64,000 bases of DNA from the NCBI GenBank assembly GCA_947498325.1, contig CANMKE010000006.1, positions 62,001 to 126,000 of the forward strand, written 5' to 3'. Every line of letters begins with the position of its first letter. Within the stretch, counting starts at the first letter, position 1. Shown here in pieces: positions 1-64,000 of this stretch. A program made the position numbers and the translations under genes. The notes beneath the pieces were generated by a model. The model was not told where the DNA came from, searched no databases, and was given only the letters and a program-made list of their open reading frames with translations. The stretch comes from an uncultured Persicobacter sp. (lineage in GTDB: Bacteria; Bacteroidota; Bacteroidia; Cytophagales; Cyclobacteriaceae).

Positions 1-1004
1 ATGCCCGTGAGGTAAAAGTCGGGGATACCATTACGCATGTGGATCGCCCAACAACGCATATTGTCAAAGGTTTTGAAGATGTTAAACCCATGGTATTTGC
101 GGGTATTTACCCTGTAGATACGACAGAGTTTGAAGAGCTGCGTTCTTCAATGGAGAAATTGCAGCTGAACGATGCCTCTTTGGTTTGGGAGCCTGAAACT
201 TCTGCCGCACTTGGCTTTGGTTTCCGTTGTGGATTCCTCGGAATGCTGCACCTCGAGATTGTACAGGAACGTTTGGAGCGGGAATTTAACATGACCGTGA
301 TCACGACCGTCCCTTCGGTACAGTTTGTTTGTAAGCGCACCGATGGCGAAGTGATTAATATCAATGCCCCATCCGAGATGCCAGAGCCGAACTACATCGA
401 CACCATGGAGGAGCCTTTTATTAAGGCGCAGATCATTACCAAATCAGAATTTATCGGCCCGGTGATTGGTTTGTGTATGGATAAGCGTGGGCTCTTGATG
501 AGTCAAACTTACCTGACGACCGACCGTGTAGAGTTGATGTTTGAATTGCCACTTGCAGAGATCGTATTTGATTTCTTCGATAAGCTAAAAACCATTTCTC
601 GAGGTTATGCTTCGCTGGATTATGAACTGATCGGTTTTAGAAAATCTCACCTTGTCAAGCTCGACATCATGTTGAATGGCGAAGGCGTAGATGCCCTTTC
701 TGCCGTTGTTCACCGTGATAAAGCCTATGAGTGGGGAAAACGCCTGTGTGAGAAATTGCGTGAATTGTTGCCTCGTCAGCAATTTGAGGTAGCGATCCAA
801 GCCGCGATCGGTCAGAAAATTATCGCCCGTGAAACAGTAAAAGCTTTGCGTAAAAACGTAATTGCGAAATGTTACGGTGGTGATATTTCCCGTAAGCGTA
901 AGTTGCTCGAAAAGCAGAAAAAAGGAAAGAAACGTATGCGCCAGGTGGGTAATGTGGAAATTCCACAGGAAGCATTTATGGCCGTGCTTAAATTGGACGA
1001 TTAA
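1..1004 (+). CDS. lepA: Elongation factor 4 (LepA), 3' part
   Basis: This is the C-terminal part of the ribosomal back-translocase LepA/EF4, a cytoplasmic GTPase acting on stalled ribosomes. The frame is open to the left edge (first full codon at base 3), so the N-terminal G domain lies outside the window. About 334 codons are present of a family usually near 600. What can be seen is the end of domain II ([11 protein letters not shown]), the domain III/V region ([20 protein letters not shown]) and the LepA-specific C-terminal domain with its basic run [20 protein letters not shown] and the ending [10 protein letters not shown]. No internal stop or frameshift is seen. A strong terminator follows 20 bases after the stop, separating this gene from the glycan locus. 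Identification is very secure. Confidence 0.97.
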
Positions 1005-1024
1005 CCGTTTAATCAATAGATATT

Positions 1025-1067
1025 AAAAGCTCCTTCTGATGTATTTCAGAAGGAGCTTTTCTGTTTT
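1025..1067 (+). terminator. Rho-independent terminator after lepA
   Basis: A perfect 15-bp stem (arms 1025-1039 and 1046-1060, loop of six bases) is followed by CTGTTTTT. It closes the housekeeping unit before the sulfatase operon. Confidence 0.9.
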
Positions 1068-1166
1068 TAAGCCTTTCTTAGCAGTGGTCTTTGATGCTGA
1101 GCCCTTACATGTTCTGAAGAATATTCTCAAAATTTGATATTTATTCTCGGATTACCTTGATTTTTT

Positions 1167-1178
1167 TAACACGTGTAA
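1167..1178. promoter_or_regulatory. Putative LacI-type operator, upstream of sulfatase operon
   Basis: TAACACGTGTAA matches the perfect palindrome TTACACGTGTAA seen three times elsewhere in the window at 11 of 12 positions. The flank GTAAGTAAG is also shared with the site at 22901. It lies 28 bases before the sulfatase ATG, where a bound repressor would block transcription. The central CG step is typical of LacI-family operators. Confidence 0.7.
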
Positions 1179-1205
1179 GTAAGTTTAGGCAAACAATTTT
1201 TTGCT

Positions 1206-2858
1206 ATGTTTAGAGCCTATTTATCAACCATCATTATTTGTAGCTTTTTTGCAGTTTCCTGTGCCAATAAGGTCGGACAGCAACAAGAAGAAGCGAAGCA
1301 ACCGAACATCTTGTTCATTATGTCTGATGATCATGCCTATCAGGCCATCAGTGCCTATCAGGACCATCTGATTAATACTCCCAATATCGACAGAATCGCC
1401 AAGGAGGGCATGCGATTTGATAACGCCTGTGTTACCAATTCAATCTGCGCCCCATCTCGGGCGGTAATTCTTACCGGTAAGCATTCTCATATCAATGGGA
1501 AGACTGATAACTATTTTCCCTTTGATACTTCCAATGTAACTTTTCCTCAGCTGTTCCAGCAGGCAGGTTACCAAACGGCGATGTTTGGGAAGCTGCATTT
1601 TGGAAATGCGCCAAAAGGATTTGATGAATATAAAATCTTGCCTGGGCAAGGGGCATATTATAACCCGACATTCATCACCAAAACAGAAGGGAAGAAAGAT
1701 TTTCCAGGCTACGTTACGGACATCATTACCGACATGACCCTCAACTGGCTGGATAAAGAACGTAAGGAAGACCAGCCGTTTATGCTGATGTATTTGCATA
1801 AAGCACCGCACCGTGAGTGGTTGCCGGCAGAACGTCATATCGCTGAGTACGCCAACAAAACATTCCCAGAGCCTGCTTCTCTATTTGATGATTATGAAGG
1901 GCGTGGCACTGCAGCGCATACGGCGGAAATGAATATTCTCGAGCACATGAACTGGGCTGGAGATTCAAAAATTTATCCTGAGGTAATGGATGAACTCGGT
2001 ATTCCTGATGCTTCTGGCTGGGATCATAAAGCCTTTAACCGTGAGCGTAAACGAATGACCGATGAGCAAAAAGCCAACTGGGATAAAGTTTATAAGCCGA
2101 TGAATGAGGCCTTCAAAAAGAACTTCCCGAACATGACCCGTGAAGAAAAAATGAAATGGCGTTATCAGCGTTATATGCAGGATTATTTGGGGACCATTGC
2201 CGCTGTGGATGAAAACGTAGGGCGCGTGTTGGATTATTTGGATGAGCATGGTTTGGCAGAAAACACCTTGGTGGTTTATACTTCAGATCAAGGATTTTAT
2301 TTGGGTGAACATGGGTGGTTTGATAAACGATTTGCTTACAATGAGTCTTTCAAAACGCCTTTGCTGATGCGCTGGCCTAAGGAGATTAAGGCAGGGACTG
2401 TACGTAATGAAATGGTACAAAACCTTGATTTTGCACAGACCTTTTTAGATGCTGCAGGCATTGATCAGCCACAGGATATGCAAGGTGAAAGCCTGATGCC
2501 TCTCTTGACCGGTAATGATCAGGATTGGGACCGTGATGCCGTTTACTACCATTATTATGAGTACCCATCGATTCATATGGTGAAACGTCATTATGCGATC
2601 ATTACCCAAAAATACAAGTTGATTCACTTTTATTATGATGTGGATGAGTGGGAGTTATACGACCGTGAGAAAGATCCACAAGAGTTGACCAATCAATACA
2701 ATAATCCGGAATATGCATCAGTTGTGGAAAGCCTGAAGGGGCAGCTGGATGAGTTGCGAGTGAAATATAAAGATTCCAATGAGTTGAATCAGGCTTATAT
2801 CGATAAGTACTTGAAGAAGGTGAGTGAATTTCGATATAATGTAAAAACCGGGAAGTAA
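1206..2858 (+). CDS. Family S1 formylglycine-dependent sulfatase (lipoprotein)
   Basis: This 550-residue protein is a type I sulfatase that would hydrolyse sulfate esters on a glycan. The sulfatase signature CAPSR lies at residues 81-85, with Cys81 the residue converted to formylglycine by a separate maturase. Metal-binding Asp41-Asp42 (MSDDH) and the later SDQGFYLGEHGW segment fit the S1 active site. The N-terminus is a lipoprotein signal with its lipobox Cys at residue 19 (FFAVSC), so the enzyme is probably anchored in the outer membrane or periplasm. The C-terminal DVDEWELYDREKDPQELTN tail is common in glycan-acting S1 enzymes. Its stop is followed after one base by the next ATG, so it forms a tight operon with the beta-helix gene, under the operator at 1167. 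S1 subfamily and substrate cannot be read from sequence alone. Confidence 0.93.
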   Translation: MFRAYLSTIIICSFFAVSCANKVGQQQEEAKQPNILFIMSDDHAYQAISAYQDHLINTPNIDRIAKEGMRFDNACVTNSICAPSRAVILTGKHSHINGKTDNYFPFDTSNVTFPQLFQQAGYQTAMFGKLHFGNAPKGFDEYKILPGQGAYYNPTFITKTEGKKDFPGYVTDIITDMTLNWLDKERKEDQPFMLMYLHKAPHREWLPAERHIAEYANKTFPEPASLFDDYEGRGTAAHTAEMNILEHMNWAGDSKIYPEVMDELGIPDASGWDHKAFNRERKRMTDEQKANWDKVYKPMNEAFKKNFPNMTREEKMKWRYQRYMQDYLGTIAAVDENVGRVLDYLDEHGLAENTLVVYTSDQGFYLGEHGWFDKRFAYNESFKTPLLMRWPKEIKAGTVRNEMVQNLDFAQTFLDAAGIDQPQDMQGESLMPLLTGNDQDWDRDAVYYHYYEYPSIHMVKRHYAIITQKYKLIHFYYDVDEWELYDREKDPQELTNQYNNPEYASVVESLKGQLDELRVKYKDSNELNQAYIDKYLKKVSEFRYNVKTGK

Positions 2859-2859
2859 T

Positions 2860-5586
2860 ATGAGAAATTTCATGCTTTTCTTGAGCTTGCTGATCAGCTT
2901 TCCGCTGTTGGTAAGTGCTCAACAGGTTGATTTCAAGCCGATACCCAAAGTTTACCCTACACATTTCCCTGCTCAGGAGAAGGTCATTGCCATGGTCAAT
3001 GCTGCTGATTATGGGGTGTTGGGCAATGGTGTTACTGACGTTACGGAGCGCCTTCAAAAAGTAATTGACCGCCTCCATAATTGGGGGGGCGGAACGGTGT
3101 TTTTGCCAAGGGGTGGTTACCGCCTGACCAAACAGCTGGTTTTGAGGCCAGGGATTACCTTGCGCGGCGACTGGAGGAATCCTGAAGATAAGTCCCAAAA
3201 GGGATTGGGAACAACGCTGATGATTGAGTGGGGACACAATACCAAAGGCGCTCCATCGGGTGATGATGCCGCTATTCTAATGGGGCGCTCTGCCGGCCTG
3301 ACGAATATGGCGATTTGGTACCCATTGCAAAATTTTAAGCAACCGGTGCCTTATCCATGGACCATCAAACAGCCCTTTGGTAATTTTGCCACTTTGGAGA
3401 ATGTAACGATGATCAACGTATGGAATGGCATCAAGCTGGGGCCAAGACCCAACCAATTCCTGACGGTAAAAGATCTTTACATGACTGCCCTGAATATGGG
3501 CTTTGAGCGCGACCAGGTTTACGATTGCGCCCGAATGCATAAAGTGAGAATTTCTCCGAAATATTGGATAGATTCCCCTGCGCCCAATAGACCGACCTCG
3601 CAGGTGGATATTGCCAAATTCAGGCAATATCTCCGCCAAAATGTGATCGGGGCCCATATTGGTCATTATGCTTGGACGTGGATGTATGACTGGGAGATTG
3701 AAGATTGTAAAGTGGGGATCAGGACAGATCGCTCCTATGTGAAGAAAAATCACAAAGGGCCCAATGGTGGATTTGTAAAGCTCAGATTGATCAATAATCA
3801 GATCGGAATGCTGATCGGGGACAACAATTATCAAGGGTGGGCGGTTTCGGATGCCTTCATTTCGTCGAATTTACCGAATGCCATTGGAGTGCAGTTTAAG
3901 CAAGATTTTGCAACGATAGCGCAATTCAACGAGGTCGTTTTTGATAAAAATCTAAAGAATCCAGTGATTCACCTTGGCAAGGTGGGGACAGCCACTTTTG
4001 TTAACTGTGAATTTTTGGGGCATGCTGAGGGTGGTCGTGATATTGATGTGAAATCAGGAAATATTGAGGTGACTCAATGTGCTTTCAAGGGGGAGAAAGA
4101 CCATGTGTTCGTAGGACCGCAAACAGTTCAGGCACAATTGCTTTCCAATGATTTTGCCACCAAGCCAGATATTCTGAATCAGGCAAAAAATCAGTATAAG
4201 GTATCGATCAATCATGATGTGATTGCCTACCAGTCACCGAAAAAGGATTTTCAGTACCTCGATGAGCGTTTCATGCCAGCCACCGACAAAATTTTCGATG
4301 TGACAGATTTTGGTGCCCTCGGCGATGGAAAAAAAGATTGTACCCGTGCTTTTCAGCGTGCAATGAAAGCGGCCAAGAAAAAAGGAGGCGGAACGGTGTT
4401 TATCCCTGCAGGAGATTTTGTGCTTACCGCTCCGGTGGTGGTGCCTTCGGGTGTGGAGTTGCGCGGAACTTATGAGGTGCCACACCACCCGCTAAATCAG
4501 TTTGCCCAAGGCAAAGCCTGGGGAGTTCCGGGTAGTGTGATTTATGCTTATTATGGGAAAAACGAACCTGATGCACCTGGTTTAATTCAGGTAGAATCCA
4601 ATGCCTCGGTGCGAGGTTTTCGAGTTTGGTATCCGCAGCAGCGAGTTAAAGAAGAGGGTTTTACACCTTTTGCCTGGACCTTGCAGGGCTTGGGTCCCAA
4701 CGTCTGGATGAAAGACATCACTTTTGTGAATAGCTATAACGGGGTGGATCTTGGTTCTCATGAAAGTACGGGGCATAAGGTGGATTTTATCGCCGGATGT
4801 GTGCTGAACAAAGGACTTTGGGTCGATCAAAATAAAGGACTTGGGCAGATAAAGAATGTCCATTTTATTGGTCACTTCTGGAGTAACTCCCACTATCCTG
4901 GAAAGCCAAAAGACTGGAAACAGGATCGTGCGCTGATCATGGAGACCCTTGAGGCATTCACCTACGGGGAGACAGAAAATGAGCAAACCTTGCATACTTT
5001 TGTGTTTGGCTCCAAGATTGGTCAGCATTTTGTCAGCGGAAAAAATGGCCGTGCTGCGAATGGATTATTTGTCGCTCACGGCACAGATGAATCACAGATC
5101 TCTTTGGCCTTTGATGATATTGGGGACCGTGCTATTTTCCACAACTATCAGTTGGTGTCCATGACTTCTCCGCACGTGAAAAACTATTTGAAAATCGGGG
5201 ATCAGGTTAAGGGTAAGGCGACCTTTGTCAATACCCTCGTTTGGGGATTCAATCCTGGACCAACCACAGGTATCGAGATGAAGTCTGGGCATTTTCAGTT
5301 TGAGCAGATCAATTTCACCAACCACGCAGACAAAGGACATTTTGGTGTCGATCAAACAGGTGGGAAGTTGTTGATGATTGCCCCTCGTTTTCGATTAAGA
5401 TCTGAAGGTCCAATGGGCCCAAAAGGAATGTACACCACCGGAAAATATTTCCATTTCGGAGCCGAAATCGATCAGGCAGAGATTTATGGGGTGTTCACCA
5501 ATTTTCCGGCACAGTTGCCACAGGCAATCGTCGATGAATCTAAGGGTAAAGTGAAATGGAATTCTAATATTCCCTCGAATTTTTAA
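2860..5586 (+). CDS. Secreted pectate-lyase-3-like protein with two beta-helix modules
   Basis: This 908-residue protein has a Sec signal peptide (residues 1-20, cleavage near VSAQQ). It carries the N-terminal signature of the pectate lyase 3 / GH28-related superfamily twice. The first copy is at about residues 47-110 (AADYGVLGNGVTDVTERLQK, then GGGTVFLPRGGY and GITLRGDW). The second is at about residues 477-540 (DVTDFGALGDGKKD, then GGGTVFIPAGDF and GVELRGTY). It is therefore an internally duplicated, two-module parallel beta-helix protein. Such folds host polysaccharide lyases and hydrolases, but no catalytic set can be assigned here. It is translated one base after the sulfatase and probably acts on the same sulfated polysaccharide, before GH88 handles unsaturated products. 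A catalytic role is inferred; a binding or scaffold role is possible. Confidence 0.85.
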   Translation: MRNFMLFLSLLISFPLLVSAQQVDFKPIPKVYPTHFPAQEKVIAMVNAADYGVLGNGVTDVTERLQKVIDRLHNWGGGTVFLPRGGYRLTKQLVLRPGITLRGDWRNPEDKSQKGLGTTLMIEWGHNTKGAPSGDDAAILMGRSAGLTNMAIWYPLQNFKQPVPYPWTIKQPFGNFATLENVTMINVWNGIKLGPRPNQFLTVKDLYMTALNMGFERDQVYDCARMHKVRISPKYWIDSPAPNRPTSQVDIAKFRQYLRQNVIGAHIGHYAWTWMYDWEIEDCKVGIRTDRSYVKKNHKGPNGGFVKLRLINNQIGMLIGDNNYQGWAVSDAFISSNLPNAIGVQFKQDFATIAQFNEVVFDKNLKNPVIHLGKVGTATFVNCEFLGHAEGGRDIDVKSGNIEVTQCAFKGEKDHVFVGPQTVQAQLLSNDFATKPDILNQAKNQYKVSINHDVIAYQSPKKDFQYLDERFMPATDKIFDVTDFGALGDGKKDCTRAFQRAMKAAKKKGGGTVFIPAGDFVLTAPVVVPSGVELRGTYEVPHHPLNQFAQGKAWGVPGSVIYAYYGKNEPDAPGLIQVESNASVRGFRVWYPQQRVKEEGFTPFAWTLQGLGPNVWMKDITFVNSYNGVDLGSHESTGHKVDFIAGCVLNKGLWVDQNKGLGQIKNVHFIGHFWSNSHYPGKPKDWKQDRALIMETLEAFTYGETENEQTLHTFVFGSKIGQHFVSGKNGRAANGLFVAHGTDESQISLAFDDIGDRAIFHNYQLVSMTSPHVKNYLKIGDQVKGKATFVNTLVWGFNPGPTTGIEMKSGHFQFEQINFTNHADKGHFGVDQTGGKLLMIAPRFRLRSEGPMGPKGMYTTGKYFHFGAEIDQAEIYGVFTNFPAQLPQAIVDESKGKVKWNSNIPSNF

Positions 5587-5780
5587 GCACGCTTTTAAAC
5601 TGTTGAAAAAAGAAACGGGGGCGAAGTTACCGTAATGATTTACAAAATAGTGCCCACTAAAAGGTGATTTTTTGATCAATAAATAGTGCTGATCACTATT
5701 TGATTTATGCCCCTTGTTTCATTTTATTTTGGAAGTAATAAGTTTCATTTTCAGATTAAAAGGCTAGCTTTAAAACATAA

Positions 5781-5818
5781 AAAAATCGCCAGTTATCAAT
5801 GAATAACTGGCGATTTTT
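5781..5818. terminator. Bidirectional terminator between convergent genes
   Basis: A 16-bp perfect stem (5781-5796 / 5803-5818) has A-rich and T-rich outer ends, so it can serve both the beta-helix gene on plus and the LacI-type gene on minus. The rest of the 336-base gap (5587-5922) shows nothing else recognisable. Confidence 0.88.
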
Positions 5819-5922
5819 ATTTTATTCAAATGCCTAATAATATGCAATTAATGAGCACCTCAAGCATTGGATTTTCCCCAATCGAGGGTAGTGAGCGTTT
5901 ATCTTGAGCGCATAAATGAGCT

Positions 5923-6954
5923 TTAATCTACATAAACATTCTCTTTCACACTATCTCGGAAAATAACAGACCCAGAGAAAAACTCATCCTGTATTTTCCC
6001 ATTGGAATTTTTGATCAGATAAATCAGGTTGCGTACTGTTTTTTTGGCGGCCTCCATAGAATTTAACTTCACGCTCGATAGTCGGGGGCGTGTGAGGCGT
6101 GCAATGGCAGTATCTCCAAAACCCACTACACCCAAATCTTCAGGAATTCGAATATTGGCTTCTTCACATGCGCGATATACCCCCAGTGCAGTGGAGTCAT
6201 TTACACAAAGGACAACCTCAGGTAATTCCTTGTGTTTTTTCAAATATCCTTTAAAGGCTTCATAACCACTTTCTTCTGTAAGCTCTGTGGTGATGATTCT
6301 GTCTTCATGAACAGGCAGATTCCTGCTGTGCATTCCTTCAGTAAAACCATTAAGGCGCATTTTACCAATATTGATATTCTGTGAACCTGACAGATATAGC
6401 ATATTGGTGTAGCCCTTGTTAATAAGCTCTGTTGTCAGCTGAAAACTCAGGTCATAATCTTGAAAGTAGATACCAGCATCATTGATGCCCACAATTTTAC
6501 GGTCAAAGAAAATGAAGGGGATCTGATTTTTTTTAATGATGTCGAATACTTTCGTGTCCAAATCAGTTACCGCCGTATCGATGATAATTCCATCTACCTG
6601 CATGCTAATCAGCGTTCGAATGGCCTGCTGCTCTCGCTCCTTATCCTCAAAGGAGACCATCAGAATTACCCGATAGCCCAACTCTTCTGCTGTCGCATAC
6701 ATCTGTTCTGTTACAGAACTAAAAAAGGAATGGTTAATTTTCGGAAATACGATACCGATGGTTTTGGTGCTTTTATTTACCAGACTTCGCCCAATAGTAC
6801 TCGGGACATACCCGACCTCCGCAGCGACTTTCTGAATCCGCTTGCGGGTTTCAAGTGCAATATCTTCATGATCCTGCATGGCCTTGGTGACCGTCACACG
6901 TGACACTCCCACCAGGTTTGCGATATATTGCTGGTTGATCTTTTTTTTCTCCAT
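5923..6954 (-). CDS. LacI/GalR-family transcriptional regulator
   Basis: This 343-residue DNA-binding repressor or activator has the usual LacI length and layout. The N-terminal helix-turn-helix is at residues 5-25 (INQQYIANLVGVSRVTVTKA), followed by the hinge segment YVPSTIGRSLVNKSTKTIG and a periplasmic-binding-protein-like effector domain (IGIVFPKINHSFFSSV to the C-terminus). It sits between the sulfatase operon and the CoA/aldehyde operon, convergent with the first and divergent from the second. The palindrome TTACACGTGTAA lies in its own upstream region (7022-7033), and four similar sites lie before other glycan genes. The obvious inference is that it controls this regulon and itself, probably responding to a sugar or sugar acid. 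The effector cannot be deduced. Family assignment is secure; the link to the operators is inference. Confidence 0.95.
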   Translation of the reverse strand: MEKKKINQQYIANLVGVSRVTVTKAMQDHEDIALETRKRIQKVAAEVGYVPSTIGRSLVNKSTKTIGIVFPKINHSFFSSVTEQMYATAEELGYRVILMVSFEDKEREQQAIRTLISMQVDGIIIDTAVTDLDTKVFDIIKKNQIPFIFFDRKIVGINDAGIYFQDYDLSFQLTTELINKGYTNMLYLSGSQNINIGKMRLNGFTEGMHSRNLPVHEDRIITTELTEESGYEAFKGYLKKHKELPEVVLCVNDSTALGVYRACEEANIRIPEDLGVVGFGDTAIARLTRPRLSSVKLNSMEAAKKTVRNLIYLIKNSNGKIQDEFFSGSVIFRDSVKENVYVD

Positions 6955-7021
6955 TATTACCTATTTTGTTCGGTCTTTTTAAAACCTTTATACAAAGTAA
7001 TAAAATTTATTGAATTATTAC

Positions 7022-7033
7022 TTACACGTGTAA
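7022..7033. promoter_or_regulatory. Perfect LacI-type operator in the lacI/ALDH intergenic region
   Basis: TTACACGTGTAA, a perfect 12-bp palindrome, lies 68 bases upstream of the regulator's ATG and 338 bases before the divergent aldehyde dehydrogenase gene. It could serve autoregulation of the regulator. Confidence 0.75.
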
Positions 7034-7309
7034 AAATAATCACTATATTAGTCTTGTAATACAATATCAATCTACAAAACAGTACCTCCGATGACGCTTA
7101 GATCAAACCTAAAATACAGCCCATAGCACGATCTTTTATCTTTTTTGCCCTGAAAGGATATTAGGATGATCATTTTTAACAGTCAGGGCTTTCGCCAAAA
7201 GATTGCAGTGTGAAATTCGTAAAAGTGCGAATACTGTGATTTTAGGCTATTTTTCCAAGCCCTTTTTGTGGTAAGTTATATGTAAGTGTTTTTTACGCCA
7301 CTGTATTAC

Positions 7310-7321
7310 TTACCTATGTAA
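7310..7321. promoter_or_regulatory. Degenerate operator-like site before ALDH operon
   Basis: TTACCTATGTAA matches the operator consensus TTACACGTGTAA at 9 of 12 positions, and its left flank ATTAC matches that of the 7022 site. It lies 49 bases before the ALDH start. It may be a second half of a looped operator pair; the match is weaker, so this is tentative. The rest of the 416-base gap (6955-7370) is AT-rich with no gene. Confidence 0.4.
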
Positions 7322-7370
7322 ACTAAGGGCGCTAATAAATTTTATTGACAACCCATCATTAACTAACATC

Positions 7371-8870
7371 ATGAGCAATAAATATCAATTGCCGAATCAG
7401 GCCCGCATTTTTCAGAACTGGGTAGGCGGCACATGGAAGCCCTCGGCGAGCGGCAAAACTTTCAACCGAATAAGCCCGGGACATGGGCAGGAAGTTGGGC
7501 AATATCCACTTTCGCAGGAAGAAGATACGATTGAGGCCATTCAGGTCGCTAAGGCAAGTTTTGAGCAGGGCCTTTGGAAGGATATGTCGGGTATTGATCG
7601 TTCAAAAATTGTTGGTCGGGTGGCGGAAATTATCCGTCAGCGTTCCGAAGAGTTGGCTTTGATAGAATGCCTTGAAAGCGGTAAGCCGATCTCGCAGGCA
7701 CAAGATGAAATGGAATGGGCGGCTGGTATCTGGGATTTTGCTGCAACAATGTGTCGTCATATTCAAGGAGGTGCCAATACGAACTTGGGACCCGACATGA
7801 CCGTGATGACCATTAAGGAGCCGGCAGGAGTGGTAGGGATGATTACCCCCTGGAATTTTCCGCTGTTGATTATTTCACAGAAATTGCCCTTTGCCCTTGC
7901 TGCTGGCTGTTCGGCTGTAATTAAACCTTCAGAGATGACTCCCGGCACTACGCTTCTTTTAGGCGAGATCTGTCAGCAAGCGGGCGTGCCCGATGGCGTA
8001 GTGAACGTATTGTCGGGCTACGGTAACCCGGTGGGAACCACCTTATCGTCCCATGCTGATATCGACATGGTAACCTTTACCGGTTCAACGCAAGTCGGGC
8101 GCATGATTGCTAAATCGGCGGCTGATACCCTGAAAAAGGTGGAGCTGGAGCTTGGTGGTAAAAATCCGCAGCTTGTATTTCCTGATGCCGACCTTGATGT
8201 GTTGGTGGATGCCGTGGTGTTTGGTATTTTCTTCAATATGGGCGAATGCTGCAATAGCGGCTCGCGGATCATCATCCATGAATCGCTGAAAGAAGCTTTT
8301 GTAGAGAAAGTGGTGGCGCATGCCAAAAAGATGAAATTTGGCGATCCGTTGGATCCTACGGTGAAAATGGGAGCGATCATCAATCAACAGCAATGCGATA
8401 AAATCATGCATTATATTCATAGCGGCGAAGAGCAGGGAGCTCGCCTGGTGCTTGGTGGTCGTAAACTCGACACGCCTGATGGATTGTTTATCGAACCGAC
8501 CATTTTTGCTGATGTAAGTCCTGAGATGGACATTGCAAAGGAAGAGATTTTCGGCCCGGTGCTATCGGTGATTACTTTCAGTACAACGGAAGAAGCTATT
8601 GCGATTGCCAATGGAACTGAATTTGGACTGTCCTCTGGAGTGTGGACCAAAGACATCAACACCGCAATGATGGTCAGCCGTAAAATTGTGGCAGGAACGG
8701 TCTGGATCAATAACTGGATGTCTGGATTCCCTGAAGTGCCCTTTGGAGGAATGAAACAAAGTGGCTTGGGGCGTGAACTCGGCGTGCATAGTGTAGATGA
8801 ATACCTTGAAACAAAATCGATCCTAATTCAGACCAACCCCACCGCTGGTAATTGGACCACCGGCGAATAA
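7371..8870 (+). CDS. NAD(P)-dependent aldehyde dehydrogenase
   Basis: This 499-residue cytosolic enzyme oxidises an aldehyde to the carboxylic acid. It has the full ALDH fold length with no signal peptide. The cofactor-binding segment TPWNFPL precedes the catalytic base Glu260 in LELGGK (258-264). The catalytic nucleophile is Cys294 in FNMGECCNSGSR (PROSITE-type G-[QE]-x-C pattern). The C-terminal SGFPEVPFGGMKQSGLGRE is the usual family ending. It is the first gene of a compact operon with a CoA-transferase (27-base gap) and an enoyl-CoA hydratase-like gene, and lies divergently from the LacI regulator. Context suggests a sugar-derived aldehyde whose acid is then activated to a CoA ester. The exact substrate, and hence a gene name, cannot be given. 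Confidence 0.93.
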   Translation: MSNKYQLPNQARIFQNWVGGTWKPSASGKTFNRISPGHGQEVGQYPLSQEEDTIEAIQVAKASFEQGLWKDMSGIDRSKIVGRVAEIIRQRSEELALIECLESGKPISQAQDEMEWAAGIWDFAATMCRHIQGGANTNLGPDMTVMTIKEPAGVVGMITPWNFPLLIISQKLPFALAAGCSAVIKPSEMTPGTTLLLGEICQQAGVPDGVVNVLSGYGNPVGTTLSSHADIDMVTFTGSTQVGRMIAKSAADTLKKVELELGGKNPQLVFPDADLDVLVDAVVFGIFFNMGECCNSGSRIIIHESLKEAFVEKVVAHAKKMKFGDPLDPTVKMGAIINQQQCDKIMHYIHSGEEQGARLVLGGRKLDTPDGLFIEPTIFADVSPEMDIAKEEIFGPVLSVITFSTTEEAIAIANGTEFGLSSGVWTKDINTAMMVSRKIVAGTVWINNWMSGFPEVPFGGMKQSGLGRELGVHSVDEYLETKSILIQTNPTAGNWTTGE

Positions 8871-8897
8871 TTTTTTTCAACTTAACCAATACTTACG

Positions 8898-10457
8898 ATG
8901 TTTAAAATCATAGATAGCGATCAGGCCGTCAGCTATATCAAAGATGGCCATACCCTTGCCATTGGCGGTGCAGGTGCAGGCCATGCTGTGCCCGACAGGC
9001 TGCTCCAGTCATTAGGGGAAGTTTTTGAGCGGACAGGACACCCAAGAAACATCACCTCCATTCACCCTTGCGGAATTGGTGATAATGACCAACGAGGGCT
9101 AAATCATATTGCCCGAGAGGGACTAATCAAAAGGGATGTTGGTGGTTTTTGGGGCAATGCACCAAAGATGACCGCCCTGGCTAAAGCCGGAAAAATCGAA
9201 GGTTATAACCTCCCACAGGGGGTTTTGAGTCATTTAATGCGTGCCTCAGCTTCCAAAAAGCCGGGAATTATTACCCGCGTAGGATTAAAAACCTTTGTTG
9301 ATCCACGCCTCGAAGGAGGTAAAGTAAATGCCGAAGCCAAAGACGATTTGGTACGTTTGATGCCTATCGATGGGCAGGATTACCTGTTCTATCCTTCTTT
9401 TAAAATTGATGTGGCTTTCATTCGGGGAACTTCGATTGATTGTGAAGGAAATTTGACGATGGAGCAGGAGGTCGGCTTTTTTGCGATGATGTCCATTGCA
9501 CAGGCAGCCAAAACCAACGGCGGAATTGTGATTGCGCAGGTGAAGCAGGTGAAGGAAGGTCATTGCGACCCTGGGCATGTTAAAGTGCCGGGTAATTTCA
9601 TTGATTATGTGGTAGTGGAACCAGCGCAGGAGATGACTTTTATTTCGGGCTTTGAAGAAGCATTGGTGAAGCGAGATGTAGCCTACCAAAGTGATGACCT
9701 CGGACTGGAGGGCCTAAAAAAGGTGATCATGCGTCGGGCTTCGATGGAGTTGGAGCCAAATGCTTTTGTGAATTTGGGCTATGGGATGTCGGATGCGGTG
9801 CCGATTGTGGCGAATGAGGAAGGGATTTGTGATGAGCTGACTTTCATGATCGAGCAGGGCGCTTCGGCAGGTATTCCTACTACAGGCTTGAATTTTGGTG
9901 CCATGTACAACCCGTCATCGATCGTGGATGATGGCTATCAGTTTGATTTCTTTCAGGGGGGTGGATTGGATATTGCCTTTCTCGGCTTTGCACAGATCGA
10001 TAAAAATGGCAATGTCAATTCCTCCCGCTTCGGAAACGTACTGACGGGCTGTGGAGGATTTATTGATATTTCTCAGAATGCTAAAAAAGTAGTTTTCACC
10101 GGTTCTTTTGCAGTGAAAGGCACTCAGGAAATCACCGATCAGGGGGTAAATGTAACCTATGCTGGCAAAGCCAAGAAGTTTGTGCCGCAAGTTGAGCAGG
10201 TGACTTTTTCAGGGGAATTTGCAAGGGAAAATGGACAAGAAGTTTTTTATGTTACTGAAAGAGCAGTATTCAAACTCACGGATAAAGGGCTTCAATTGAT
10301 TGAAATCGCCCCTGGTGTGGATTTGGAAAAAGACATTTTGGCGATGATGGATTTCATGCCCGAGATTGCCGACGACCTGAAGGTTTGCCCTATCAGTATT
10401 TACAATGGAGAAAGCCTTGGGCTGAAAGAAAAGTTCAAACAGGTGGAATTGGTGTGA
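8898..10457 (+). CDS. Acyl-CoA:acetate / 3-oxoacid CoA-transferase (YdiF-like)
   Basis: This 519-residue cytosolic protein is a fused alpha-beta class I CoA-transferase that moves CoA between an acyl-CoA donor and a carboxylic acid. The alpha half starts DGHTLAIGGAGAGHAVPDRL. The beta half has NLGYGMSDAVP, then the catalytic-glutamate region FMIEQGASAGIP with Glu319 at the position of the active-site Glu of YdiF and propionate CoA-transferases. It follows the aldehyde dehydrogenase by 27 bases and precedes the crotonase-family gene. This supports a pathway in which the acid made by the dehydrogenase is loaded with CoA and then hydrated or dehydrated. The donor and acceptor acids are unknown. 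Family is secure; pathway is inferred. Confidence 0.9.
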   Translation: MFKIIDSDQAVSYIKDGHTLAIGGAGAGHAVPDRLLQSLGEVFERTGHPRNITSIHPCGIGDNDQRGLNHIAREGLIKRDVGGFWGNAPKMTALAKAGKIEGYNLPQGVLSHLMRASASKKPGIITRVGLKTFVDPRLEGGKVNAEAKDDLVRLMPIDGQDYLFYPSFKIDVAFIRGTSIDCEGNLTMEQEVGFFAMMSIAQAAKTNGGIVIAQVKQVKEGHCDPGHVKVPGNFIDYVVVEPAQEMTFISGFEEALVKRDVAYQSDDLGLEGLKKVIMRRASMELEPNAFVNLGYGMSDAVPIVANEEGICDELTFMIEQGASAGIPTTGLNFGAMYNPSSIVDDGYQFDFFQGGGLDIAFLGFAQIDKNGNVNSSRFGNVLTGCGGFIDISQNAKKVVFTGSFAVKGTQEITDQGVNVTYAGKAKKFVPQVEQVTFSGEFARENGQEVFYVTERAVFKLTDKGLQLIEIAPGVDLEKDILAMMDFMPEIADDLKVCPISIYNGESLGLKEKFKQVELV

Positions 10458-10463
10458 TGATTT

Positions 10464-10488
10464 GTAGCGGCAGGGGAAACCCTGCTGC
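10464..10488. repeat. Small intergenic palindrome
   Basis: This is an imperfect hairpin, GCGGCAGGG / CCCTGCTGC with loop GAAA, in the 48-base gap between the CoA-transferase and the crotonase gene. It is one of several short palindromes placed at gene junctions in this window. Confidence 0.5.
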
Positions 10489-10505
10489 AACCAAATGATA
10501 TATTT

Positions 10506-11204
10506 ATGATTTTAACAGAAAAAAATAACGGCATACTCAAGGTTACCCTCAACTTTCCGCAGAAAATGAACTGCATGGGATTTGAGATGTTAACCGGATT
10601 GCAGAAGGCGGTTCAACAGGCCAAAATAGACGAAGAAATTAAGTTGTTGCTCATTACTGGAGCAGGAGAAAAAGCCTTTTCTTCGGGCGCAAACATCAAG
10701 GAATTTCAGGCACTCACAGGCGAAAAGGTCAAGGAATGGATTCGCCTCGGTAATGAGGTGAACAATGAAATCGAAGCCCTCAGCATTCCGACCGTAGCTT
10801 TAATTAATGGCTATGCGATGGGTGGAGGCCTTGAATTGGCGCTGGCTTGTGATTTTCGCTTGGCAACACCTAATGCCCTTTTGGCTTCACCGGAAGTGAA
10901 AAATGGTTGGTTGCCTGGTTGGGGAGGAATGACTCGCCTACGTAATCTATTCGGTGAACCGCTGGCCAAACGCCTGGTGTTGGCGTCCGAATATGTGGAT
11001 GCTCAGGAGGCCTATCGCCTGGGTTTGGTAACTAAAATTGTGGAGGAACAAGAGCAAACAGCTACTTTTTTGAATGGCCTGCTTGAAATTAAAGGAGCAG
11101 CCTACGGCATTGCGAAATCCGCTTTGCAAAACCCACACCGCCGAACTGATGGGGTAGATGTAATTTTTGATGTGCTGGCAGTGCAGATTGCCAATGAATC
11201 TTGA
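10506..11204 (+). CDS. Enoyl-CoA hydratase/isomerase (crotonase) family protein
   Basis: This 232-residue cytosolic crotonase-fold enzyme is slightly shorter than the usual 255-270 residues. The oxyanion-hole segments are FSSGANIKEF (residues 58-67) and YAMGGGLELALACDF (103-117). Both acid/base glutamates of enoyl-CoA hydratases are in place with the classic 20-residue spacing: Glu110 in GGGLE and Glu130 in ASPEV, followed by PGWGG. It is therefore likely to act as a true hydratase or dehydratase on a CoA ester made by the preceding CoA-transferase. It is the last gene of the three-gene catabolic operon. The substrate is unknown; isomerase or hydrolase activity within the superfamily cannot be excluded. 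Confidence 0.88.
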   Translation: MILTEKNNGILKVTLNFPQKMNCMGFEMLTGLQKAVQQAKIDEEIKLLLITGAGEKAFSSGANIKEFQALTGEKVKEWIRLGNEVNNEIEALSIPTVALINGYAMGGGLELALACDFRLATPNALLASPEVKNGWLPGWGGMTRLRNLFGEPLAKRLVLASEYVDAQEAYRLGLVTKIVEEQEQTATFLNGLLEIKGAAYGIAKSALQNPHRRTDGVDVIFDVLAVQIANES

Positions 11205-11227
11205 TGATTTTGTGAATAGCTTTAAAT

Positions 11228-11250
11228 AGTCCAAGTGTCTTGCTTGGACT
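11228..11250. terminator. Possible hairpin end of CoA operon
   Basis: AGTCCAAG / CTTGGACT with a 7-base loop lies 24 bases after the crotonase stop. There is no clear T-run, so it may be a processing or stability hairpin and not a classic terminator. Confidence 0.4.
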
Positions 11251-11362
11251 CCTTGTTCACAAATAGGCAGAGCAAGACCACGATTAGTAGAAAATAAAAT
11301 CGGGGGTAACGCTTCAAATCAAGGTCTCAAAAACATCGACACAACATAACATGAAATAGACC

Positions 11363-12724
11363 ATGAAAATAAACCAAACATTAACCTTTGATCAATTGGC
11401 AGAGGGCATTGATCAGCTTTCTGAAATAATTAAAATAAAAGCCAAATCCCTAAATGCCAATTATGATCCGCAAAAAGGATCACCGGTATTTACGGTGGAG
11501 GGCAAATATACTACACGTGGCTGGACCGAATGGACGCAGGGATTCCAATATGGTATTTCCATTTTGGGCTTTGAACTGACAGGGGATGAGGAATTGTTGC
11601 GCATCGGGAAGGAAAAAACCCTCAACGAGATGGCGCATCACCTTTCACATTTTGGGGTGCACGATCATGGTTTCAACAATATTTCCACCTATGGAAACCT
11701 GCTTCGCCTGTCGAATCAGGGTAAATTTGAGGCCTCCGAATGGGAGAAAGAATTCTATCGACTGGCTTTGAAGATGTCCGCTTCGGTGCAGGCAAAACGC
11801 TGGACAAATATTCCTGAAGGCGGATACTTGTACTCGTTCAATGGACCACATTCTTTATTCATTGATACGATCCGTACGGCAAGAATCCTGTTGTTGGGTC
11901 ATCAATTGGGCCACCGTATGCTGGAAGAAAATGATCAGCAGGTGGATTTGCTCAACCGTGCCGTACAACATGCGATGGTGTCTGCAAAATACCTTGTTTA
12001 TTATGGCGAGGGAAGGGATTCTTACGACGAGCGTGGCCGTGTTTCTCACGAAGGGATTTTTAATACCAATGATGGTAATTACCGTTGCCCGAATGCCCAG
12101 CAGGGATTTTCAGGCTTTACTACCTGGACTCGCGGTCTGGCCTGGGCGATGGTTGGTTTTTCGGAATTTATTGAGTTTATCGACGCCCATAAAAGTGCGG
12201 TGAAAGATTACGCAAATGTGCGGGAAACACTTATGAAAGCCGCTCAGGCAACTTGCGATTTTTATATCGACAACTCGGCAGCAGACGGGATCACTTATTG
12301 GGATACGGGCGCACCAAAATTACACCTTTTAGGCGATTGGCGAAACCGTGATGCGGAGCCATATAATGATTTCGAACCGGTCGATAGTTCCGCTTCGGCG
12401 ATCGGTGCTCAGGGAATGTTGCGCTTAGGAAGATTGCTGCTCGCTGACGATCCGCAGTTGAGTAAGAAATATACGCAAGCTGGTCTGACCACCCTTCAAG
12501 CGCTTTTGACAGATGAATATACAGCACAGGATGTCAATCATCAGGGGCTGCTATTGCATACGATTTATCATGAGCCAAACGGCTGGGACCATAAACCACA
12601 GGAAGGCAAAGCCGCCGCAGGGGAATCCTCGATGTGGGGCGATTATCACCTGGTAGAGTTGGCCGTGTTGGCTAAGAGCATTGCCAATAATGGCTATTAT
12701 CGATATTTTGATGATATTAAATAG
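11363..12724 (+). CDS. GH88 unsaturated glucuronyl hydrolase
   Basis: This 453-residue enzyme of glycoside hydrolase family 88 uses hydration of the 4,5-double bond to remove unsaturated uronic acid from oligosaccharides made by polysaccharide lyases. The alpha/alpha-barrel signatures are present. Asp101 in GVHDHGFNN and Asp168 in FIDTIRTARIL correspond to the two catalytic-site aspartates of the family, and FTTWTRGLAWAMVGF matches its conserved substrate-binding motif. No signal peptide is seen, so it may act in the cytoplasm. The start ATG at 11363 is preferred because the nearby ATGAAATAG is immediately closed. It stands alone between the CoA operon and the propeller/GH92 pair. Its presence implies that a lyase acts upstream, possibly the beta-helix protein at 2860, and that the polymer contains uronic acid. 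Confidence 0.92.
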   Translation: MKINQTLTFDQLAEGIDQLSEIIKIKAKSLNANYDPQKGSPVFTVEGKYTTRGWTEWTQGFQYGISILGFELTGDEELLRIGKEKTLNEMAHHLSHFGVHDHGFNNISTYGNLLRLSNQGKFEASEWEKEFYRLALKMSASVQAKRWTNIPEGGYLYSFNGPHSLFIDTIRTARILLLGHQLGHRMLEENDQQVDLLNRAVQHAMVSAKYLVYYGEGRDSYDERGRVSHEGIFNTNDGNYRCPNAQQGFSGFTTWTRGLAWAMVGFSEFIEFIDAHKSAVKDYANVRETLMKAAQATCDFYIDNSAADGITYWDTGAPKLHLLGDWRNRDAEPYNDFEPVDSSASAIGAQGMLRLGRLLLADDPQLSKKYTQAGLTTLQALLTDEYTAQDVNHQGLLLHTIYHEPNGWDHKPQEGKAAAGESSMWGDYHLVELAVLAKSIANNGYYRYFDDIK

Positions 12725-12798
12725 GTTGTTGATTAAAACAACTGTTTAGGGGCTGTTGCATGACTATATCTGAATTTATCCCACAATTTTTTTGGTCA

Positions 12799-12879
12799 CT
12801 GTATGGGCGACCTATGTGTCTGCCCGAATCTTCATAAATTATGGGTGGTCTGGATACACACGTAGGTGCATCCGTACAG
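12799..12879. repeat. MITE-like inverted-repeat element, copy 1
   Basis: An 81-base element starts CTGTATGGG and ends CCGTACAG, with imperfect inverted arms of about 27 bases (left CGACCTATGTGTCTGCCC, right containing CACACGTAGGTGCATCC). Copy 2 is at 47318-47402, and related arms lie at 44292 and 44481. It lies in the 381-base gap 12725-13105, which otherwise holds only AT-rich leader. Confidence 0.65.
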
Positions 12880-13105
12880 TTAAAAAAATAATCCTTTGCT
12901 TTAATTTCCAAGTATGGTCTTATGCAATAGTCCCTTACCCAAAACGGTATTTTTTTGTATCGATAATTGAAAAATAATTTATCATGCTGATCCTTCTAAT
13001 CAAGGAAATCATGGTCAAAAATCGACAATACTCCCTTGATAAAACCTTAGGTCTGCCATGCAGGGCAACCCCTACAATGAAAAATTTTTTACCCTTCCCA
13101 ACACC

Positions 13106-15871
13106 ATGAAACACCTACTACCATTTTTTATCCTAATCTTTTGCGTCGCCTGCCACTCCAATCAAACCAAAGTGGAGGTCGATGGTGAACTATTGGGTTA
13201 TTTTACGGCTGGAGAAACGGTATCCCTTCAAGCGAAAATTCCCTCGGGAAACCATTTCCAATCCTGGAAAGGAGCTGAGGGATTCCTTTCTGACCCTTAT
13301 GCTGAAACGACCACTTTACAGGTTCCTGATCGAAAATCGGTACGCCTTCACACCACTTTTTCCTCCCAACAACTCAGTGGGATTTCGGATATCGATCAGA
13401 TTTTTGATGAAATTCAGACCCAACCTACCAATATAACCAATGTAAAGGCTCACCGTGCGGCGCTATACCGCTGGTGGCGATTGTTGTGGCGAAAAGGCTA
13501 TGACCTCACGGCTGTTCAGCTACTTGCTGATGCGCTTCTACACACCAACAATGAAAACCCCAAAGCTCCGGCAATGGTCGATAGTGCCTTTGGCAGATTA
13601 TCCGCTTTGCAGTCAGAAGGGAAAAAGATTCAGGAGGTAAAAGCCAATAGACAACCTTTCAATGGGCAATTTACAAATTGGGGTTACTATAATGGAACGG
13701 AAGGGCATCATACAGGATTTAGCCCTGATCAGGGGGCTACTGAAGGTAAGTTACAATGGCGCTTTCCGAAGGGGTATTATTCCAATGCTGCGCCTGTATT
13801 GGAGAATGGGAAATTGTATTTATCCACGCCGGCGATTGACGTAATGGCAATGTGTTTGGATGAAAATACTGGAGAGACAGTATGGAAAGCGAGACAGTAT
13901 GGCGAGAATTTTTATGAAGTTCATGGGGCACGTTGGGCTCCTGTTTTGGGGGATAAGCAGGTTACTATTCGTACTGATTATAGTCCTGCTTCAATCAAAA
14001 TTTTGGATAAAACAACGGGTCAGCCATTTGTTGGCGATACAACCAAGGTCGTGCCTTTTGCTTATGTCCGAAAGGGCAATCAACTGGTGTTTGCAAACCA
14101 GCTGACGGGAGAGGACTTAAAGGTGATTAAAAACAATGCATATTATGGTACATCGCCATTATTGAGTGGCGAGTGTGTTCTAATTGGAGACCGTTCCGGC
14201 CATTTATTTTGTTATGATTTGAAAGGAGCATTGAAGTGGAAGCAACAACTTGATCAGGGGATTGTCGGGGAGATTAGTGTAGATCAAGGGGACGCCTATA
14301 TTCCTGGTACCACCGATAAATTATATAAAATCAATCTTTCAACTGGAGAGATTGTATGGACATTTACATCCATTTCGCAACTTGAGCATGCGGCCCAATT
14401 TTTTAGCCAACCACTTTTGTTGGGGGACAAATTAGTGGTCGGTACGGCCGCTGCTCAAGTCTTTTTACTCGATCGAAAAACGGGGGAACGATTGCATGAA
14501 ACTAAGGTTGATGATTGGGTGCGTGCAAAGCCCCAAGTATTTGAAGAAGATGTTTTTGTGGCGGATTACGCAGGGAAGATGTATCGTTTTGACCTGACTA
14601 ACTCAGGATTGAATTTGAAATGGAAAAAGCAAGTCAGTACACATCCAATTACAGCGGATTTGGTGGCTGGCAAAAAGTATATTTATACCGCCAATCAGCA
14701 ATGGGTATTGCAGGCGATTTCTCCCGAAACAGGTAATACCGTTTGGAAAAAAGGCATTGTCGAAGGGCAATGGGAAGATGGCGAATTCCATATGGCCGAC
14801 TGGGCAGGTGGCTTGTTGGGCTCGCCCGTTGTTGCCGATGGTATCGCCTATATCGGTGGGCCGGATGGTTTTGTCAATGCCGTTAATGTGCAGACAGGAA
14901 AGGAAATCTGGAAATTTGAAGTCGGCAGCACCATTTCAATTGCGCCGATGGTAGCGGATGGAAAAGTGTTCTTCGGCTATCTCGGAGCCAACACCGAACA
15001 CTATGGTTACAATCATCCAGGGGAGGTTTTTGCCCTCAATGCCAAAACGGGTGATGTGGTCTGGAGAAATAAAGAATATGCAAGGGTTTGGGTAGCACCT
15101 GCCTACAAAAATGGAAAGCTGTTCTTCGGTAATACCGATGGAGACTTCTTCGGGGTAGATGCCAATACTGGTCAAAAGCTATGGTCTTTTTACACCGGAA
15201 AGGGGACAATTAAAGAAACATTACCCAAAGATACCCCATTCACCCACGGTTATCCTGCAGGGGTATATTCTGTGCCTGTCGTGGATGAAAACATGGTTTA
15301 CACAGGCTCCTGGGCAGGATTTTATTATGCTTTTGATCAGCAGACAGGAAAGGTGAAATGGCGAACAAAAACAGGGTTCAATGACTGGGGAGGTTTGCCG
15401 GACTCTGCGGCGCCAACACTCTGGAAAGGTAAATTATATGTTCAGAAATTCGGTTCACGAATCGCTGCCATCGATATCGAAACAGGAAAGATCAGCTGGG
15501 AGTGGAACGCCCCCCGCGGCTATCTTCAGAATGCCACTGTGGCGGCTCATGATGGAATCCTTTATGGTTCGATCGTTCGTGGTGTTACCAAATTGCCCAT
15601 GCGTTCGGCAATGTTTGCTTTTGACGATCAAACCCACGAGCAACTATGGACGGCCGATGGCATGGGAGGATTGACGGCACCTGTCATTGCTGGAAATCAG
15701 TTGATTGCGGGTTCTTCAGCGGATGTTTTCTTGACGAGCAGAAACAGAAAAACAGGTGAACTCCTCTGGCGATACAACATGGGTGGTGAAATGCTCGAAA
15801 ATGTCCCGGCAGTCTATGGAAATATGGTTTTTGCCCTGAGTAAAAACGGTTATTTGCATGCCGTCAAATAG
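13106..15871 (+). CDS. PQQ-like beta-propeller lipoprotein (divergent member)
   Basis: This protein has 921 residues from the ATG at 13106. That start is chosen because it gives a lipoprotein signal (MKHLLPFFILIFCVACHS, Cys near residue 16), whereas the upstream ATG at 13058 would bury it. After a short beta domain resembling InlB-type B repeats (about residues 22-85) and a helical segment, most of the chain is a series of PQQ_2/BamB-like blades. These have recurring TGE-xxW, GKLYxxxxD and AxDxxTGK motifs, and the last blade ends GNMVFALSKNGYLHAVK. It is related in architecture to the five paralogues at 32-52 kb but lacks their GHVDYR and DQIAGGAYY motifs. It precedes a GH92 gene by 117 bases, just as another paralogue is paired with a GH92. 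No enzymatic function is known; a glycan-binding or glycan-active role is inferred from context only. Confidence 0.85.
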   Translation: MKHLLPFFILIFCVACHSNQTKVEVDGELLGYFTAGETVSLQAKIPSGNHFQSWKGAEGFLSDPYAETTTLQVPDRKSVRLHTTFSSQQLSGISDIDQIFDEIQTQPTNITNVKAHRAALYRWWRLLWRKGYDLTAVQLLADALLHTNNENPKAPAMVDSAFGRLSALQSEGKKIQEVKANRQPFNGQFTNWGYYNGTEGHHTGFSPDQGATEGKLQWRFPKGYYSNAAPVLENGKLYLSTPAIDVMAMCLDENTGETVWKARQYGENFYEVHGARWAPVLGDKQVTIRTDYSPASIKILDKTTGQPFVGDTTKVVPFAYVRKGNQLVFANQLTGEDLKVIKNNAYYGTSPLLSGECVLIGDRSGHLFCYDLKGALKWKQQLDQGIVGEISVDQGDAYIPGTTDKLYKINLSTGEIVWTFTSISQLEHAAQFFSQPLLLGDKLVVGTAAAQVFLLDRKTGERLHETKVDDWVRAKPQVFEEDVFVADYAGKMYRFDLTNSGLNLKWKKQVSTHPITADLVAGKKYIYTANQQWVLQAISPETGNTVWKKGIVEGQWEDGEFHMADWAGGLLGSPVVADGIAYIGGPDGFVNAVNVQTGKEIWKFEVGSTISIAPMVADGKVFFGYLGANTEHYGYNHPGEVFALNAKTGDVVWRNKEYARVWVAPAYKNGKLFFGNTDGDFFGVDANTGQKLWSFYTGKGTIKETLPKDTPFTHGYPAGVYSVPVVDENMVYTGSWAGFYYAFDQQTGKVKWRTKTGFNDWGGLPDSAAPTLWKGKLYVQKFGSRIAAIDIETGKISWEWNAPRGYLQNATVAAHDGILYGSIVRGVTKLPMRSAMFAFDDQTHEQLWTADGMGGLTAPVIAGNQLIAGSSADVFLTSRNRKTGELLWRYNMGGEMLENVPAVYGNMVFALSKNGYLHAVK

Positions 15872-15885
15872 CAACTGATCAATAC

Positions 15886-15912
15886 CTATCGCGAGATTCC
15901 CTCTTGTGATAG
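15886..15912. repeat. CTATCGCGAGA palindrome, copy 1
   Basis: The arms CTATCGCGAGA and TCTTGTGATAG flank a short loop. The family has seven copies in this window, all intergenic or at gene ends. Confidence 0.75.
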
Positions 15913-15920
15913 ACTTTTCT

Positions 15921-15969
15921 GGTCGTGGCCTCCCGCTACGACCCATAATTACTGCAAGCGTCCGCTTGC
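15921..15969. repeat. Tandem hairpins GGTCGT.. and GCAAGCG..
   Basis: Two hairpins occur in series: GGTCGTGG/CTACGACC (15921-15943) and GCAAGCG/CGCTTGC (15954-15969). The same pair in the same order occurs at 41376-41424. In both places it lies 20 bases upstream of a secreted-protein start codon, so it may be part of the mRNA leader. Confidence 0.65.
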
Positions 15970-15988
15970 TAATCAAAAGATTGAAACC

Positions 15989-18310
15989 ATGAAAAAAACA
16001 GCCATCTATATCATTTGTCTTCTTTTGTCCTTACCATCATTGGGGCAAAGCATCATTGAACAAACCAACCTGTTTATCGGAACGGGTGGGCACGGACACA
16101 CTTTCCCACATGCGATGGTGCCTTTTGGCGCGGTGGCTGCGGGTCCCGACTGGGCACAGCGTGGCTGGGATGCGGCAGGAGGTTACCATTATGATTCAAA
16201 ATCTATCCTCGGTTTTTCACAGATTCACCTATCGGGCACAGGACTGACCGAGGCAGGGGATTTTCTGATTCAGCCAACGGTCGGTAAAATTCAAATCAAT
16301 GCCGGAAAGCCCGATGTTATTGATGATGGCTACCGCAGTCGTTTTTCTCATGAAGACGAACAGGCACATCCTGGTTACTATCAAGTTCGCTTGCAGGATT
16401 ATGATGTGAACGTGGAAGTAACCGCTACTGAACGTACGGGTTTTTATAAGATGACCTTCCCGAAATCGGATTCTGCTCATGTCTTGATTGATTTGATGCA
16501 TCATATCAATGGAAATGCGGGTTCAGTGAAACATGCCTCCCTTTCAGTTAAGGATCAACAAACGGTAACGGGTTATCGCCTGACCAACGGCATTTGGGCG
16601 AACCATCGTCAGTTGTATTTTGCCATGCGCTTTTCCAAGCCATTTGAGTCGAAACTCATCTATGATGCGAACAAATATGGCTTTACCAAAAAGCATTTTT
16701 TCAAAGACCTCAACCATCGGGTGAGTGATAAACTCAAGGCGGTTTTCAATTTCAAAACCGAAGATCAAGAAGCAGTTTATGTGAAAATTGCAGTTTCCTC
16801 TGTGTCGGCAGGTAATGCGTTGGAGAACCTTGAAAAAGAGATCCCTGATTGGGATTTCGATCGAGTAAAAAAGCAGGCGGAGCAAAAGTGGGAAAAGGAG
16901 TTATCTAAAATAACAGTCAGTGGAGATCAAGATCGAGTAGCGAAATTCTATACGGCGCTGTACCATAATTTTATCCATCCTACCTTGAATCAGGATGTGA
17001 ACGGGCAATATCGTGGAATGGATCACGAGGTGCATCAGGGGCATGATTTCGAGCATTATACCATGTTCAGTCTTTGGGATACTTTCCGAGCAACGCACCC
17101 GCTTTTGACCTTGACGCAGCCCGAACGCACGGACGACATCATGAAAACCATGACGGCTTTTCAGCAGGAAAATCCCGAAAAGATGTTGCCGATGTGGTCG
17201 ATGTATCAGAATGAAAATACTTGTATGATTGGTCTGCATGCCATTCCTGTTTTGGCAGATGCCTTTTATAAAGGACTTTACACGGGTAAGAACGATCGAT
17301 TGTTGGAAAGCATGGTGGCTTCGGCGGAAAATCCTGGCGTGGACAGCACGGCGGGTCGTGCGATTTATCCGGCTTATTACGGACAAAAATACTATATCGA
17401 AAAAGGCTACCATCCGAATGATGTGGTCAGAACGGGTGTAAGTGTAACCCTTGAGCATGCTTACGACGATTGGGCACTGGCGCTGGCCGCCAAGAAAATG
17501 GGGCAGGATGATGTGGCAGAAAAGTACCGTCAGCGGGCACAGAACTATCGCAATGTTTGGGACAAGGAACGACAGTTTTTCAGGGCTAAACTGAATGACG
17601 GAAAATTCCGCGAGCCATTTGATCCACGTGCCTACCACCGTGAGGATTTTCATGACCGTGATTATACCGAAGGAAATGCCTGGCAATATCTGTTTTTTGT
17701 GCCTCACGATGTTTATGGCTTGGCTGAACTGATGGGCGGTGAAAAACAGCTGGAAAGTCGATTGGATGAACTCTTTACTTTGCCGTATCAGGGAGAGAGT
17801 TCAGTGGGAGATGTCTCTGGTTTAATCGGTGATTATGCCCACGGAAACGAACCATGTCACCATGTCGCTTATTTGTATGGACATGTGCGTAAACCCTCCA
17901 AAACCCAAGCGTTGATTCATCGCATTGATCGTGAATTTTACAAAAATGCGCCCGATGGCTATATCGGCAATGAAGATGCAGGGCAGATGTCAGCCTGGTA
18001 TGTTTTCAGCGCGATGGGCTTCTATCCGGTGAATCCTGCCGGAGGAGTTTATGTGTTTGGGTCACCGTTGATGGAATCTGCCTCGATCAAAGTTGGGGAT
18101 GGCAAAACCTTCAATATTTCGGTGGAGAATTATTCCCCCGAAAATATTTATATCAAATCCATCAAGCTCAACGGCAAGAAATATCAAAATGTATTCATCC
18201 GCCATGAAGACATTATCAAGGGGGGCAAGTTGGAATATGTGATGACCAACAGACCCACACGCTGGGGCGAGAAGTCTGAGCGCGTTCCTTTTGCCGATGG
18301 TGGGCTGTAA
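15989..18310 (+). CDS. GH92 exo-alpha-mannosidase (first copy)
   Basis: This 773-residue calcium-dependent alpha-mannosidase of family 92 has a Sec signal peptide (residues 1-20, ending SLGQS). The opening LFIGTGGHGHTFPHAMVPFG, then GWDAAGGYHY and GFSQIHLSGTG, is characteristic of the family. The putative general acid Glu561 is in YTEGNAWQY. The base/calcium region includes HGNEPCHH and GNEDAGQMSAW around residue 663. Length is normal for GH92. It would release mannose from alpha-mannosides such as N-glycans or mannan side chains; linkage specificity cannot be read off. It follows the divergent propeller lipoprotein, with hairpin repeats in the 117-base gap. A second GH92 at 34854 is clearly related but not a recent copy. 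Confidence 0.94.
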   Translation: MKKTAIYIICLLLSLPSLGQSIIEQTNLFIGTGGHGHTFPHAMVPFGAVAAGPDWAQRGWDAAGGYHYDSKSILGFSQIHLSGTGLTEAGDFLIQPTVGKIQINAGKPDVIDDGYRSRFSHEDEQAHPGYYQVRLQDYDVNVEVTATERTGFYKMTFPKSDSAHVLIDLMHHINGNAGSVKHASLSVKDQQTVTGYRLTNGIWANHRQLYFAMRFSKPFESKLIYDANKYGFTKKHFFKDLNHRVSDKLKAVFNFKTEDQEAVYVKIAVSSVSAGNALENLEKEIPDWDFDRVKKQAEQKWEKELSKITVSGDQDRVAKFYTALYHNFIHPTLNQDVNGQYRGMDHEVHQGHDFEHYTMFSLWDTFRATHPLLTLTQPERTDDIMKTMTAFQQENPEKMLPMWSMYQNENTCMIGLHAIPVLADAFYKGLYTGKNDRLLESMVASAENPGVDSTAGRAIYPAYYGQKYYIEKGYHPNDVVRTGVSVTLEHAYDDWALALAAKKMGQDDVAEKYRQRAQNYRNVWDKERQFFRAKLNDGKFREPFDPRAYHREDFHDRDYTEGNAWQYLFFVPHDVYGLAELMGGEKQLESRLDELFTLPYQGESSVGDVSGLIGDYAHGNEPCHHVAYLYGHVRKPSKTQALIHRIDREFYKNAPDGYIGNEDAGQMSAWYVFSAMGFYPVNPAGGVYVFGSPLMESASIKVGDGKTFNISVENYSPENIYIKSIKLNGKKYQNVFIRHEDIIKGGKLEYVMTNRPTRWGEKSERVPFADGGL

Positions 18311-18394
18311 ATAATTGCGGCTAATTATAGATTAACATTTCTGATGGGAAAACCCTCAGAACATTACATTGTAACAATAACCAATTATATAGAA

Positions 18395-18432
18395 AGCCCA
18401 ACTTCTTTTGTTAGAGGTTGGGCTCCATTTTT
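18395..18432 (+). terminator. Terminator after GH92
   Basis: A 12-bp stem with one wobble (18395-18406 / 18413-18424) is followed by CCATTTTTT. It separates the GH92 unit from the operator-controlled gene downstream. The 392-base gap 18311-18702 holds this terminator and the operator at 18532. Confidence 0.8.
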
Positions 18433-18531
18433 TCTGCAATTAACGGTTTTTGATACATGGCTGGTATATTAGCCTCCCTCAATAGGTTTTTTATTGCCTC
18501 TTCCTGTGTTTTCTACTACATAAGACGTATT

Positions 18532-18543
18532 TAACACGTGTAA
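18532..18543. promoter_or_regulatory. Putative LacI-type operator before T9SS cytochrome gene
   Basis: TAACACGTGTAA is identical to the site before the sulfatase and differs at one base from the perfect palindrome. It lies 160 bases upstream of the large T9SS protein gene, just downstream of the GH92 terminator. Confidence 0.7.
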
Positions 18544-18702
18544 AATAAATGAGTTTCATTAGTGAATTATTCCGGAGAATTATTAATTTTATTATGTGGG
18601 TCACCTTTAGGAGGTCTTCGTTTTTCAGAAAGCCGCTCCTCGAGCCATTGCGCAATTTTTTAATACAGATAATTCAGTACCCAGTACTGTTGCAAAACCC
18701 AA

Positions 18703-21699
18703 ATGAAACCTATTATCATGAAACATTTTGACTTATCAAAAGTGCGGAATACTTTCCGCTGCTTGCTATTTTTATTTATTGCTTTTAATTCAGCGCTCTC
18801 GGTAGCGCAACCCAATATTGAATATCCCATAGAAGTCTTCAGGGTTCGAAATGAGGCCAATACTGCCTGGCGCGAAACGACCGTGGTGCGGGTGGATACC
18901 AAGAATTTTCAAGGCTCGGCGGGTTGGCTGTATCTTAGAGTGAATAATCTTAATAATAAGGATGCCCTGAAATACCGTGTGCGAAGCTACAAAAACGGTA
19001 CAGCTGAGCCGTGGACTTCCTGGCAAAATTCAGCACCTAATTTCAGTCAGTTTCCTGTGGATCTTGCTTACGGCGGACTCGGTGGCGGTTTCGGAACGGT
19101 AAAAATGAGTACTCCCATCAGTGGGTTTGTGGCCAATGCAAGACATGATATTGAATTCTGGTATGACTATATCGATGGGACGGACGAAAGTGGCTTCAGA
19201 ATTATTGAGATGGCACTTTGGCAGACGAACGATCTGTCGGCAGAGGATCAAATAGCCAATGCAGCGCAGCCAGTTGACCCTTCTCAGTGGGTAGGGCCCT
19301 ATGATGGAATGGCTGAACAGGCTAATATGCGCAGTGCTGGAGAAGATTTGTGGTTTGGGAGAAATGGTGCGCCTGCCCTGATCGACGGAAAAGGCTCGCC
19401 AATCAAGGCAAGTTGTTCCGACTGTCATGCCTACACGGGCTACGACCTGAAGTATTTTAATTATTCCAACGAATCTATTATTTCCCGCGCAACATTTCAT
19501 GGCATGGACCATGAGCAGGGAAAGCAGATTGCTGAGTATATCCGTGACCTTAATTATTTGCAGTCGGCCAAAGGGCGGCCATGGCAGCCTCCATTTCAGC
19601 CAGGGCCTGGTGCTGATGACAATAAGTTTGAGTGGGCCGCAGGGCAGGGACTTGAGGCTGTTGGTGCCGATGAAAAAGTGCTTTTACAGGATCTTTTTGG
19701 TGGCGAAAACCCTTCTGAAAGTCAGATTGAATCGGTGATTAATAACTATGAGGGAAATACCAATATCCGGACGCAGCGAATAGCAGTTCAGTTCCCGGAC
19801 TGGAACGAGTGGTTGCCCAAAGAGCACCCCAAAGAAATATTGACAAACGAAGAATACAACTTTATTGAAAATGCCTTTTTTAATCTTCGTGAGGCGGTTA
19901 ACAGCAGTACAAAGATCAATAATCTTAACGGCAAAGTAGGGGTCAGTGGCGCCCATAATAATAATGGAGTATTTGAAGCTGTCGGGAATTTTGCACGGGA
20001 AATTCATAAGGTCATCCGTAGCGATTACAGTATTGTTACCCCACGTTCGCCGTGGTGGGCTGATGATCGAACAACCTTGGCGGTAGAAGAAAAAAAACGG
20101 AGCCTGGCCGCATGGTATGGGGTCAAGCTTTTCGATGTCATCCATCAGTTTAATTTGTATCAGATTCAGGATTTTGGAAACATCCCTAATACAGAGGAGG
20201 AGCATCAGCAATGGCCCACAAGACAATGGGCGGTTTTTCAGAATGCTGCACATATTATCTCCGGAAATCGAGGAAAATCTTACTTTCTGACAGATGATAC
20301 CCCGCTGAAGCAGACAAAAAGCATTTATATGTCTTCCATTTGGTATCAGGTACAATTGAGCCTCACGCCTGGCCACCGTCGCGGCGGACAGGTGGAACCG
20401 AATGATTTTGCCTACAATTTACAACACATTCACCGGCTTGGAGCGCAAACGGGGGTATATGAGCCTGTTCGCTTCTTTCAGAATTACCTCAAAAATGCTG
20501 AGCAGCGCAACAACGGGAAGCTGCCCAACCAGACCAACCAGTACTTTTTGGGATGGAACATGAGAGAACTTTCTCCGTGGCGACTATATGGGACAGGGAA
20601 GGGCATTACCGACACTTTTGATGCCCTCGATGCTGACTTGTGTTTCCGCCTGAGAAATGAATTTTGGGAAGCCACGGCAAATCGGTTGAATGGATTCGGT
20701 GATAATGATTGGCCACGGACGGCCGTTAATGTTTGTGAACGAACAGACTATCACCTGGAAAATCGAAATGTAATTCCTGCGAATGGGGCGACCAATGGAG
20801 GCGACTGTGTTTTCTTTGATCGACGTTCTTGTGGCGGATGTGATGATTCGAACGATGCCGTGGAGATCGATGCCATTTACACCTTGCTTTACCTTACACA
20901 GGATGGCGAGGTGATGTCGGAGGATAATTTCAACGACCTGCGGGATTGGGCCAATGCCTCCTGGGATTATACCGCATGGCCTACTTTTGCTGGTGGAGGG
21001 TCACCGCCGCCTGCTTCGGGCATTGAGCCTGGTGTCTATCATTTCGTCAACCGACAGTCAGGTCGGATGCTAAGAACGGTTTCTTCCACTCAGGGCAATG
21101 GCGGAATTGACTCGAATGTTGCTATGGTTGAGGCAGGGGATATCAGTGAATTTGTAGCATGGGAAGTTATTGAAACAGGTACGGAAGGACAATATTATAT
21201 TGAGAATGTAGGGGCAAATGGCAATAGGCTGTGGACCAACAATGATGAAAGCCGAACAGATTATTTGCTGAAAATGAAATATGGTACCTGGACGGGAGCA
21301 TTTACGCGCTGGTACATCCGTGAGGCGGCATCTACTAATGGCAAGGTTTACTATTGGCTGACTTCAGTAGGGAATGATCGTAACGTGTGGGAGAATGATA
21401 GCTATTTGGCCGAGGATCGTAATTATACCGGCAATAAAACCCATTGGGAACTGGTGCCTGTGGATAATCAGCGGGTCGTTTCAGATAATGAGCCGGCGAA
21501 GGTGTTGTTTGCGCCCAATCCGGTAACAGAAAGGTTGACTATTTTCAATGCGGAAAATAAACAAATCGACTTGCTGAATATTTCCGGCCATTTGGTAGCG
21601 TCGGGTAAAGGCTTGTCTTTCATTGATATGCGTCAGATGCCTTCCGGGATTTACCTGTTGAGAATTGATGGCAAGGTTTTCAAGGTTCTGAAACAATAA
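18703..21699 (+). CDS. Secreted T9SS protein with c-type heme motif and lectin-like domain
   Basis: This 998-residue exported protein has a signal peptide ending SALSVAQ. The ATG at 18718 is an alternative start that gives a more compact signal. An N-terminal beta-rich region (residues 35-180) is followed by a cytochrome-c-like segment with the heme-binding motif CSDCH at residues 238-242. A candidate Met ligand in FHGMDHE precedes a helix EQGKQIAEYIRDL typical of the class I cytochrome C-terminus. A long middle region is unassigned. A ricin-B/RICIN-like segment (about 772-920, PGVYHFVNRQSGRMLRTV) precedes a T9SS type-A sorting domain (about 932-998, FAPNPVTERLTIFN to the end). The protein would thus be surface-exposed or released and carry heme. 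It has its own promoter region with an operator, so it belongs to the putative LacI regulon. Function is unknown; a redox or glycan-binding role is inference. Confidence 0.85.
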   Translation: MKPIIMKHFDLSKVRNTFRCLLFLFIAFNSALSVAQPNIEYPIEVFRVRNEANTAWRETTVVRVDTKNFQGSAGWLYLRVNNLNNKDALKYRVRSYKNGTAEPWTSWQNSAPNFSQFPVDLAYGGLGGGFGTVKMSTPISGFVANARHDIEFWYDYIDGTDESGFRIIEMALWQTNDLSAEDQIANAAQPVDPSQWVGPYDGMAEQANMRSAGEDLWFGRNGAPALIDGKGSPIKASCSDCHAYTGYDLKYFNYSNESIISRATFHGMDHEQGKQIAEYIRDLNYLQSAKGRPWQPPFQPGPGADDNKFEWAAGQGLEAVGADEKVLLQDLFGGENPSESQIESVINNYEGNTNIRTQRIAVQFPDWNEWLPKEHPKEILTNEEYNFIENAFFNLREAVNSSTKINNLNGKVGVSGAHNNNGVFEAVGNFAREIHKVIRSDYSIVTPRSPWWADDRTTLAVEEKKRSLAAWYGVKLFDVIHQFNLYQIQDFGNIPNTEEEHQQWPTRQWAVFQNAAHIISGNRGKSYFLTDDTPLKQTKSIYMSSIWYQVQLSLTPGHRRGGQVEPNDFAYNLQHIHRLGAQTGVYEPVRFFQNYLKNAEQRNNGKLPNQTNQYFLGWNMRELSPWRLYGTGKGITDTFDALDADLCFRLRNEFWEATANRLNGFGDNDWPRTAVNVCERTDYHLENRNVIPANGATNGGDCVFFDRRSCGGCDDSNDAVEIDAIYTLLYLTQDGEVMSEDNFNDLRDWANASWDYTAWPTFAGGGSPPPASGIEPGVYHFVNRQSGRMLRTVSSTQGNGGIDSNVAMVEAGDISEFVAWEVIETGTEGQYYIENVGANGNRLWTNNDESRTDYLLKMKYGTWTGAFTRWYIREAASTNGKVYYWLTSVGNDRNVWENDSYLAEDRNYTGNKTHWELVPVDNQRVVSDNEPAKVLFAPNPVTERLTIFNAENKQIDLLNISGHLVASGKGLSFIDMRQMPSGIYLLRIDGKVFKVLKQ

Positions 21700-22092
21700 G
21701 AACAATAAAAATTGGAGTGCATAAGGAAAAGGCGGGTACGCTTGGCGCTTTTGCACTTCAATGATTTAAAGCAGGTTTGAAGCTTGAAAATTTATCACGA
21801 AGATAGGGCTTTTGAAGAAGTGATGAAGAGTGTCATTTCTCAGCCTATAAATAGCCATTCCTTTCTTGGAGGCCTCCTTTACCTGAAAGAATAGAAATAG
21901 ATTTTGGATGAGCAATGGGCGATATCCAATTTGCGAAATATAAATTAGCTTAAAATCAATTCCATCAAGATGAATCGGCGGGAGGCTGGAAGGTTTAAAA
22001 CGATTTACTTTCTCCATCTGCTTGAATTATCAGTTTGAAGCCTTTTATTAGAGAAATATCGTTGCTTGATGATTGATAGAGAATGATGAGAC
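21700..22092. other. Intergenic region without a supported gene
   Basis: Most of the 447-base gap before the Nudix-like gene is covered here. A minus-strand frame of 83 codons (21766-22017) is open but has no recognisable domain, signal or clear ribosome binding site. I see only this and the terminator at the right end. Confidence 0.5.
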
Positions 22093-22138
22093 ACAAAAAA
22101 ACGGCAGAGCGCTCAGGCTTCTGCCGTTTTTTTTATGG
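22093..22138. terminator. Bidirectional terminator
   Basis: The stem ACGGCAG/CTGCCGT, extended with a one-base bulge, is bordered by A7 on the left and T8 on the right. It ends the minus-strand Nudix-like gene and can stop plus-strand read-through. Confidence 0.85.
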
Positions 22139-22146
22139 AATATAAA

Positions 22147-22677
22147 TTATAAAATATAGAAAGGATCAATGTAGTCTGTAATCCTGCTGTGAGGCCATTC
22201 GGTATTGTCAATCCTGATGGCGCCTCCGATAGTTTTTCCTGGTTCTTCCACCATAAATTTGTGGATGATTTCTGCCATCGATTCAAAAGGAATCAACTTA
22301 ATGGCTTCTTCCATCGGGAACCAGCGGATGTCTGTGCAGTCGGCAGGAGGAACCGGCGTTCCTGAAGTGTATTCTGCCGCATAAAAATGAAAAATGATGC
22401 CAAAGGGTGCCTCATTGTAATATTGATTGACTAAAGCGCCCAGATGCGGATTTTTGATTTCTACCCCCACTTCTTTTGCCATGATCTCCAGGGTCTTTTT
22501 TATTGACTCTGAATTATTATAGCGCTTGCCGATCGGCTCCCAGATGCCTTTGTACTTTACAAGCAGTAATTCGTTGCGCTCATTTTTGATGCAAAATTTG
22601 AAATAGGAAAAGTTCTTTTGTGCTATTGCTGTTGTCGCGAGCAACATCAATAACATCAAGGTGGTCAATTGTTTCAT
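22147..22677 (-). CDS. Periplasmic Nudix-fold-like protein with degenerate Nudix box
   Basis: This 176-residue protein starts with a clear signal peptide (MKQLTTLMLLMLLATTAIAQ). The mature part looks like the Nudix fold: FCIKNERNELLLVKYKGIWEPIGKRY, then the helix that should carry the Nudix box, then DIRWFPMEEAIKLIPFES, which resembles the usual W-x-x-x-EE-x-x-x-L ending. The box itself, expected as GX5EX7REUXEEXGU, is reduced to KKTLEIMAKEVGVEI: the Arg is replaced and only one Glu of the EE pair remains, so metal-dependent hydrolase activity is doubtful. An exported Nudix-like protein is unusual because Nudix substrates are cytosolic nucleotides. It stands alone, transcribed from its own promoter with a perfect operator, so it is co-regulated with the SusCD operon. 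It may bind a glycan or ligand; this is inference. Confidence 0.65.
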   Translation of the reverse strand: MKQLTTLMLLMLLATTAIAQKNFSYFKFCIKNERNELLLVKYKGIWEPIGKRYNNSESIKKTLEIMAKEVGVEIKNPHLGALVNQYYNEAPFGIIFHFYAAEYTSGTPVPPADCTDIRWFPMEEAIKLIPFESMAEIIHKFMVEEPGKTIGGAIRIDNTEWPHSRITDYIDPFYIL

Positions 22678-22692
22678 AATTGTTTATTTTTT

Positions 22693-22731
22693 TTACACGT
22701 GTAAAATATAAACTTTAGACCGACTCACCAA
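22693..22731 (-). promoter_or_regulatory. Promoter and operator of the Nudix-like gene
   Basis: On the minus strand, TTG (22729-22731), an 18-base spacer and TATATTTT (22703-22710) fit the Bacteroidota consensus. The perfect palindrome TTACACGTGTAA (22693-22704) overlaps the downstream end of the -7 element, an arrangement suited to repression. Confidence 0.7.
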
Positions 22732-22867
22732 CATAACCCGCGTTTTTGTGATGATCATTTTTATAAAATTAACAGCTTTTTTAAGCGTTATATTAAGCTT
22801 TTTTGCAGAAACATGATTATTATTGCCCAAGAACTTAATTTTTACTTGAAAATATTATTCCCTACAA

Positions 22868-22912
22868 TTTGTCTCTTTGATTTTATTTCTTAGCTTTACT
22901 TTACACGTGTAA
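22868..22912 (+). promoter_or_regulatory. Promoter and operator of the SusCD operon
   Basis: TTTG (22868-22871), exactly 19 bases, then TAGCTTTA (22891-22898) match the Bacteroidota promoter consensus. TTACACGTGTAA (22901-22912) follows two bases later and would cover the transcription start. The ATG is 56 bases downstream. The geometry mirrors the divergent Nudix-like promoter about 190 bases away. Confidence 0.75.
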
Positions 22913-22968
22913 GTAAGCCGTGTGTAACTAACATCCAACATATTTTTTTAACCTACTCCTACTAAAAT

Positions 22969-24426
22969 ATGAGAAAATTTTTATGGCCGTTATCAGTGTT
23001 TTTGGCCGCTCTGATGCTACTGAGTTGTCAGAAAGAAGAGGTCAAACCTCTGGAACCCAATGAGAACTCCAGTGTCTCGTTGAGCACGATTCTTCGGGCG
23101 CCATCGACGATGGATCCGAAAATTACAGAAATGAATAAAGTAACCGATGATGCCCCGACACTTGCAATTGCCAAATTGCTTCAGGAAGGGAATGATCAGA
23201 TTCGGAAAGCGGGTATGTATCTTAATCCGGCAGGAGATGTAAGTATCTCTAATGAAAAGCTGGGGGATAAATCTACGCAAGGTGCACCCTTTGTTTACAA
23301 CTTTAAGGTGGAAGACAAAGTGGTAGCTTATCAAGTAAGCTCGAACCAGGAGGTTTATTACCATGAGGTATTTACGGACGAAGGGCAGATTATCGATGCC
23401 AAAGAAACCAAGCTTGATAAATTTAAGCAGGGTAATCTTGTGATGGGAGGCGACAGCCTTGCCTGGCAGCAGGATGATCTTGGCGCATTACATTATCAGA
23501 TTGCTTATGCTGATGAATCTGGGGCTCGAAAGAATCAGTCTGTAACGGCACATTTTAATGGTACGCATGATATAGCGTATGCAGTGAATGACATCAGACA
23601 GTATGAAATCTATCTTAATGCGATGGGGACTTCGGGTCGCTTGAAGCAATATAGTGAAGATGGGCAAGAGGTTGTGTATGAAGGTCCATGGCCAACACCT
23701 CCACCACCAGAAGATTTCTCAGGAGTTCGTATGCCATTCATCAATGATGGTGGATTGGATATGGGTAAGCGCACTGTTGCGAACATGGAGAAACACCTGG
23801 CGAATGATGCGATGAGAAATGTGTTCAACAACATGAATTTTGTACTGAACAAAGTAGGGGAACTGGCCTATTATTTTAACCCGCCAGAAACTGCGCATAC
23901 ATCCAATACGCCAGTATATGGTGATGCTGACCTTTGGTGTTTGACCTACGAATGGATCAATGAAGATCTTAACGTTGGGATTGCTTATCAAATTTCTACT
24001 TCAAGATCTGATTATTATCATCACCTGATGATCCGTCCGGCTGATGGAAGTACGCCTTATGTGCTGACCTACGAAGGAAAGCAGTCAAGGGAATCATTGA
24101 CCGACTGTGAGGTTTTCTATAAAAATGACCCAGCTGAGGTGATGCTGCGAATGAAATTCAAAATTACCGAAAGCCGTGCTTATTATGAGTACCTGCAGGA
24201 GCGTGCCAACTTTGTAGACATCCTTCCGATGGCTGTTGACAAAACAAATGCCGATGCAGAGTTTGAATGGCGATTCCGTGATAAAAAACAGGTGGATAAA
24301 GATTTATATGACCTGGTACCGGCTGACTTGGTACAGTGGTTAAAGGCTGCCTTGAAAATGAATGGTGAGCAAGGAACCTATGATGATGCCTTTGGTGATT
24401 CAGGAACGTGGGGAGATCAAAACTAA
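22969..24426 (+). CDS. Uncharacterised lipoprotein, first gene of SusCD operon
   Basis: This 485-residue protein has a lipoprotein signal (MRKFLWPLSVFLAALMLLSCQ, Cys20). No family is recognised. The mature chain starts with a charged helical stretch. It has a Pro-rich break (PWPTPPPPEDF) near residue 245 and a second half rich in aromatic residues (WCLTYEWINEDLNVGIAYQI), and ends with an acidic tail. It is the promoter-proximal gene, 18 bases before SusC. This is unusual because SusC commonly leads such operons. A surface glycan-binding role is plausible by position only. Confidence 0.8.
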   Translation: MRKFLWPLSVFLAALMLLSCQKEEVKPLEPNENSSVSLSTILRAPSTMDPKITEMNKVTDDAPTLAIAKLLQEGNDQIRKAGMYLNPAGDVSISNEKLGDKSTQGAPFVYNFKVEDKVVAYQVSSNQEVYYHEVFTDEGQIIDAKETKLDKFKQGNLVMGGDSLAWQQDDLGALHYQIAYADESGARKNQSVTAHFNGTHDIAYAVNDIRQYEIYLNAMGTSGRLKQYSEDGQEVVYEGPWPTPPPPEDFSGVRMPFINDGGLDMGKRTVANMEKHLANDAMRNVFNNMNFVLNKVGELAYYFNPPETAHTSNTPVYGDADLWCLTYEWINEDLNVGIAYQISTSRSDYYHHLMIRPADGSTPYVLTYEGKQSRESLTDCEVFYKNDPAEVMLRMKFKITESRAYYEYLQERANFVDILPMAVDKTNADAEFEWRFRDKKQVDKDLYDLVPADLVQWLKAALKMNGEQGTYDDAFGDSGTWGDQN

Positions 24427-24444
24427 CAGTAAGACAATAATATC

Positions 24445-27400
24445 ATGAAGATAAATATTAAATATTTTTTGACTGTTGGACTGTTTCTTCTGTTCAGCAG
24501 CCTCACCACCTATGCCCAACAAGTTCAGGTAGCAGGAAAGGTGATTGATACTGATGGTGCGCCATTACTTGGTGCGACCGTCCAGATTGAGGGGACCACC
24601 AACGGAACCATTACGGATATGGAAGGGAAGTTCTCCATCACCTATAACAAAGGTCCGGAGAAAAAACTACATATTTCTTTTATCGGCTATAAAGACCAGT
24701 CCATCCTGATTGGTAACCAAGCCAACATTGAGGTGATTTTGGCCGCTGATGTTCAGGAACTTTCTGAAGTAGTGGTTACTGCCCTCGGGGTGAAAAGAGA
24801 AACCAAATCATTGGTGTATGCACAGCAGGGTGTCGATAGTGAAAGCATGAAGGAGGCACGTTCTCAGAACTTTATTCAGACCCTTGCCGGAAAAGCAGCG
24901 GGTTTGCAGATTTCTGCTTCACAAACGGCAACAGGTTCCAATAAAGTATTGATTCGTGGGGTTTCTTCCCTGACAGGAAATAACGCTCCCCTTTACATTG
25001 TCGATGGTATTCCGTTGGAGAATGAAAATCAGGATAAAGGAGTTGCTGTCTGGACAGGAATGGGAACGCAAAACCTTGACATGGGAGACCCGCTTGCGCA
25101 GATCAACCCAGACGATATTGAAGATATTCAGGTGCTTAAAGGTGCCAATGCTTCTGCATTGTATGGTTCACGTGCCGGTAATGGTGTGATTATCATCACG
25201 ACAAAAAAAGCCAAAAAGCGCAAGAAAGGTGACCTCGGTGTTACGGTGAATTCTAACTGGATGTGGCAGCAGGTGAATCAGTGGCCCGATTACCAGTATG
25301 TATATGGATCGGGTATGGGCGGTGCAGTAACCCTTGACCGACAGTGGCTTGATGAAGAAACAGGTTTGCCGATGATTGCCGGTTCGGCACAGGCATATGG
25401 TGGTCCATTGTTGGGCTACGAGGTGATCGATGTTACAGGTGAGCGAGGCCGCTATTTGGCGGATAAAAATAACGTGCGGGATATTTACCAGACCGGATTG
25501 ACGGCAGCAAACTCTGTGAGCTTGGAAACGGCATCCGATAAAGGGTGGTTAAGGTTCTCTTTTACCGATACACAATCTAAGTGGATGATTAAAAATCAGG
25601 AAGAGCTTGATCGTAAAAACTTCACGCTAAGAGCACACATGAAAATGTCGCCGAAGCTTTCTGCCGATGCCACCATGCTCTATACTCACGAGAATGTAAA
25701 GAATAGAATGTTCCCTAACGGGAGTATCAAAAACCCGGCCTTCTCTTACCTTCAAATGTTGCCTAACTTCGGAAAGCATAATTTGATCCCTTATAAAGAT
25801 GAAGATGGTAATCAGTTGCGTTTCCGTGATGTTTGGTTTTCAAACCCTTACTGGAACATGAACGAGCATATCAATGAAGATCGCTCGAACCGTATCCTGA
25901 CCAACCTTTCGCTTTATTACCGACCAATAAAGGGGCTGACCATTTCGGCAAAAGCCAATGGAGATATGTTTTTGAGAAAAGGGTATGAATTTACGCAGTA
26001 TGGATCCTCTTTTGATCCGGATGGTAAATATACCCACATGAGTTTCGATGTTTACAACTGGAACTTTGAAGGGATGGCGGTTTATAATAAGCGATGGAAA
26101 GATCAGTTCAGCCTGAATGCTACGCTCGGAACCAACGCTTATATTTATGACAACAAAAGCTCAAGAACAGTGATTGATCAGCTGTTAATGCGTGATCTGG
26201 CTTCGGTATCCAACAATGCGGGTATTGCACGGGTTACTCAGGGCTCATCAGCTTCGGTGATCAACTCGGTATTTAGTTCTGTTTCCTTGGGCTATAGAAG
26301 TACCTTCTTCCTTGATGGTACCATGAGAAATGACTGGTCTTCAACTTTGCCTTCTCATAACAACAGCTTCTTTTACCCATCGGCAGGTACAAGTATTGTA
26401 TTTTCAGAATTTTTGTCCTCTCGACGCATCATTAACTTTGGTAAACTGAGAGCCTCTATCGCGCAGGTAGGTAACGGAACGCGTCCTTTCAGGGTGTTTG
26501 ATTACCATAACTATGGCGGAATTTACAATGATATCCCTTGGACCTCCAACACGCCGAACCGTCAGAACCCTAATTTGCTGCCGGAAATTACCACTTCTCT
26601 TGAGTATGGGGTGGAGTTGAAATTACTTGACCGTGTGAATCTGAACGTTACTTATTACAATTCAGAGTCAAAAAACCAGATTGTAGATGTGCGCCTGCCG
26701 GGTTCTACCGGTTACAATACCGGAACCTATAATTCTGGCTCTCTGACCAACAAAGGTTGGGAGATTTACATGGGACTTGACGTTGTGAAAACGAAAAACT
26801 TCTCTTGGTCTGCGGATATCAACTGGTCGAATAACAGAACTTATGTAAATGACCTGGGCGCTTTAGATCGATTCAGACTTTCCAACTGGTTGGCAGTATC
26901 TTCTAATGCCGAGGCTGGCATGCCTTATGGCGTGATTCGTGGAAGAAAGCAGCGCATCGATCCAGTAACAAACACTGGTTTGGTATATGCTGACACCGGC
27001 CTGCCTGTTTTTGATGAAGATCAAATCATTGGTAACGCACAACGCGACTGGACTGGTGGGGTGAAAAACACCTTTACTTACAAAGGGATCTCGCTTGGTG
27101 TTTTGGTGGATGTAGCCTGGGGAGGGAAAGTATTCTCCGCTTCACGCCAACGACAAGGACAGTATGGCGTGGCGGCATATACACTATATGGTCGTGACGA
27201 ACACTTGTTCTCCAGCAGAATATTGAGTGAAAGTAATGAAGAGCGCAGAGGGGAAGGCCTTTTTGGTAACCCTTATGAGGATGATCGCAGCAAAGGGGCA
27301 TTGTACCCAGGGACAAAATACGAGCAGTTTGATCCGGATGGTGATGGCAATGGCGTTTGGGTAGCAACAGGCAAGCCGAATGATGTTTATATCCCTTCTA

Positions 27401-27678
27401 ATACTTGGGCATTTCAGGCCATCAACGATAACCCTCGTGCAACCTTTGATGCTTCTTATGTGAAGCTGAGGGAAATTACTTTGGGCTATGACTTGCCAAC
27501 CAAAGCACTTGGGCCATTCAAAGCTGTAAGAGTTTCAGCAGTGGGTCGTAATGTGGCTATTTTGCATCAGAACACCCCTAAAGGGATTGACCCTGAGGCT
27601 GCAGCAGGTCTGGGGATCGAGTTTGCATCCTTCCTGCCAACGGCTTCTTACGGTTTCAATGTTAAACTATCATTCTAA
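24445..27678 (+). CDS. SusC/RagA-type TonB-dependent glycan importer
   Basis: This 1077-residue outer-membrane transporter imports oligosaccharides with energy from TonB. A signal peptide (to TTYAQQ) is followed by a carboxypeptidase-regulatory-like domain (residues 25-100, VAGKVIDTDGAPLLGATVQI), a TonB-box-like segment ELSEVVVTALGVKRE, and the plug domain with IRGVSSLTGNNAPLYIVDGI. The rest is the 22-strand barrel typical of SusC, ending in SYGFNVKLSF with a terminal aromatic residue. Length is normal. It is paired with SusD 8 bases downstream, under the operator at 22901. The SusCD pair marks this segment as a polysaccharide utilisation locus; the glycan is not defined by the transporter itself. 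Confidence 0.97.
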   Translation: MKINIKYFLTVGLFLLFSSLTTYAQQVQVAGKVIDTDGAPLLGATVQIEGTTNGTITDMEGKFSITYNKGPEKKLHISFIGYKDQSILIGNQANIEVILAADVQELSEVVVTALGVKRETKSLVYAQQGVDSESMKEARSQNFIQTLAGKAAGLQISASQTATGSNKVLIRGVSSLTGNNAPLYIVDGIPLENENQDKGVAVWTGMGTQNLDMGDPLAQINPDDIEDIQVLKGANASALYGSRAGNGVIIITTKKAKKRKKGDLGVTVNSNWMWQQVNQWPDYQYVYGSGMGGAVTLDRQWLDEETGLPMIAGSAQAYGGPLLGYEVIDVTGERGRYLADKNNVRDIYQTGLTAANSVSLETASDKGWLRFSFTDTQSKWMIKNQEELDRKNFTLRAHMKMSPKLSADATMLYTHENVKNRMFPNGSIKNPAFSYLQMLPNFGKHNLIPYKDEDGNQLRFRDVWFSNPYWNMNEHINEDRSNRILTNLSLYYRPIKGLTISAKANGDMFLRKGYEFTQYGSSFDPDGKYTHMSFDVYNWNFEGMAVYNKRWKDQFSLNATLGTNAYIYDNKSSRTVIDQLLMRDLASVSNNAGIARVTQGSSASVINSVFSSVSLGYRSTFFLDGTMRNDWSSTLPSHNNSFFYPSAGTSIVFSEFLSSRRIINFGKLRASIAQVGNGTRPFRVFDYHNYGGIYNDIPWTSNTPNRQNPNLLPEITTSLEYGVELKLLDRVNLNVTYYNSESKNQIVDVRLPGSTGYNTGTYNSGSLTNKGWEIYMGLDVVKTKNFSWSADINWSNNRTYVNDLGALDRFRLSNWLAVSSNAEAGMPYGVIRGRKQRIDPVTNTGLVYADTGLPVFDEDQIIGNAQRDWTGGVKNTFTYKGISLGVLVDVAWGGKVFSASRQRQGQYGVAAYTLYGRDEHLFSSRILSESNEERRGEGLFGNPYEDDRSKGALYPGTKYEQFDPDGDGNGVWVATGKPNDVYIPSNTWAFQAINDNPRATFDASYVKLREITLGYDLPTKALGPFKAVRVSAVGRNVAILHQNTPKGIDPEAAAGLGIEFASFLPTASYGFNVKLSF

Positions 27679-27686
27679 ACACAGCC

Positions 27687-29441
27687 ATGAGAAAATACCT
27701 TAACACATTGACCTTATGCTTGTCGCTGCTGATCGGATTGATGGCCGCATGTACAAGTAACTTTGACGATATCAATAAAAACGAATATGTTTTCAAAGAC
27801 ACCGAAGTGGAGTTTCTGCTGCCAGGTGTGATGAAAAGTACCCTCGACCTGGTTGGGGGAGAGATGAACACCTACATGTTTCTGCCATATGCGCATTATG
27901 CTGGCGGACAGCAAGGGGTGATGCCAGAATTCTTCTACGAGCAGGTTTGGACCGATGGCTGGTGGAGGCGATGGTATGTTCAGGTGATGAAAAACCTGGA
28001 TGAAATCGAACGAATTCATAACGTGGACAATAAATACGCTAACCGTATTGCCATTGCAAGAATCTGGAAAAATTATGCTTATTCAGTAATGGTTTCCACT
28101 TACGGAATGGTACCTTTTGAAGAGGCGCTCAATGCACCGGACGATATTAAAGATGGGATTTTCAACAAGTTCGATAATGAGGAATTGATCTATGAGACCA
28201 TCCTCACCGACCTGAAAGCTCAAAGTGATTCACTGACGATCAACATCGATAAGGATGTCTTTAAAAATGACCCTATTTACAGTGGAAGCAATGATAACTG
28301 GATCCGTTTTGCCAACAGCTTAAGACTGAAAATCGCCATGCGAGTTTCTGATGCTTTTCCTGAGCTTGCCGCAACGCATGTGAATGAAATCATGAACAAT
28401 GATTTGCCAATGATTGAGGACAATATGCAAAATGCTGTACTCGATTTTGGGACCATCGAAGAAAACTGGTCATTTATCTATTCCAACGCGGTCAATAGAA
28501 ACAACCTCTTCCTGTGGCCAAAAATGAACCACCAGTTCATGGTTTACCTCAAATCTTTTAAGGATCCCCGTACTTCGGTATTCGCTGATCCTGCCAAAAA
28601 GCCTTTTGAGTTTGTAGATACTTTATTCTCTCAGGCGACCAATGCAGAGGTGGCGGTTCGTTATAAAGTGCCATATGTAGGCTGGCCATTGGCGAGAAAT
28701 TACGTGTTGCCTGACTGGGATCTGGATCCTAACCTGAATCCCTTACAATCTACTGAAAGAGACAATTTTGCTGATTTCAATGAGGATTACCTCAAGCAGG
28801 ATATGGCTTTCCCAATTGTTACTGCCGCACAGGTAAGTTTCTTGAAGGCTGAGGCAGTTGTTCGCGGCTGGGGTGCTGGGCAGTCGGCACAGGAAAATTA
28901 CCTTAATGGTATCGCACATTCTTTTGCTCAACATGGCATCCCAAGTTTAGCCTTTGATGAATATATCGAGCAGGATGGTGTTAAGTGGGGAACGGTCAGT
29001 GAAGGTGACCTGAACTTTTGTGGAATTGTTAGCTCTTCGGTAACTGAAGACCCACTCGAAAAGATCATTACCCAGAGATGGATCGCAGATTTTAACCAAG
29101 GTCATGATGGCTGGTGTCTGCAAAAAAGAACCCGCAAGATGATCATGAGCCCACACTTGTTGCCATCCCGTAATTTGGCATTGCGTTACCTGGATTTCCC
29201 AGAGCGTGTAGTTTACGGGGCTGATGAGCGTAATCTTAATACCAAAGGCTACAATGGCATGCTTGAGGTTCAAGGTGGCGACGATATGACCACCCCAATT
29301 AAAATCAGTAAGTCGAAAGATCACCTGCCAGCGTGGGAAAAATACCCTGCAAAATGGTCATGGGATTTTGTACACGCTTATTATGGTGAGAATGTCGAAG
29401 ACCTCGATAAGGCTGGGGTTGCATATGAGATAATTAAATAA
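27687..29441 (+). CDS. SusD/RagB-type surface glycan-binding lipoprotein
   Basis: This 584-residue lipoprotein (MRKYLNTLTLCLSLLIGLMA, then ACTSNFDD) forms the lid of the SusC pore and captures oligosaccharides on the cell surface. The N-terminal NFDDINKNEYVF and the TPR-like helices (YVQVMKNLDEIERI, IARIWKNYAYSVMVSTYG) are typical of the SusD-like group. The C-terminal half includes the usual AQVSFLKAEAVVRGWG segment. It lies 8 bases after SusC, and the next gene begins directly at its stop, so the operon is tightly coupled. Trp-rich patches (TDGWWRRWY) could contact sugar rings. Confidence 0.95.
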   Translation: MRKYLNTLTLCLSLLIGLMAACTSNFDDINKNEYVFKDTEVEFLLPGVMKSTLDLVGGEMNTYMFLPYAHYAGGQQGVMPEFFYEQVWTDGWWRRWYVQVMKNLDEIERIHNVDNKYANRIAIARIWKNYAYSVMVSTYGMVPFEEALNAPDDIKDGIFNKFDNEELIYETILTDLKAQSDSLTINIDKDVFKNDPIYSGSNDNWIRFANSLRLKIAMRVSDAFPELAATHVNEIMNNDLPMIEDNMQNAVLDFGTIEENWSFIYSNAVNRNNLFLWPKMNHQFMVYLKSFKDPRTSVFADPAKKPFEFVDTLFSQATNAEVAVRYKVPYVGWPLARNYVLPDWDLDPNLNPLQSTERDNFADFNEDYLKQDMAFPIVTAAQVSFLKAEAVVRGWGAGQSAQENYLNGIAHSFAQHGIPSLAFDEYIEQDGVKWGTVSEGDLNFCGIVSSSVTEDPLEKIITQRWIADFNQGHDGWCLQKRTRKMIMSPHLLPSRNLALRYLDFPERVVYGADERNLNTKGYNGMLEVQGGDDMTTPIKISKSKDHLPAWEKYPAKWSWDFVHAYYGENVEDLDKAGVAYEIIK

Positions 29442-30530
29442 ATGCTGAGCGAGATGAAAAATATTAATTATATATTATTGTTGGCGGTATCAGCGATGCT
29501 GTGGTCATGTAATAATGATGTCCCAACAGCTGACGACCACTTTTTGAATTATGAAATTCCTGATGTGGCTCCAGAGTTTGATTATACCGTAGGTGCCCAT
29601 TATGGTGGTTTTACCTGGAACTCGAGAATGAAGGAAGTGCCCGTTTTAGGCAATTATACCTTCAACGATCCGGCAGTTTATGAACAGCATGTAAAATGGG
29701 CAAAGCAGGGCGGCATTGATTTCTTTATCATGAATTTGCGCTCGGCTTATGTACCCAATCAGTTTACGCAGGACAGTACCTACCTTGCAGGATTGCAAGA
29801 AGTGGAGAATGCTGCTGAACTTAATTTTGCACTCGCATATAATTATGCTGCCATGGGCTTGAGCAACGAAAACCGTATTGAAAACTCCGTAGCTGGTGTA
29901 GATGCCATGGTGGAGGATTTCAAAAAAATGACGGTATTCTTTGATAAAGAAAACTATCAGAAGGTAGGCAACAAGTTTGTGGTTTATATCCGTCAGGCGC
30001 AGGATTTACATGCTCATGACAATCAGGCAGTTTTTGCCAAAATCCGGGAGGAAATGGCCAATTACGGAGAAGGTTATGAACTGTATCTGATTGCTGAACA
30101 ATGGCAATGGACGCCTCCTATGCGTTATGCCTTCCGCTTCAAAAATGGGGTGGACGCGGTGTCGCATGTTTCCTATGCTTTGGTGGACCAGGCTTCTTAT
30201 GACCGATACGTGATGTTCCACCAATATACCGATCAGGCTTTGGTGTATTCAAGAGATGTCCTTTCGGAAAATGACTTGGACTATGTCCCTCAATTTTCAC
30301 CCTCCTTTACGGGCAAAATTTTAAATTCTGCAGCAAAAACTTATGACTGGCCGAAGGATGAACAATGGTTCATTACCAATTGTAACATCGCCAAAAGAAG
30401 TGCTTCGGCAACGAGAATGGTGATTTTGGACAGCTTTAACAACTGGAGCCTCGATAAGCAGGTAGAGCCAGCCCAAAGCTATGGTGATGACTACCTGAAG
30501 ATCCTCAGAAGTCAATTTAAAGTGAACTAA
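29442..30530 (+). CDS. GH99-fold lipoprotein lacking the catalytic Glu pair
   Basis: This protein has 362 residues from the ATG adjoining the SusD stop. The in-frame ATG at 29454 gives the better lipoprotein signal MKNINYILLLAVSAMLWSCN and is preferred. The fold is that of the GH99/GH71-like TIM barrel: VGAHYGGFTWNSRMKEVPVL, then YTFNDPAVYEQHVKWAKQG and GIDFFIMNL, with long central barrel strands. In active GH99 enzymes the motif NEWHEG carries two Glu three residues apart. Here it reads FNNWSLDKQVEP, with Asn330 and Leu333 at those places (numbered from 29454). It is therefore probably non-catalytic and, being third after SusCD, may be a surface glycan-binding protein. The family is fairly sure; the binding role is inference. 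Confidence 0.8.
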   Translation: MLSEMKNINYILLLAVSAMLWSCNNDVPTADDHFLNYEIPDVAPEFDYTVGAHYGGFTWNSRMKEVPVLGNYTFNDPAVYEQHVKWAKQGGIDFFIMNLRSAYVPNQFTQDSTYLAGLQEVENAAELNFALAYNYAAMGLSNENRIENSVAGVDAMVEDFKKMTVFFDKENYQKVGNKFVVYIRQAQDLHAHDNQAVFAKIREEMANYGEGYELYLIAEQWQWTPPMRYAFRFKNGVDAVSHVSYALVDQASYDRYVMFHQYTDQALVYSRDVLSENDLDYVPQFSPSFTGKILNSAAKTYDWPKDEQWFITNCNIAKRSASATRMVILDSFNNWSLDKQVEPAQSYGDDYLKILRSQFKVN

Positions 30531-30540
30531 ACCTACAGTG

Positions 30541-32064
30541 ATGAGAAAGATTTTTTTATTTTTTATAGGGCTCATCGCCTTTTCTGCCTGTCAGAAGGTA
30601 GAAGAAGAAAACCTGGTATTCAGGGAGTCCATTCAAAACCCCAACGGTACTTTGAATGTCCGTGGGGTAGCTGACTACAGCGAATTTATCAGCTTGGTGA
30701 GCACACAAAACCCGCTATATGACCAGGCAGTACTGATGGGTGAAAATTCGATCAGTTTGCAGGGAAAAGAGGTCGGTAATGCGGTAGCTTCTCTTTTTGA
30801 GGCGACCATCCCGCTGCTCGATGTGTTGGTAACACCTGCAAATGCAACTTTTCAATATAATGATGACAGCACGCAGCTTACACTAAATTATCGATTGGTG
30901 ATGATGTCGCAGCCGGAAGATGAAACGCAGGAGTCTGTAATGGAAACCAATTTCATCAGCCAGGTCATTACCCTTAGCGATTCATTGGTAGAGCACCGTT
31001 ATGCTTCCAGTACCAATGCAGATCAGCAAGGTCAGGAGTTTATGATGATTAGCAGAACACCTAACAATGTGTCAGGAGAAATTAAGCTGTTTTTCAGTGA
31101 AAATGCGACAGAAGAGTTGCCCGATTTGAGCACTAAATACACCCGGAATGCAGACGGATGGACGGTAGCGGTGAGTACAGATGGCAAGACCGAAATCAGC
31201 AACACATTCATAGAAGATCAAAATGGGAATGCGCTTGGAGGAGAGGTTATGCAATCTGAGGAGGAGTCTTTGAAGTTCACTTCTACTTATGATAAGGCCA
31301 TACAGGGCGGAGCATACATGGATGGCAATGGGGTAACCACTGACTGGAAGAGTAACCTGGTACCGTTCCATTTGTTGGAGGTATTTGGAGAAATGAAGGC
31401 GGTAAAATTAACCATTGATCAGACTTCGGCAGGGGCAACGTTTGGCAACAATATTGTTCCGATGATTCAGATTTACAATGGGTATTTACCTTATTTCACA
31501 CCAACCGATGAAGTGGTGGTAACCTTCAAAGAGGTGGAAGGATACAAAGCAGTGTCCAATGCTTTTGAGGTCAGTAACACGAAAGTTGTCTATGATATCA
31601 TCCTTCAGGATGACCGTACTGTTCACCGTGTTTATCAGGAAAATGATGACGAAGTAATGGTGCTGTTTCTTGATGCCTATGAACTCAATGCCACCAAGGA
31701 AGGGGTGATTAAGGAGCCTACTGCTGAAGGCGAACTGAATCACCGTCACGATTATTTCCATTTACTGACATTGACCATCAGTGGGGAAGAGCAGTCGATG
31801 GAAGTATTGAAGCCTTTACCAATTGCCGAGGGACAAGATGGTCCTGATGACATCCGTCGACAGGAATTTATCTTTACGCTCAATGGCGATATGGGAAATA
31901 TCCAACGTCACACTAACGTTACAGCCTTCCCTGTTGGGGAAGATAAGGGCGGGCCTTATCATGTTCGATATATTGCTGATTGGACTGATGCAGGAATGCA
32001 TGGCGTTTATACTTTGAACTCTCCCTGGTGGAATAACCCCATCGAAGAAAACGTTTCCTGGTAA
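30541..32064 (+). CDS. Uncharacterised lipoprotein, last gene of SusCD operon
   Basis: This protein has 507 residues from the ATG at 30541; a GTG just before it is less likely. The lipoprotein signal is MRKIFLFFIGLIAFSACQKV, Cys17. No family is recognised. The chain is beta-rich with long Thr/Val stretches, and the C-terminal 70 residues (DGPDDIRRQEFIFTLNGDMG to NPIEENVSW) form a distinctive aromatic-rich end. It follows the GH99-fold gene by 10 bases and is ended by a terminator, so it belongs to the SusCD operon. SusE/SusF-like surface binding is plausible from position, but no sequence support was found. Confidence 0.8.
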   Translation: MRKIFLFFIGLIAFSACQKVEEENLVFRESIQNPNGTLNVRGVADYSEFISLVSTQNPLYDQAVLMGENSISLQGKEVGNAVASLFEATIPLLDVLVTPANATFQYNDDSTQLTLNYRLVMMSQPEDETQESVMETNFISQVITLSDSLVEHRYASSTNADQQGQEFMMISRTPNNVSGEIKLFFSENATEELPDLSTKYTRNADGWTVAVSTDGKTEISNTFIEDQNGNALGGEVMQSEEESLKFTSTYDKAIQGGAYMDGNGVTTDWKSNLVPFHLLEVFGEMKAVKLTIDQTSAGATFGNNIVPMIQIYNGYLPYFTPTDEVVVTFKEVEGYKAVSNAFEVSNTKVVYDIILQDDRTVHRVYQENDDEVMVLFLDAYELNATKEGVIKEPTAEGELNHRHDYFHLLTLTISGEEQSMEVLKPLPIAEGQDGPDDIRRQEFIFTLNGDMGNIQRHTNVTAFPVGEDKGGPYHVRYIADWTDAGMHGVYTLNSPWWNNPIEENVSW

Positions 32065-32086
32065 AATATAATTTGGTTAATTTCAA

Positions 32087-32122
32087 AAGAGAGGGTGTGA
32101 AAGCGCCCTCTCTTAAATTTTT
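32087..32122 (+). terminator. Terminator of the SusCD operon
   Basis: AAGAGAGGG / CCCTCTCTT (32087-32095 / 32106-32114), a 10-base loop and AAATTTTT sit only 5 bases before the next start codon (32127). The downstream propeller gene must therefore use leaky read-through or a start within this leader. Confidence 0.75.
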
Positions 32123-32126
32123 AGCG

Positions 32127-34796
32127 ATGAGCAGACAATTCATTTTTCTTTTTTTCTTTTTCCTTATTGTAAATCAGTCTTTTGCTGATAATAAAGACCA
32201 CTTTATTAAAAGTGGAGACCCTGAGTTGGATGCGGTGCGCCAAGAGGTGGTGCAGGCGCCGACCGATCGGGGAAATTTTAAATTTCGGGCGATCAAGATG
32301 AAATTGTGGGCGGCCATGCTGCAACAACAGGGCGTACCTTTGCCGGAATATGTGGCGGTGGATAATGCGCTGAATAAGGTTACCCGATGGAATAATTTAA
32401 GGTTTGGCGGGGAGCCTCAGCAGTTCAGTGCCTCGCAGGTTGCGGAGCTGAGTGATATCATTGGTCGTGGATATCAGGTATTGGAAAAATACCAAAAGCA
32501 GGCTTCTACTCAACCGTCCTTGGCTTTCACTTCTTCACAACAGCCGATTGATGCTGCTACCCAAAAAGAGATTCCATGGACTTCTTATAAGGGCAATAAA
32601 AACCTGAGTGGATACACCGGTGCCAATGGCCCAACCAAAGGAGAAATGGCCTGGAAATTCCCTGTCGGACTGGCTTGGGAAGTGCAGCCACAGATTGAAG
32701 GTGATAGAGTGTATTTGTCGTCGCCGGGCGTGCGAACCAATATGTTTTGTGTCGATCTGAAAACAGGTGAGGAGCACTGGAAAACACAGCAAATTATTGA
32801 GATCATGGGCGATCAGCTCTACCATGCTCCTAATAATCAGAGTACGCCAGTAGTGTTGAAAGATAAAGTGTTGTTCAGGGAGTTGGGTGCAAGAGGGAAT
32901 TCTGGCCCAACGAAGGAAATTGTGGTGGTCGATAAAATCACAGGTAAAATTGAGCGTGAAATCTTGGCCGGGCATGTAGATTATCGTGCAGGAAATGCGC
33001 CTTTTGATGCTGATGAGGACATGGTGGTTTATACCTTCGGGATTCAGGATATTCATGATACGCCACCGAAAACTCAGGCGGCCAATCGCGTGATCGGGAA
33101 AAATATCAAAACTGGAAAAGTGATGTGGGATTATATGGTCGGCTATACTTTCGCCGAACCTGTATTGCATCAAAAAAGAGTCTATGTCGGAACGCAGGAC
33201 GGCTATATGTATTCCTGGGATGCGACCAAAAGACAATTCTACCGTCCAAAACCTCAGTGGCAGTTCCGTGCCGGCGGGCCGATCAACAAACAACCATTGG
33301 TGTTGAATGATCGCCTGATTTTTGGTGCGAATGACGGCAAAGTTTATTGTTTGAATAATAAGACAGGTGAGTTGATCTGGTCTTTTGAGGCAAAGGAAAA
33401 ACAGGCACATGCCTTCAGTCATTTTACCACACCATTTGTTTCGGATAACAAAGTATTTATCGGTGCAGCTAATGGACATTTGTATGGTTTGGACTTGGAA
33501 AGCGGAAAAGAAATCATGGATTTCAAAGCCGATGATTGGATCAAGTCCGCACCGGTAGCCAAAGGAAATCAAGTGTTCTTTGCTACTTTGAAAGGAACCC
33601 TTTATGGAGTAGAAATCAAGAAAGGAAAAGTAAAAACCTTATTTGAAAAGCATATTGCTCACCATCCGATTTTGGCGGATTTAGCCATAAAGGATGATAT
33701 TATTTTGGTCAACGATACCGACCTCTATGCGCACGCGATTTCCACCAAAGGAAAGACGCTTTGGAAGAAGAGTTTGATTGAATCTTTTGAGAAGGATGGT
33801 AATCGTATTTTAACCGATCAGATTGCGGGTGGAGCCTATTATCAGTCTAAACCTACCGCTTCGAATAATACCATTTATTTCGGAACGCCGATGCGCTTTG
33901 TTTATGCTGTCGATAGCGAAACAGGTAAAGAAAAATGGAAGTTCGAACTGGGGGCCTCCATCTCCGGTGCGCCGACCATCTATAAAGATAAAATCTATGT
34001 CGGACAGCAAGGAGGAGAGGATGAATTCTATTGTCTCGATGCTAAAACTGGAGATCTGATCTGGTCGCAGAAAGTGGACTGGGTGTGGGGATCGGCGACG
34101 GTTTCCGATGGTATGGTTTATGTGCCGGGTATCGACGGTTATGCCTGGGCTTTGGATGCCAATAACGGACAGATCGTCTGGCGCCAGCCATTCAGCAAGT
34201 CGGTTTGTAGTGAGCCTGCCGTGGATGATGAGCGGGTATATTTCGGCTGTTGGGATGATTACCTGAAGGCTTTCGATAAAAAGACTGGTGAGATCATCTG
34301 GCAATTCAATGGTGCTGGTACCGACTCCGGTGTGGCGATTGTCAAGGATGGAAAAATCTTTGTCAAGAATAAATGTATCGATGCCAAAACCGGCGAGTTG
34401 CTTTGGGAATTCAAGGATGGCAACAACATTTTTAATATTACGCCTGCAGTCCATGATGGCAAGGTCTATATGTCTTGTTGGCATGGTTTGGGGCTTGGCG
34501 GTGTTTGTGTGGAGGCTGTGGTTTATTGCATTGATATTGATAGCGGAAATTTACTCTGGACACAGAATGGCGCAGGCTTGAGCAGTCCGGTGATCGGTGG
34601 GGAAGGCGACGTTTATTTCCCAAGCATTGCCGATCCCTATTTTTATTGTGTGGATGCGAATGGAAATGGCGATGGTACGACCAAAGTGAAGTGGATGTAT
34701 CAGATGGGCAACAAGGTGGAGGAATCAACGCCCGCACTTTACAAGGGAAAAGCCTATGTGATGTCGTCAGATGGTTATATCCATGCGATTCAATAA
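32127..34796 (+). CDS. Secreted PQQ-like beta-propeller paralogue 1
   Basis: This protein has 889 residues from the ATG at 32127. That start is preferred because it gives a signal peptide ending NQSFADN; an upstream ATG at 32073 lies before the terminator. The helical N-terminal domain (about residues 25-130) has the paralogue signature SGDPELDAVRQEV...PTDRGNF...MKLWAAMLQQQG. It is followed by many PQQ_2-type blades. Invariant family motifs present are GHVDYRAG, TDQIAGGAYYQSKP, GGEDEFYCLDAK, WVWGSATVSDG, KSVCSEP and FGCWDDYLKAF. It is the first of five such genes in 20 kb and is followed after 57 bases by GH92. No cofactor ligands of true quinoprotein dehydrogenases are seen. Function is unknown. 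The close packing with glycosidases suggests glycan binding or cleavage. Confidence 0.85.
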   Translation: MSRQFIFLFFFFLIVNQSFADNKDHFIKSGDPELDAVRQEVVQAPTDRGNFKFRAIKMKLWAAMLQQQGVPLPEYVAVDNALNKVTRWNNLRFGGEPQQFSASQVAELSDIIGRGYQVLEKYQKQASTQPSLAFTSSQQPIDAATQKEIPWTSYKGNKNLSGYTGANGPTKGEMAWKFPVGLAWEVQPQIEGDRVYLSSPGVRTNMFCVDLKTGEEHWKTQQIIEIMGDQLYHAPNNQSTPVVLKDKVLFRELGARGNSGPTKEIVVVDKITGKIEREILAGHVDYRAGNAPFDADEDMVVYTFGIQDIHDTPPKTQAANRVIGKNIKTGKVMWDYMVGYTFAEPVLHQKRVYVGTQDGYMYSWDATKRQFYRPKPQWQFRAGGPINKQPLVLNDRLIFGANDGKVYCLNNKTGELIWSFEAKEKQAHAFSHFTTPFVSDNKVFIGAANGHLYGLDLESGKEIMDFKADDWIKSAPVAKGNQVFFATLKGTLYGVEIKKGKVKTLFEKHIAHHPILADLAIKDDIILVNDTDLYAHAISTKGKTLWKKSLIESFEKDGNRILTDQIAGGAYYQSKPTASNNTIYFGTPMRFVYAVDSETGKEKWKFELGASISGAPTIYKDKIYVGQQGGEDEFYCLDAKTGDLIWSQKVDWVWGSATVSDGMVYVPGIDGYAWALDANNGQIVWRQPFSKSVCSEPAVDDERVYFGCWDDYLKAFDKKTGEIIWQFNGAGTDSGVAIVKDGKIFVKNKCIDAKTGELLWEFKDGNNIFNITPAVHDGKVYMSCWHGLGLGGVCVEAVVYCIDIDSGNLLWTQNGAGLSSPVIGGEGDVYFPSIADPYFYCVDANGNGDGTTKVKWMYQMGNKVEESTPALYKGKAYVMSSDGYIHAIQ

Positions 34797-34810
34797 TATT
34801 TCTTTAATAC

Positions 34811-34836
34811 TGGTCGTAGGCTTCTGTCTACGACCA
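34811..34836. repeat. TGGTCGTAG hairpin
   Basis: TGGTCGTAG / CTACGACCA with an 8-base loop lies between propeller 1 and GH92. The family recurs at 15921, 41376 and 56704. Confidence 0.7.
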
Positions 34837-34853
34837 ACCCTAATTTCAAACCT

Positions 34854-37163
34854 ATGAAGCCATTTTTTTATTTTACTATTTTAGTCGCCTTTTTGAATAC
34901 TTCCTGTCGGCAGGCTGAAGTGAAGGAATCCACCACTGAAACCACGCAATTTACCCACTATGTAAATCCATTTATTGGGACAGGCGGCCATGGCCACACT
35001 TTTCCTGGTGCTACGCTTCCTCATGGAATGGTACAATTAAGCCCCGATACCAAAACCAACGGTTGGGATGCCTGCGGAGGTTATCATTTTGACGATCATT
35101 CGATTATCGGTTTCAGTCATACCCACCTGAGTGGTACAGGAATTGCCGATTACGGTGATGTCCTTTTCATGCCGATTGTCGGTGAAAAACCATTGGTTCG
35201 AGGCGAAGATAATGATCCGGACAAAGGCTACCGTTCTCGTTTCAGTCACGATCAAGAGTCCTCAAAACCGGGCTATTATAGCGTTCAGCTGTTAGATGAT
35301 CAGATTCATGCTGAACTGACGACTACGCTCAGAACAGGTTTTCATCGTTACACTTATCCAAAAGGAGCTACCCCAAAATTGATCATCGACCTAACACATG
35401 TGTTACAGGAGAGATTTAATAAAAATCAGGTGAATGAATTTAAGGTAGTCAATAAAAATACTTTACAAGGAAAGAAAAATACCAAAGGTTGGGCCAAAGA
35501 TCAAACCATCTATTTCTATGCTGAGTTCAACCAGGATTTTGATATTCAATTTTTCAAAGATACCGTAGCGGTTGAGGCTAAAGAAGAATTAACGGCCAAG
35601 CGCGCAAAAGCTATCTTGACTTTCAAGAATTCAGACCAACCATTGTTGGCAAAAGTAGGTATTTCAGCAGTTGATTTTGAGGGAGCCAAGAACAATCTGA
35701 TGACTGAAAATGCTCAGTGGGATTTTGATCAAGTAGTGGCTTCGGCAGAAAGAACTTGGAATGATGCCCTTGCTGTGATTGAGGTGGAAGATGAACAATT
35801 GGAGCAGAAGAAAATCCTTTACACTTCCTTGTATCATACGCTTATTCATCCGAACGTTTTCTCTGATGTGGATGGTCGATATTTGAAAATGGACAAGACA
35901 ATCGGGCAGTTGGAAGAAGGAGAAAAGATGCACACGGTATTCTCTCTTTGGGATACTTTCCGGGCGTATCATCCTTTACAGACCATTATTGCACCTGAAG
36001 AGAACGAACAGTATATCCGAAACCTTTTGAGCAAATACCAAGAGGGAGGCATCTTGCCTAAGTGGGAATTGGCAGCAAACTACACCGGAACGATGATCGG
36101 GGCACATGCGATATCAGTCATCACAGATGCCTATGCCAAGGGCCACCGTAACTTTGATGTTGAATTGGCAATGGAAGCCATGAAGCGCTCATCGATGTAC
36201 GATTCATCTAATATTTTGGCACCGAACAAAAGGGTACTCAATAAGATGATGGCTCCAGGAAAATATTATAATGAAACTCTGGGCTATATTCCTGGCGACA
36301 AAGATATTGAATCAGTAGCCAAAGCAATGGAGTTTGCTTACAATGACTGGGCGTTAGGTGCGTTCGCCAAGAGCATAGGACAAAAAGAAGATGCGCAGTA
36401 TTTTACTGATCGTTCCAAGCACTACAAAAAGTACTTTGACGCCTCGACCGGTTTCATGCGAGGAAAGATGAGCGATGGCAGTTGGAGAACGCCTTTTGAC
36501 CCACAGGCATCGAAGCATAGAAAGGATGATTATTGTGAAGGAAATGCTTGGCAGTGGACTTGGTTCGTGCCGCATGATGTAGCAGGTTTGACAGCATTGA
36601 TGGGCGGTCAGGAGAAAGCGATTACCAAGTTGGATCAATTCTTTTCGATGAGTTCAGAGATTACTGGAGGACACCGTTCCAATGATATTTCCGGAATGAT
36701 CGGTCAGTATGCGCATGGTAACGAACCGGGTCATCATACCACATTCTTCTATAATTATTTGGGTCAGCCTTACAAAACACAGGCTTTGGTGGATTCGGTG
36801 ATGTATCATTATTACTTCAATGATCCAAATGGCGTTGCCGGAAATGAGGACTGTGGGCAGATGTCTGCTTGGTTCATTTTGAATGCTTCAGGTATTTATC
36901 AGTTCTGTCCTGGGGAAACCACTTACACTATCGGGCGTCCGATTTTCAAGAACTTCAAGTACAATTTACCTAATGGTAAAGCCTTCGAAGTGAAGACGGT
37001 AAACAATAGCCAAACCAATAAATATGTTCAGAAAGTAAGTCTGAACGGTAAAGAGTTATTGACACCATTTATCGATTACCAAGACATCGCCAAAGGTGGT
37101 TTGTTGGAATTCGAAATGGGGGATCAGCCGAATAAAGAATGGGGCAAGAGCCAACAAATTTAA
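34854..37163 (+). CDS. GH92 exo-alpha-mannosidase (second copy, lipoprotein)
   Basis: This 769-residue GH92 enzyme has a lipoprotein signal (MKPFFYFTILVAFLNTSCRQ, Cys18), unlike the soluble first copy. Family signatures are NPFIGTGGHGHTFPGATLPH, GWDACGGYHF, GFSHTHLSGTGI, the acid region YCEGNAWQW, HGNEPGHH and GNEDCGQMSAWF. It differs throughout from the copy at 15989, so this is an old paralogue with possibly a different linkage preference. The lipid anchor would place it at the outer membrane near SusCD, whereas the other copy is probably periplasmic. Both are neighbours of a beta-propeller gene. Removal of alpha-linked mannose is the expected reaction. Confidence 0.94.
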   Translation: MKPFFYFTILVAFLNTSCRQAEVKESTTETTQFTHYVNPFIGTGGHGHTFPGATLPHGMVQLSPDTKTNGWDACGGYHFDDHSIIGFSHTHLSGTGIADYGDVLFMPIVGEKPLVRGEDNDPDKGYRSRFSHDQESSKPGYYSVQLLDDQIHAELTTTLRTGFHRYTYPKGATPKLIIDLTHVLQERFNKNQVNEFKVVNKNTLQGKKNTKGWAKDQTIYFYAEFNQDFDIQFFKDTVAVEAKEELTAKRAKAILTFKNSDQPLLAKVGISAVDFEGAKNNLMTENAQWDFDQVVASAERTWNDALAVIEVEDEQLEQKKILYTSLYHTLIHPNVFSDVDGRYLKMDKTIGQLEEGEKMHTVFSLWDTFRAYHPLQTIIAPEENEQYIRNLLSKYQEGGILPKWELAANYTGTMIGAHAISVITDAYAKGHRNFDVELAMEAMKRSSMYDSSNILAPNKRVLNKMMAPGKYYNETLGYIPGDKDIESVAKAMEFAYNDWALGAFAKSIGQKEDAQYFTDRSKHYKKYFDASTGFMRGKMSDGSWRTPFDPQASKHRKDDYCEGNAWQWTWFVPHDVAGLTALMGGQEKAITKLDQFFSMSSEITGGHRSNDISGMIGQYAHGNEPGHHTTFFYNYLGQPYKTQALVDSVMYHYYFNDPNGVAGNEDCGQMSAWFILNASGIYQFCPGETTYTIGRPIFKNFKYNLPNGKAFEVKTVNNSQTNKYVQKVSLNGKELLTPFIDYQDIAKGGLLEFEMGDQPNKEWGKSQQI

Positions 37164-37218
37164 ATTCTATGTAGGGTCAGGCCTATGTGCCTGACCTTAT
37201 GTCCAATTTTTTGTTTTC

Positions 37219-37247
37219 CCTATCGCGAGACTCTGTCTCGTGATAGG
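37219..37247. repeat. CTATCGCGAGA palindrome, copy 2
   Basis: CCTATCGCGAGAC / GTCTCGTGATAGG hairpin in the 155-base gap after GH92. Confidence 0.75.
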
Positions 37248-37262
37248 AATTTGAAACAAGGC

Positions 37263-37289
37263 CTATCACGAGAGGGACTCTCGCGATAG
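37263..37289. repeat. CTATCGCGAGA palindrome, copy 3
   Basis: CTATCACGAGAG / CTCTCGCGATAG lies 15 bases after copy 2 in inverted orientation, so the two hairpins can also pair with one another. It ends 29 bases before the propeller 2 start. Confidence 0.75.
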
Positions 37290-37318
37290 ATCAAATACCA
37301 ACATCAACCAAAACCAAC

Positions 37319-40000
37319 ATGAAAGCGAAAGTATTCTTATTTTTTCTACTTCTGCTGACAGTCAATTTACAGGCGCAGGACATTAAATTTCCTTCTGGTG
37401 ATCAGGAGCTTGACCTTATGCGTCAGCAGGTCAGTGAGCAACCAACCGAATGGGAAGATTTCCGCTTGCGTTGTTTTAAAATGAAACTATGGATGGTTTT
37501 GCTTCAACAGCAAGGAGCAGACTTAACATCCTACCTCGATATTGATAAACGCTTGCGAAAAATTGTCTGGTGGAATACCATTTTCTGGAATGAAGGTAAG
37601 CCGCAGCAATTTACGGAGGAACAAAAAGTCAAGCTTTGCAAGATTGTGGATGATGGTTTTATGGCTTTGGAACAGTCTCAAAAAAAATTGGCAGAACATC
37701 CGCCGTTGGTGAAGAAATCGGACCGTCCTGCTTATGCGTCTAATGAAAAGTCACCTAACTGGACGCATTATAAAGGAGATAATGGCTTGAGTGGTTTTAC
37801 CGGAGCGATGGGGCCGCAGCAAGGCGAAATGGCTTTTAAATTTCCGGTAGGATTACCATGGGAATCTGCGCCGGTCGTGGATGGCAATGTCGTTTATTTA
37901 TCTTCTCCCGGAATGCGTGAAACCCTATATGCGGTTGATATTCATACGGGAGAAAAGCTGTGGACGAACCGTCAGACGGCCGAGATCATGATGGATCAGA
38001 TCTATAATACACCAAGCAATATGTCCACGCCTGTGGTATTGGAAGATGTGGTGATGTATCGGGAATGCGGAAGCCGAGGCAACAAAGGGCCGAGCCGTGA
38101 TTTGGTCTATGTTGATAAGAAAACAGGGGAGACTATCAAGCAAGTTGAGGCTGGTCATGTCGATTACCGTGTGGGTTTACCCGCTTTCAGTGCCAATGAA
38201 AAATATGCTATTTTCCCACATGGGGTGCAGGATATTGAAGCTGTTCCGGCGATTGCTCAGTCATTTAATCGCATTATTTGTCGAGATCAGCAATCAGGTA
38301 AAAAATTGTGGGATTTTAATATTGGTCATACCTTCTGCCCCCCGGTTTTGGATGGGAATCAAGTGTATGTTGCGAATCAGATCGGATATGTTTATGGAAT
38401 GCGTGCGGACTTGAAATTATTCCCCGCTTCGAGTAAACGATTGGCTTGGCAGTTTCGAGCAAAAGGGTCTGTGAATGAAGAAATCACTTACGATGACCGT
38501 AATGTTTACTTCGGTGATAATGCGGGTTTTGTTTATGCTTTGGATAAAAATACAGGGGCTGAACGTTGGTCGTATCAGGTGAAAAATCCCAATCCAAGAG
38601 CTTTCCGTCATTTCTCCAAACCATTGGTGCATCAGGGCAAATTAATCGTCGGAGGGGCTAATCAGGAATTATATATTTTTGATAAGGAAAACGGAAATCT
38701 TGAAGCGCAATTGAGTATGGATGATTGGGTAAGAGCACAGCCTACGGCACAAAATGACCATCTTTTTGTCGCAACCATGAAAGGTTCTCTTTATCATATC
38801 AGTCTAAAAAATAAAGCCAAGATTAAGGATAAAATCAAGATCGGTAATCATGCCGTTTTAGCGGATTTGGTCAGTACCGATCAGTATGTTTTGGTTAATG
38901 ATACAGACCTGAAAACACGATGCTATGATTTGAAAGGTAAACTGAAATGGGAGCTGAGTCAGATTGCCTGTTTTGAAAAAAATGGCAACAGAATTCTAAC
39001 CGATCAAATTGCTGGTGGCGCAAGGTTCATGTCTAAGCCTACCGTGGTGGATGGTGTCCTGTATTTCGGTACACCGATGCGATTTGTCTATGCAGTCGAT
39101 GCCAAAACAGGTGAAGAATTATGGAAATTTGAAGCGGGAGCTTCACAATGTGGTGCGCCGGTTTACGATCAAGGGAAATTGTACTTTGGTGTGCACAGTG
39201 GGGAGGATGAATTCTACTGCGTAGATGCCAAAACCGGAAAACCCGAATGGACACAGGATATTGGCTGGGTATTCGGCTCTCCCAATGTTTCGGACGGAAT
39301 GGTCTATGTGCCCAGTATCGATGGGAATGTCAATGCGATGGATGCCGAGACGGGTGCTCTGATCTGGCGACACCGCTTGGATCGTTCGATCTGCAGTGAA
39401 CCGATGTTGGAGAAAGATCAGGTTTTCTGGGGAAGTTGGGATCATTACCTGTATGCGATGGACAAAAAGACCGGACACATCAACTGGAAATTCCCTTTGG
39501 ATGGAGGGACAGATTCCGGTGTGCCGATTGTTAAAAATGACCGTATTTATTTGCCGATTGGCGGACCTCGTTTTCGTTGTCTGAACGCCTTGTCGGGTGA
39601 GGTGCTGTGGGAATATTTCGAGCAGGGAGCGACCTTCAATGTAACGCCCGCATATCATAATGGAAAAGTATTCGCCTCTACTTGGCGGGGTGTCGGATTG
39701 GGGGGGATTTGCGTGCAGTCGATCCTGTATGGAATGGATGCCAGTACGGGAGAAGTCCTTTGGGAACACCCTGGTGGTGGTTTGAGTGGGCCGGTAGTGG
39801 GGGCCGATGGGACCGTTTATTGCGCTTCGGTTTCAGACCCTTTCCTTTATGCGATCAAACCCGAACCCACTGAGGACGGCAGCCCGCAAACCCTTTGGAT
39901 GTATGACCTGGGCAACAAGGTGGAAGAATCCACACCGGCACTATACGACGGAATGGCTTACGTGATGTCTTCTGACGGTTATCTACATGCGATAAAATAA
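37319..40000 (+). CDS. Secreted PQQ-like beta-propeller paralogue 2
   Basis: This 893-residue protein has signal peptide MKAKVFLFFLLLLTVNLQAQ. The N-terminal helical domain reads SGDQELDLMRQQV...MKLWMVLLQQQG. It is the most divergent of the five in that domain (PTEWEDF replaces PTD-SNY). The propeller keeps GHVDYRVG, TDQIAGGARFMSKP, GEDEFYCVDAK, RSICSEP, WGSWDHYLYAM and FNVTPAYHNGK. The last blade ends YVMSSDGYLHAIK, nearly the same as paralogue 1. It sits between GH92 and a GH99-type gene, the latter 53 bases downstream. Periplasmic or surface location is expected; there is no known activity. Confidence 0.85.
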   Translation: MKAKVFLFFLLLLTVNLQAQDIKFPSGDQELDLMRQQVSEQPTEWEDFRLRCFKMKLWMVLLQQQGADLTSYLDIDKRLRKIVWWNTIFWNEGKPQQFTEEQKVKLCKIVDDGFMALEQSQKKLAEHPPLVKKSDRPAYASNEKSPNWTHYKGDNGLSGFTGAMGPQQGEMAFKFPVGLPWESAPVVDGNVVYLSSPGMRETLYAVDIHTGEKLWTNRQTAEIMMDQIYNTPSNMSTPVVLEDVVMYRECGSRGNKGPSRDLVYVDKKTGETIKQVEAGHVDYRVGLPAFSANEKYAIFPHGVQDIEAVPAIAQSFNRIICRDQQSGKKLWDFNIGHTFCPPVLDGNQVYVANQIGYVYGMRADLKLFPASSKRLAWQFRAKGSVNEEITYDDRNVYFGDNAGFVYALDKNTGAERWSYQVKNPNPRAFRHFSKPLVHQGKLIVGGANQELYIFDKENGNLEAQLSMDDWVRAQPTAQNDHLFVATMKGSLYHISLKNKAKIKDKIKIGNHAVLADLVSTDQYVLVNDTDLKTRCYDLKGKLKWELSQIACFEKNGNRILTDQIAGGARFMSKPTVVDGVLYFGTPMRFVYAVDAKTGEELWKFEAGASQCGAPVYDQGKLYFGVHSGEDEFYCVDAKTGKPEWTQDIGWVFGSPNVSDGMVYVPSIDGNVNAMDAETGALIWRHRLDRSICSEPMLEKDQVFWGSWDHYLYAMDKKTGHINWKFPLDGGTDSGVPIVKNDRIYLPIGGPRFRCLNALSGEVLWEYFEQGATFNVTPAYHNGKVFASTWRGVGLGGICVQSILYGMDASTGEVLWEHPGGGLSGPVVGADGTVYCASVSDPFLYAIKPEPTEDGSPQTLWMYDLGNKVEESTPALYDGMAYVMSSDGYLHAIK

Positions 40001-40053
40001 TGAATTTTTCACACGACTGATATGTATTTTTATTGGTTAATTTATAGGTGATT

Positions 40054-41334
40054 ATGAAACATTTAATTTGCTTTTTTTTGTGTTGGATATCTGTAAATCC
40101 ACTGCTGGCTGATCATGGAGCGAAGCACCAATCGAAGTCACGGTTTATGCAATATGATCAGCTTTTGATGGCCGGCTACCAGGGTTGGTTCAGAACGCCT
40201 GGCGATCCTTCCGGGGAAAACTGGTGGATTCATTATGGTAAAAACGGTTTTTTTGATACAGAACATTGTACTATTGATCTATGGCCTGATGTTTCAGAAT
40301 ATAAGAAAACCTATGACACCCCATTTTATTTTAAAAATGGCGAACAGGTGAAGGTGTTCAGCAGTGTCGATAAAAGCACATTGAACCTGCATTTTCAGTG
40401 GATGAAGGATTATCAGATTGATGGGGCTTTTATGCAACGGTTTTATGTAAATCGCTACATTCCTGGAACAAAAAATACCATGACAAAGGTGCTTGAAAAT
40501 GGAATGCAAGCGGCGCAAAAGCATGAACGGGCGTGGGCGGTCATGTATGATTTGTCGGGGATGAATGCCTCAAATACTGATTGTCAGGATATCATTGATG
40601 ACTGGAAATATTTGATTGACAGCATGCGCATCACACGGCAGGGGAAAAAGCAAACTTATCTTTATGATCAGGGGAAGCCTGTAGTTGCTATTTGGGGACT
40701 TGGTTTCAAAGAACGCCCCTATGATACCTTTAAAATTCAAATTGAAACGCTCTTGGATTTTCTGCAACATGACCCCGAATATGGAGGGTGTGCGGTGATG
40801 GTTGGGGTACCTACTTACTGGCGGACACTGAAAAATGACTGCATAACCGAGCCCAAATTCTTGGAGGTCATGAAGCGTGTCGATGTCATTATGCCATGGA
40901 TGGTGGGACGTTTCGATAATCACCCTTATGCATTGGAGAGGTATAAGAAGATCGTTGCTGAGGATCAGGCGTGGTGTGATACCCATCAGATAAAATATGT
41001 GCCGGTTACTTACCCGGGTTTTAGTAATCATAATTTGAGTCTTTTTGAAAGAGGCGAGGAGGATAGTTTTCCGGTGAATATGATAAAGCGGGAGGAAGGA
41101 CTTTTCTTTCAGCAACTACTACAGGCCAATATCGATGCAAAAGCAAGCAACATTTATGTAGCGATGTTTGATGAAATCGATGAAGGAACGGCGATATTTA
41201 AATGTATTAACCGAAAACCGGCGGGACCACTGGGTTTCTCCACTTATGAAGGGATGCCATCCGATACTTATCTGAAAATTGCTGGAGATTATGCACAAAA
41301 GTTAAAGCGGGTAAAGAAACGGCCCTCAAAGTAA
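40054..41334 (+). CDS. GH99/GH71-like glycoside hydrolase
   Basis: This protein has 426 residues from the ATG at 40054; a GTG six bases earlier is less likely. It has a Sec signal (MKHLICFFLCWISVNPLLAD). The chain starts with the GH99-type motif MAGYQGWFRTPGD and continues as a TIM barrel. Near the C-terminus AMFDEIDEGTAIF places Glu374 and Glu377 three residues apart, as in the catalytic EWHE pair of GH99 endo-alpha-mannosidases/mannanases. This copy thus appears catalytically equipped, unlike the GH99-fold lipoprotein at 29442. It would cut internal alpha-mannosidic or related bonds and produce substrates for the GH92 enzymes. It is assigned to the GH99/GH71-like clan; the exact family and bond are uncertain. 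Confidence 0.82.
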   Translation: MKHLICFFLCWISVNPLLADHGAKHQSKSRFMQYDQLLMAGYQGWFRTPGDPSGENWWIHYGKNGFFDTEHCTIDLWPDVSEYKKTYDTPFYFKNGEQVKVFSSVDKSTLNLHFQWMKDYQIDGAFMQRFYVNRYIPGTKNTMTKVLENGMQAAQKHERAWAVMYDLSGMNASNTDCQDIIDDWKYLIDSMRITRQGKKQTYLYDQGKPVVAIWGLGFKERPYDTFKIQIETLLDFLQHDPEYGGCAVMVGVPTYWRTLKNDCITEPKFLEVMKRVDVIMPWMVGRFDNHPYALERYKKIVAEDQAWCDTHQIKYVPVTYPGFSNHNLSLFERGEEDSFPVNMIKREEGLFFQQLLQANIDAKASNIYVAMFDEIDEGTAIFKCINRKPAGPLGFSTYEGMPSDTYLKIAGDYAQKLKRVKKRPSK

Positions 41335-41375
41335 AATAAGCAGTTTACTGCGATAAAAAAATTAAACCAAATACT

Positions 41376-41424
41376 GGTCGTTGTTCGCTGCAACGACCCC
41401 AAATTACTGCAAGCTGTTGCTTGC
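41376..41424. repeat. Tandem hairpins GGTCGTTG.. and GCAAGC..
   Basis: GGTCGTTG/CAACGACC (41376-41398) is followed by GCAAGC/GCTTGC (41409-41424). This is the same ordered pair as at 15921-15969, again 20 bases before a start codon (41445). Confidence 0.65.
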
Positions 41425-41444
41425 CATCAACACAATCTAATCTT

Positions 41445-44156
41445 ATGAAACGCCTATCAATTTTTTTATGTATTCTTCTTATTCATAGCCTTAGCTATGC
41501 GCAGGAGTTCACCTCAAAATATTCTTCCGGAGATGAAGAATTGGATCAAGTAAGAAGTGAAATTCAAGTCGTGCCTACCGATAGAAGTAACTATGCTTCA
41601 CGGGCTATTTTGATGAAACTTTGGGCAGTATCTTTGCAACAGCAGGGCGTCCATATTTTCCCAAACTATGCAAGTATCGATACCCGTCTGCGGGCGATCT
41701 CAAAATGGAATCCGATGTTTCATGGGGGGGACGCACAGGCATATACGGACAAGGATATTGCCGGTATTGGCGAAGTATTGAAGGAGGGCTATCAGGTGCT
41801 TGAAAATTACCAGCACGCTTTGGTGGACGACCCAAAATCAGTATTGTTTGCAGTGGGAAATCAACATGAAGACCCTGTAAAACCGTCCACTTATTCCAAT
41901 ATCGATTGGGCGCAATATCGAGGAAATTTGGGTAGAACAGGCTATACAGGCGCTCAGGGGCCGACCAAAGGAGCGACCAAATGGCGCTTTCCGGTAGGTT
42001 TGGCTTGGGAGGCTGCTCCGGTTGTGAAAAATGGCGTGGTGTATTTGACCTCACCGGGTATCCGAAATTTCTTATGGCAAGTGGATCTGAAAACGGGTCA
42101 GCCGATCAAGGTGTTCAAACAAACGCCTTCACTGAAAGGGGACCAACTGTACAGCAGTCCGGCGATGGCATCAACACCAATCCTTGACGGCGATCATGTG
42201 ATTTTGCGTGAAATGGGTAGCCGTGGAAATCGTGGGGAGTCTAAGAACATTGCTTTTCTGAACCTAAAATCAGGAAAGATTGAAAAGAAAATAGATGCAG
42301 GCCATGTGGATTACCGTGCGGGTTATGCGCCGGTACAAGCCAACGACAAAGTGGTGGTTTTCCCTTTTGGTATTCATGATATTGAAGATAAGCCTCCTGT
42401 TTGTCAGCCGTTCAACCGCATTGTGGTTAAAGACAAAAAGACAGGCAAGAAGAAATGGGACTTCAACATTGGGCCGACCTTCTCTTCTCCGGTTTTGGAT
42501 GATTCTTTAATCTTTGCGACCAATCAATTTGGCAATTTATATGCACTGAAAACTTACCAATGGTTTGCTCCTGCTTCGAGTCATCGTATTGCCTGGGAAT
42601 TTCAGGCCGGTTCGGGCATCAACAAGGCAGTGGCTGTCAATGATCAAAAAGTAGTATTCGGAGCCAATGATGGTTTTGTATATTGTCTGGATAAGAGAAA
42701 CGGTCAATTGATTTGGAAGAAATCTTTCGGGCAGAATCACCAACAGGCGTTCCGTTATTTCTCTACGCCTTACCTAAAAGATGGGAAAGTATTTATTGGT
42801 TCTGCGGATAAGCAGATGATGATTTTGGACATCGAAAACGGGGAGGCCTTATTCAAAGCTCAAGCCAATGACTGGGTTCGTGCAACGCCAGTTGCGGATA
42901 ATCGAAATGCTTATTTCTCAAGCATGGACGGCCATATCTACCAAGTAAATCTTCATAAGAATAAGTTCAAAATTAACTGGGAGAAACGTTTCGGTGAGCA
43001 CTTCATTTATGCGGATTTGGCTTTGGCCGATGGTCATCTTTTGTTCAATGATTCGGATCTTTATACTTTCTGTATCAGTGAAAAAGGAAAAAAAGAATGG
43101 CAATTCAGCTCCCTTAAATCCTTCAAGGATGAAGAAGGTTTCCGAATTTTCATGGATCAACTGGCTGGTGGCGCCTATTACCAATCTAAGCCAACGATTG
43201 CCGAAGGAAAACTATTCATCGGGACACCATCTCGTTTTATCTATGCGCTGGATGCTGAGAGTGGTGAGCAGCAATGGAAAACTGAAATCGGTGCAGCCAT
43301 TTCCGGATCTCCTGTTTATGACAATGGAAAAATCTATGTCGGTCAGCAAGGTGGTGAAGATGAATTTTATTGTTTAGATGCCAAAGACGGAAAGATCCTT
43401 TGGACGCAAAAAGTAGGATGGGTATGGGGTTCATGTGCCGTGTCTGACGGTTTGGTATTCTTGCCAGGTGTGGATGGTTTTGTGAATTGCTTGGATGCTG
43501 AAAGCGGACACATTGTTTGGCGTCACCGTACCGAGCGTTCGACTTGTTCGGAGCCTTTGGTGGTGGGTGATGAAGTGTTCTTCGGTTCATGGGATCATTA
43601 CCTGTACAAGTTCGACAAGGCAACAGGGAAATTGAAGTGGAAATATCAGGTAAATGGTGGCTTGGATTCAGGTTCACCGGTTGCTGGTGAAGGAAAAGTA
43701 TTCTTGCCTGTAGGTGGAGGTACTTTCCGAGCGATTGACCCGAAAGATCATAAAATCCTATGGACGCCAAAATTGGAAGCGAAGATGTTCAATGTAACGC
43801 CTGCTTATCATGATGGGGTGGTCTATATTTCTACGCTGAATGGTCAAGGCTTAGGTGGTGTTCCGGTAGGTGCGGAGATTTTTGCCGTGGATGCCAAAAA
43901 TGGACAGTTATTGTGGACTTTTGAAGGCGGGGGTGGATTGAATGGCGCCATCATTGGATCGAATGACAGAGTTTATTTTGGCTCTACTGTAAATCCTTAT
44001 TTCTTCTGTGTAGATCCAAAAGGAAATGGCGATGGGACCACTAACCTTTTGTGGCGAGTACGTATGGAAAACAAAACTGAAGAGTCGGTTCCGGCACTTT
44101 ACAATGGCAAAGCCTATGTACTGAACTCGGGTGGTTTCTTGCATTGTATTGAGTAG
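41445..44156 (+). CDS. Secreted PQQ-like beta-propeller paralogue 3
   Basis: This protein has 903 residues from the ATG at 41445. That start gives signal MKRLSIFLCILLIHSLSYAQ; the longer frame would start at TTG inside a repeat. The N-terminal domain is SGDEELDQVRSEIQVVPTDR with MKLWAVSLQQQG. Propeller motifs include GHVDYRAGYAP, MDQLAGGAYYQSKP, GEDEFYCLDAK, WVWGSCAVSDG, RSTCSEP, FGSWDHYLYKF and NVTPAYHDG. The last blade is YVLNSGGFLHCIE. Paralogues 3, 4 and 5 resemble each other most closely (shared PSRFIYALDA/PARFVQAVDA block and FLPVGG motif). It lies 110 bases after the GH99 gene. Function is unknown. Confidence 0.85.
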   Translation: MKRLSIFLCILLIHSLSYAQEFTSKYSSGDEELDQVRSEIQVVPTDRSNYASRAILMKLWAVSLQQQGVHIFPNYASIDTRLRAISKWNPMFHGGDAQAYTDKDIAGIGEVLKEGYQVLENYQHALVDDPKSVLFAVGNQHEDPVKPSTYSNIDWAQYRGNLGRTGYTGAQGPTKGATKWRFPVGLAWEAAPVVKNGVVYLTSPGIRNFLWQVDLKTGQPIKVFKQTPSLKGDQLYSSPAMASTPILDGDHVILREMGSRGNRGESKNIAFLNLKSGKIEKKIDAGHVDYRAGYAPVQANDKVVVFPFGIHDIEDKPPVCQPFNRIVVKDKKTGKKKWDFNIGPTFSSPVLDDSLIFATNQFGNLYALKTYQWFAPASSHRIAWEFQAGSGINKAVAVNDQKVVFGANDGFVYCLDKRNGQLIWKKSFGQNHQQAFRYFSTPYLKDGKVFIGSADKQMMILDIENGEALFKAQANDWVRATPVADNRNAYFSSMDGHIYQVNLHKNKFKINWEKRFGEHFIYADLALADGHLLFNDSDLYTFCISEKGKKEWQFSSLKSFKDEEGFRIFMDQLAGGAYYQSKPTIAEGKLFIGTPSRFIYALDAESGEQQWKTEIGAAISGSPVYDNGKIYVGQQGGEDEFYCLDAKDGKILWTQKVGWVWGSCAVSDGLVFLPGVDGFVNCLDAESGHIVWRHRTERSTCSEPLVVGDEVFFGSWDHYLYKFDKATGKLKWKYQVNGGLDSGSPVAGEGKVFLPVGGGTFRAIDPKDHKILWTPKLEAKMFNVTPAYHDGVVYISTLNGQGLGGVPVGAEIFAVDAKNGQLLWTFEGGGGLNGAIIGSNDRVYFGSTVNPYFFCVDPKGNGDGTTNLLWRVRMENKTEESVPALYNGKAYVLNSGGFLHCIE

Positions 44157-44202
44157 TTTCAGTAAAACACAAAAAATATACGGGGGATGATTTTCCATTA
44201 AG

Positions 44203-44229
44203 CTATCGCGAGACAGATTCTCGCGATAG
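44203..44229. repeat. CTATCGCGAGA palindrome, copy 4
   Basis: CTATCGCGAGA / TCTCGCGATAG, the most perfect copy, with 11-bp arms around a 5-base loop. Confidence 0.8.
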
Positions 44230-44291
44230 TTTGGTCGTCTCCTCCAATACTAAGTTGATTCTTTAATCTAACATAGAAATTTTTTTGGATA

Positions 44292-44506
44292 GCTGTACGG
44301 ATGCACCCAATGTCATTAAGTTAAGTGCCTTACCCCGTAAAGACGTTATTTTTAACGTCTAACACAATGCTGATTTCTCTTGGATTAATTCAAATTGTTA
44401 CGTGAGGCATAATGAATTATGCCTTTACAAGCACTTCGAATTTAGGCCTGAATCACCCCAAAATCCTTAACTTAATGACATTACGGATGCACCTATGTGT
44501 GTATCC
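44292..44506. repeat. Composite palindromic element
   Basis: This element fills most of the 402-base gap 44157-44558. GTACGGATGCACC at its left and TACGGATGCACCTATGTGTG at its right are arms of the MITE-like element. Inside lies an exact 17-base inverted repeat (44309-44325 against 44466-44482), an AGACGTTA/TAACGTCT hairpin and a GGCATAATGAATTATGCC palindrome. It appears to be several repeats nested into one another. No gene is present. Confidence 0.65.
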
Positions 44507-44558
44507 AAATTATTTAATATCTGCTATGATTTGATAACCCAAATAAAAGCCTAAATCC

Positions 44559-47252
44559 ATGAAAATACGCCTGCTCACCTCATTCGCCTTTAGTTTTTTG
44601 TTCTTATTTTCCTGCACTCAACCCAAGGAGGAAACCTTTCAAGCACCCAAAGATTTCATTCCTTCTGGCAATGCTGAATTGGATCAGTTGCGCATGCAGT
44701 TTCGGTCGGTTCCCACGGACTTATCCAATTACAATGAAAGGGGCGTGATGATGAAGTTATGGGCAACTTCTTTACAGCAACAAGGGGCTGATCTCGGTGA
44801 TGGCTATGTTGTGGTGGATGATAGTCTTCGGGCGGTGGATAATTACAATCCTGTTTTTACCGGAGGAGCGGAAAAGGTGTTGTCTGATGTTGATAAAAAG
44901 CGATATGCAGTTACGGTGCAAAAGGGATTGGGTATTTTGGACAGTATTCAAAACCATTTAACCGAAGAAAATGAAAGCCAAAAGTTGGTTGCTTCAGTAG
45001 GTACGAATACAGCCTCCGTAAATCAAACACCATGGCCAAACTATCGCGCCAATGCGCAAAGAACAGGCTTTTCGGGTGCGCCTGGTCCCACTCAGGGTGT
45101 GGTTGATTGGAAATTTCCTGTCGGTTTACCTTGGGAATCTTCGGCTTTGATTGATGGGGATAAAGTGTATTTGTGTTCGCCTGGTATGCGGAACATGCTG
45201 TTTACCCTCGATTTGAAAACGGGAAAAGTCATTCATGAAACCAAGCAAAAAGCCAACCTGCGTGTGGATCAACTCTATGGAACGCCAGCACTGAACAGTA
45301 CACCTGTTTTGGTCAATGGTAAAATTTTAATGCGGGAATTGGGAAGTCGTGGTAACAAGGGCGATGCCAAGGATATTGTAGTGATTGATCAAAAATCGGG
45401 AAAGGTTACGAAGGAAATTACCGCCGGACATATTGATTACCGTGCGGGTTATGCGCCTTTTGATGCCAATGATAAATATGTAGTTTTTCCTTTCTCCCAC
45501 CATGATATTGAAGAAAAACCGCCTGTTGCTCAGGCTTTCAATCGCATTATTTGTAAAGATTATGAAGGAAATACACATTGGGATTTCAACATCGGAACGA
45601 CCTTTTGTAATCCTCATATCGATAAGGAATTAGTGTATGTCGGCACCACTTCCGGTACCTTATATGCGCTGAATCTCGAAGGACATTATGTGCCAGCTTC
45701 TTCCGAGCGTATTGCTTGGGAATTTCAGGCGAAAGGTGCTGTAAATCAGACCGTGAGTACGGATGAAATTAATTTGTATTTTTCGGATAACGCAGGTTGG
45801 GTTTATGCCCTGAATAAATACAGTGGTCAGTTGGTTTGGGAGAAGCAAATCAGTAAAATCACCATGGATACCCATCGATTTTTCAGTAAAATTAATGTTG
45901 AAAATGATCGACTTTATGTCGGTGGAGCTGATCAATTGATCTATTTTATTAGCAAAAAAAATGGAACCGTTGAGGCTTCTCAAAAGCTGTCGGATTGGGT
46001 GAGATCGAAGCCTGTTCAGATCGGAAAGATGACTTATGTGATGACGATGGATGGACATCTCCATCAATTGAATGCACAAGCTGAAATATTGGAAAAAGTA
46101 AAAGTAGGAGATCACCGATTCTTTGCTGATTTGGCTTATGCTAATGGGGTTTTGGTAGCTAATGACGCCAACTTTACGGCCTTTGCCTTTAATCCTCAAT
46201 TAGAAAAATTGTGGCAGTTCGATTTCCTGAAGAGTTTTTATAATAAGCATAATGAACGCATTCATACCGATGAATTGGCGGCCGGTGCCTATTATCAGTC
46301 CAAACCGACAGCAGATTTGGGGATGGTCTTTGTGGGAACACCTTCGCGCTTTGTATATGGCATTGATGCGCTGAGCGGTGAGCCCGTTTGGAAGACAGAG
46401 TTGTCAGGTGCGGTTTCAGGTGCACCGGTGATTGATCATGGAAAAATCTATATTGGCCAACAAGGTGGTAGCGATGAATTTTACTGCTTGGATGCCAAAA
46501 GTGGTAAGGTGCTATGGAAACAAAATATCGGCTGGGTTTGGGGATCCGTCAATGTATCTGACGGAAAGATCTACGCCCCAGGCATTGATGGTTATGTCTA
46601 TTGTTTGGATGCCGAAGATGGAAACATCTTTTGGCGTTACCGTACCGACCGATCAACCTGTGGTGAGCCGTTGGTGATGGGCGATGCCGTTTATTTTGGT
46701 GGATGGGATCATTATTTGTATAAATTCAATAAAGAGAATGGAGATCTGTTGTGGAAATTTCAGCTTAGTGGTGGCTCAGATTCAGGGGCTCCCGTTGGTG
46801 AAGATGGCAAGATTTTTCTACCTGTCGGTGGTGCTTCTTTCCGGTGCTTGGATGCGATGACCAAGGAAGTCCTTTGGAAACCTCAGCTCGATGGCGAGAT
46901 TTTCAATGTTACTCCCGCCGTGCATGATGGACAAGTGTATATTTCCCAACTGATCGGCAAGGGCTTAGGAGGCGTTCCGGTGAAAAATAAAATCTATGCG
47001 CTGAATAAGGACAACGGACAAAAACTTTGGGAATTCGATGGAGCAGGAGGCCTGACCGGTGCTGTGATCGGTTCCAATGATCGCATTTACAGTGGGGCTA
47101 CAGCCAATCCCTATTTTTATTGTCTATCCAAAGAAGGAGAATTGTTGTGGAAGGTTCGAATGGAGAACAAGGTGGAGGAGTCGGTTCCGGCGCTGTATAT
47201 GAATCGTGCTTATGTACTGAGCAGTGGCGGATTTTTGTACGCGATAAAATAA
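44559..47252 (+). CDS. PQQ-like beta-propeller paralogue 4 (lipoprotein)
   Basis: This 897-residue protein has a lipoprotein signal (MKIRLLTSFAFSFLFLFSCT, Cys19), in contrast to the soluble paralogues. The N-terminal domain is SGNAELDQLRMQF...PTDLSNY...MKLWATSLQQQG. Family motifs are GHIDYRAGYAPF, TDELAAGAYYQSKP (Gln replaced by Glu, Gly by Ala), GSDEFYCLDAK, RSTCGEP, FGGWDHYLYKF and FNVTPAVHDG. The last blade is YVLSSGGFLYAIK. The lipid anchor places it in the outer membrane or periplasmic face. It is separated from its neighbours by repeat-rich gaps, so it may be transcribed alone. Function is unknown. Confidence 0.85.
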   Translation: MKIRLLTSFAFSFLFLFSCTQPKEETFQAPKDFIPSGNAELDQLRMQFRSVPTDLSNYNERGVMMKLWATSLQQQGADLGDGYVVVDDSLRAVDNYNPVFTGGAEKVLSDVDKKRYAVTVQKGLGILDSIQNHLTEENESQKLVASVGTNTASVNQTPWPNYRANAQRTGFSGAPGPTQGVVDWKFPVGLPWESSALIDGDKVYLCSPGMRNMLFTLDLKTGKVIHETKQKANLRVDQLYGTPALNSTPVLVNGKILMRELGSRGNKGDAKDIVVIDQKSGKVTKEITAGHIDYRAGYAPFDANDKYVVFPFSHHDIEEKPPVAQAFNRIICKDYEGNTHWDFNIGTTFCNPHIDKELVYVGTTSGTLYALNLEGHYVPASSERIAWEFQAKGAVNQTVSTDEINLYFSDNAGWVYALNKYSGQLVWEKQISKITMDTHRFFSKINVENDRLYVGGADQLIYFISKKNGTVEASQKLSDWVRSKPVQIGKMTYVMTMDGHLHQLNAQAEILEKVKVGDHRFFADLAYANGVLVANDANFTAFAFNPQLEKLWQFDFLKSFYNKHNERIHTDELAAGAYYQSKPTADLGMVFVGTPSRFVYGIDALSGEPVWKTELSGAVSGAPVIDHGKIYIGQQGGSDEFYCLDAKSGKVLWKQNIGWVWGSVNVSDGKIYAPGIDGYVYCLDAEDGNIFWRYRTDRSTCGEPLVMGDAVYFGGWDHYLYKFNKENGDLLWKFQLSGGSDSGAPVGEDGKIFLPVGGASFRCLDAMTKEVLWKPQLDGEIFNVTPAVHDGQVYISQLIGKGLGGVPVKNKIYALNKDNGQKLWEFDGAGGLTGAVIGSNDRIYSGATANPYFYCLSKEGELLWKVRMENKVEESVPALYMNRAYVLSSGGFLYAIK

Positions 47253-47317
47253 GGGATAATAACTGGGGTTGTCGCATAATGATAAATTGAAATTGTAGCA
47301 AGAAGTTTTATTTGCTC

Positions 47318-47402
47318 GCTGTACGGGCTGACCTATGTGTCTGCCCAAATCATAAAAAATATTGGATCAATTTGGATACACACGTAGGTGCATCCTTGCA
47401 GC
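47318..47402. repeat. MITE-like inverted-repeat element, copy 2
   Basis: It runs from GCTGTACGGG to CTTGCAGC with the same internal arms as the element at 12799 (GACCTATGTGTCTGCCC and CACACGTAGGTGCATCC). It is located in the gap between propeller 4 and the TIM-barrel fusion. Both copies are followed by a similar AT-rich TAATC(C/T)TTTG tail. Confidence 0.65.
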
Positions 47403-47492
47403 TAATAAAATAATCTTTTGTGTTATGCATAAAAAATCGAGTTGTGAAACAATCTACATTGCTATAAAGAAACAAGTAAAACACACCATACT

Positions 47493-49184
47493 ATGAAAAG
47501 AGTCAACCTAATCATTTTACTCTTCCTATTACCAATAATGACAATGGCGCAGCGGTTCCAGGCCGACTGGCCAATGTATGTTTATAATTTCGGTGGACTG
47601 AATAAATTGCCTGTTAAAGAGCAAAAAGCACTGCTAAAAAAATACGGCTACCAAGGCGTGGCGCTGATGGCCAATAACCGCAAACAGATGATCGATCTTT
47701 CGCCTTACTTTGATCAGGCGGATGCGGATTTCCCGATTCAGGCGGTGTTCTTCCGATATAATCATCATGATCCGGAAGCTGTACGTGAAGGCTGGAAGCA
47801 GGTGGTGGATCAGGTTTCGGGCACACCGACTGCTTTCTGGTTCATCATCGGTCGGGATGTGATGATGCCGCATAAAGAAACCCTGGCTTTGCTCGAAAGG
47901 GTGGCCGATTATTGTCAGGAGAAGAATGTGATAATGACGATTTATCCGCATTCGGATGATAATATCCCAACTGCAGAAGAGGCATTGACCTATATCGAGG
48001 AGATGGATCGCCCAAATGTGAATATGGTGATTCATTCCTGTCATGAGATCCGTTCAGGTAATGGAGATCGATTGCCAGAAATCATAAAAAAGGCAAAAGA
48101 TCATTTGGCCTATGTAACGATAGCAGGCAGTGATCGTCAGGTGGATCGTTCGACGCCGATGACTTTGGAAAATAGTACCATCATGGCGCTTTACCGAGGC
48201 AATTTCGATTTGTATCCAATGCTGAAAGCGCTGAAAGAGATTGAATACAAAGGAGCGGTTGGTTTTATCAATCATCAAATCAAAGAAGCGCCTGATCAAT
48301 ATTTGGAAGGTTCAATGGAGCAATATCAGTCGTGGTTGAAGCAATTGAACGCCCCACCTGCGGAAGCTTATGATGCACCCGATCAGGTGTTGTGGCATGC
48401 CAAAACGAAGCAGTGGTTTGTTTCCAATTTAGGGGGAGGAATTTCTTTGGATCGTGATGGTTACAGTTGGATTTCCCGTCTCGATGCTTTGGGTAAAGTG
48501 ATTGATCCGGTGTGGATTGGCTTCGAAGAAGGCTTTGATGCTATTTCGGGCATGATTTCCGATGATCAGTATTTGTATGCTGTCGATCGTGATGGTGTTC
48601 GTCAGATTGATATCGCCCAAAGAAAACAGGTTGCCTTTTATCCTATTCCTGAAGGGGAATTTTTGAATGATATTGCCCTGGCCAAGAATGGGGATTTGTA
48701 TGTGTCGGATTTTTTCGGCGATCAGATTTTCCGCATCATTCCAAAGAAAAATAAAGTCAAACTGTTCCTGAAATCCGAGCGTCTCGAAGCACCGGATGGC
48801 CTTTATATGGAAGACGGATATTTGGTCGTAGCCTCTTGGGGTAAGTTGATTCCTGGAAAAGGATTTGACACCTCGAAAAAAGGGGATTTGCTACGAGTGG
48901 ATCTGAAGAAAAAGACCATTGAGCCACTGTCTGATAAATTGGTAGAATTGGGTAATTTGGAAGGCATCACCAAAGGCAATGGTAATTATTACATTACGGA
49001 TTGGGCATCCGGTGAAGTGATTAAAGTGGATAAGGATTTCAATCCAAGCATTTTGATCAAGGGATTGAGTCACCCGACGGATCCTGATTTTTCAGCGGAA
49101 CAACAACGCCTCGCTTTTCCTCAACATGGCACCAATCAGGTGTTGTTTGTGGATGTGGAGGAGAAAAGCGTTATGAAGCAATAA
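47493..49184 (+). CDS. TIM-barrel / six-bladed propeller fusion protein
   Basis: This 563-residue protein has a signal peptide (MKRVNLIILLFLLPIMTMAQ). Residues about 25-280 resemble the xylose-isomerase-like (AP endonuclease 2) TIM barrel found in sugar isomerases/epimerases: KYGYQGVALM, NVIMTIYPHSDD, NVNMVIHSCHEIRSG and GAVGFINHQI. Residues about 290-563 resemble an SMP-30/gluconolactonase or NHL-like propeller (FLNDIALAKNGDLYVSDFFG, LEAPDGLYMEDGYLVVASWG, LEGITKGNGNYYITDWASG). It is an exported fusion of a presumed sugar-converting barrel and a lactonase-type propeller. It sits between propellers 4 and 5. A role in modifying a released sugar in the periplasm is inferred; no catalytic residues were confirmed. 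Confidence 0.78.
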   Translation: MKRVNLIILLFLLPIMTMAQRFQADWPMYVYNFGGLNKLPVKEQKALLKKYGYQGVALMANNRKQMIDLSPYFDQADADFPIQAVFFRYNHHDPEAVREGWKQVVDQVSGTPTAFWFIIGRDVMMPHKETLALLERVADYCQEKNVIMTIYPHSDDNIPTAEEALTYIEEMDRPNVNMVIHSCHEIRSGNGDRLPEIIKKAKDHLAYVTIAGSDRQVDRSTPMTLENSTIMALYRGNFDLYPMLKALKEIEYKGAVGFINHQIKEAPDQYLEGSMEQYQSWLKQLNAPPAEAYDAPDQVLWHAKTKQWFVSNLGGGISLDRDGYSWISRLDALGKVIDPVWIGFEEGFDAISGMISDDQYLYAVDRDGVRQIDIAQRKQVAFYPIPEGEFLNDIALAKNGDLYVSDFFGDQIFRIIPKKNKVKLFLKSERLEAPDGLYMEDGYLVVASWGKLIPGKGFDTSKKGDLLRVDLKKKTIEPLSDKLVELGNLEGITKGNGNYYITDWASGEVIKVDKDFNPSILIKGLSHPTDPDFSAEQQRLAFPQHGTNQVLFVDVEEKSVMKQ

Positions 49185-49190
49185 ATGTAG

Positions 49191-49210
49191 GGACGTTGCA
49201 TGCAACGTCC
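49191..49210. repeat. Perfect 20-bp palindrome, copy 1
   Basis: GGACGTTGCATGCAACGTCC, fully self-complementary, occurs a few bases after the TIM/propeller stop. An identical copy is at 59766-59785 with inverted flanks. Confidence 0.75.
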
Positions 49211-49302
49211 GTACCGATAGATAGAAAAATACCATTGCTGGTCGTAGGCGCCTATCTTCAACCAATCATATCCCACCAATTTTTTTACATAAAAATCAAA
49301 CA

Positions 49303-52017
49303 ATGAAACCCCTCAACCTACTTCTCGCCCTTCTACTTTTACCCCGCCTTTTATGGGCGGATACCGTTCCTTTTGTATCTTCCGGCGATGCCGAGATTGA
49401 TGCTGTGCGCAAGGAAATCAATGTTCAGCCCACCGACGAAAGCAATTACGCCAAGCGACTTTTGCTGATGAAACTCTGGGCAGTTGCGCTTCAACAGCAA
49501 GGTGTTTATTTGGGCGCTGAATACGAGCAGGTGGACTTGGAATTGCGTCGGGTATCCAAATGGAACCCTGTTTTTCAGGGACTGGAAGGACAGGTTTATA
49601 CTGCTGCTGACATCAAAAAGATAGGTGAGATTGCAGGAAGGGGCTACCAAATATTGGAGGAATTGCAACGTCAATTTTCTGAAAATCCGGAATCGGTCGG
49701 TTATGCGCATCAGCAAGGAGAGGAACGCCTTACTTTTACCGATGCGCCTACCGATTTACCGTGGGCAGATTATCGTGGAAATGCGCAGCGAACGGGTTTT
49801 TCAGGTGCCGATGGACCGGTAAAGGGTAAATTGGCGTGGCGTGCTCCGGTGAGTATTCGTTGGACTTCATCGCCCGCTTTTGACGGAGACACCCTTTACT
49901 TGGTCAGTCCAGGCATGCGGAATATGCTCTGGAAGATGGACGTGAATACCGGAAACGTGTATGAGGTGTTTAAACATACGCCCAAACTTCAGGGCGATCA
50001 GTTGTATTCAGCCCCTGCGATGGCTTCGCAACCTGCTATTGTGGGTGATCATATTTTCCTGCGACAGATGGGGAGTCGTGGAAATCGTGGAGCAACCAAA
50101 TACATTGTCAAATACAACCGTTACTCGGGCAAAGAAGTCGATCGTTTTCTGGTAGGGCACGTGGACTATCGGATGGGTTCGGCGCCTTTGGCAGTGAACG
50201 AAAATTTCCTTGTTTATTCATACGCCATGCATGATATCGAAGGGCGTCCCCCATTATGCGAGCCTTTCAATCGTGTGATTTGTCGCAATCCAAAAACGGG
50301 TAAGAAATTGTGGGATTTTAATATTGGGCCATTCTTTAGTGATCCGGTTTTGGATAACAACCGGATCTTTGTGGGGAATGCTACTGGGCAGTTTTATTGC
50401 CTGAAAGCAGATCAGTGGTATCGTCCTGCTTCTGAGGAGCGCATCGCTTGGGAGTTTCAGGCGGATGGTGAGTTGAATCAGAATCCACTGGTAACCGATA
50501 AAGTGGTTTATTTTAGTTCGAATACGGGATGGCTTTATGCGGTGGATCGACAGACAGGGAAGTTGAATTGGAAATCCAAGCTTGAAAGAGCTACGGGACA
50601 TTTTTCCAAATTATTCTCGGCTCCTGTTCTGATTCCCGATCATGAGGCATTGGTTCTTTCTTCTGCACAAAAACACTTGTTTGTTTTGAATGGTGAAACA
50701 GGGGATTTATTGGCGAAAGCTGAGTTGGAGCAGGGAAGCTATGCAGGAATAGGAGTCGAAGGAAACGATTTGGTGACCGTTGATTTTTCTGGTAAGGCTT
50801 ATGGATTCGAATGGACGGGTAAAAAGTTGGTTACCAAATGGAAAAAACAGGTCGGCGAGCATGAGGTCTTCAGTCAGGTGAAGATCAAAAATGGTAAAGC
50901 GATTTATACGGATGGTCATCTGATGGCTTATGCCTTGGATGTCCGAAATGGTAAAAAGCTTTGGGAACATTCGATCATCAATGCTTTCAAAAAGGATGGG
51001 CAATATATCGGAACGGATCAGATTGCTGGAGGGGCGTATTATGAATCCAAGCCGACAGCGAACAATGGTAAAATCTACATTGGTTCCCCTGCAAGATTTG
51101 TTCAGGCGGTGGATGCTCAAAGTGGTAAAATCCTGTGGCGATTTGAAACCACCGGAGCTATTTCAGGTGCGCCCGTAATTAATGACGGTAAAATCTATAT
51201 TGGACAAGAAGGTGGTGATGACCGCTTTTATTGTTTGAATGCAGAAACGGGCCAACAGCTGTGGACACAAAGCATCGGTTGGGTATGGGGAAGTGCCAAT
51301 GTTGCGAATCAGAGGGTTTTTGTGCCTGGCGTTGATGGTTATGTCAATTGCCTGAGTGCCGATAATGGCGCTATTTTGTGGCGCTACCGAACCGAACGAT
51401 CTACCTGTACCGAGCCTTTGATCTTGGGCAATGATGTTTATTTCGGTGGCTGGGATCACTATATGTACAAATTTGATCAGGCGACAGGAAAGCTGAAATG
51501 GAAGTTTCAATTAGGAGGCGGTTCAGACAGTGGGGCTCCAATTGCTGGCGATGGCAAGCTGTTTCTTCCTGTGGGTGGTGGTACTTTCCGTGCGCTGAAT
51601 CCCGAAACCAAAAAGGTAGAATGGATTCCTTCTTTGCAGGGGAAAATGTATAACGTAACGCCAGGTTACCATGATGGTAAAGTGTATTTGTCCTGCCTCA
51701 ATGGACAAGGTATCGGGGGAATTCCGATCAACAATCAGATCTTCTGTGCCGATGCCAAAACAGGAGAAATCGAATGGACCTTCGATGGTGGTGGCGGCCT
51801 GACCGGTCCTGTGATTGGTAATAACAATCGCTTGTATTTTGCCTCTACCGCTTCGCCTTACTTTTATTGTGTCAAACCCAAAGGCAATGGCGATGGTACT
51901 ACCGATATTCTGTGGAAGGTGAAAATGGAAAACAAGGTGGAGGAGTCTGTCCCTATTTTGTATAAGCGAAAGGCTTATGTGCTGAATTCAGCGGGGTATT
52001 TGGTGGCGATTGAGTAG
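49303..52017 (+). CDS. Secreted PQQ-like beta-propeller paralogue 5
   Basis: This 904-residue protein has signal peptide MKPLNLLLALLLLPRLLWAD. The N-terminal domain is SGDAEIDAVRKEINVQPTDE with MKLWAVALQQQG. The propeller has GHVDYRMG, TDQIAGGAYYESKP, GDDRFYCLNAE (the family Glu-Phe is replaced by Arg-Phe), WVWGSANVANQ, RSTCTEP, FGGWDHYMYKF and YNVTPGYHDGK. The middle blades (about residues 440-520) are more divergent than in the other copies. It is the last gene of the propeller cluster and borders the Rhs array. Function is unknown. Confidence 0.85.
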   Translation: MKPLNLLLALLLLPRLLWADTVPFVSSGDAEIDAVRKEINVQPTDESNYAKRLLLMKLWAVALQQQGVYLGAEYEQVDLELRRVSKWNPVFQGLEGQVYTAADIKKIGEIAGRGYQILEELQRQFSENPESVGYAHQQGEERLTFTDAPTDLPWADYRGNAQRTGFSGADGPVKGKLAWRAPVSIRWTSSPAFDGDTLYLVSPGMRNMLWKMDVNTGNVYEVFKHTPKLQGDQLYSAPAMASQPAIVGDHIFLRQMGSRGNRGATKYIVKYNRYSGKEVDRFLVGHVDYRMGSAPLAVNENFLVYSYAMHDIEGRPPLCEPFNRVICRNPKTGKKLWDFNIGPFFSDPVLDNNRIFVGNATGQFYCLKADQWYRPASEERIAWEFQADGELNQNPLVTDKVVYFSSNTGWLYAVDRQTGKLNWKSKLERATGHFSKLFSAPVLIPDHEALVLSSAQKHLFVLNGETGDLLAKAELEQGSYAGIGVEGNDLVTVDFSGKAYGFEWTGKKLVTKWKKQVGEHEVFSQVKIKNGKAIYTDGHLMAYALDVRNGKKLWEHSIINAFKKDGQYIGTDQIAGGAYYESKPTANNGKIYIGSPARFVQAVDAQSGKILWRFETTGAISGAPVINDGKIYIGQEGGDDRFYCLNAETGQQLWTQSIGWVWGSANVANQRVFVPGVDGYVNCLSADNGAILWRYRTERSTCTEPLILGNDVYFGGWDHYMYKFDQATGKLKWKFQLGGGSDSGAPIAGDGKLFLPVGGGTFRALNPETKKVEWIPSLQGKMYNVTPGYHDGKVYLSCLNGQGIGGIPINNQIFCADAKTGEIEWTFDGGGGLTGPVIGNNNRLYFASTASPYFYCVKPKGNGDGTTDILWKVKMENKVEESVPILYKRKAYVLNSAGYLVAIE

Positions 52018-52030
52018 GGGAAATCCTGCT

Positions 52031-52058
52031 CTATCGCGAGAGTCATCTCTCGTGATAG
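52031..52058. repeat. CTATCGCGAGA palindrome, copy 5
   Basis: CTATCGCGAGAG / CTCTCGTGATAG lies 14 bases after the last propeller gene, at the left border of the Rhs array. Confidence 0.75.
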
Positions 52059-52069
52059 CCTAACCATTA

Positions 52070-52176
52070 TCCTGTAAAGGCATAATTCATTATGTCTCAC
52101 GGCTCACTTTTATCCCATGGTTTAATTCCCACGGGTAGCCATCCGAGGCTATTGGAAATGTACCTTCGGCACATGC
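52070..52176 (-). repeat. Composite palindromic repeat, copy 1 (inverted)
   Basis: Read on minus, it contains in order GTGCCGAAGGTACATTTCC, AATAGCCTCGG, a CCATGGGATAAA segment and GAGACATAATGAATTATGCC. The same order occurs on plus at 58022-58139, and shortened copies follow at 60017 and 60157. It marks the left end of the Rhs array. Confidence 0.7.
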
Positions 52177-52309
52177 ATTCCAATACAACGCATCAGGAAA
52201 AATCACTAACATCACGTCGGGGAGCAACCCACTCGCAAGCTATCACTACAACACCCTTGGATTCCGTGCGAAAAAGGCTAATTTTGAAGCTCAATCAACC
52301 GAATACTAC

Positions 52310-53341
52310 GTGCGAGATGCATCAGGAAATATTGTAGCGATCTATGATCAAAACCTCAACCAAAAGGAGATCCCACTCTATGGCAGTGGCCGACTCGGTG
52401 TGCATTTTATGGATCAAGATGAAAACGTCTTTGAGTTCAAGGATCATTTAGGCTCCGTTCGTGCCCGTGCTTATTGGAATGGAGAAGAGCTCGTCACCGA
52501 CCAATGGCGTGATTATTATCCTTATGGTTTGCAGATGGATGGCAATAAAGAAGGAAAAGACACCCGCTTCGGTTACCAAGGAGATTTCTCCGAAGAAGAT
52601 GGGGAAACGAACTTCAACTTCTTCGAAGCCCGAGTTTTTGATCCTGTGATCGGTCGATGGATGGCGGTTGATCCTGCAAGGCAGTATAGGAGTGGCTATG
52701 TGGGGATGGGGAATAATCCAGTGAATGGGGTGGATCCCAACGGAGAGGAATGGTATAAGAACCTTCAAACTGGTGAAGAGAGATGGTTTTTAGGAGTTTC
52801 TGGTGATTTAGATGGATGGGAGTCTTTGGGTTTTGTCGATGGACTGGATCATGGATTGGATGCAATGACACTTCCAGGAATTGTGATTGCTCCCGGGTAT
52901 AATGCACATGAGGCTGATGCTAAATTGGCATTTAATGATCATATCAGACAAGGACAAAATGATTTTTTGAGGGCAAGTCTTAAAATAACAGCTGATGCGA
53001 CCGGGAAAATGGGAGGCTATACTACAGCCGCTGGAATGGGTATTGGGGTGTTTTGTCTACCTTTAGGAGCTACAGTCATAGGTGTAGGGCAGGTTTTATC
53101 TAGGACTGGTACTTTGTTGACAATTATTGATGGTAGTTTAGATTGGGGAAATAGGAAGGGAGAAGTTGTTGTTAATACGGCATTTTTTATTATCTCAAAT
53201 GGCAATTCTGAAATATCCAATAAATTCGGTAAAGCAGTTTTTCAAAATAAGAACACAATGATAACAGTTGATAATGTTGTGACTACAAGTCAAGAAGCTA
53301 TGTCCCAAGTTTTCAATAATGGTTTAGGTTTCAAACGATGA
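52310..53341 (+). CDS. Orphan Rhs core fragment with tip 1
   Basis: This frame has 343 codons from a GTG. Rhs homology really extends upstream to 52223 (SNPLASYHYNTLGFRAKK) without a start codon, so this is the 3' end of an rhs gene lacking its beginning. The conserved core runs YDQNLNQKEIPLYGSGRLGV, FEFKDHLGSVRARAYW, DTRFGYQGDF and RWMAVDPARQY, and ends at GMGNNPVNGVDPNG (about residue 145). The variable tip begins at EEWYKNLQTG. It includes two hydrophobic stretches (AAGMGIGVFCLPLGATVIGV and a following one), which suggests membrane insertion. An immunity candidate begins 3 bases after the stop. There is no promoter or ribosome binding site for the fragment, so it is probably a silent cassette. 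Toxin function is inferred from Rhs architecture. Confidence 0.8.
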   Translation: MRDASGNIVAIYDQNLNQKEIPLYGSGRLGVHFMDQDENVFEFKDHLGSVRARAYWNGEELVTDQWRDYYPYGLQMDGNKEGKDTRFGYQGDFSEEDGETNFNFFEARVFDPVIGRWMAVDPARQYRSGYVGMGNNPVNGVDPNGEEWYKNLQTGEERWFLGVSGDLDGWESLGFVDGLDHGLDAMTLPGIVIAPGYNAHEADAKLAFNDHIRQGQNDFLRASLKITADATGKMGGYTTAAGMGIGVFCLPLGATVIGVGQVLSRTGTLLTIIDGSLDWGNRKGEVVVNTAFFIISNGNSEISNKFGKAVFQNKNTMITVDNVVTTSQEAMSQVFNNGLGFKR

Positions 53342-53344
53342 TCT

Positions 53345-53587
53345 ATGAGTATTTTATTAATAATGATGTTGACTAGACCTCAGGAAATTGTTTGTGGTAT
53401 TTTATTGATTGTATTATTATTTTTAATTCTTATATATCTTTACTTTACTCATGGAACAACAAAGGGCATGGAAGAGCCTGTGCGGTCTATTGTAAGTAGT
53501 CGTCGTAAAGGCCTTTTTGTTCTATGTTTTATATTAGTTTACGCCATAATTCAGTTGTTATTTGATATTCCGTCAGGGGTTGATTAA
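53345..53587 (+). CDS. Putative immunity protein for tip 1 (two TM segments)
   Basis: This 80-residue protein has two hydrophobic segments (IVCGILLIVLLFLILIYLYF and GLFVLCFILVYAIIQLLF) around a charged loop (GMEEPVRSIVSSRRK). It starts 3 bases after the Rhs tip 1 stop, the usual place for a cognate immunity gene. An inner-membrane immunity protein fits a tip with hydrophobic helices. No family was recognised. Confidence 0.65.
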   Translation: MSILLIMMLTRPQEIVCGILLIVLLFLILIYLYFTHGTTKGMEEPVRSIVSSRRKGLFVLCFILVYAIIQLLFDIPSGVD

Positions 53588-53712
53588 AACTGTATTTAAA
53601 TTGTTAAGGTATACATTGAATAACCTATTTTTTAATTGTTTGTTAAGGGTGCTAAGTTATTGACTGTCAGTCAAAAGTTAATATTTCACCAAGCCAATCA
53701 ACCAAATACTAC

Positions 53713-54696
53713 GTGCGAGATGCATCAGGAAATATCGTAGCGATCTATGATCAAAACCTCAACCAAAAGGAGATCCCGCTCTATGGAAGTGGCCGACTTG
53801 GTGTGCATTTTACCGCTCAAGATAAAAACGTCTTCGAGTTCAAAGACCATTTAGGTTCCGTTCGTGCCCGTGCTTATTGGCAAGGCGCAAGCCTCACCAC
53901 CGACCAATGGCGTGATTATTATCCTTATGGTTTGGAGATGGATGGCAATAAAGAAGGAAAAGACACCCGCTTCGGTTACCAAGGAGATTTCTCCGAAGAA
54001 GATGGGGAAACGAACTTCAACTTCTTCGAAGCCCGTGTTTTTGATCCCGTAATCGGTCGTTGGATGGCGGTGGATCCGGCAAGGCAGTATGCGAGTGGCT
54101 ATGTGGGGATGGGGAATAATCCTGTGAATGGGGTGGATCCTGATGGGAGGCGGGCTGAAGGAGGCGGTGAAGGTATTTGGGATAGCATAATGGCATTATT
54201 TCATTTTAATAGTTATCAAGATAAAAATGAACTTTTCAAGGGAGTAGAGTCAGGTAATTTAGATTTACAAGAAGAATGGGCAAACATACAATCTTCACTC
54301 ATTGAAGTTTATGAGAGTTATGTAACCCCTTATCTCTCAGTATCAGTTGGAAAACAGACATCTGAAAACTATCCAATAAGTGGTTTTACAAGTTTGACAA
54401 TTACGAAAGATGGTATTTATCAAACAATGGGATTAGATATGACTGCCTCAGCTCCAGGAGCATCTTTAATTTCTGTTTCTGGATCAGCAGGATATATATT
54501 TGGACCAAAAGATGGTATTCCTGGTTATGGGTTAGGTCTTTCAGGTGGGGGCTTTGTGGGAATTGAAGGAAGTCGGTCGGTATCCATATTTCCTATGGAA
54601 TGGGGTAAAACAGGTTCTATTGGAGTTGTTCTTAGTACAAGTCCTGCATATGTTAGTGGAAATGTTGGCTATACGTGGAAGTTATATGAGTTTTAA
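53713..54696 (+). CDS. Orphan Rhs core fragment with tip 2
   Basis: This frame has 327 codons from a GTG. The copy of the core begins abruptly at about 53696 (CCAATCAACC...), without the SNPLASYHYN segment of copies 1, 3 and 4. The core is almost the same as in the other copies and ends GMGNNPVNGVDPDG. The tip starts RRAEGGGEGIWDS. It has an acidic helical part, then a Gly/Ser-rich, beta-strand-like end (VSGSAGYIFGPKDGIPGYG, SPAYVSGNVGYTWKLYEF). No toxin family is recognised. The tip DNA is visibly richer in A and T than the core, as expected for exchanged tips. An immunity candidate overlaps the stop by 11 bases. Confidence 0.78.
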   Translation: MRDASGNIVAIYDQNLNQKEIPLYGSGRLGVHFTAQDKNVFEFKDHLGSVRARAYWQGASLTTDQWRDYYPYGLEMDGNKEGKDTRFGYQGDFSEEDGETNFNFFEARVFDPVIGRWMAVDPARQYASGYVGMGNNPVNGVDPDGRRAEGGGEGIWDSIMALFHFNSYQDKNELFKGVESGNLDLQEEWANIQSSLIEVYESYVTPYLSVSVGKQTSENYPISGFTSLTITKDGIYQTMGLDMTASAPGASLISVSGSAGYIFGPKDGIPGYGLGLSGGGFVGIEGSRSVSIFPMEWGKTGSIGVVLSTSPAYVSGNVGYTWKLYEF

Positions 54697-54979
54697 TTGT
54701 ATTGAGTACCAATTATATAGATATGGTGTTTATTATTTTCTATATTCTTTTTTAAGAGGTTTTATTGATGGTAACTTATATGGTTCAGGTTTAATGATTC
54801 ACTGGGTTTTATTTTATATTTCAGCTTTTAGTATAGCTTTTTACACTATTTCAATGCTATTCAAAAAAAAACAATTCTTTAGGAAGGTCTTTCTGATCCC
54901 TTTTATTGTTACAGTTTTTGTTTTTGAGTTATTCTTTGTGAAAATATCTCTTATTGAGCAAATTTTAAGTTGGTTTTAA
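54686..54979 (+). CDS. Putative immunity protein for tip 2 (membrane)
   Basis: This protein has 97 residues from the ATG at 54686, overlapping the tip 2 stop by 11 bases. The longer frame from 54545 would lie mostly inside the tip gene and is not preferred. It is aromatic-rich with about three hydrophobic segments (YGVYYFLYSFLRGF, HWVLFYISAFSIAFYTISML, FLIPFIVTVFVFELFF). It is probably an inner-membrane immunity protein; no family was recognised. Confidence 0.62.
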   Translation: MSFNCIEYQLYRYGVYYFLYSFLRGFIDGNLYGSGLMIHWVLFYISAFSIAFYTISMLFKKKQFFRKVFLIPFIVTVFVFELFFVKISLIEQILSWF

Positions 54980-55104
54980 AAAATACGATTTAATCTTTAC
55001 TCAACTTGAAATAGATAAGAAGAGCACTCGCAAGCTATCACTACAACACCCTTGGATTCCGTGCGAAAAAGGTTAATTTAGAATCTCAATCAACCGAATA
55101 CTAC

Positions 55105-56238
55105 GTGCGAGATGCATCAGGAAATATCGTTGCGATCTATGATCAAAACCTCAACCAAAAGGAGATCCCGCTCTATGGCAGTGGCCGATTGGGTGTGCGT
55201 TTTGTAGAGGCTGATGATACAGACAGTAAAAACGTTTTTGAGTTCAAAGACCATTTAGGCTCCGTTCGTGCCCGTGCTTATTGGGAAGGCGCAAGTCTCA
55301 CCACCGACCAATGGCGTGATTATTATCCTTATGGTTTGCAGATGGATGGCAATAAAGAAGGAAAAGACACCCGCTTCGGTTACCAAGGAGATTTCGCTGA
55401 AGAAGATGGAGAAACGAACTTCAATTTCTTCGAAGCCCGAGTTTTTGATCCTGTGATCGGTCGCTGGATGGCGGTCGATCCCGCAAGACAGTATGCGAGT
55501 GGCTATGTGGGGATGGGGAATAATCCTGTGAATGGAGTGGATCCGGATGGGAGGGATTGGTATGAGGTAGATGGTAATATTCAATGGTTTAGTGTTTCAG
55601 GAGACTTTACGGATAATTCAGGGCATACTTATTATAGTCTAGGGGGAGGCGACTTAGTAGTTGGAACAAGAATGATGGTCGTTGATTCTTGGAATGATAT
55701 GATTTTACCTTATCAATTGAACTTGTGTGAGGATTGGTATGAGCCAATAAATGGTGCTACTTTTGATTTTTATAGTGCTGAAAAATCAACTTCAGGACCA
55801 ATAGCAACTATAAGAGGAAATACGGTTCCATGGAACATAAGCGAGTCAGCTACAATTTCTCCAGGGAGATATTCTTATGTGTCTCAACCTAGAAATAGGT
55901 ACCCCAATGAAAGAGCGTTGTATCTAAAACAATTCCAAAATTTAACCAATGATAAAATTCCGTTGTTAAATGGCTTTAATGGAAATAGTTCTAGTCCAAA
56001 TTATGGGAAAGATTATGCATCTGAAGTATTTATCCATAGTGGAAATAAAGGGTATTATAGACTGACAACTTCTTCAGGAGGTAAAATATCATTGGCTTGT
56101 CAAACAACAGGGTCAAGGCCACTACACAACCAATTCATGAATAATATATCAAAGTCAAGTACTGGGGTATACTTTCTAAGAGTAAAATATACAAATAATC
56201 ATATTTCACATTTGTCACCAAATTTAATTACATATTAG
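55105..56238 (+). CDS. Orphan Rhs core fragment with tip 3 (possible L,D-transpeptidase-like)
   Basis: This frame has 377 codons from a GTG. Core homology reaches back to about 55025, where an in-frame TAG stands 12 bases upstream, so no natural start exists. The core has an insertion after GSGRLGV (RFVEADDTDSKN) shared with copy 4. The tip starts at RDWYEVDGNI. Near its end FIHSGNKG ... SLACQT gives His311 and Cys332 with H-x17-S-x-x-C spacing. This recalls the catalytic His/Cys of YkuD and DUF2778-type L,D-transpeptidases (usual end SHGC), although the Gly before Cys is Ala here. A cell-wall-directed toxin is therefore possible. An immunity gene starts 1 base after the stop. Confidence 0.75.
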   Translation: MRDASGNIVAIYDQNLNQKEIPLYGSGRLGVRFVEADDTDSKNVFEFKDHLGSVRARAYWEGASLTTDQWRDYYPYGLQMDGNKEGKDTRFGYQGDFAEEDGETNFNFFEARVFDPVIGRWMAVDPARQYASGYVGMGNNPVNGVDPDGRDWYEVDGNIQWFSVSGDFTDNSGHTYYSLGGGDLVVGTRMMVVDSWNDMILPYQLNLCEDWYEPINGATFDFYSAEKSTSGPIATIRGNTVPWNISESATISPGRYSYVSQPRNRYPNERALYLKQFQNLTNDKIPLLNGFNGNSSSPNYGKDYASEVFIHSGNKGYYRLTTSSGGKISLACQTTGSRPLHNQFMNNISKSSTGVYFLRVKYTNNHISHLSPNLITY

Positions 56239-56239
56239 C

Positions 56240-56635
56240 ATGTTGTATCTTTTTTTTTATGTCCTTATAATGGGACATCAGATTGATAGAGTTGAAAAGT
56301 ATACAATTTGGGTAGAGGAACCTACTTCTATTGAAGTAAATTATATGAGAGCTATATACTTGTTCTCAAAAAAAGAGAATATTGGTTATTTTTATGATCC
56401 CGAAATAGGTAATTATTTTCCTGTAACATTTGAAAAAGCAGGAGATACAATTATCGTTCAACATTATCGATACAGCAATGTAGATGATTGCAGAATTAAA
56501 ACGTTAAAAGCCTTTTTACATAAAAATGGAGAATTTTTGAAGCGAATAAAAATGGTAGATCACCTTGGTAATGAGGAAAAATTAAATGGATTTTTTAAAA
56601 ACAATGAAAGCTTTTCATTGCCAGATCCAGGTTGA
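56240..56635 (+). CDS. Putative exported immunity protein for tip 3
   Basis: This 131-residue protein starts one base after the tip 3 stop. The N-terminus MLYLFFYVLIMGHQIDR looks like a short signal peptide or anchor; the rest is soluble (IEVNYMRAIYLFSKKEN, DHLGNEEKLNGFF). Periplasmic location would suit a tip acting on peptidoglycan. No family was recognised. Confidence 0.62.
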   Translation: MLYLFFYVLIMGHQIDRVEKYTIWVEEPTSIEVNYMRAIYLFSKKENIGYFYDPEIGNYFPVTFEKAGDTIIVQHYRYSNVDDCRIKTLKAFLHKNGEFLKRIKMVDHLGNEEKLNGFFKNNESFSLPDPG

Positions 56636-56703
56636 TACTATTATAGTGATTAAGTATTCATGAATTTCTTATCAAATAATTATTTAATTAGTTATATAAC
56701 CCG

Positions 56704-56731
56704 CTGGTCGTAGTTGTCAAACTACGATCAG
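56704..56731. repeat. TGGTCGTAG hairpin
   Basis: CTGGTCGTAGTT / AACTACGATCAG hairpin in the gap before the pilin-like gene; fourth member of the TGGTCGT family. Confidence 0.65.
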
Positions 56732-56801
56732 TGGGGGGATTTATTGACTATCACGATAAAAAGGGAAGGAAGCATAAAAAATTTGCACAACACCAACCAA
56801 G

Positions 56802-57890
56802 ATGAAAATAACCAAGCATTCACTCAAAGCAGGCATTTTACCCACCACTATCGGGATTGTGCTGCTGTTGGTGGTCATGAGTTCAACAATGATCTTAATG
56901 GGTTATTATCATCGAATGCATATTCATCAGTTGAAGCGTTCGGCAGATCAGGGGGTATTATTGCAGCAGGGCGTGCAATTGGCATTGGCAGCTTATGCGG
57001 ATGATCAGCTGAATGAGCAGTGGCAGGTTTTTCCTTTATTTCCCGAAGGGCAAGATAGCATTCGGATAAAACTGAAAACTTGGGGAGTCATGGAAGTTTG
57101 TCAGTTGGAGCGAACAGCTCCCTTTCAGCACTGGAAGAAGGCTTTTTTTGTTGGGCAACATGGCGAACGCTTGCGCAAGGAAGCCCTTTTTTTGTCGGAT
57201 CAAAAGAGCCCTTTGGCCATTTCGGGAGCGGCATTGATCAAGGGAGATGCGGCGCTTCCGTTGAGTGGGATCAAAAAAAATTATTTCAATCGCCAAGCTT
57301 ACAGTAGAAGTGAGTTGGTATTTGGGAATATCAGTCATAGCACGGCTAAAATGCCACCGTTGAACAGTAATCTGTCCGAATTTTATGAAAAGGCGATGGG
57401 TTTAGTCAACAATGTGAGCCAAGACTCCCTGCTGCGTTATGGTATTCAGCAATCATTTGGTAGCGATACGGTGGCGCATTGTCGATTGGAACAGCCGTGG
57501 CTACATCATGCTGAGGCGGAAGGTCAAGTGGTGATTAGTCATCCTGACTCCGTCGTGGTGATGGGCTCAAGTTCCTTGAGTTCCATAGTGGTTTGTGCCC
57601 CCAAAATCATTATTGCCTCAGATTACGAAGGCGAAATTCAAGCACTTGCAGCAGATACCCTCATTGTAGAGCAGGGCGCACAACTTCAGTATCCTTCCAT
57701 TTTGGTTTGTTTGGGTAAATCCAAAGAAGCTTTATTACAGATCGAAAAAGAAGCTCAACTTTCTGGTCAGGCATTGCTACTTTGTAGTTCAGGAGAACAG
57801 GAAGAACAAAATTTTATATTGGAAAAAAATGCACAAATTATGGGGAGTGTGTATTGGCTATCACGAGAGAGGACTCTCGCGATAGGGTGA
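56802..57890 (+). CDS. Single-TM, pilin-like protein ending in a repeat
   Basis: This 362-residue protein has a short basic N-terminus and one long hydrophobic segment (ILPTTIGIVLLLVVMSSTMI). It is then extracytoplasmic with Ser/Val-rich, regularly spaced strands (VVISHPDSVVVMGSSSLSSI, ILVCLGKSKEALLQIEKEAQ) that suggest a beta-helix or bactofilin-like fold. The N-terminal layout recalls pseudopilins, but no cleavage motif is certain. The last residues (SRERTLAIG) and the stop are encoded by a CTATCGCGAGA palindrome, so the natural 3' end was probably lost when the repeat arrived. It lies between Rhs cassettes 3 and 4 and is not obviously related to them. Function is unknown. Confidence 0.65.
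   Translation: MKITKHSLKAGILPTTIGIVLLLVVMSSTMILMGYYHRMHIHQLKRSADQGVLLQQGVQLALAAYADDQLNEQWQVFPLFPEGQDSIRIKLKTWGVMEVCQLERTAPFQHWKKAFFVGQHGERLRKEALFLSDQKSPLAISGAALIKGDAALPLSGIKKNYFNRQAYSRSELVFGNISHSTAKMPPLNSNLSEFYEKAMGLVNNVSQDSLLRYGIQQSFGSDTVAHCRLEQPWLHHAEAEGQVVISHPDSVVVMGSSSLSSIVVCAPKIIIASDYEGEIQALAADTLIVEQGAQLQYPSILVCLGKSKEALLQIEKEAQLSGQALLLCSSGEQEEQNFILEKNAQIMGSVYWLSRERTLAIG
57858..57885. repeat. CTATCGCGAGA palindrome, copy 6, inside a reading frame
   Basis: CTATCACGAGAG / CTCTCGCGATAG. It forms the terminal codons of the pilin-like gene; the stop codon follows directly. Confidence 0.75.
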
Positions 57891-57925
57891 ATATTGATGT
57901 GGTCGATATCTGATTTGTGATATTC

Positions 57926-58018
57926 GATTTCCGATGGGCGAAGGGTTCAACCCATTTTAATGGTTTTTTGTATTGGTAGGCCAAGGTTTTATCCTTGGTG
58001 AAATCGGATTTAACGGAT
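57926..58018. repeat. Short hairpins AACCCATTTTAATGG and CCAAGG..CCTTGG
   Basis: The AACCCATTTTAATGGTTT palindrome and CCAAGGTTTTATCCTTGG hairpin lie 20 bases apart, followed by GTGAAATCGGATTTAACG. The same series recurs at 59944-60010. Confidence 0.6.
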
Positions 58019-58021
58019 AGC

Positions 58022-58139
58022 GCATGTGCCGAAGGTACATTTCCAATAGCCTCGGGTGTGAACCCGGGGGGATTATGGGAATTTAAACCATGGGATAAAG
58101 ATGAGCCGTGAGACATAATGAATTATGCCTTTACAGGAT
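58022..58139 (+). repeat. Composite palindromic repeat, copy 2
   Basis: This is the inverted counterpart of the repeat at 52070-52176. Its end contains the ATG (58125) used by Rhs fragment 4. Confidence 0.7.
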
Positions 58140-59327
58140 GTAGCTATTGCCAACAGCAACCCACTCGCAAGCTATCATTACAACACCCTTGGATTCCGAG
58201 CGAAAAAGACTAATTTAGAATCTCAATCAACCGAATACTACGTGCGAGATGCATTAGGAAATATCGTATCGATCTATGATCAAAACCTCAACCAAAAGGA
58301 GATCCCGCTCTATGGCAGTGGCCGATTGGGTGTGCGTTTTGTAGAGGCTGATGATACAGACAGTAAAAACGTTTTTGAGTTCAAAGACCATTTAGGCTCC
58401 GTTCGTGCCCGTGCTTATTGGGAAGGCGCAAGCCTCACCACCGACCAATGGCGTGATTATTATCCTTATGGTTTGCAGATGGATGGCAATAAAGAAGGAA
58501 AAGACACCCGCTTCGGTTACCAAGGAGATTTCGCAGAAGAGGATGGGGAAACGAACTTCAACTTCTTCGAAGCCCGAGTTTTTGATCCCGTGATCGGTCG
58601 CTGGATGGCGGTCGATCCCGCAAGGCAGTTTGCAAGTGGCTATGTGGGGATGGGGAATAATCCTGTGAATGGGGTGGATCCGGATGGGGAGGATTGGTAT
58701 TATTATTTTGATGAAGGCGGTTATTCAAGAGTCATGTTTGATAGGGAGTTGACGGGACATCAAGAAGGGTTATTTTATTTAACAGATAATAAAGCGAGTA
58801 TTTTTGAAGTAGCGGCAGTCTTAGATTGGCATGGGGATAGAGGTAATGCGGGAAATGTTCTGGCTAATGAGTTTGTACGTGGATGGGTTGAAGGGACTAT
58901 TAATGGCGTTCTTTACGCAGGGGGAGTTGCAACTGTGATAGTAGACGGTATCCAAAGTGGATTTACCCACCAGTCTTATTTGTATTCAGAGAGCATAAAG
59001 GTTGGTAAATTTGAATTTGCTATTGGCTACAATGAGTTTACGATTGATAGAAATTTTTCTAATTATAGTATGACGGCAAGAAGGCTCGAAGGCTTAGAGG
59101 ACGGAGGTGCAGCTCTCAATTCTGCTCTAACATTTGTTGGATTAGGGGGAAAAGGACAACCATTCCTAAAAATTAGTACACCATCCCTTTTGATCAATCC
59201 TTTTACGCCAAAAGGTTTAGCGGATTATACTTTTGAAGGTTTTAAGATGAGGTTGCATCAAGTAATTACCGATACGGTTTTAAAGGATAATTATAACGAA
59301 ATGAAAAATAACACTTTAAATGAATAA
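58125..59327 (+). CDS. Orphan Rhs core fragment with tip 4
   Basis: This frame has 400 codons. It is the only fragment with an ATG, but that ATG lies in the adjoining palindromic repeat, so the first ten residues (MPLQDVAIAN) are not Rhs. Core homology begins SNPLASYHYNTLGFRAKK and continues with the RFVEADDTDSKN insertion shared with copy 3, to GMGNNPVNGVDPDG. The tip starts EDWYYYFDEGGYSRV. It has a hydrophobic helix-like part (VEGTINGVLYAGGVATVIV) and a C-terminal part without known family. The next gene overlaps its stop by 8 bases, a typical toxin/immunity arrangement. Toxin role is inferred. Confidence 0.78.
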   Translation: MPLQDVAIANSNPLASYHYNTLGFRAKKTNLESQSTEYYVRDALGNIVSIYDQNLNQKEIPLYGSGRLGVRFVEADDTDSKNVFEFKDHLGSVRARAYWEGASLTTDQWRDYYPYGLQMDGNKEGKDTRFGYQGDFAEEDGETNFNFFEARVFDPVIGRWMAVDPARQFASGYVGMGNNPVNGVDPDGEDWYYYFDEGGYSRVMFDRELTGHQEGLFYLTDNKASIFEVAAVLDWHGDRGNAGNVLANEFVRGWVEGTINGVLYAGGVATVIVDGIQSGFTHQSYLYSESIKVGKFEFAIGYNEFTIDRNFSNYSMTARRLEGLEDGGAALNSALTFVGLGGKGQPFLKISTPSLLINPFTPKGLADYTFEGFKMRLHQVITDTVLKDNYNEMKNNTLNE

Positions 59328-59607
59328 TCCAAGTATTTTTGGTAGGCTTCCTATCGATCAAGAATTATTAATTGCATTTATGGTTATAATCATTTGGTTT
59401 GCAAGGTTTGGCGGTTGGCAATTTTTCAATAAACTTTTTATTAGATATGTTATTTATAGAGGGGATCGAACAAAGGAGGCAAAGATTGATGAACCAGAGG
59501 GGTGCCTTGTTTCCATCATTGTATTTCTAATTTTTATGTTTTCGGTATTTGCCATATTTGCTCTTATTATTAATTATCTCAATGAACATTATGTGATTAG
59601 TGATTGA
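59320..59607 (+). CDS. Putative immunity protein for tip 4 (two TM segments)
   Basis: This 95-residue protein has hydrophobic segments LLIAFMVIIIWFARF and LVSIIVFLIFMFSVFAIFAL separated by a charged loop (YRGDRTKEAKIDEPEG). It overlaps the tip 4 stop by 8 bases in another frame. The layout resembles the immunity candidate of tip 1, without obvious sequence similarity. Confidence 0.62.
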   Translation: MNNPSIFGRLPIDQELLIAFMVIIIWFARFGGWQFFNKLFIRYVIYRGDRTKEAKIDEPEGCLVSIIVFLIFMFSVFAIFALIINYLNEHYVISD

Positions 59608-60327
59608 GGTATGCCTTAGGTTCTATATTAATGAAAATTAAAGGTGTGATACATATCGTGAGATGTAATGAATTATGCCTGTACACGATGAACTGGCTAC
59701 CAAGATAGGTTCCTGAGCGGTAATCTTTGTTTACCTCATGGTGGCATTAAAAATGTTTTCTGTACGGACGTTGCATGCAACGTCCCTACCTTTGTGGGGT
59801 GGTTTTTTTATTTCACCACAGCTAAAGCAATGGCCTAACAGTGTTAAACCTGCTAAAGCAGGTTAGTGCGGATTTCATGGTAAAAACGTCCCCAGACATA
59901 TAACCTTTTTGCTAACTGGGGTATTCATTTGAAAAGCAGGCCTAACCCATTTTAATGGGTTTGACGGTGATAGGCCAAGGTTTCAACCTTGGTGAAATCA
60001 GATTTAACGACCAAAAAGGTGCGCCGAAGGTGCATCTCCAATAGCCTCGGGTGCCAACCCGTGGAAAATAATAGGTAATACAGCTGAGCCGTGAGACATG
60101 ATTAATTATGGCTTTACAGGATGATTGGCTATCACGAGAGGGACTCTCGCGATAGGAGTGCGCCGAGGGTGCATCTCCAATAGCCTCGGGTGCAACCCGT
60201 GGAAAATAATATTACAATAAAACCGAGGGGTGAGACATAATGAATTATGCCTTTACGGGATTGTCGGTTAAAGGCGGTGCAATGTTTGGTGCCGATTGAG
60301 TAGGGGGATGAAATGCTCAAAATAAAA
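59608..60327. repeat. Dense array of palindromic repeats
   Basis: No gene is present in this 720-base stretch. It holds, in order: a TAATGAATTATGCC palindrome (about 59668), the 20-bp GGACGTTGC palindrome (59766-59785), CCTGCTAAAGCAGG (about 59849), AACCCATTTTAATGGGTT and CCAAGGTTTCAACCTTGG (59944-59993), composite repeat copy 3 (60017-60122), CTATCGCGAGA palindrome copy 7 (60129-60155) and composite repeat copy 4 (60157-60250). It looks like a landing zone for small palindromic elements next to the Rhs array. Confidence 0.7.
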
Positions 60328-60354
60328 AAAGGCTCAACAAAATGTTGAGCCTTT
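60328..60354 (-). terminator. Terminator of outer-membrane protein gene
   Basis: AAAGGCTCAACA / TGTTGAGCCTTT, a perfect 12-bp stem with 3-base loop. The A-run on its left gives a T-run for the minus-strand gene at 60375. Confidence 0.88.
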
Positions 60355-60374
60355 CTATTCTTATCACTTCCTGA

Positions 60375-61070
60375 TTAAAGTGTCACTGATACTACAATAC
60401 TCTGATGTTTCATATTGTTGCTGTCTTCAAGACCGTTAAATAAGTTCGACAAGCCCAATTGGTAACGGATATCAATTGGACACTTGTTGATGTAAAAACC
60501 ACCACTGAAAGAAAGGCCAAAATCCATTTTCTTGAATTCAGGAGCTGTAACTTCAGGACCAAGCTCATCGGCTTTTTTGCCGTTTAACTTGTAAGTGTTA
60601 TCTACCAATAAAGCACCGTATCCACCGAAACCGATGAATGGACTAATACCTTTTGTGCCTAATTTAAAAACGACAGGCATGATGTGCAATTCTGCGGCAT
60701 GCTGAATGTACTCTTCTTTTACTTTAACGCCAGCTATGTCCATTGACTGAACATGTCCACGGTAAGCATACAAAAGTTCTACTTTGTAAGAATAATACTT
60801 GTTGTAGAATTGTTCAAATACCAAACCTGCGGTACCACTGAGCATTTCCTCGGTAGTGTAACCATCCTGTGCGCCATTGAAACGGTAAGATGGTACCGCC
60901 AAGCCCACTTTAAAGCCTACACGAAGGTCTCCTTTGTCGAAAATAGATTCTTCTTGAATAGCTGGCGAAGTGCTTTCTTCTGTGGTTGTTTCTTGCGCAA
61001 TGGCGTTAGAGATAAAAAGCGATAGGAAAAGAGCCAGTCCTAAGAATAGGTTGTTTTTGTAAAATCTCAT
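60375..61070 (-). CDS. Outer-membrane beta-barrel protein (OmpW/PorT-like size)
   Basis: This 231-residue protein has a signal peptide (MRFYKNNLFLGLALFLSLFI, then SNAIAQ). The mature part starts with an acidic Glu/Thr-rich linker, then DLRVGFKVGLAVPSYRFNGA and alternating strands typical of small eight-stranded barrels (AGLVFEQFYNKYYSYKVELL, ISPFIGFGGYGALLVDNTYK, MDFGLSFSGGFYINKCPIDI), ending IVVSVTL. It belongs to the general outer-membrane-beta-barrel group common in Bacteroidota; precise role unknown. It has its own terminator and faces the repeat array. Confidence 0.85.
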   Translation of the reverse strand: MRFYKNNLFLGLALFLSLFISNAIAQETTTEESTSPAIQEESIFDKGDLRVGFKVGLAVPSYRFNGAQDGYTTEEMLSGTAGLVFEQFYNKYYSYKVELLYAYRGHVQSMDIAGVKVKEEYIQHAAELHIMPVVFKLGTKGISPFIGFGGYGALLVDNTYKLNGKKADELGPEVTAPEFKKMDFGLSFSGGFYINKCPIDIRYQLGLSNLFNGLEDSNNMKHQSIVVSVTL

Positions 61071-61639
61071 TATAGGTTGATTTAAAAAAGGTTGTAATTA
61101 ATCGCTAAATTAATAAAAAATAGTAATAATCAAGTAAAAAAGAGATTAAATATCACTTTATGATAGGATAAGTGCATTAATTGACTTTTTGATAATATGA
61201 CAGTTATTCAGGAAAACATAGATGGTATCCGCTAAAATTCAAACGAATGAATAAATACAGTAATAGCTCGTAGGGCCTGATTTTGGGGAGTAGGGAATTG
61301 GTAGAGGTTTATTGATTTCCTCGAACAGTAGTATTATCAGTGGGAGCGCTGCTTGTTTGGGGAAATCGAATTGGATTTTACTCATTCTGCAGGTAGTCAG
61401 GGGATTATGTGCGATTTTTATTTCTGTTACGCTGTAGGATATTTTAAGCTTTAAATTGCGGATCAGAACCTAAGGTGTAGCAGGGGGCGAATGATTATTT
61501 TGCGCTTTAAGCTGAGCGATCGTGGAGAAGCCTGTTTGGTTAGGGGGGTAGTGGTCAAAAAATATGATAACCAATTTTGGCGTGGTGGGCTGCGTAAGAA
61601 GTGTTTCCCTTTTGTGGTTGCTAAGTGATGGTCAAAAAA
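61071..61639. other. Intergenic region without a supported gene
   Basis: About 570 bases separate the outer-membrane protein gene from the recQ terminator. I see only short open frames and AT-rich leader sequence, and no repeat or RNA gene that I can support. Confidence 0.5.
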
Positions 61640-61668
61640 AATCGCCTTGGTTTATTACCAAGGCGATT
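61640..61668 (-). terminator. Terminator of recQ
   Basis: AATCGCCTTGG / CCAAGGCGATT with a 7-base loop. The A-run before it gives T7 on the minus strand, directly downstream of recQ. Confidence 0.87.
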
Positions 61669-61690
61669 AATATGCTATAAAATATAATAT

Positions 61691-63643
61691 TTATGACGCT
61701 CGATTCTCCAACCCACTGCCTACCCAGGCAATTACTTCAGCAAAAGGGTAATCGGCAAGTACGCCAAAACCGCCGTCTTTTTTCTTCCGCATACGGGAGA
61801 ATTTTGGCATGGCCATACCGGCCAGGAAAGTGGCGAGGTATCTTGGGGTAATGTGTTTTTCGTCGAGGGTTTTGAGTGATTTGGTATAGACCTCCTCAAA
61901 ATTGAATGCCTCATCAATTGGCGTAATTTCCGCTAATGCAGGGAAATCAGCCGCCTTTTTTGTTTCACAGTAAGAACATTTACCGCACTCATCCCAGTCA
62001 GTTTCCTCCCCAAAATAGGCGGAAAGCTTTTTGCTCAGGCAACCTTCTCCCTGAAAGAAAGCCATCAGGTCACGCAGGCGCTGAATTTCCGTCGCTTCAC
62101 GTTCCTGGAACATCTGATCGTATTTGTCAGTGAAATCCTCAATGTCCACCCCTTCAGGAATGTGCAAGTTGTAGGCCTCTTTGAGTTTTTTGGCCTCCAG
62201 CTTCATTACATTTTGCTCTTCAAGCTCTTCCAGAATTTCAATAATTTTAAAACGGTCGCCGGCAGGGAAATTCTGCTTGATCTTTTCAAAATCAATGGTG
62301 TACCACATTCTGGCTTTAGGGCTGTATTTGAAGATGGCTTCCGTCAGGGCTTTTTTCTCGGCATCCATTGGGCGTGTGATCCGCTCCATCAGAATCACCG
62401 GATTGGCTTTGTATTCGGCATAGTAGGAGTGAGAAGGGGTCAGCAGGCCTTCATTTTCAAGATATACCAAAAAGGTGCGCAGGGGTGTTTGTTTGAAATT
62501 GGCATTGAAGGACAGATCATAAACCTGGGGTTCCCAAAGGTTATTTTCCGCTCTTTTAATGGACCTCAATACCCTTGCCACAGATTCTTTGTCTGGGGTG
62601 TCGCCGTAAACGAAGTTTTCAAGCACGGGCAACTGGGTGGCATCAGCCATCATAATACACTGGGCGTCTTTGCCATCACGGCCGGCACGACCAATTTCCT
62701 GTGAATAGTTTTCAATCGATTTGGGTAGGTGATAGTGAATGACATGGCGAATGTCAGATTTATCAATCCCCATACCAAAGGCGATGGTAGCCACAATTAC
62801 GGTGATTTCACCGGTCATGAATTTCTGCTGAATATCTTTTCGCTGATCGTTGAGCATCCCGCCGTGAAAGGCAGTAGAATTGATGCCCGCTTCCTTCAGA
62901 TAATAAGAAAGTCGTTCGGTATCTTTTTGCAAAGTAACATAAACAACCGCCGAATCCTGATCATGTTCTTTGAGGTATTCAATCAGTTTCGCCTGTCGTT
63001 CTTCCTCTTCATGTGGCTCCACCTTCAAGATCAGGTTGGGGCGATGAAAACCGGTAATTGAAAAATTGTCGAGCGGAATATTGAACTTTGCCGCCATATC
63101 TTCATAAACCCGTGGAGGGGCAGTGGCGGTAAGGAGCAGCACCTGCGGAAATCCGAAATCTTTCATGTACTGCGGAATTTTCATATAATCAGGGCGGAAA
63201 TTGTGCCCCCATTCCGAAATACAGTGGGCCTCATCAATTACAAGCAATGAAAGCTGCAATTCATGGAGAAACTGTCGGAAGCGCTCATTCTTAAAGCGTT
63301 CCACGGCAATGAATAATACCTTGTATTTTCCGGCACGTAAGTCTTCCTGAATTTTTTTTGCCTCTTTGGGTTTGAGGGTGGAATCGATACGGCAGGCCGG
63401 AATATTGTTTTTGTTTAAGAACTTTAACTGATCCTGAATCAAAGCAAGTAAGGGAGAAACGACCACCGTCAGGTGCGGCAACAAAACCGCCGGTAACTGA
63501 TAACACAGTGATTTACCAGAGCCTGTCGGGAAGATTGCCCCAGCAGATTCGCCGTCTACCAAAGTCTGAATAACCTTTTCCTGTCCACCTCTAAAAGTAT
63601 CAAAGCCGAAATGGGCTTGTAAATGTTGCTTTAATTCGCTCAT
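61691..63643 (-). CDS. recQ: RecQ-family ATP-dependent DNA helicase
   Basis: This 650-residue 3'-5' DNA helicase acts in recombination and repair. Motifs seen are Walker A PTGSGKS (residues 39-45), DEAH box with the RecQ-specific extension (VIDEAHCISEWGHNFRPDY), motif III LTATAPP and motif VI QEIGRAGRDGK. The RQC zinc-binding cysteines are in EGCLSKKLSAYF and ECGKCSYCETKK. The C-terminus (TPIDEAFNFEEVYTKSLKTL to WVGSGLENRAS) does not look like an HRDC domain, so this is the shorter Bacteroidota-type RecQ. It appears to be a single gene with its own terminator, unrelated to the glycan locus. Confidence 0.95.
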   Translation of the reverse strand: MSELKQHLQAHFGFDTFRGGQEKVIQTLVDGESAGAIFPTGSGKSLCYQLPAVLLPHLTVVVSPLLALIQDQLKFLNKNNIPACRIDSTLKPKEAKKIQEDLRAGKYKVLFIAVERFKNERFRQFLHELQLSLLVIDEAHCISEWGHNFRPDYMKIPQYMKDFGFPQVLLLTATAPPRVYEDMAAKFNIPLDNFSITGFHRPNLILKVEPHEEEERQAKLIEYLKEHDQDSAVVYVTLQKDTERLSYYLKEAGINSTAFHGGMLNDQRKDIQQKFMTGEITVIVATIAFGMGIDKSDIRHVIHYHLPKSIENYSQEIGRAGRDGKDAQCIMMADATQLPVLENFVYGDTPDKESVARVLRSIKRAENNLWEPQVYDLSFNANFKQTPLRTFLVYLENEGLLTPSHSYYAEYKANPVILMERITRPMDAEKKALTEAIFKYSPKARMWYTIDFEKIKQNFPAGDRFKIIEILEELEEQNVMKLEAKKLKEAYNLHIPEGVDIEDFTDKYDQMFQEREATEIQRLRDLMAFFQGEGCLSKKLSAYFGEETDWDECGKCSYCETKKAADFPALAEITPIDEAFNFEEVYTKSLKTLDEKHITPRYLATFLAGMAMPKFSRMRKKKDGGFGVLADYPFAEVIAWVGSGLENRAS

Positions 63644-63849
63644 AGTTCAAATAATGATTTGGTGTATATTATACATTAGTCCCCACAAATAAAAAGGTCA
63701 GCCCTATTATTTTTGTGCTATTTTATGCCGTTTAGGCACAGGCAGGGGCTTATCAAAAGGAAATGAGATGGATAGGGTAGAAATGAGCTCCAGGCTTGCT
63801 GGGGATCATTTTGCCATCTGTTTTTTGTTTTCAGGAAAAATCAGGTCAA

Positions 63850-63882
63850 TAAAAAAAGGCGATGCGGTTGGCATCACCTTTC
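63850..63882 (-). terminator. Terminator of the gene at the right edge
   Basis: On minus, AAGGTGATGC / GCATCGCCTT with one G-T wobble is followed by a T-run. It lies 12 bases past the stop of the partial gene at 63894, supporting that gene. The gap 63644-63849 shows nothing else. Confidence 0.75.
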
Positions 63883-63893
63883 GAGGGCTTTGT

Positions 63894-64000
63894 TTAAGCA
63901 GTTTCCTGGGCAGGTTCCTGCTGAGGTATATTTGATTGTGGTTGTTTTTTTAATTGAACTGTTGGCTCACTCGGCAAACCAAAAAGGGGCACGAAGCGGT
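63894..64000 (-). CDS. C-terminal end of an unidentified gene
   Basis: This is the last 35 codons of a minus-strand frame open to the right edge, ending QQEPAQETA before TAA. The visible end is Gln/Pro/Glu-rich (VPLFGLPSEPTVQLKKQPQ) and looks like a disordered tail. A terminator directly downstream supports it as real. The protein cannot be identified from this piece. Confidence 0.5.
   Translation of the reverse strand, partial: RFVPLFGLPSEPTVQLKKQPQSNIPQQEPAQETA

Follow-up and report, generated by a model that had tools for sequence, protein, structure and literature searches.

The window, that is, the whole 64,000 nt stretch analysed here (contig CANMKE010000006.1 of an uncultured Persicobacter sp., positions 62,001–126,000, forward strand), contains five paralogous genes for PQQ-like propeller proteins, W1–W5, in a single glycan locus (Table 1). 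An earlier sequence-only reading of this DNA had described a propeller family multiplied in one locus and interleaved with mannosidase-type genes, and this description holds: GH92, GH99-type and TIM-barrel/propeller genes lie between the copies, with SusC and SusD genes alongside. The five open reading frames are 39.9–51.1% identical in pairs over 875–901 aligned residues, which excludes chance resemblance. The lengths of W1 and W3 are counted from an ATG, the longest frame of both being opened by a TTG. The same reading overlooked a sixth, divergent copy, W6 (28% identity to W3), which adjoins the second GH92 gene, as well as the upstream sulfatase, LacI, aldehyde dehydrogenase (ALDH), CoA-transferase, enoyl-CoA hydratase and GH88-like genes.

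Table 1. Propeller genes and other features of the glycan locus, in window coordinates.
Feature	Position	Strand	Remarks
Sulfatase	1206..2858	+	PF00884, E 2.7e-55
LacI-type regulator	5923..6954	-	PF00356 and PF00532; divergent from ALDH gene
Aldehyde dehydrogenase (ALDH)	7371..8870	+	Subfamily common to propeller-bearing Verrucomicrobiota
Family I CoA-transferase (YdiF/FadX type)	8898..10457	+	
Enoyl-CoA hydratase superfamily	10506..11204	+	
GH88-like	11363..12724	+	PF07470, 30.1 bits (cut-off 26.6)
W6, divergent propeller copy	13058..15871	+	937 aa
Second GH92	15989..18310	+	PF07971, E 6.5e-173
CxxCH protein	18703..21699		998 aa, secreted; single CxxCH motif (CSDCH)
SusC-type TonB-dependent receptor	24445..27678	+	Plug, CarbopepD_reg_2
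SusD-like	27687..29441	+	PF12771, E 6.9e-62
WbsX-like	29442..30530	+	PF14307, 31.1 bits (cut-off 25.1)
W1, propeller copy	32127..34796	+	889 aa; signal peptide
GH92 (alpha-mannosidase family)	34854..37163	+	PF07971, E 1.9e-170
W2, propeller copy	37319..40000	+	893 aa; signal peptide; partner of W1 in tree
GH99-type	40054..41334	+	PF16317, 36.3 bits (cut-off 33)
W3, propeller copy	41445..44156	+	903 aa; signal peptide
W4, propeller copy	44559..47252	+	897 aa; lipoprotein-like signal
Xylose-isomerase-like TIM barrel with second half	47493..49184	+	PF01261, E 2e-12
W5, propeller copy	49303..52017	+	904 aa; signal peptide

Among the accompanying genes, the WbsX-like gene is presumably GH99-like, and the second half of the TIM-barrel protein, with a ScyE-family match of 26.2 bits that is under the cut-off, is taken by us to resemble SMP30. 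The closest solved structure to the GH88-like protein is an unsaturated glucuronyl hydrolase. The best model for the window ALDH is BADH, yet under its cut-off, and among solved structures L-sorbosone dehydrogenase ranks second in similarity to it (E 1e-146). Four motifs listed by the sequence-only reading, GH[VI]DYR, D[QE][IL]A[GA]GA, [RK]SxCxEP and WD[HD]Y, were each recovered by pattern matching in 5/5 of W1–W5. Its N-terminal motifs are somewhat looser, the first being present in all five under the relaxed pattern SG[DN]xE[LI]DxxR and the second, MKLWAxxLQQQG, in four, with W2 carrying MKLWMVLLQQQG instead. As judged by eye, a Cys follows the hydrophobic stretch in the lipoprotein-like signal of W4 and a lipobox is absent from W1, W2, W3 and W5; W6 is also lipoprotein-like in appearance.

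All five proteins belong to the PQQ-like propeller superfamily, with PQQ_2 scoring 197.7–326.4 bits (Pfam cut-off 27.6) and Beta-prop_ACSF4 184.8–232.4 bits (cut-off 133) in 5/5. W3 was the copy modelled, and its numbering is used for every residue cited. The model (pLDDT 89.2, pTM 0.90) predicts that a small N-terminal domain of helices is followed by two PQQ-like propellers of eight blades each, with a strand preceding the first propeller closing the second, and 50 listed solved structures align to it at Z 33.7–41.6. A Pfam search of the N-terminal domain of W3 gave no family, and the same search with the 16 alignment rows described below gave no match better than E 0.018, each of those it did give being confined to one row. 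Modelled separately (pLDDT 84.2), the domain found nothing under E 1 with Foldseek, and its best VIA Z, 6.3, is below what would be meaningful for a helical bundle. The modelled fold of this domain is regarded as unmatched, without a claim that it is new.

Conservation was assessed in a 16-row alignment of W1–W6 and ten relatives from outside the window (31.6–59.1% identity to W3), with counts based on 15 rows, W6 being excluded. In at least 14 of these 15 sequences, 27 loop residues of types DEHKRNQSTYCW (polar or aromatic) are retained, all within the D-A or B-C loops of the W3 model (27/265 positions versus 0/126 in the A-B or C-D loops, p 2e-5; 27/130 versus 0/85 when only residues of these types are counted, p 6e-7). 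Those kept in 15/15 include Y236, D289-Y290-R291, N393, D571, K582, E614, Q655, W659, S663, E703, W716, D741, S742, N783 and E880. W6 retains Y236, D571, E614, E703, W716, D741, S742, N783 and E880 and is without DYR, N393, K582, W659 and S663. The expectation that invariant polar residues would gather at one site is therefore borne out as far as loop topology places them, on one face of the propellers. Two residues proposed as key are not among them, since the His of GHVDYR is missing in six of the ten outside relatives and the Cys of RSxCxEP is present in two, with His in its place in six. The family may be described by a helical N-terminal domain, two propellers and an invariant loop set, the domains being those modelled for W3 alone. 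Conservation on one face would also fit a binding protein or a metal or cofactor site.

The propeller family is rare and patchy: carriers were found in 12 genomes, most labelled Chloroflexota, Verrucomicrobiota or Planctomycetota, with a single copy per genome in 10/10 outside the window. Several of the genome searches scored the best 3 to 7 candidates per genome, which may inflate the number of absences. A pattern scan of one collection supplied the Verrucomicrobiota carriers, and the three are not independent events, since L008 and L009 are closely related; 26 other loci from that scan were classed as generic propellers on short or weak matches, four of them (L013, L014, L020 and L027) having been looked at. 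No relatives of the propeller proteins were found in collections of plasmids, phages and viral contigs. Secretion, which had been attributed to the family, applies to the window copies but not family-wide, as a signal peptide is absent in 9/9 non-window relatives with complete starts, the start codons having been picked by us and the frames of L003, L004, L005 and L010 being readable further upstream. The upstream extension in L005 contains a hydrophobic stretch and overlaps an esterase gene. Among 5.39 million open-access papers, none was found linking PQQ-like proteins to polysaccharide utilization and no sulfated-glycan CAZyme family with a PQQ propeller; 'PQQ-binding-like' with 'polysaccharide' returned only papers with unrelated titles, and such a family was never named among the matches listed by title or start of abstract.

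Some of the neighbouring genes recur with the propeller. The window ALDH belongs to a rare subfamily, which each of the three Verrucomicrobiota genomes with a propeller gene also encodes and which was confined to carriers in two samples (1/198 and 3/268 genomes, with 0/197 and 0/265 of the others), and CoA-transferase and enoyl-CoA hydratase genes lie near the propeller in four of the six loci with long flanks. In L008 and L009 the propeller gene shares a 4-base overlap with a sugar-permease gene (PF06800); in L005 it is followed by a GH38 gene and has a BD-FAE esterase gene upstream; it adjoins a sulfatase in G1198 and a LacI regulator in L002. G1198 also has a GH88-like gene, 27.6% identical to that of the window over 410 aa, both being above the Pfam cut-off, whereas none was matched near the Verrucomicrobiota copies at E 1e-10. 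No window-type ALDH, CoA-transferase or hydratase was matched at E 1e-10 in 80 kb around the G354 copy or on the 26 kb G355 contig, negatives that cover CoA-transferases of the window type (family I) as opposed to family III. In G359 the ALDH gene is on a different contig from the propeller, with no hydratase match within the 30 kb read. The aldehyde and CoA genes may serve a non-sugar route; a ferulate-type (CoA hydratase-lyase and ALDH) or carnitine-type role was considered because of the L005 esterase, a family III CoA-transferase and the BADH model.

That W1–W5 form an undescribed, rare family of putative carbohydrate-processing enzymes built on a double propeller is a reading that we hold to be evenly balanced between right and wrong. 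Beyond the family itself, its modelled fold, one-face conservation, rarity and gene context, we infer catalysis, bond type, substrate and pathway order as follows. The substrate would bind on the face with the D-A and B-C loops, and its most probable site is the C-terminal propeller's funnel, which in W3 would be lined by the acids D571, E614, E703, D717, D741 and E880, by K582 and N783 and by Trp659, Trp661 and Trp716, with the first propeller perhaps contributing Y236 and D289-Y290-R291. This set would suit cleavage of a glycosidic bond, by hydrolysis or β-elimination, without a redox cofactor. Outside the window, the single intracellular copy would have as its substrate a small glycoside taken up by the cell; in the window lineage the gene carries an export signal and would have been duplicated to deal with several linkages of a branched glycan, probably sulfated, uronate-bearing and mannan-type and handled jointly with GH92 and GH99. 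Products might then pass to the neighbouring GH88-like, ALDH, CoA-transferase and enoyl-CoA hydratase steps. The fuller proposal joins a new, originally intracellular class of glycoside-cleaving enzymes, with the active site in a double eight-bladed propeller, to an undescribed CoA-dependent route in which the ALDH, CoA-transferase and hydratase would degrade a sugar, its acyl group or its aglycone from sulfated glycans in at least three phyla; we consider it less likely than not. The shortlist of residues and neighbours makes both the enzyme class and the degradation route directly testable.

Alternatively, the five copies could be non-catalytic binders that present different glycan motifs to SusCD, the conserved face being a lectin site. 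The divergence of the five copies within a single SusCD locus and the lipoprotein-like W4 and W6 are consistent with this, and the neighbouring class of VCBS-like propellers typically has a part in recognising carbohydrates (PMC9218822). However, surface capture makes little sense for relatives with one copy per genome and no signal peptide, and the acids, Lys, Tyr and Arg do not change from phylum to phylum, whereas a lectin should differ in specificity between them, so that this explanation seems unlikely. A special case of the glycoside-cleaving reading, a uronate-specific lyase in which Tyr, Lys and Arg perform β-elimination and the GH88-like enzyme takes the unsaturated product, is likewise a minority possibility. 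PL22, PL24 and PL25 are propeller lyases. The invariant Y236, Y290, R291 and K582, the GH88-like genes of the window and G1198 and the glucuronyl hydrolase likeness point towards a lyase, and family 11 provides a further propeller lyase (PMC9218822). However, no lyase family is among the Pfam matches listed for W1–W5 at E 0.001, the GH88-like match is lacking near the Verrucomicrobiota copies and these residues might equally take part in a different reaction.

A sugar dehydrogenase that uses PQQ or another cofactor and feeds the ALDH is improbable. Its attractions are the alignment of L-sorbose and PQQ-dependent alcohol dehydrogenases (TIGR03075, 4mh1) at Z 33.7–36.2, the L-sorbosone dehydrogenase likeness of the ALDH and the CxxCH protein, whose motif, as in c-type cytochromes, would leave room for redox chemistry in the locus, although Pfam gives this protein no cytochrome match. 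The candidate was rejected on the family cut-off, TIGR03075 scoring 79.4–124.7 bits against 480 (5/5 below). CC is absent from all six window copies, as the sequence-only reading had stated for W1–W5; it occurs in six of the ten non-window rows (W3 positions 491, 574, 675, 746, 762 and 813, that at 762 in four rows), at no site common to all. The relatives also appear cytoplasmic, and PqqE exceeded its 381-bit cut-off in 0/12 carriers, several of them incomplete, but in 0/14 control genomes too, leaving this count with no positive control. PQQ can also be scavenged.

PQQ-type propeller proteins easily receive a default label of BamB or quinoprotein, and the library matches of this study illustrate it: PQQ_2, the best Pfam match, is labelled BamB, and TIGR03300 matches 16/16 alignment rows at E ≤1e-20 (best 2.4e-68; W3 174.1 bits). 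A BamB-like assembly or scaffold protein drawn into the locus is very improbable, since, despite a similar blade sequence type and fold (TIGR03300/NF008351; Z 34.1–37.0) and the placing of PQQ propellers under protein binding in PMC9218822, W1–W5 score 151.3–191.0 bits against the TIGR03300 cut-off of 285.2 (5/5 below), the W3 model has two propellers and a helical domain where BamB is a single eight-bladed lipoprotein, the signal peptide is missing outside the window, and occurrence is patchy and linked to catabolic genes.

For a double-propeller enzyme that cleaves glycosides, three further known systems offer comparison. GH74 xyloglucanases have tandem propellers and a glycan cleft; their blades are seven in number and of the Asp-box type, W1–W5 gave no such Pfam match, and they are analogues in working only. 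GH150 λ-carrageenase is a carbohydrate hydrolase with, by Pfam name, a PQQ-type propeller (PF25292, Beta-prop_CGLA, cut-off 26.8), which W4 (35.5) and L054 (27.1) exceed, W3 (26.4) and W1 (21.7) fall below and W2 and W5 are absent from the match list; PQQ_2 fits these proteins far better (212.8 bits in W4), and the remaining GH150 parts are unmatched. In the available part of its description, this enzyme was modelled with three domains and two lobes that enclose a deep, conserved cleft, the word propeller not being used there (PMC12549532). Tetrathionate hydrolase from Acidithiobacillus ferrooxidans (6l8a) is itself a PQQ-like propeller hydrolase and aligns to the W3 model at Z 40.8 (349 residues, 2.4 Å, 23% identity). 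It is a periplasmic, single-propeller enzyme that acts on a sulfur substrate and contains no PQQ.

The sequence-only reading had placed five related proteins among GH92, GH99-type and TIM-barrel/propeller genes, and this arrangement is confirmed: the frames of the window paralogues W1-W5 are present, share pairwise identities of 39.9-51.1% and are separated by genes that Pfam assigns to these three types. The genes before them run in the order lipoprotein, SusC, SusD, WbsX-like, second lipoprotein and W1, with gaps of 0-62 bases. Together with a type IX sorting tail, the SusC/SusD pair suggests a Bacteroidota genome. A search of the 5.66 Mb genome with a five-copy profile produced one further relative, the divergent copy W6, with a match split into two pieces (E 1.2e-96 and 1e-14). 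W6 adjoins a second GH92 gene and is preceded by a run of sulfatase, pectate-lyase-like, LacI regulator, aldehyde dehydrogenase (ALDH), CoA-transferase, enoyl-CoA hydratase and GH88-like genes. Four frames beyond W5 share, by eye, a near-identical Rhs-type core but differ entirely in their tails, the pattern of orphan Rhs C-terminal cassettes; none has a Pfam match.

Coordinates of the features discussed
Feature	Positions	Strand
W1, propeller paralogue	32127-34796	+
W2, propeller paralogue	37319-40000	+
W3, propeller paralogue (modelled)	41445-44156	+
W4, propeller paralogue	44559-47252	+
W5, propeller paralogue	49303-52017	+
W6, divergent propeller copy	13058-15871	+
ALDH gene	7371-8870	
Enoyl-CoA hydratase gene	10506-11204	
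998-residue secreted protein	18703-21699	
Rhs-type frames (52310, 53713, 55105, 58125)	52310-59327	
Propeller gene of locus L006 (Spirochaetaceae)	4373-7045	
End of glycyl-radical enzyme gene, locus L007 (Planctomycetota)	1-711	

The AlphaFold2 model of W3, based on 16 aligned sequences (pLDDT 89.2, pTM 0.90), consists of a helical domain (residues 31-128) followed by sixteen blades. Strand positions and fold-match ranges (e.g. 572-903 over 296 residues and 149-903 over 334 residues) would fit a first propeller from residue 193 to about 570 and a second of about 577-903 closed by strand 178-183. Each loop was assigned by propeller topology to the D-A/B-C or the A-B/C-D face, with a few A strands unmarked by DSSP placed by eye. 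Among 15 sequences (W6 excluded), loop residues of the types DEHKRNQSTYCW that are conserved in 14 or more rows occupy 27 of 265 positions on the D-A/B-C face versus 0 of 126 on the A-B/C-D face (p 2.2e-5). With only residues of these types in the denominator the counts are 27/130 and 0/85 (p 6.5e-7), and with the D-A/B-C loops restricted to 10 residues they are 18/78 and 0/85. The invariant D-strand tryptophans (e.g. W338 and W611) look structural. Of 34 hand-chosen sites, 18 are conserved in all 15 rows and 28 in 14 or more; single-site deviations occur in W1, W2, W5, W6 and the outside members L007 and L054. The motifs proposed from the sequence hold throughout W1-W5, except that MKLWAxxLQQQG is found in four copies. 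Family-wide, DYR, the Asp of DQIAGGA, the Glu of CSEP and the Trp of WDH persist, but the supposedly invariant His of GHVDYR is missing from six of the ten rows from outside the window, and the Cys of CSEP is retained in two of those ten and replaced by His in six.

The proposed secretion appears to apply to the window copies only. By a simple hydropathy measure, with some start codons of relatives chosen by hand, the N-terminus of every one of the six window copies is hydrophobic (maximum mean over 11 residues 2.21-3.42), whereas that of none of the nine outside rows with a complete start is (0.18-0.76). L006 likewise has no hydrophobic start; L001, truncated by the end of its contig, was left out.

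Scanning a single genome collection yielded 36 loci. Ten of them, L001-L010, are full-family members, each the single copy in its genome (10/10, E 1e-100); the remaining 26 were treated as generic propellers. Counting already known carriers, the family occurs in 1/59 relatives of the window genome (E 1e-60), 1/295 genomes of its class (E 1e-100) and, at E 1e-120, 3/288 Verrucomicrobiota, 1/294 Planctomycetota (the phylum of L007), 1/256 Spirochaetota (that of L006) and 3/298 Anaerolineae (the class of L005), one of the last, G1198, being new. The 12 carriers are G000 (the window genome), G350-G359 and G1198; record labels comprise Chloroflexota (three, plus G1198 in Anaerolineae), Verrucomicrobia (three), Planctomycetota, PVC and Spirochaetaceae (one each). 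L001 carries a gammaproteobacterial label on a 7.8 kb contig with DUF1501 and PSCyt-type genes, and this contig may be misbinned. The tree unites W1-W5 with L001 (support 99/97) in a group divided into W1 and W2 (100/98) versus W3-W5 and L001 (100/100); the duplication separating W1/W2 from W3-W5 therefore predates the split from the lineage of L001. Branching within the latter subgroup is less firm (89/92), and L001 is 59% identical to W3. The profile match of the L006 gene stops at 728 of 869 while the frame continues, and its last part appears to be frameshifted.

Six loci could be read at length (G000, G354, G355, G357, G358 and G1198, with G355 limited to 4 kb on one side); L001-L004, L007 and L010 lie on short contigs and were not counted. 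CoA-transferase and hydratase genes, both common generally, lie within 25 kb of a propeller in four of the six, and ALDH is present in three. In G357 and G358 (loci L008 and L009) the propeller gene overlaps a sugar permease gene (Pfam) by 4 bases and is oriented divergently to genes for a hydratase and a family III CoA-transferase; an ALDH gene is also present, and in G357 a GntR-like gene, by eye, stands in between. A sulfatase gene adjoins the propeller gene in G1198, where, about 19-24 kb away, hydratase (37%) and family I CoA-transferase (40%) genes keep the window order, with a divergent LacI-type gene (28%) and a GH88-like gene (27.6%). G354 (L005) has GH38 downstream and importer-like genes farther on, one permease scoring 26.2 bits against a Pfam cut-off of 26.4. 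Neither G354 nor G355 gave a match at E 1e-10 to the window ALDH, family I CoA-transferase or hydratase, the three proteins searched for. A LacI regulator gene neighbours the L002 propeller. The L007 propeller gene is preceded by the end of a glycyl-radical enzyme gene and followed, on the opposite strand, by one for an aldo/keto reductase.

At E 1e-140 the window ALDH is found in its own class only in the window genome (1/198) and in Verrucomicrobiota in 3/268 genomes, exactly the three propeller carriers, which are related to one another. The ALDHs of G357 and G358 are 54-55% identical to it, and that of G359 lies on a different contig from the propeller. All other matches in the 12 carriers (E 1e-90) are at most 39% identical, so the remaining eight, including G1198, lack this subfamily. 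The nearest solved relatives are the NAD enzyme 3u4j and L-sorbosone dehydrogenase for ALDH, YdiF for the CoA-transferase and 3-hydroxypropionyl-CoA dehydratase for the hydratase. By eye, the window hydratase and those of G1198, G357 and G358 (28-57% identical) have one Glu of the usual catalytic pair in common, with Arg or Gln at the position expected for the other.

The propeller family is best regarded as a predicted enzyme acting on a glycosidic bond, because its invariant acids, Lys, Asn and Trp all lie on one face, its single intracellular copies adjoin sugar uptake genes and it is amplified in a SusCD locus. The bond would be broken by hydrolysis or β-elimination. The GH88-like partner, whose nearest solved protein is an unsaturated glucuronyl hydrolase (E 1e-15), leans towards uronate substrates, and the GH92, GH99 and GH38 neighbours lean towards mannosides. 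One observation speaks against a purely non-redox reading: the gene for a secreted 998-residue protein, which carries a type IX sorting tail and a single CxxCH motif (CSDCH, residue 238), lies between the GH92 gene of W6 and the SusCD pair. This protein matches no cytochrome family in Pfam.

PqqE exceeded its cut-off in none of the 12 carriers and also in none of 14 control genomes (all with weak radical-SAM matches), so that this search had no positive control. At the Pfam level all five copies match PQQ_2 and Beta-prop_ACSF4. They score under the curated cut-off for BamB and miss that for PQQ dehydrogenases. Since, in addition, the nearest carbohydrate enzyme by Pfam, GH150, matches only marginally and the enzyme nearest to the W3 model by fold is tetrathionate hydrolase, the family is described as an undescribed one of the PQQ-like propeller type.
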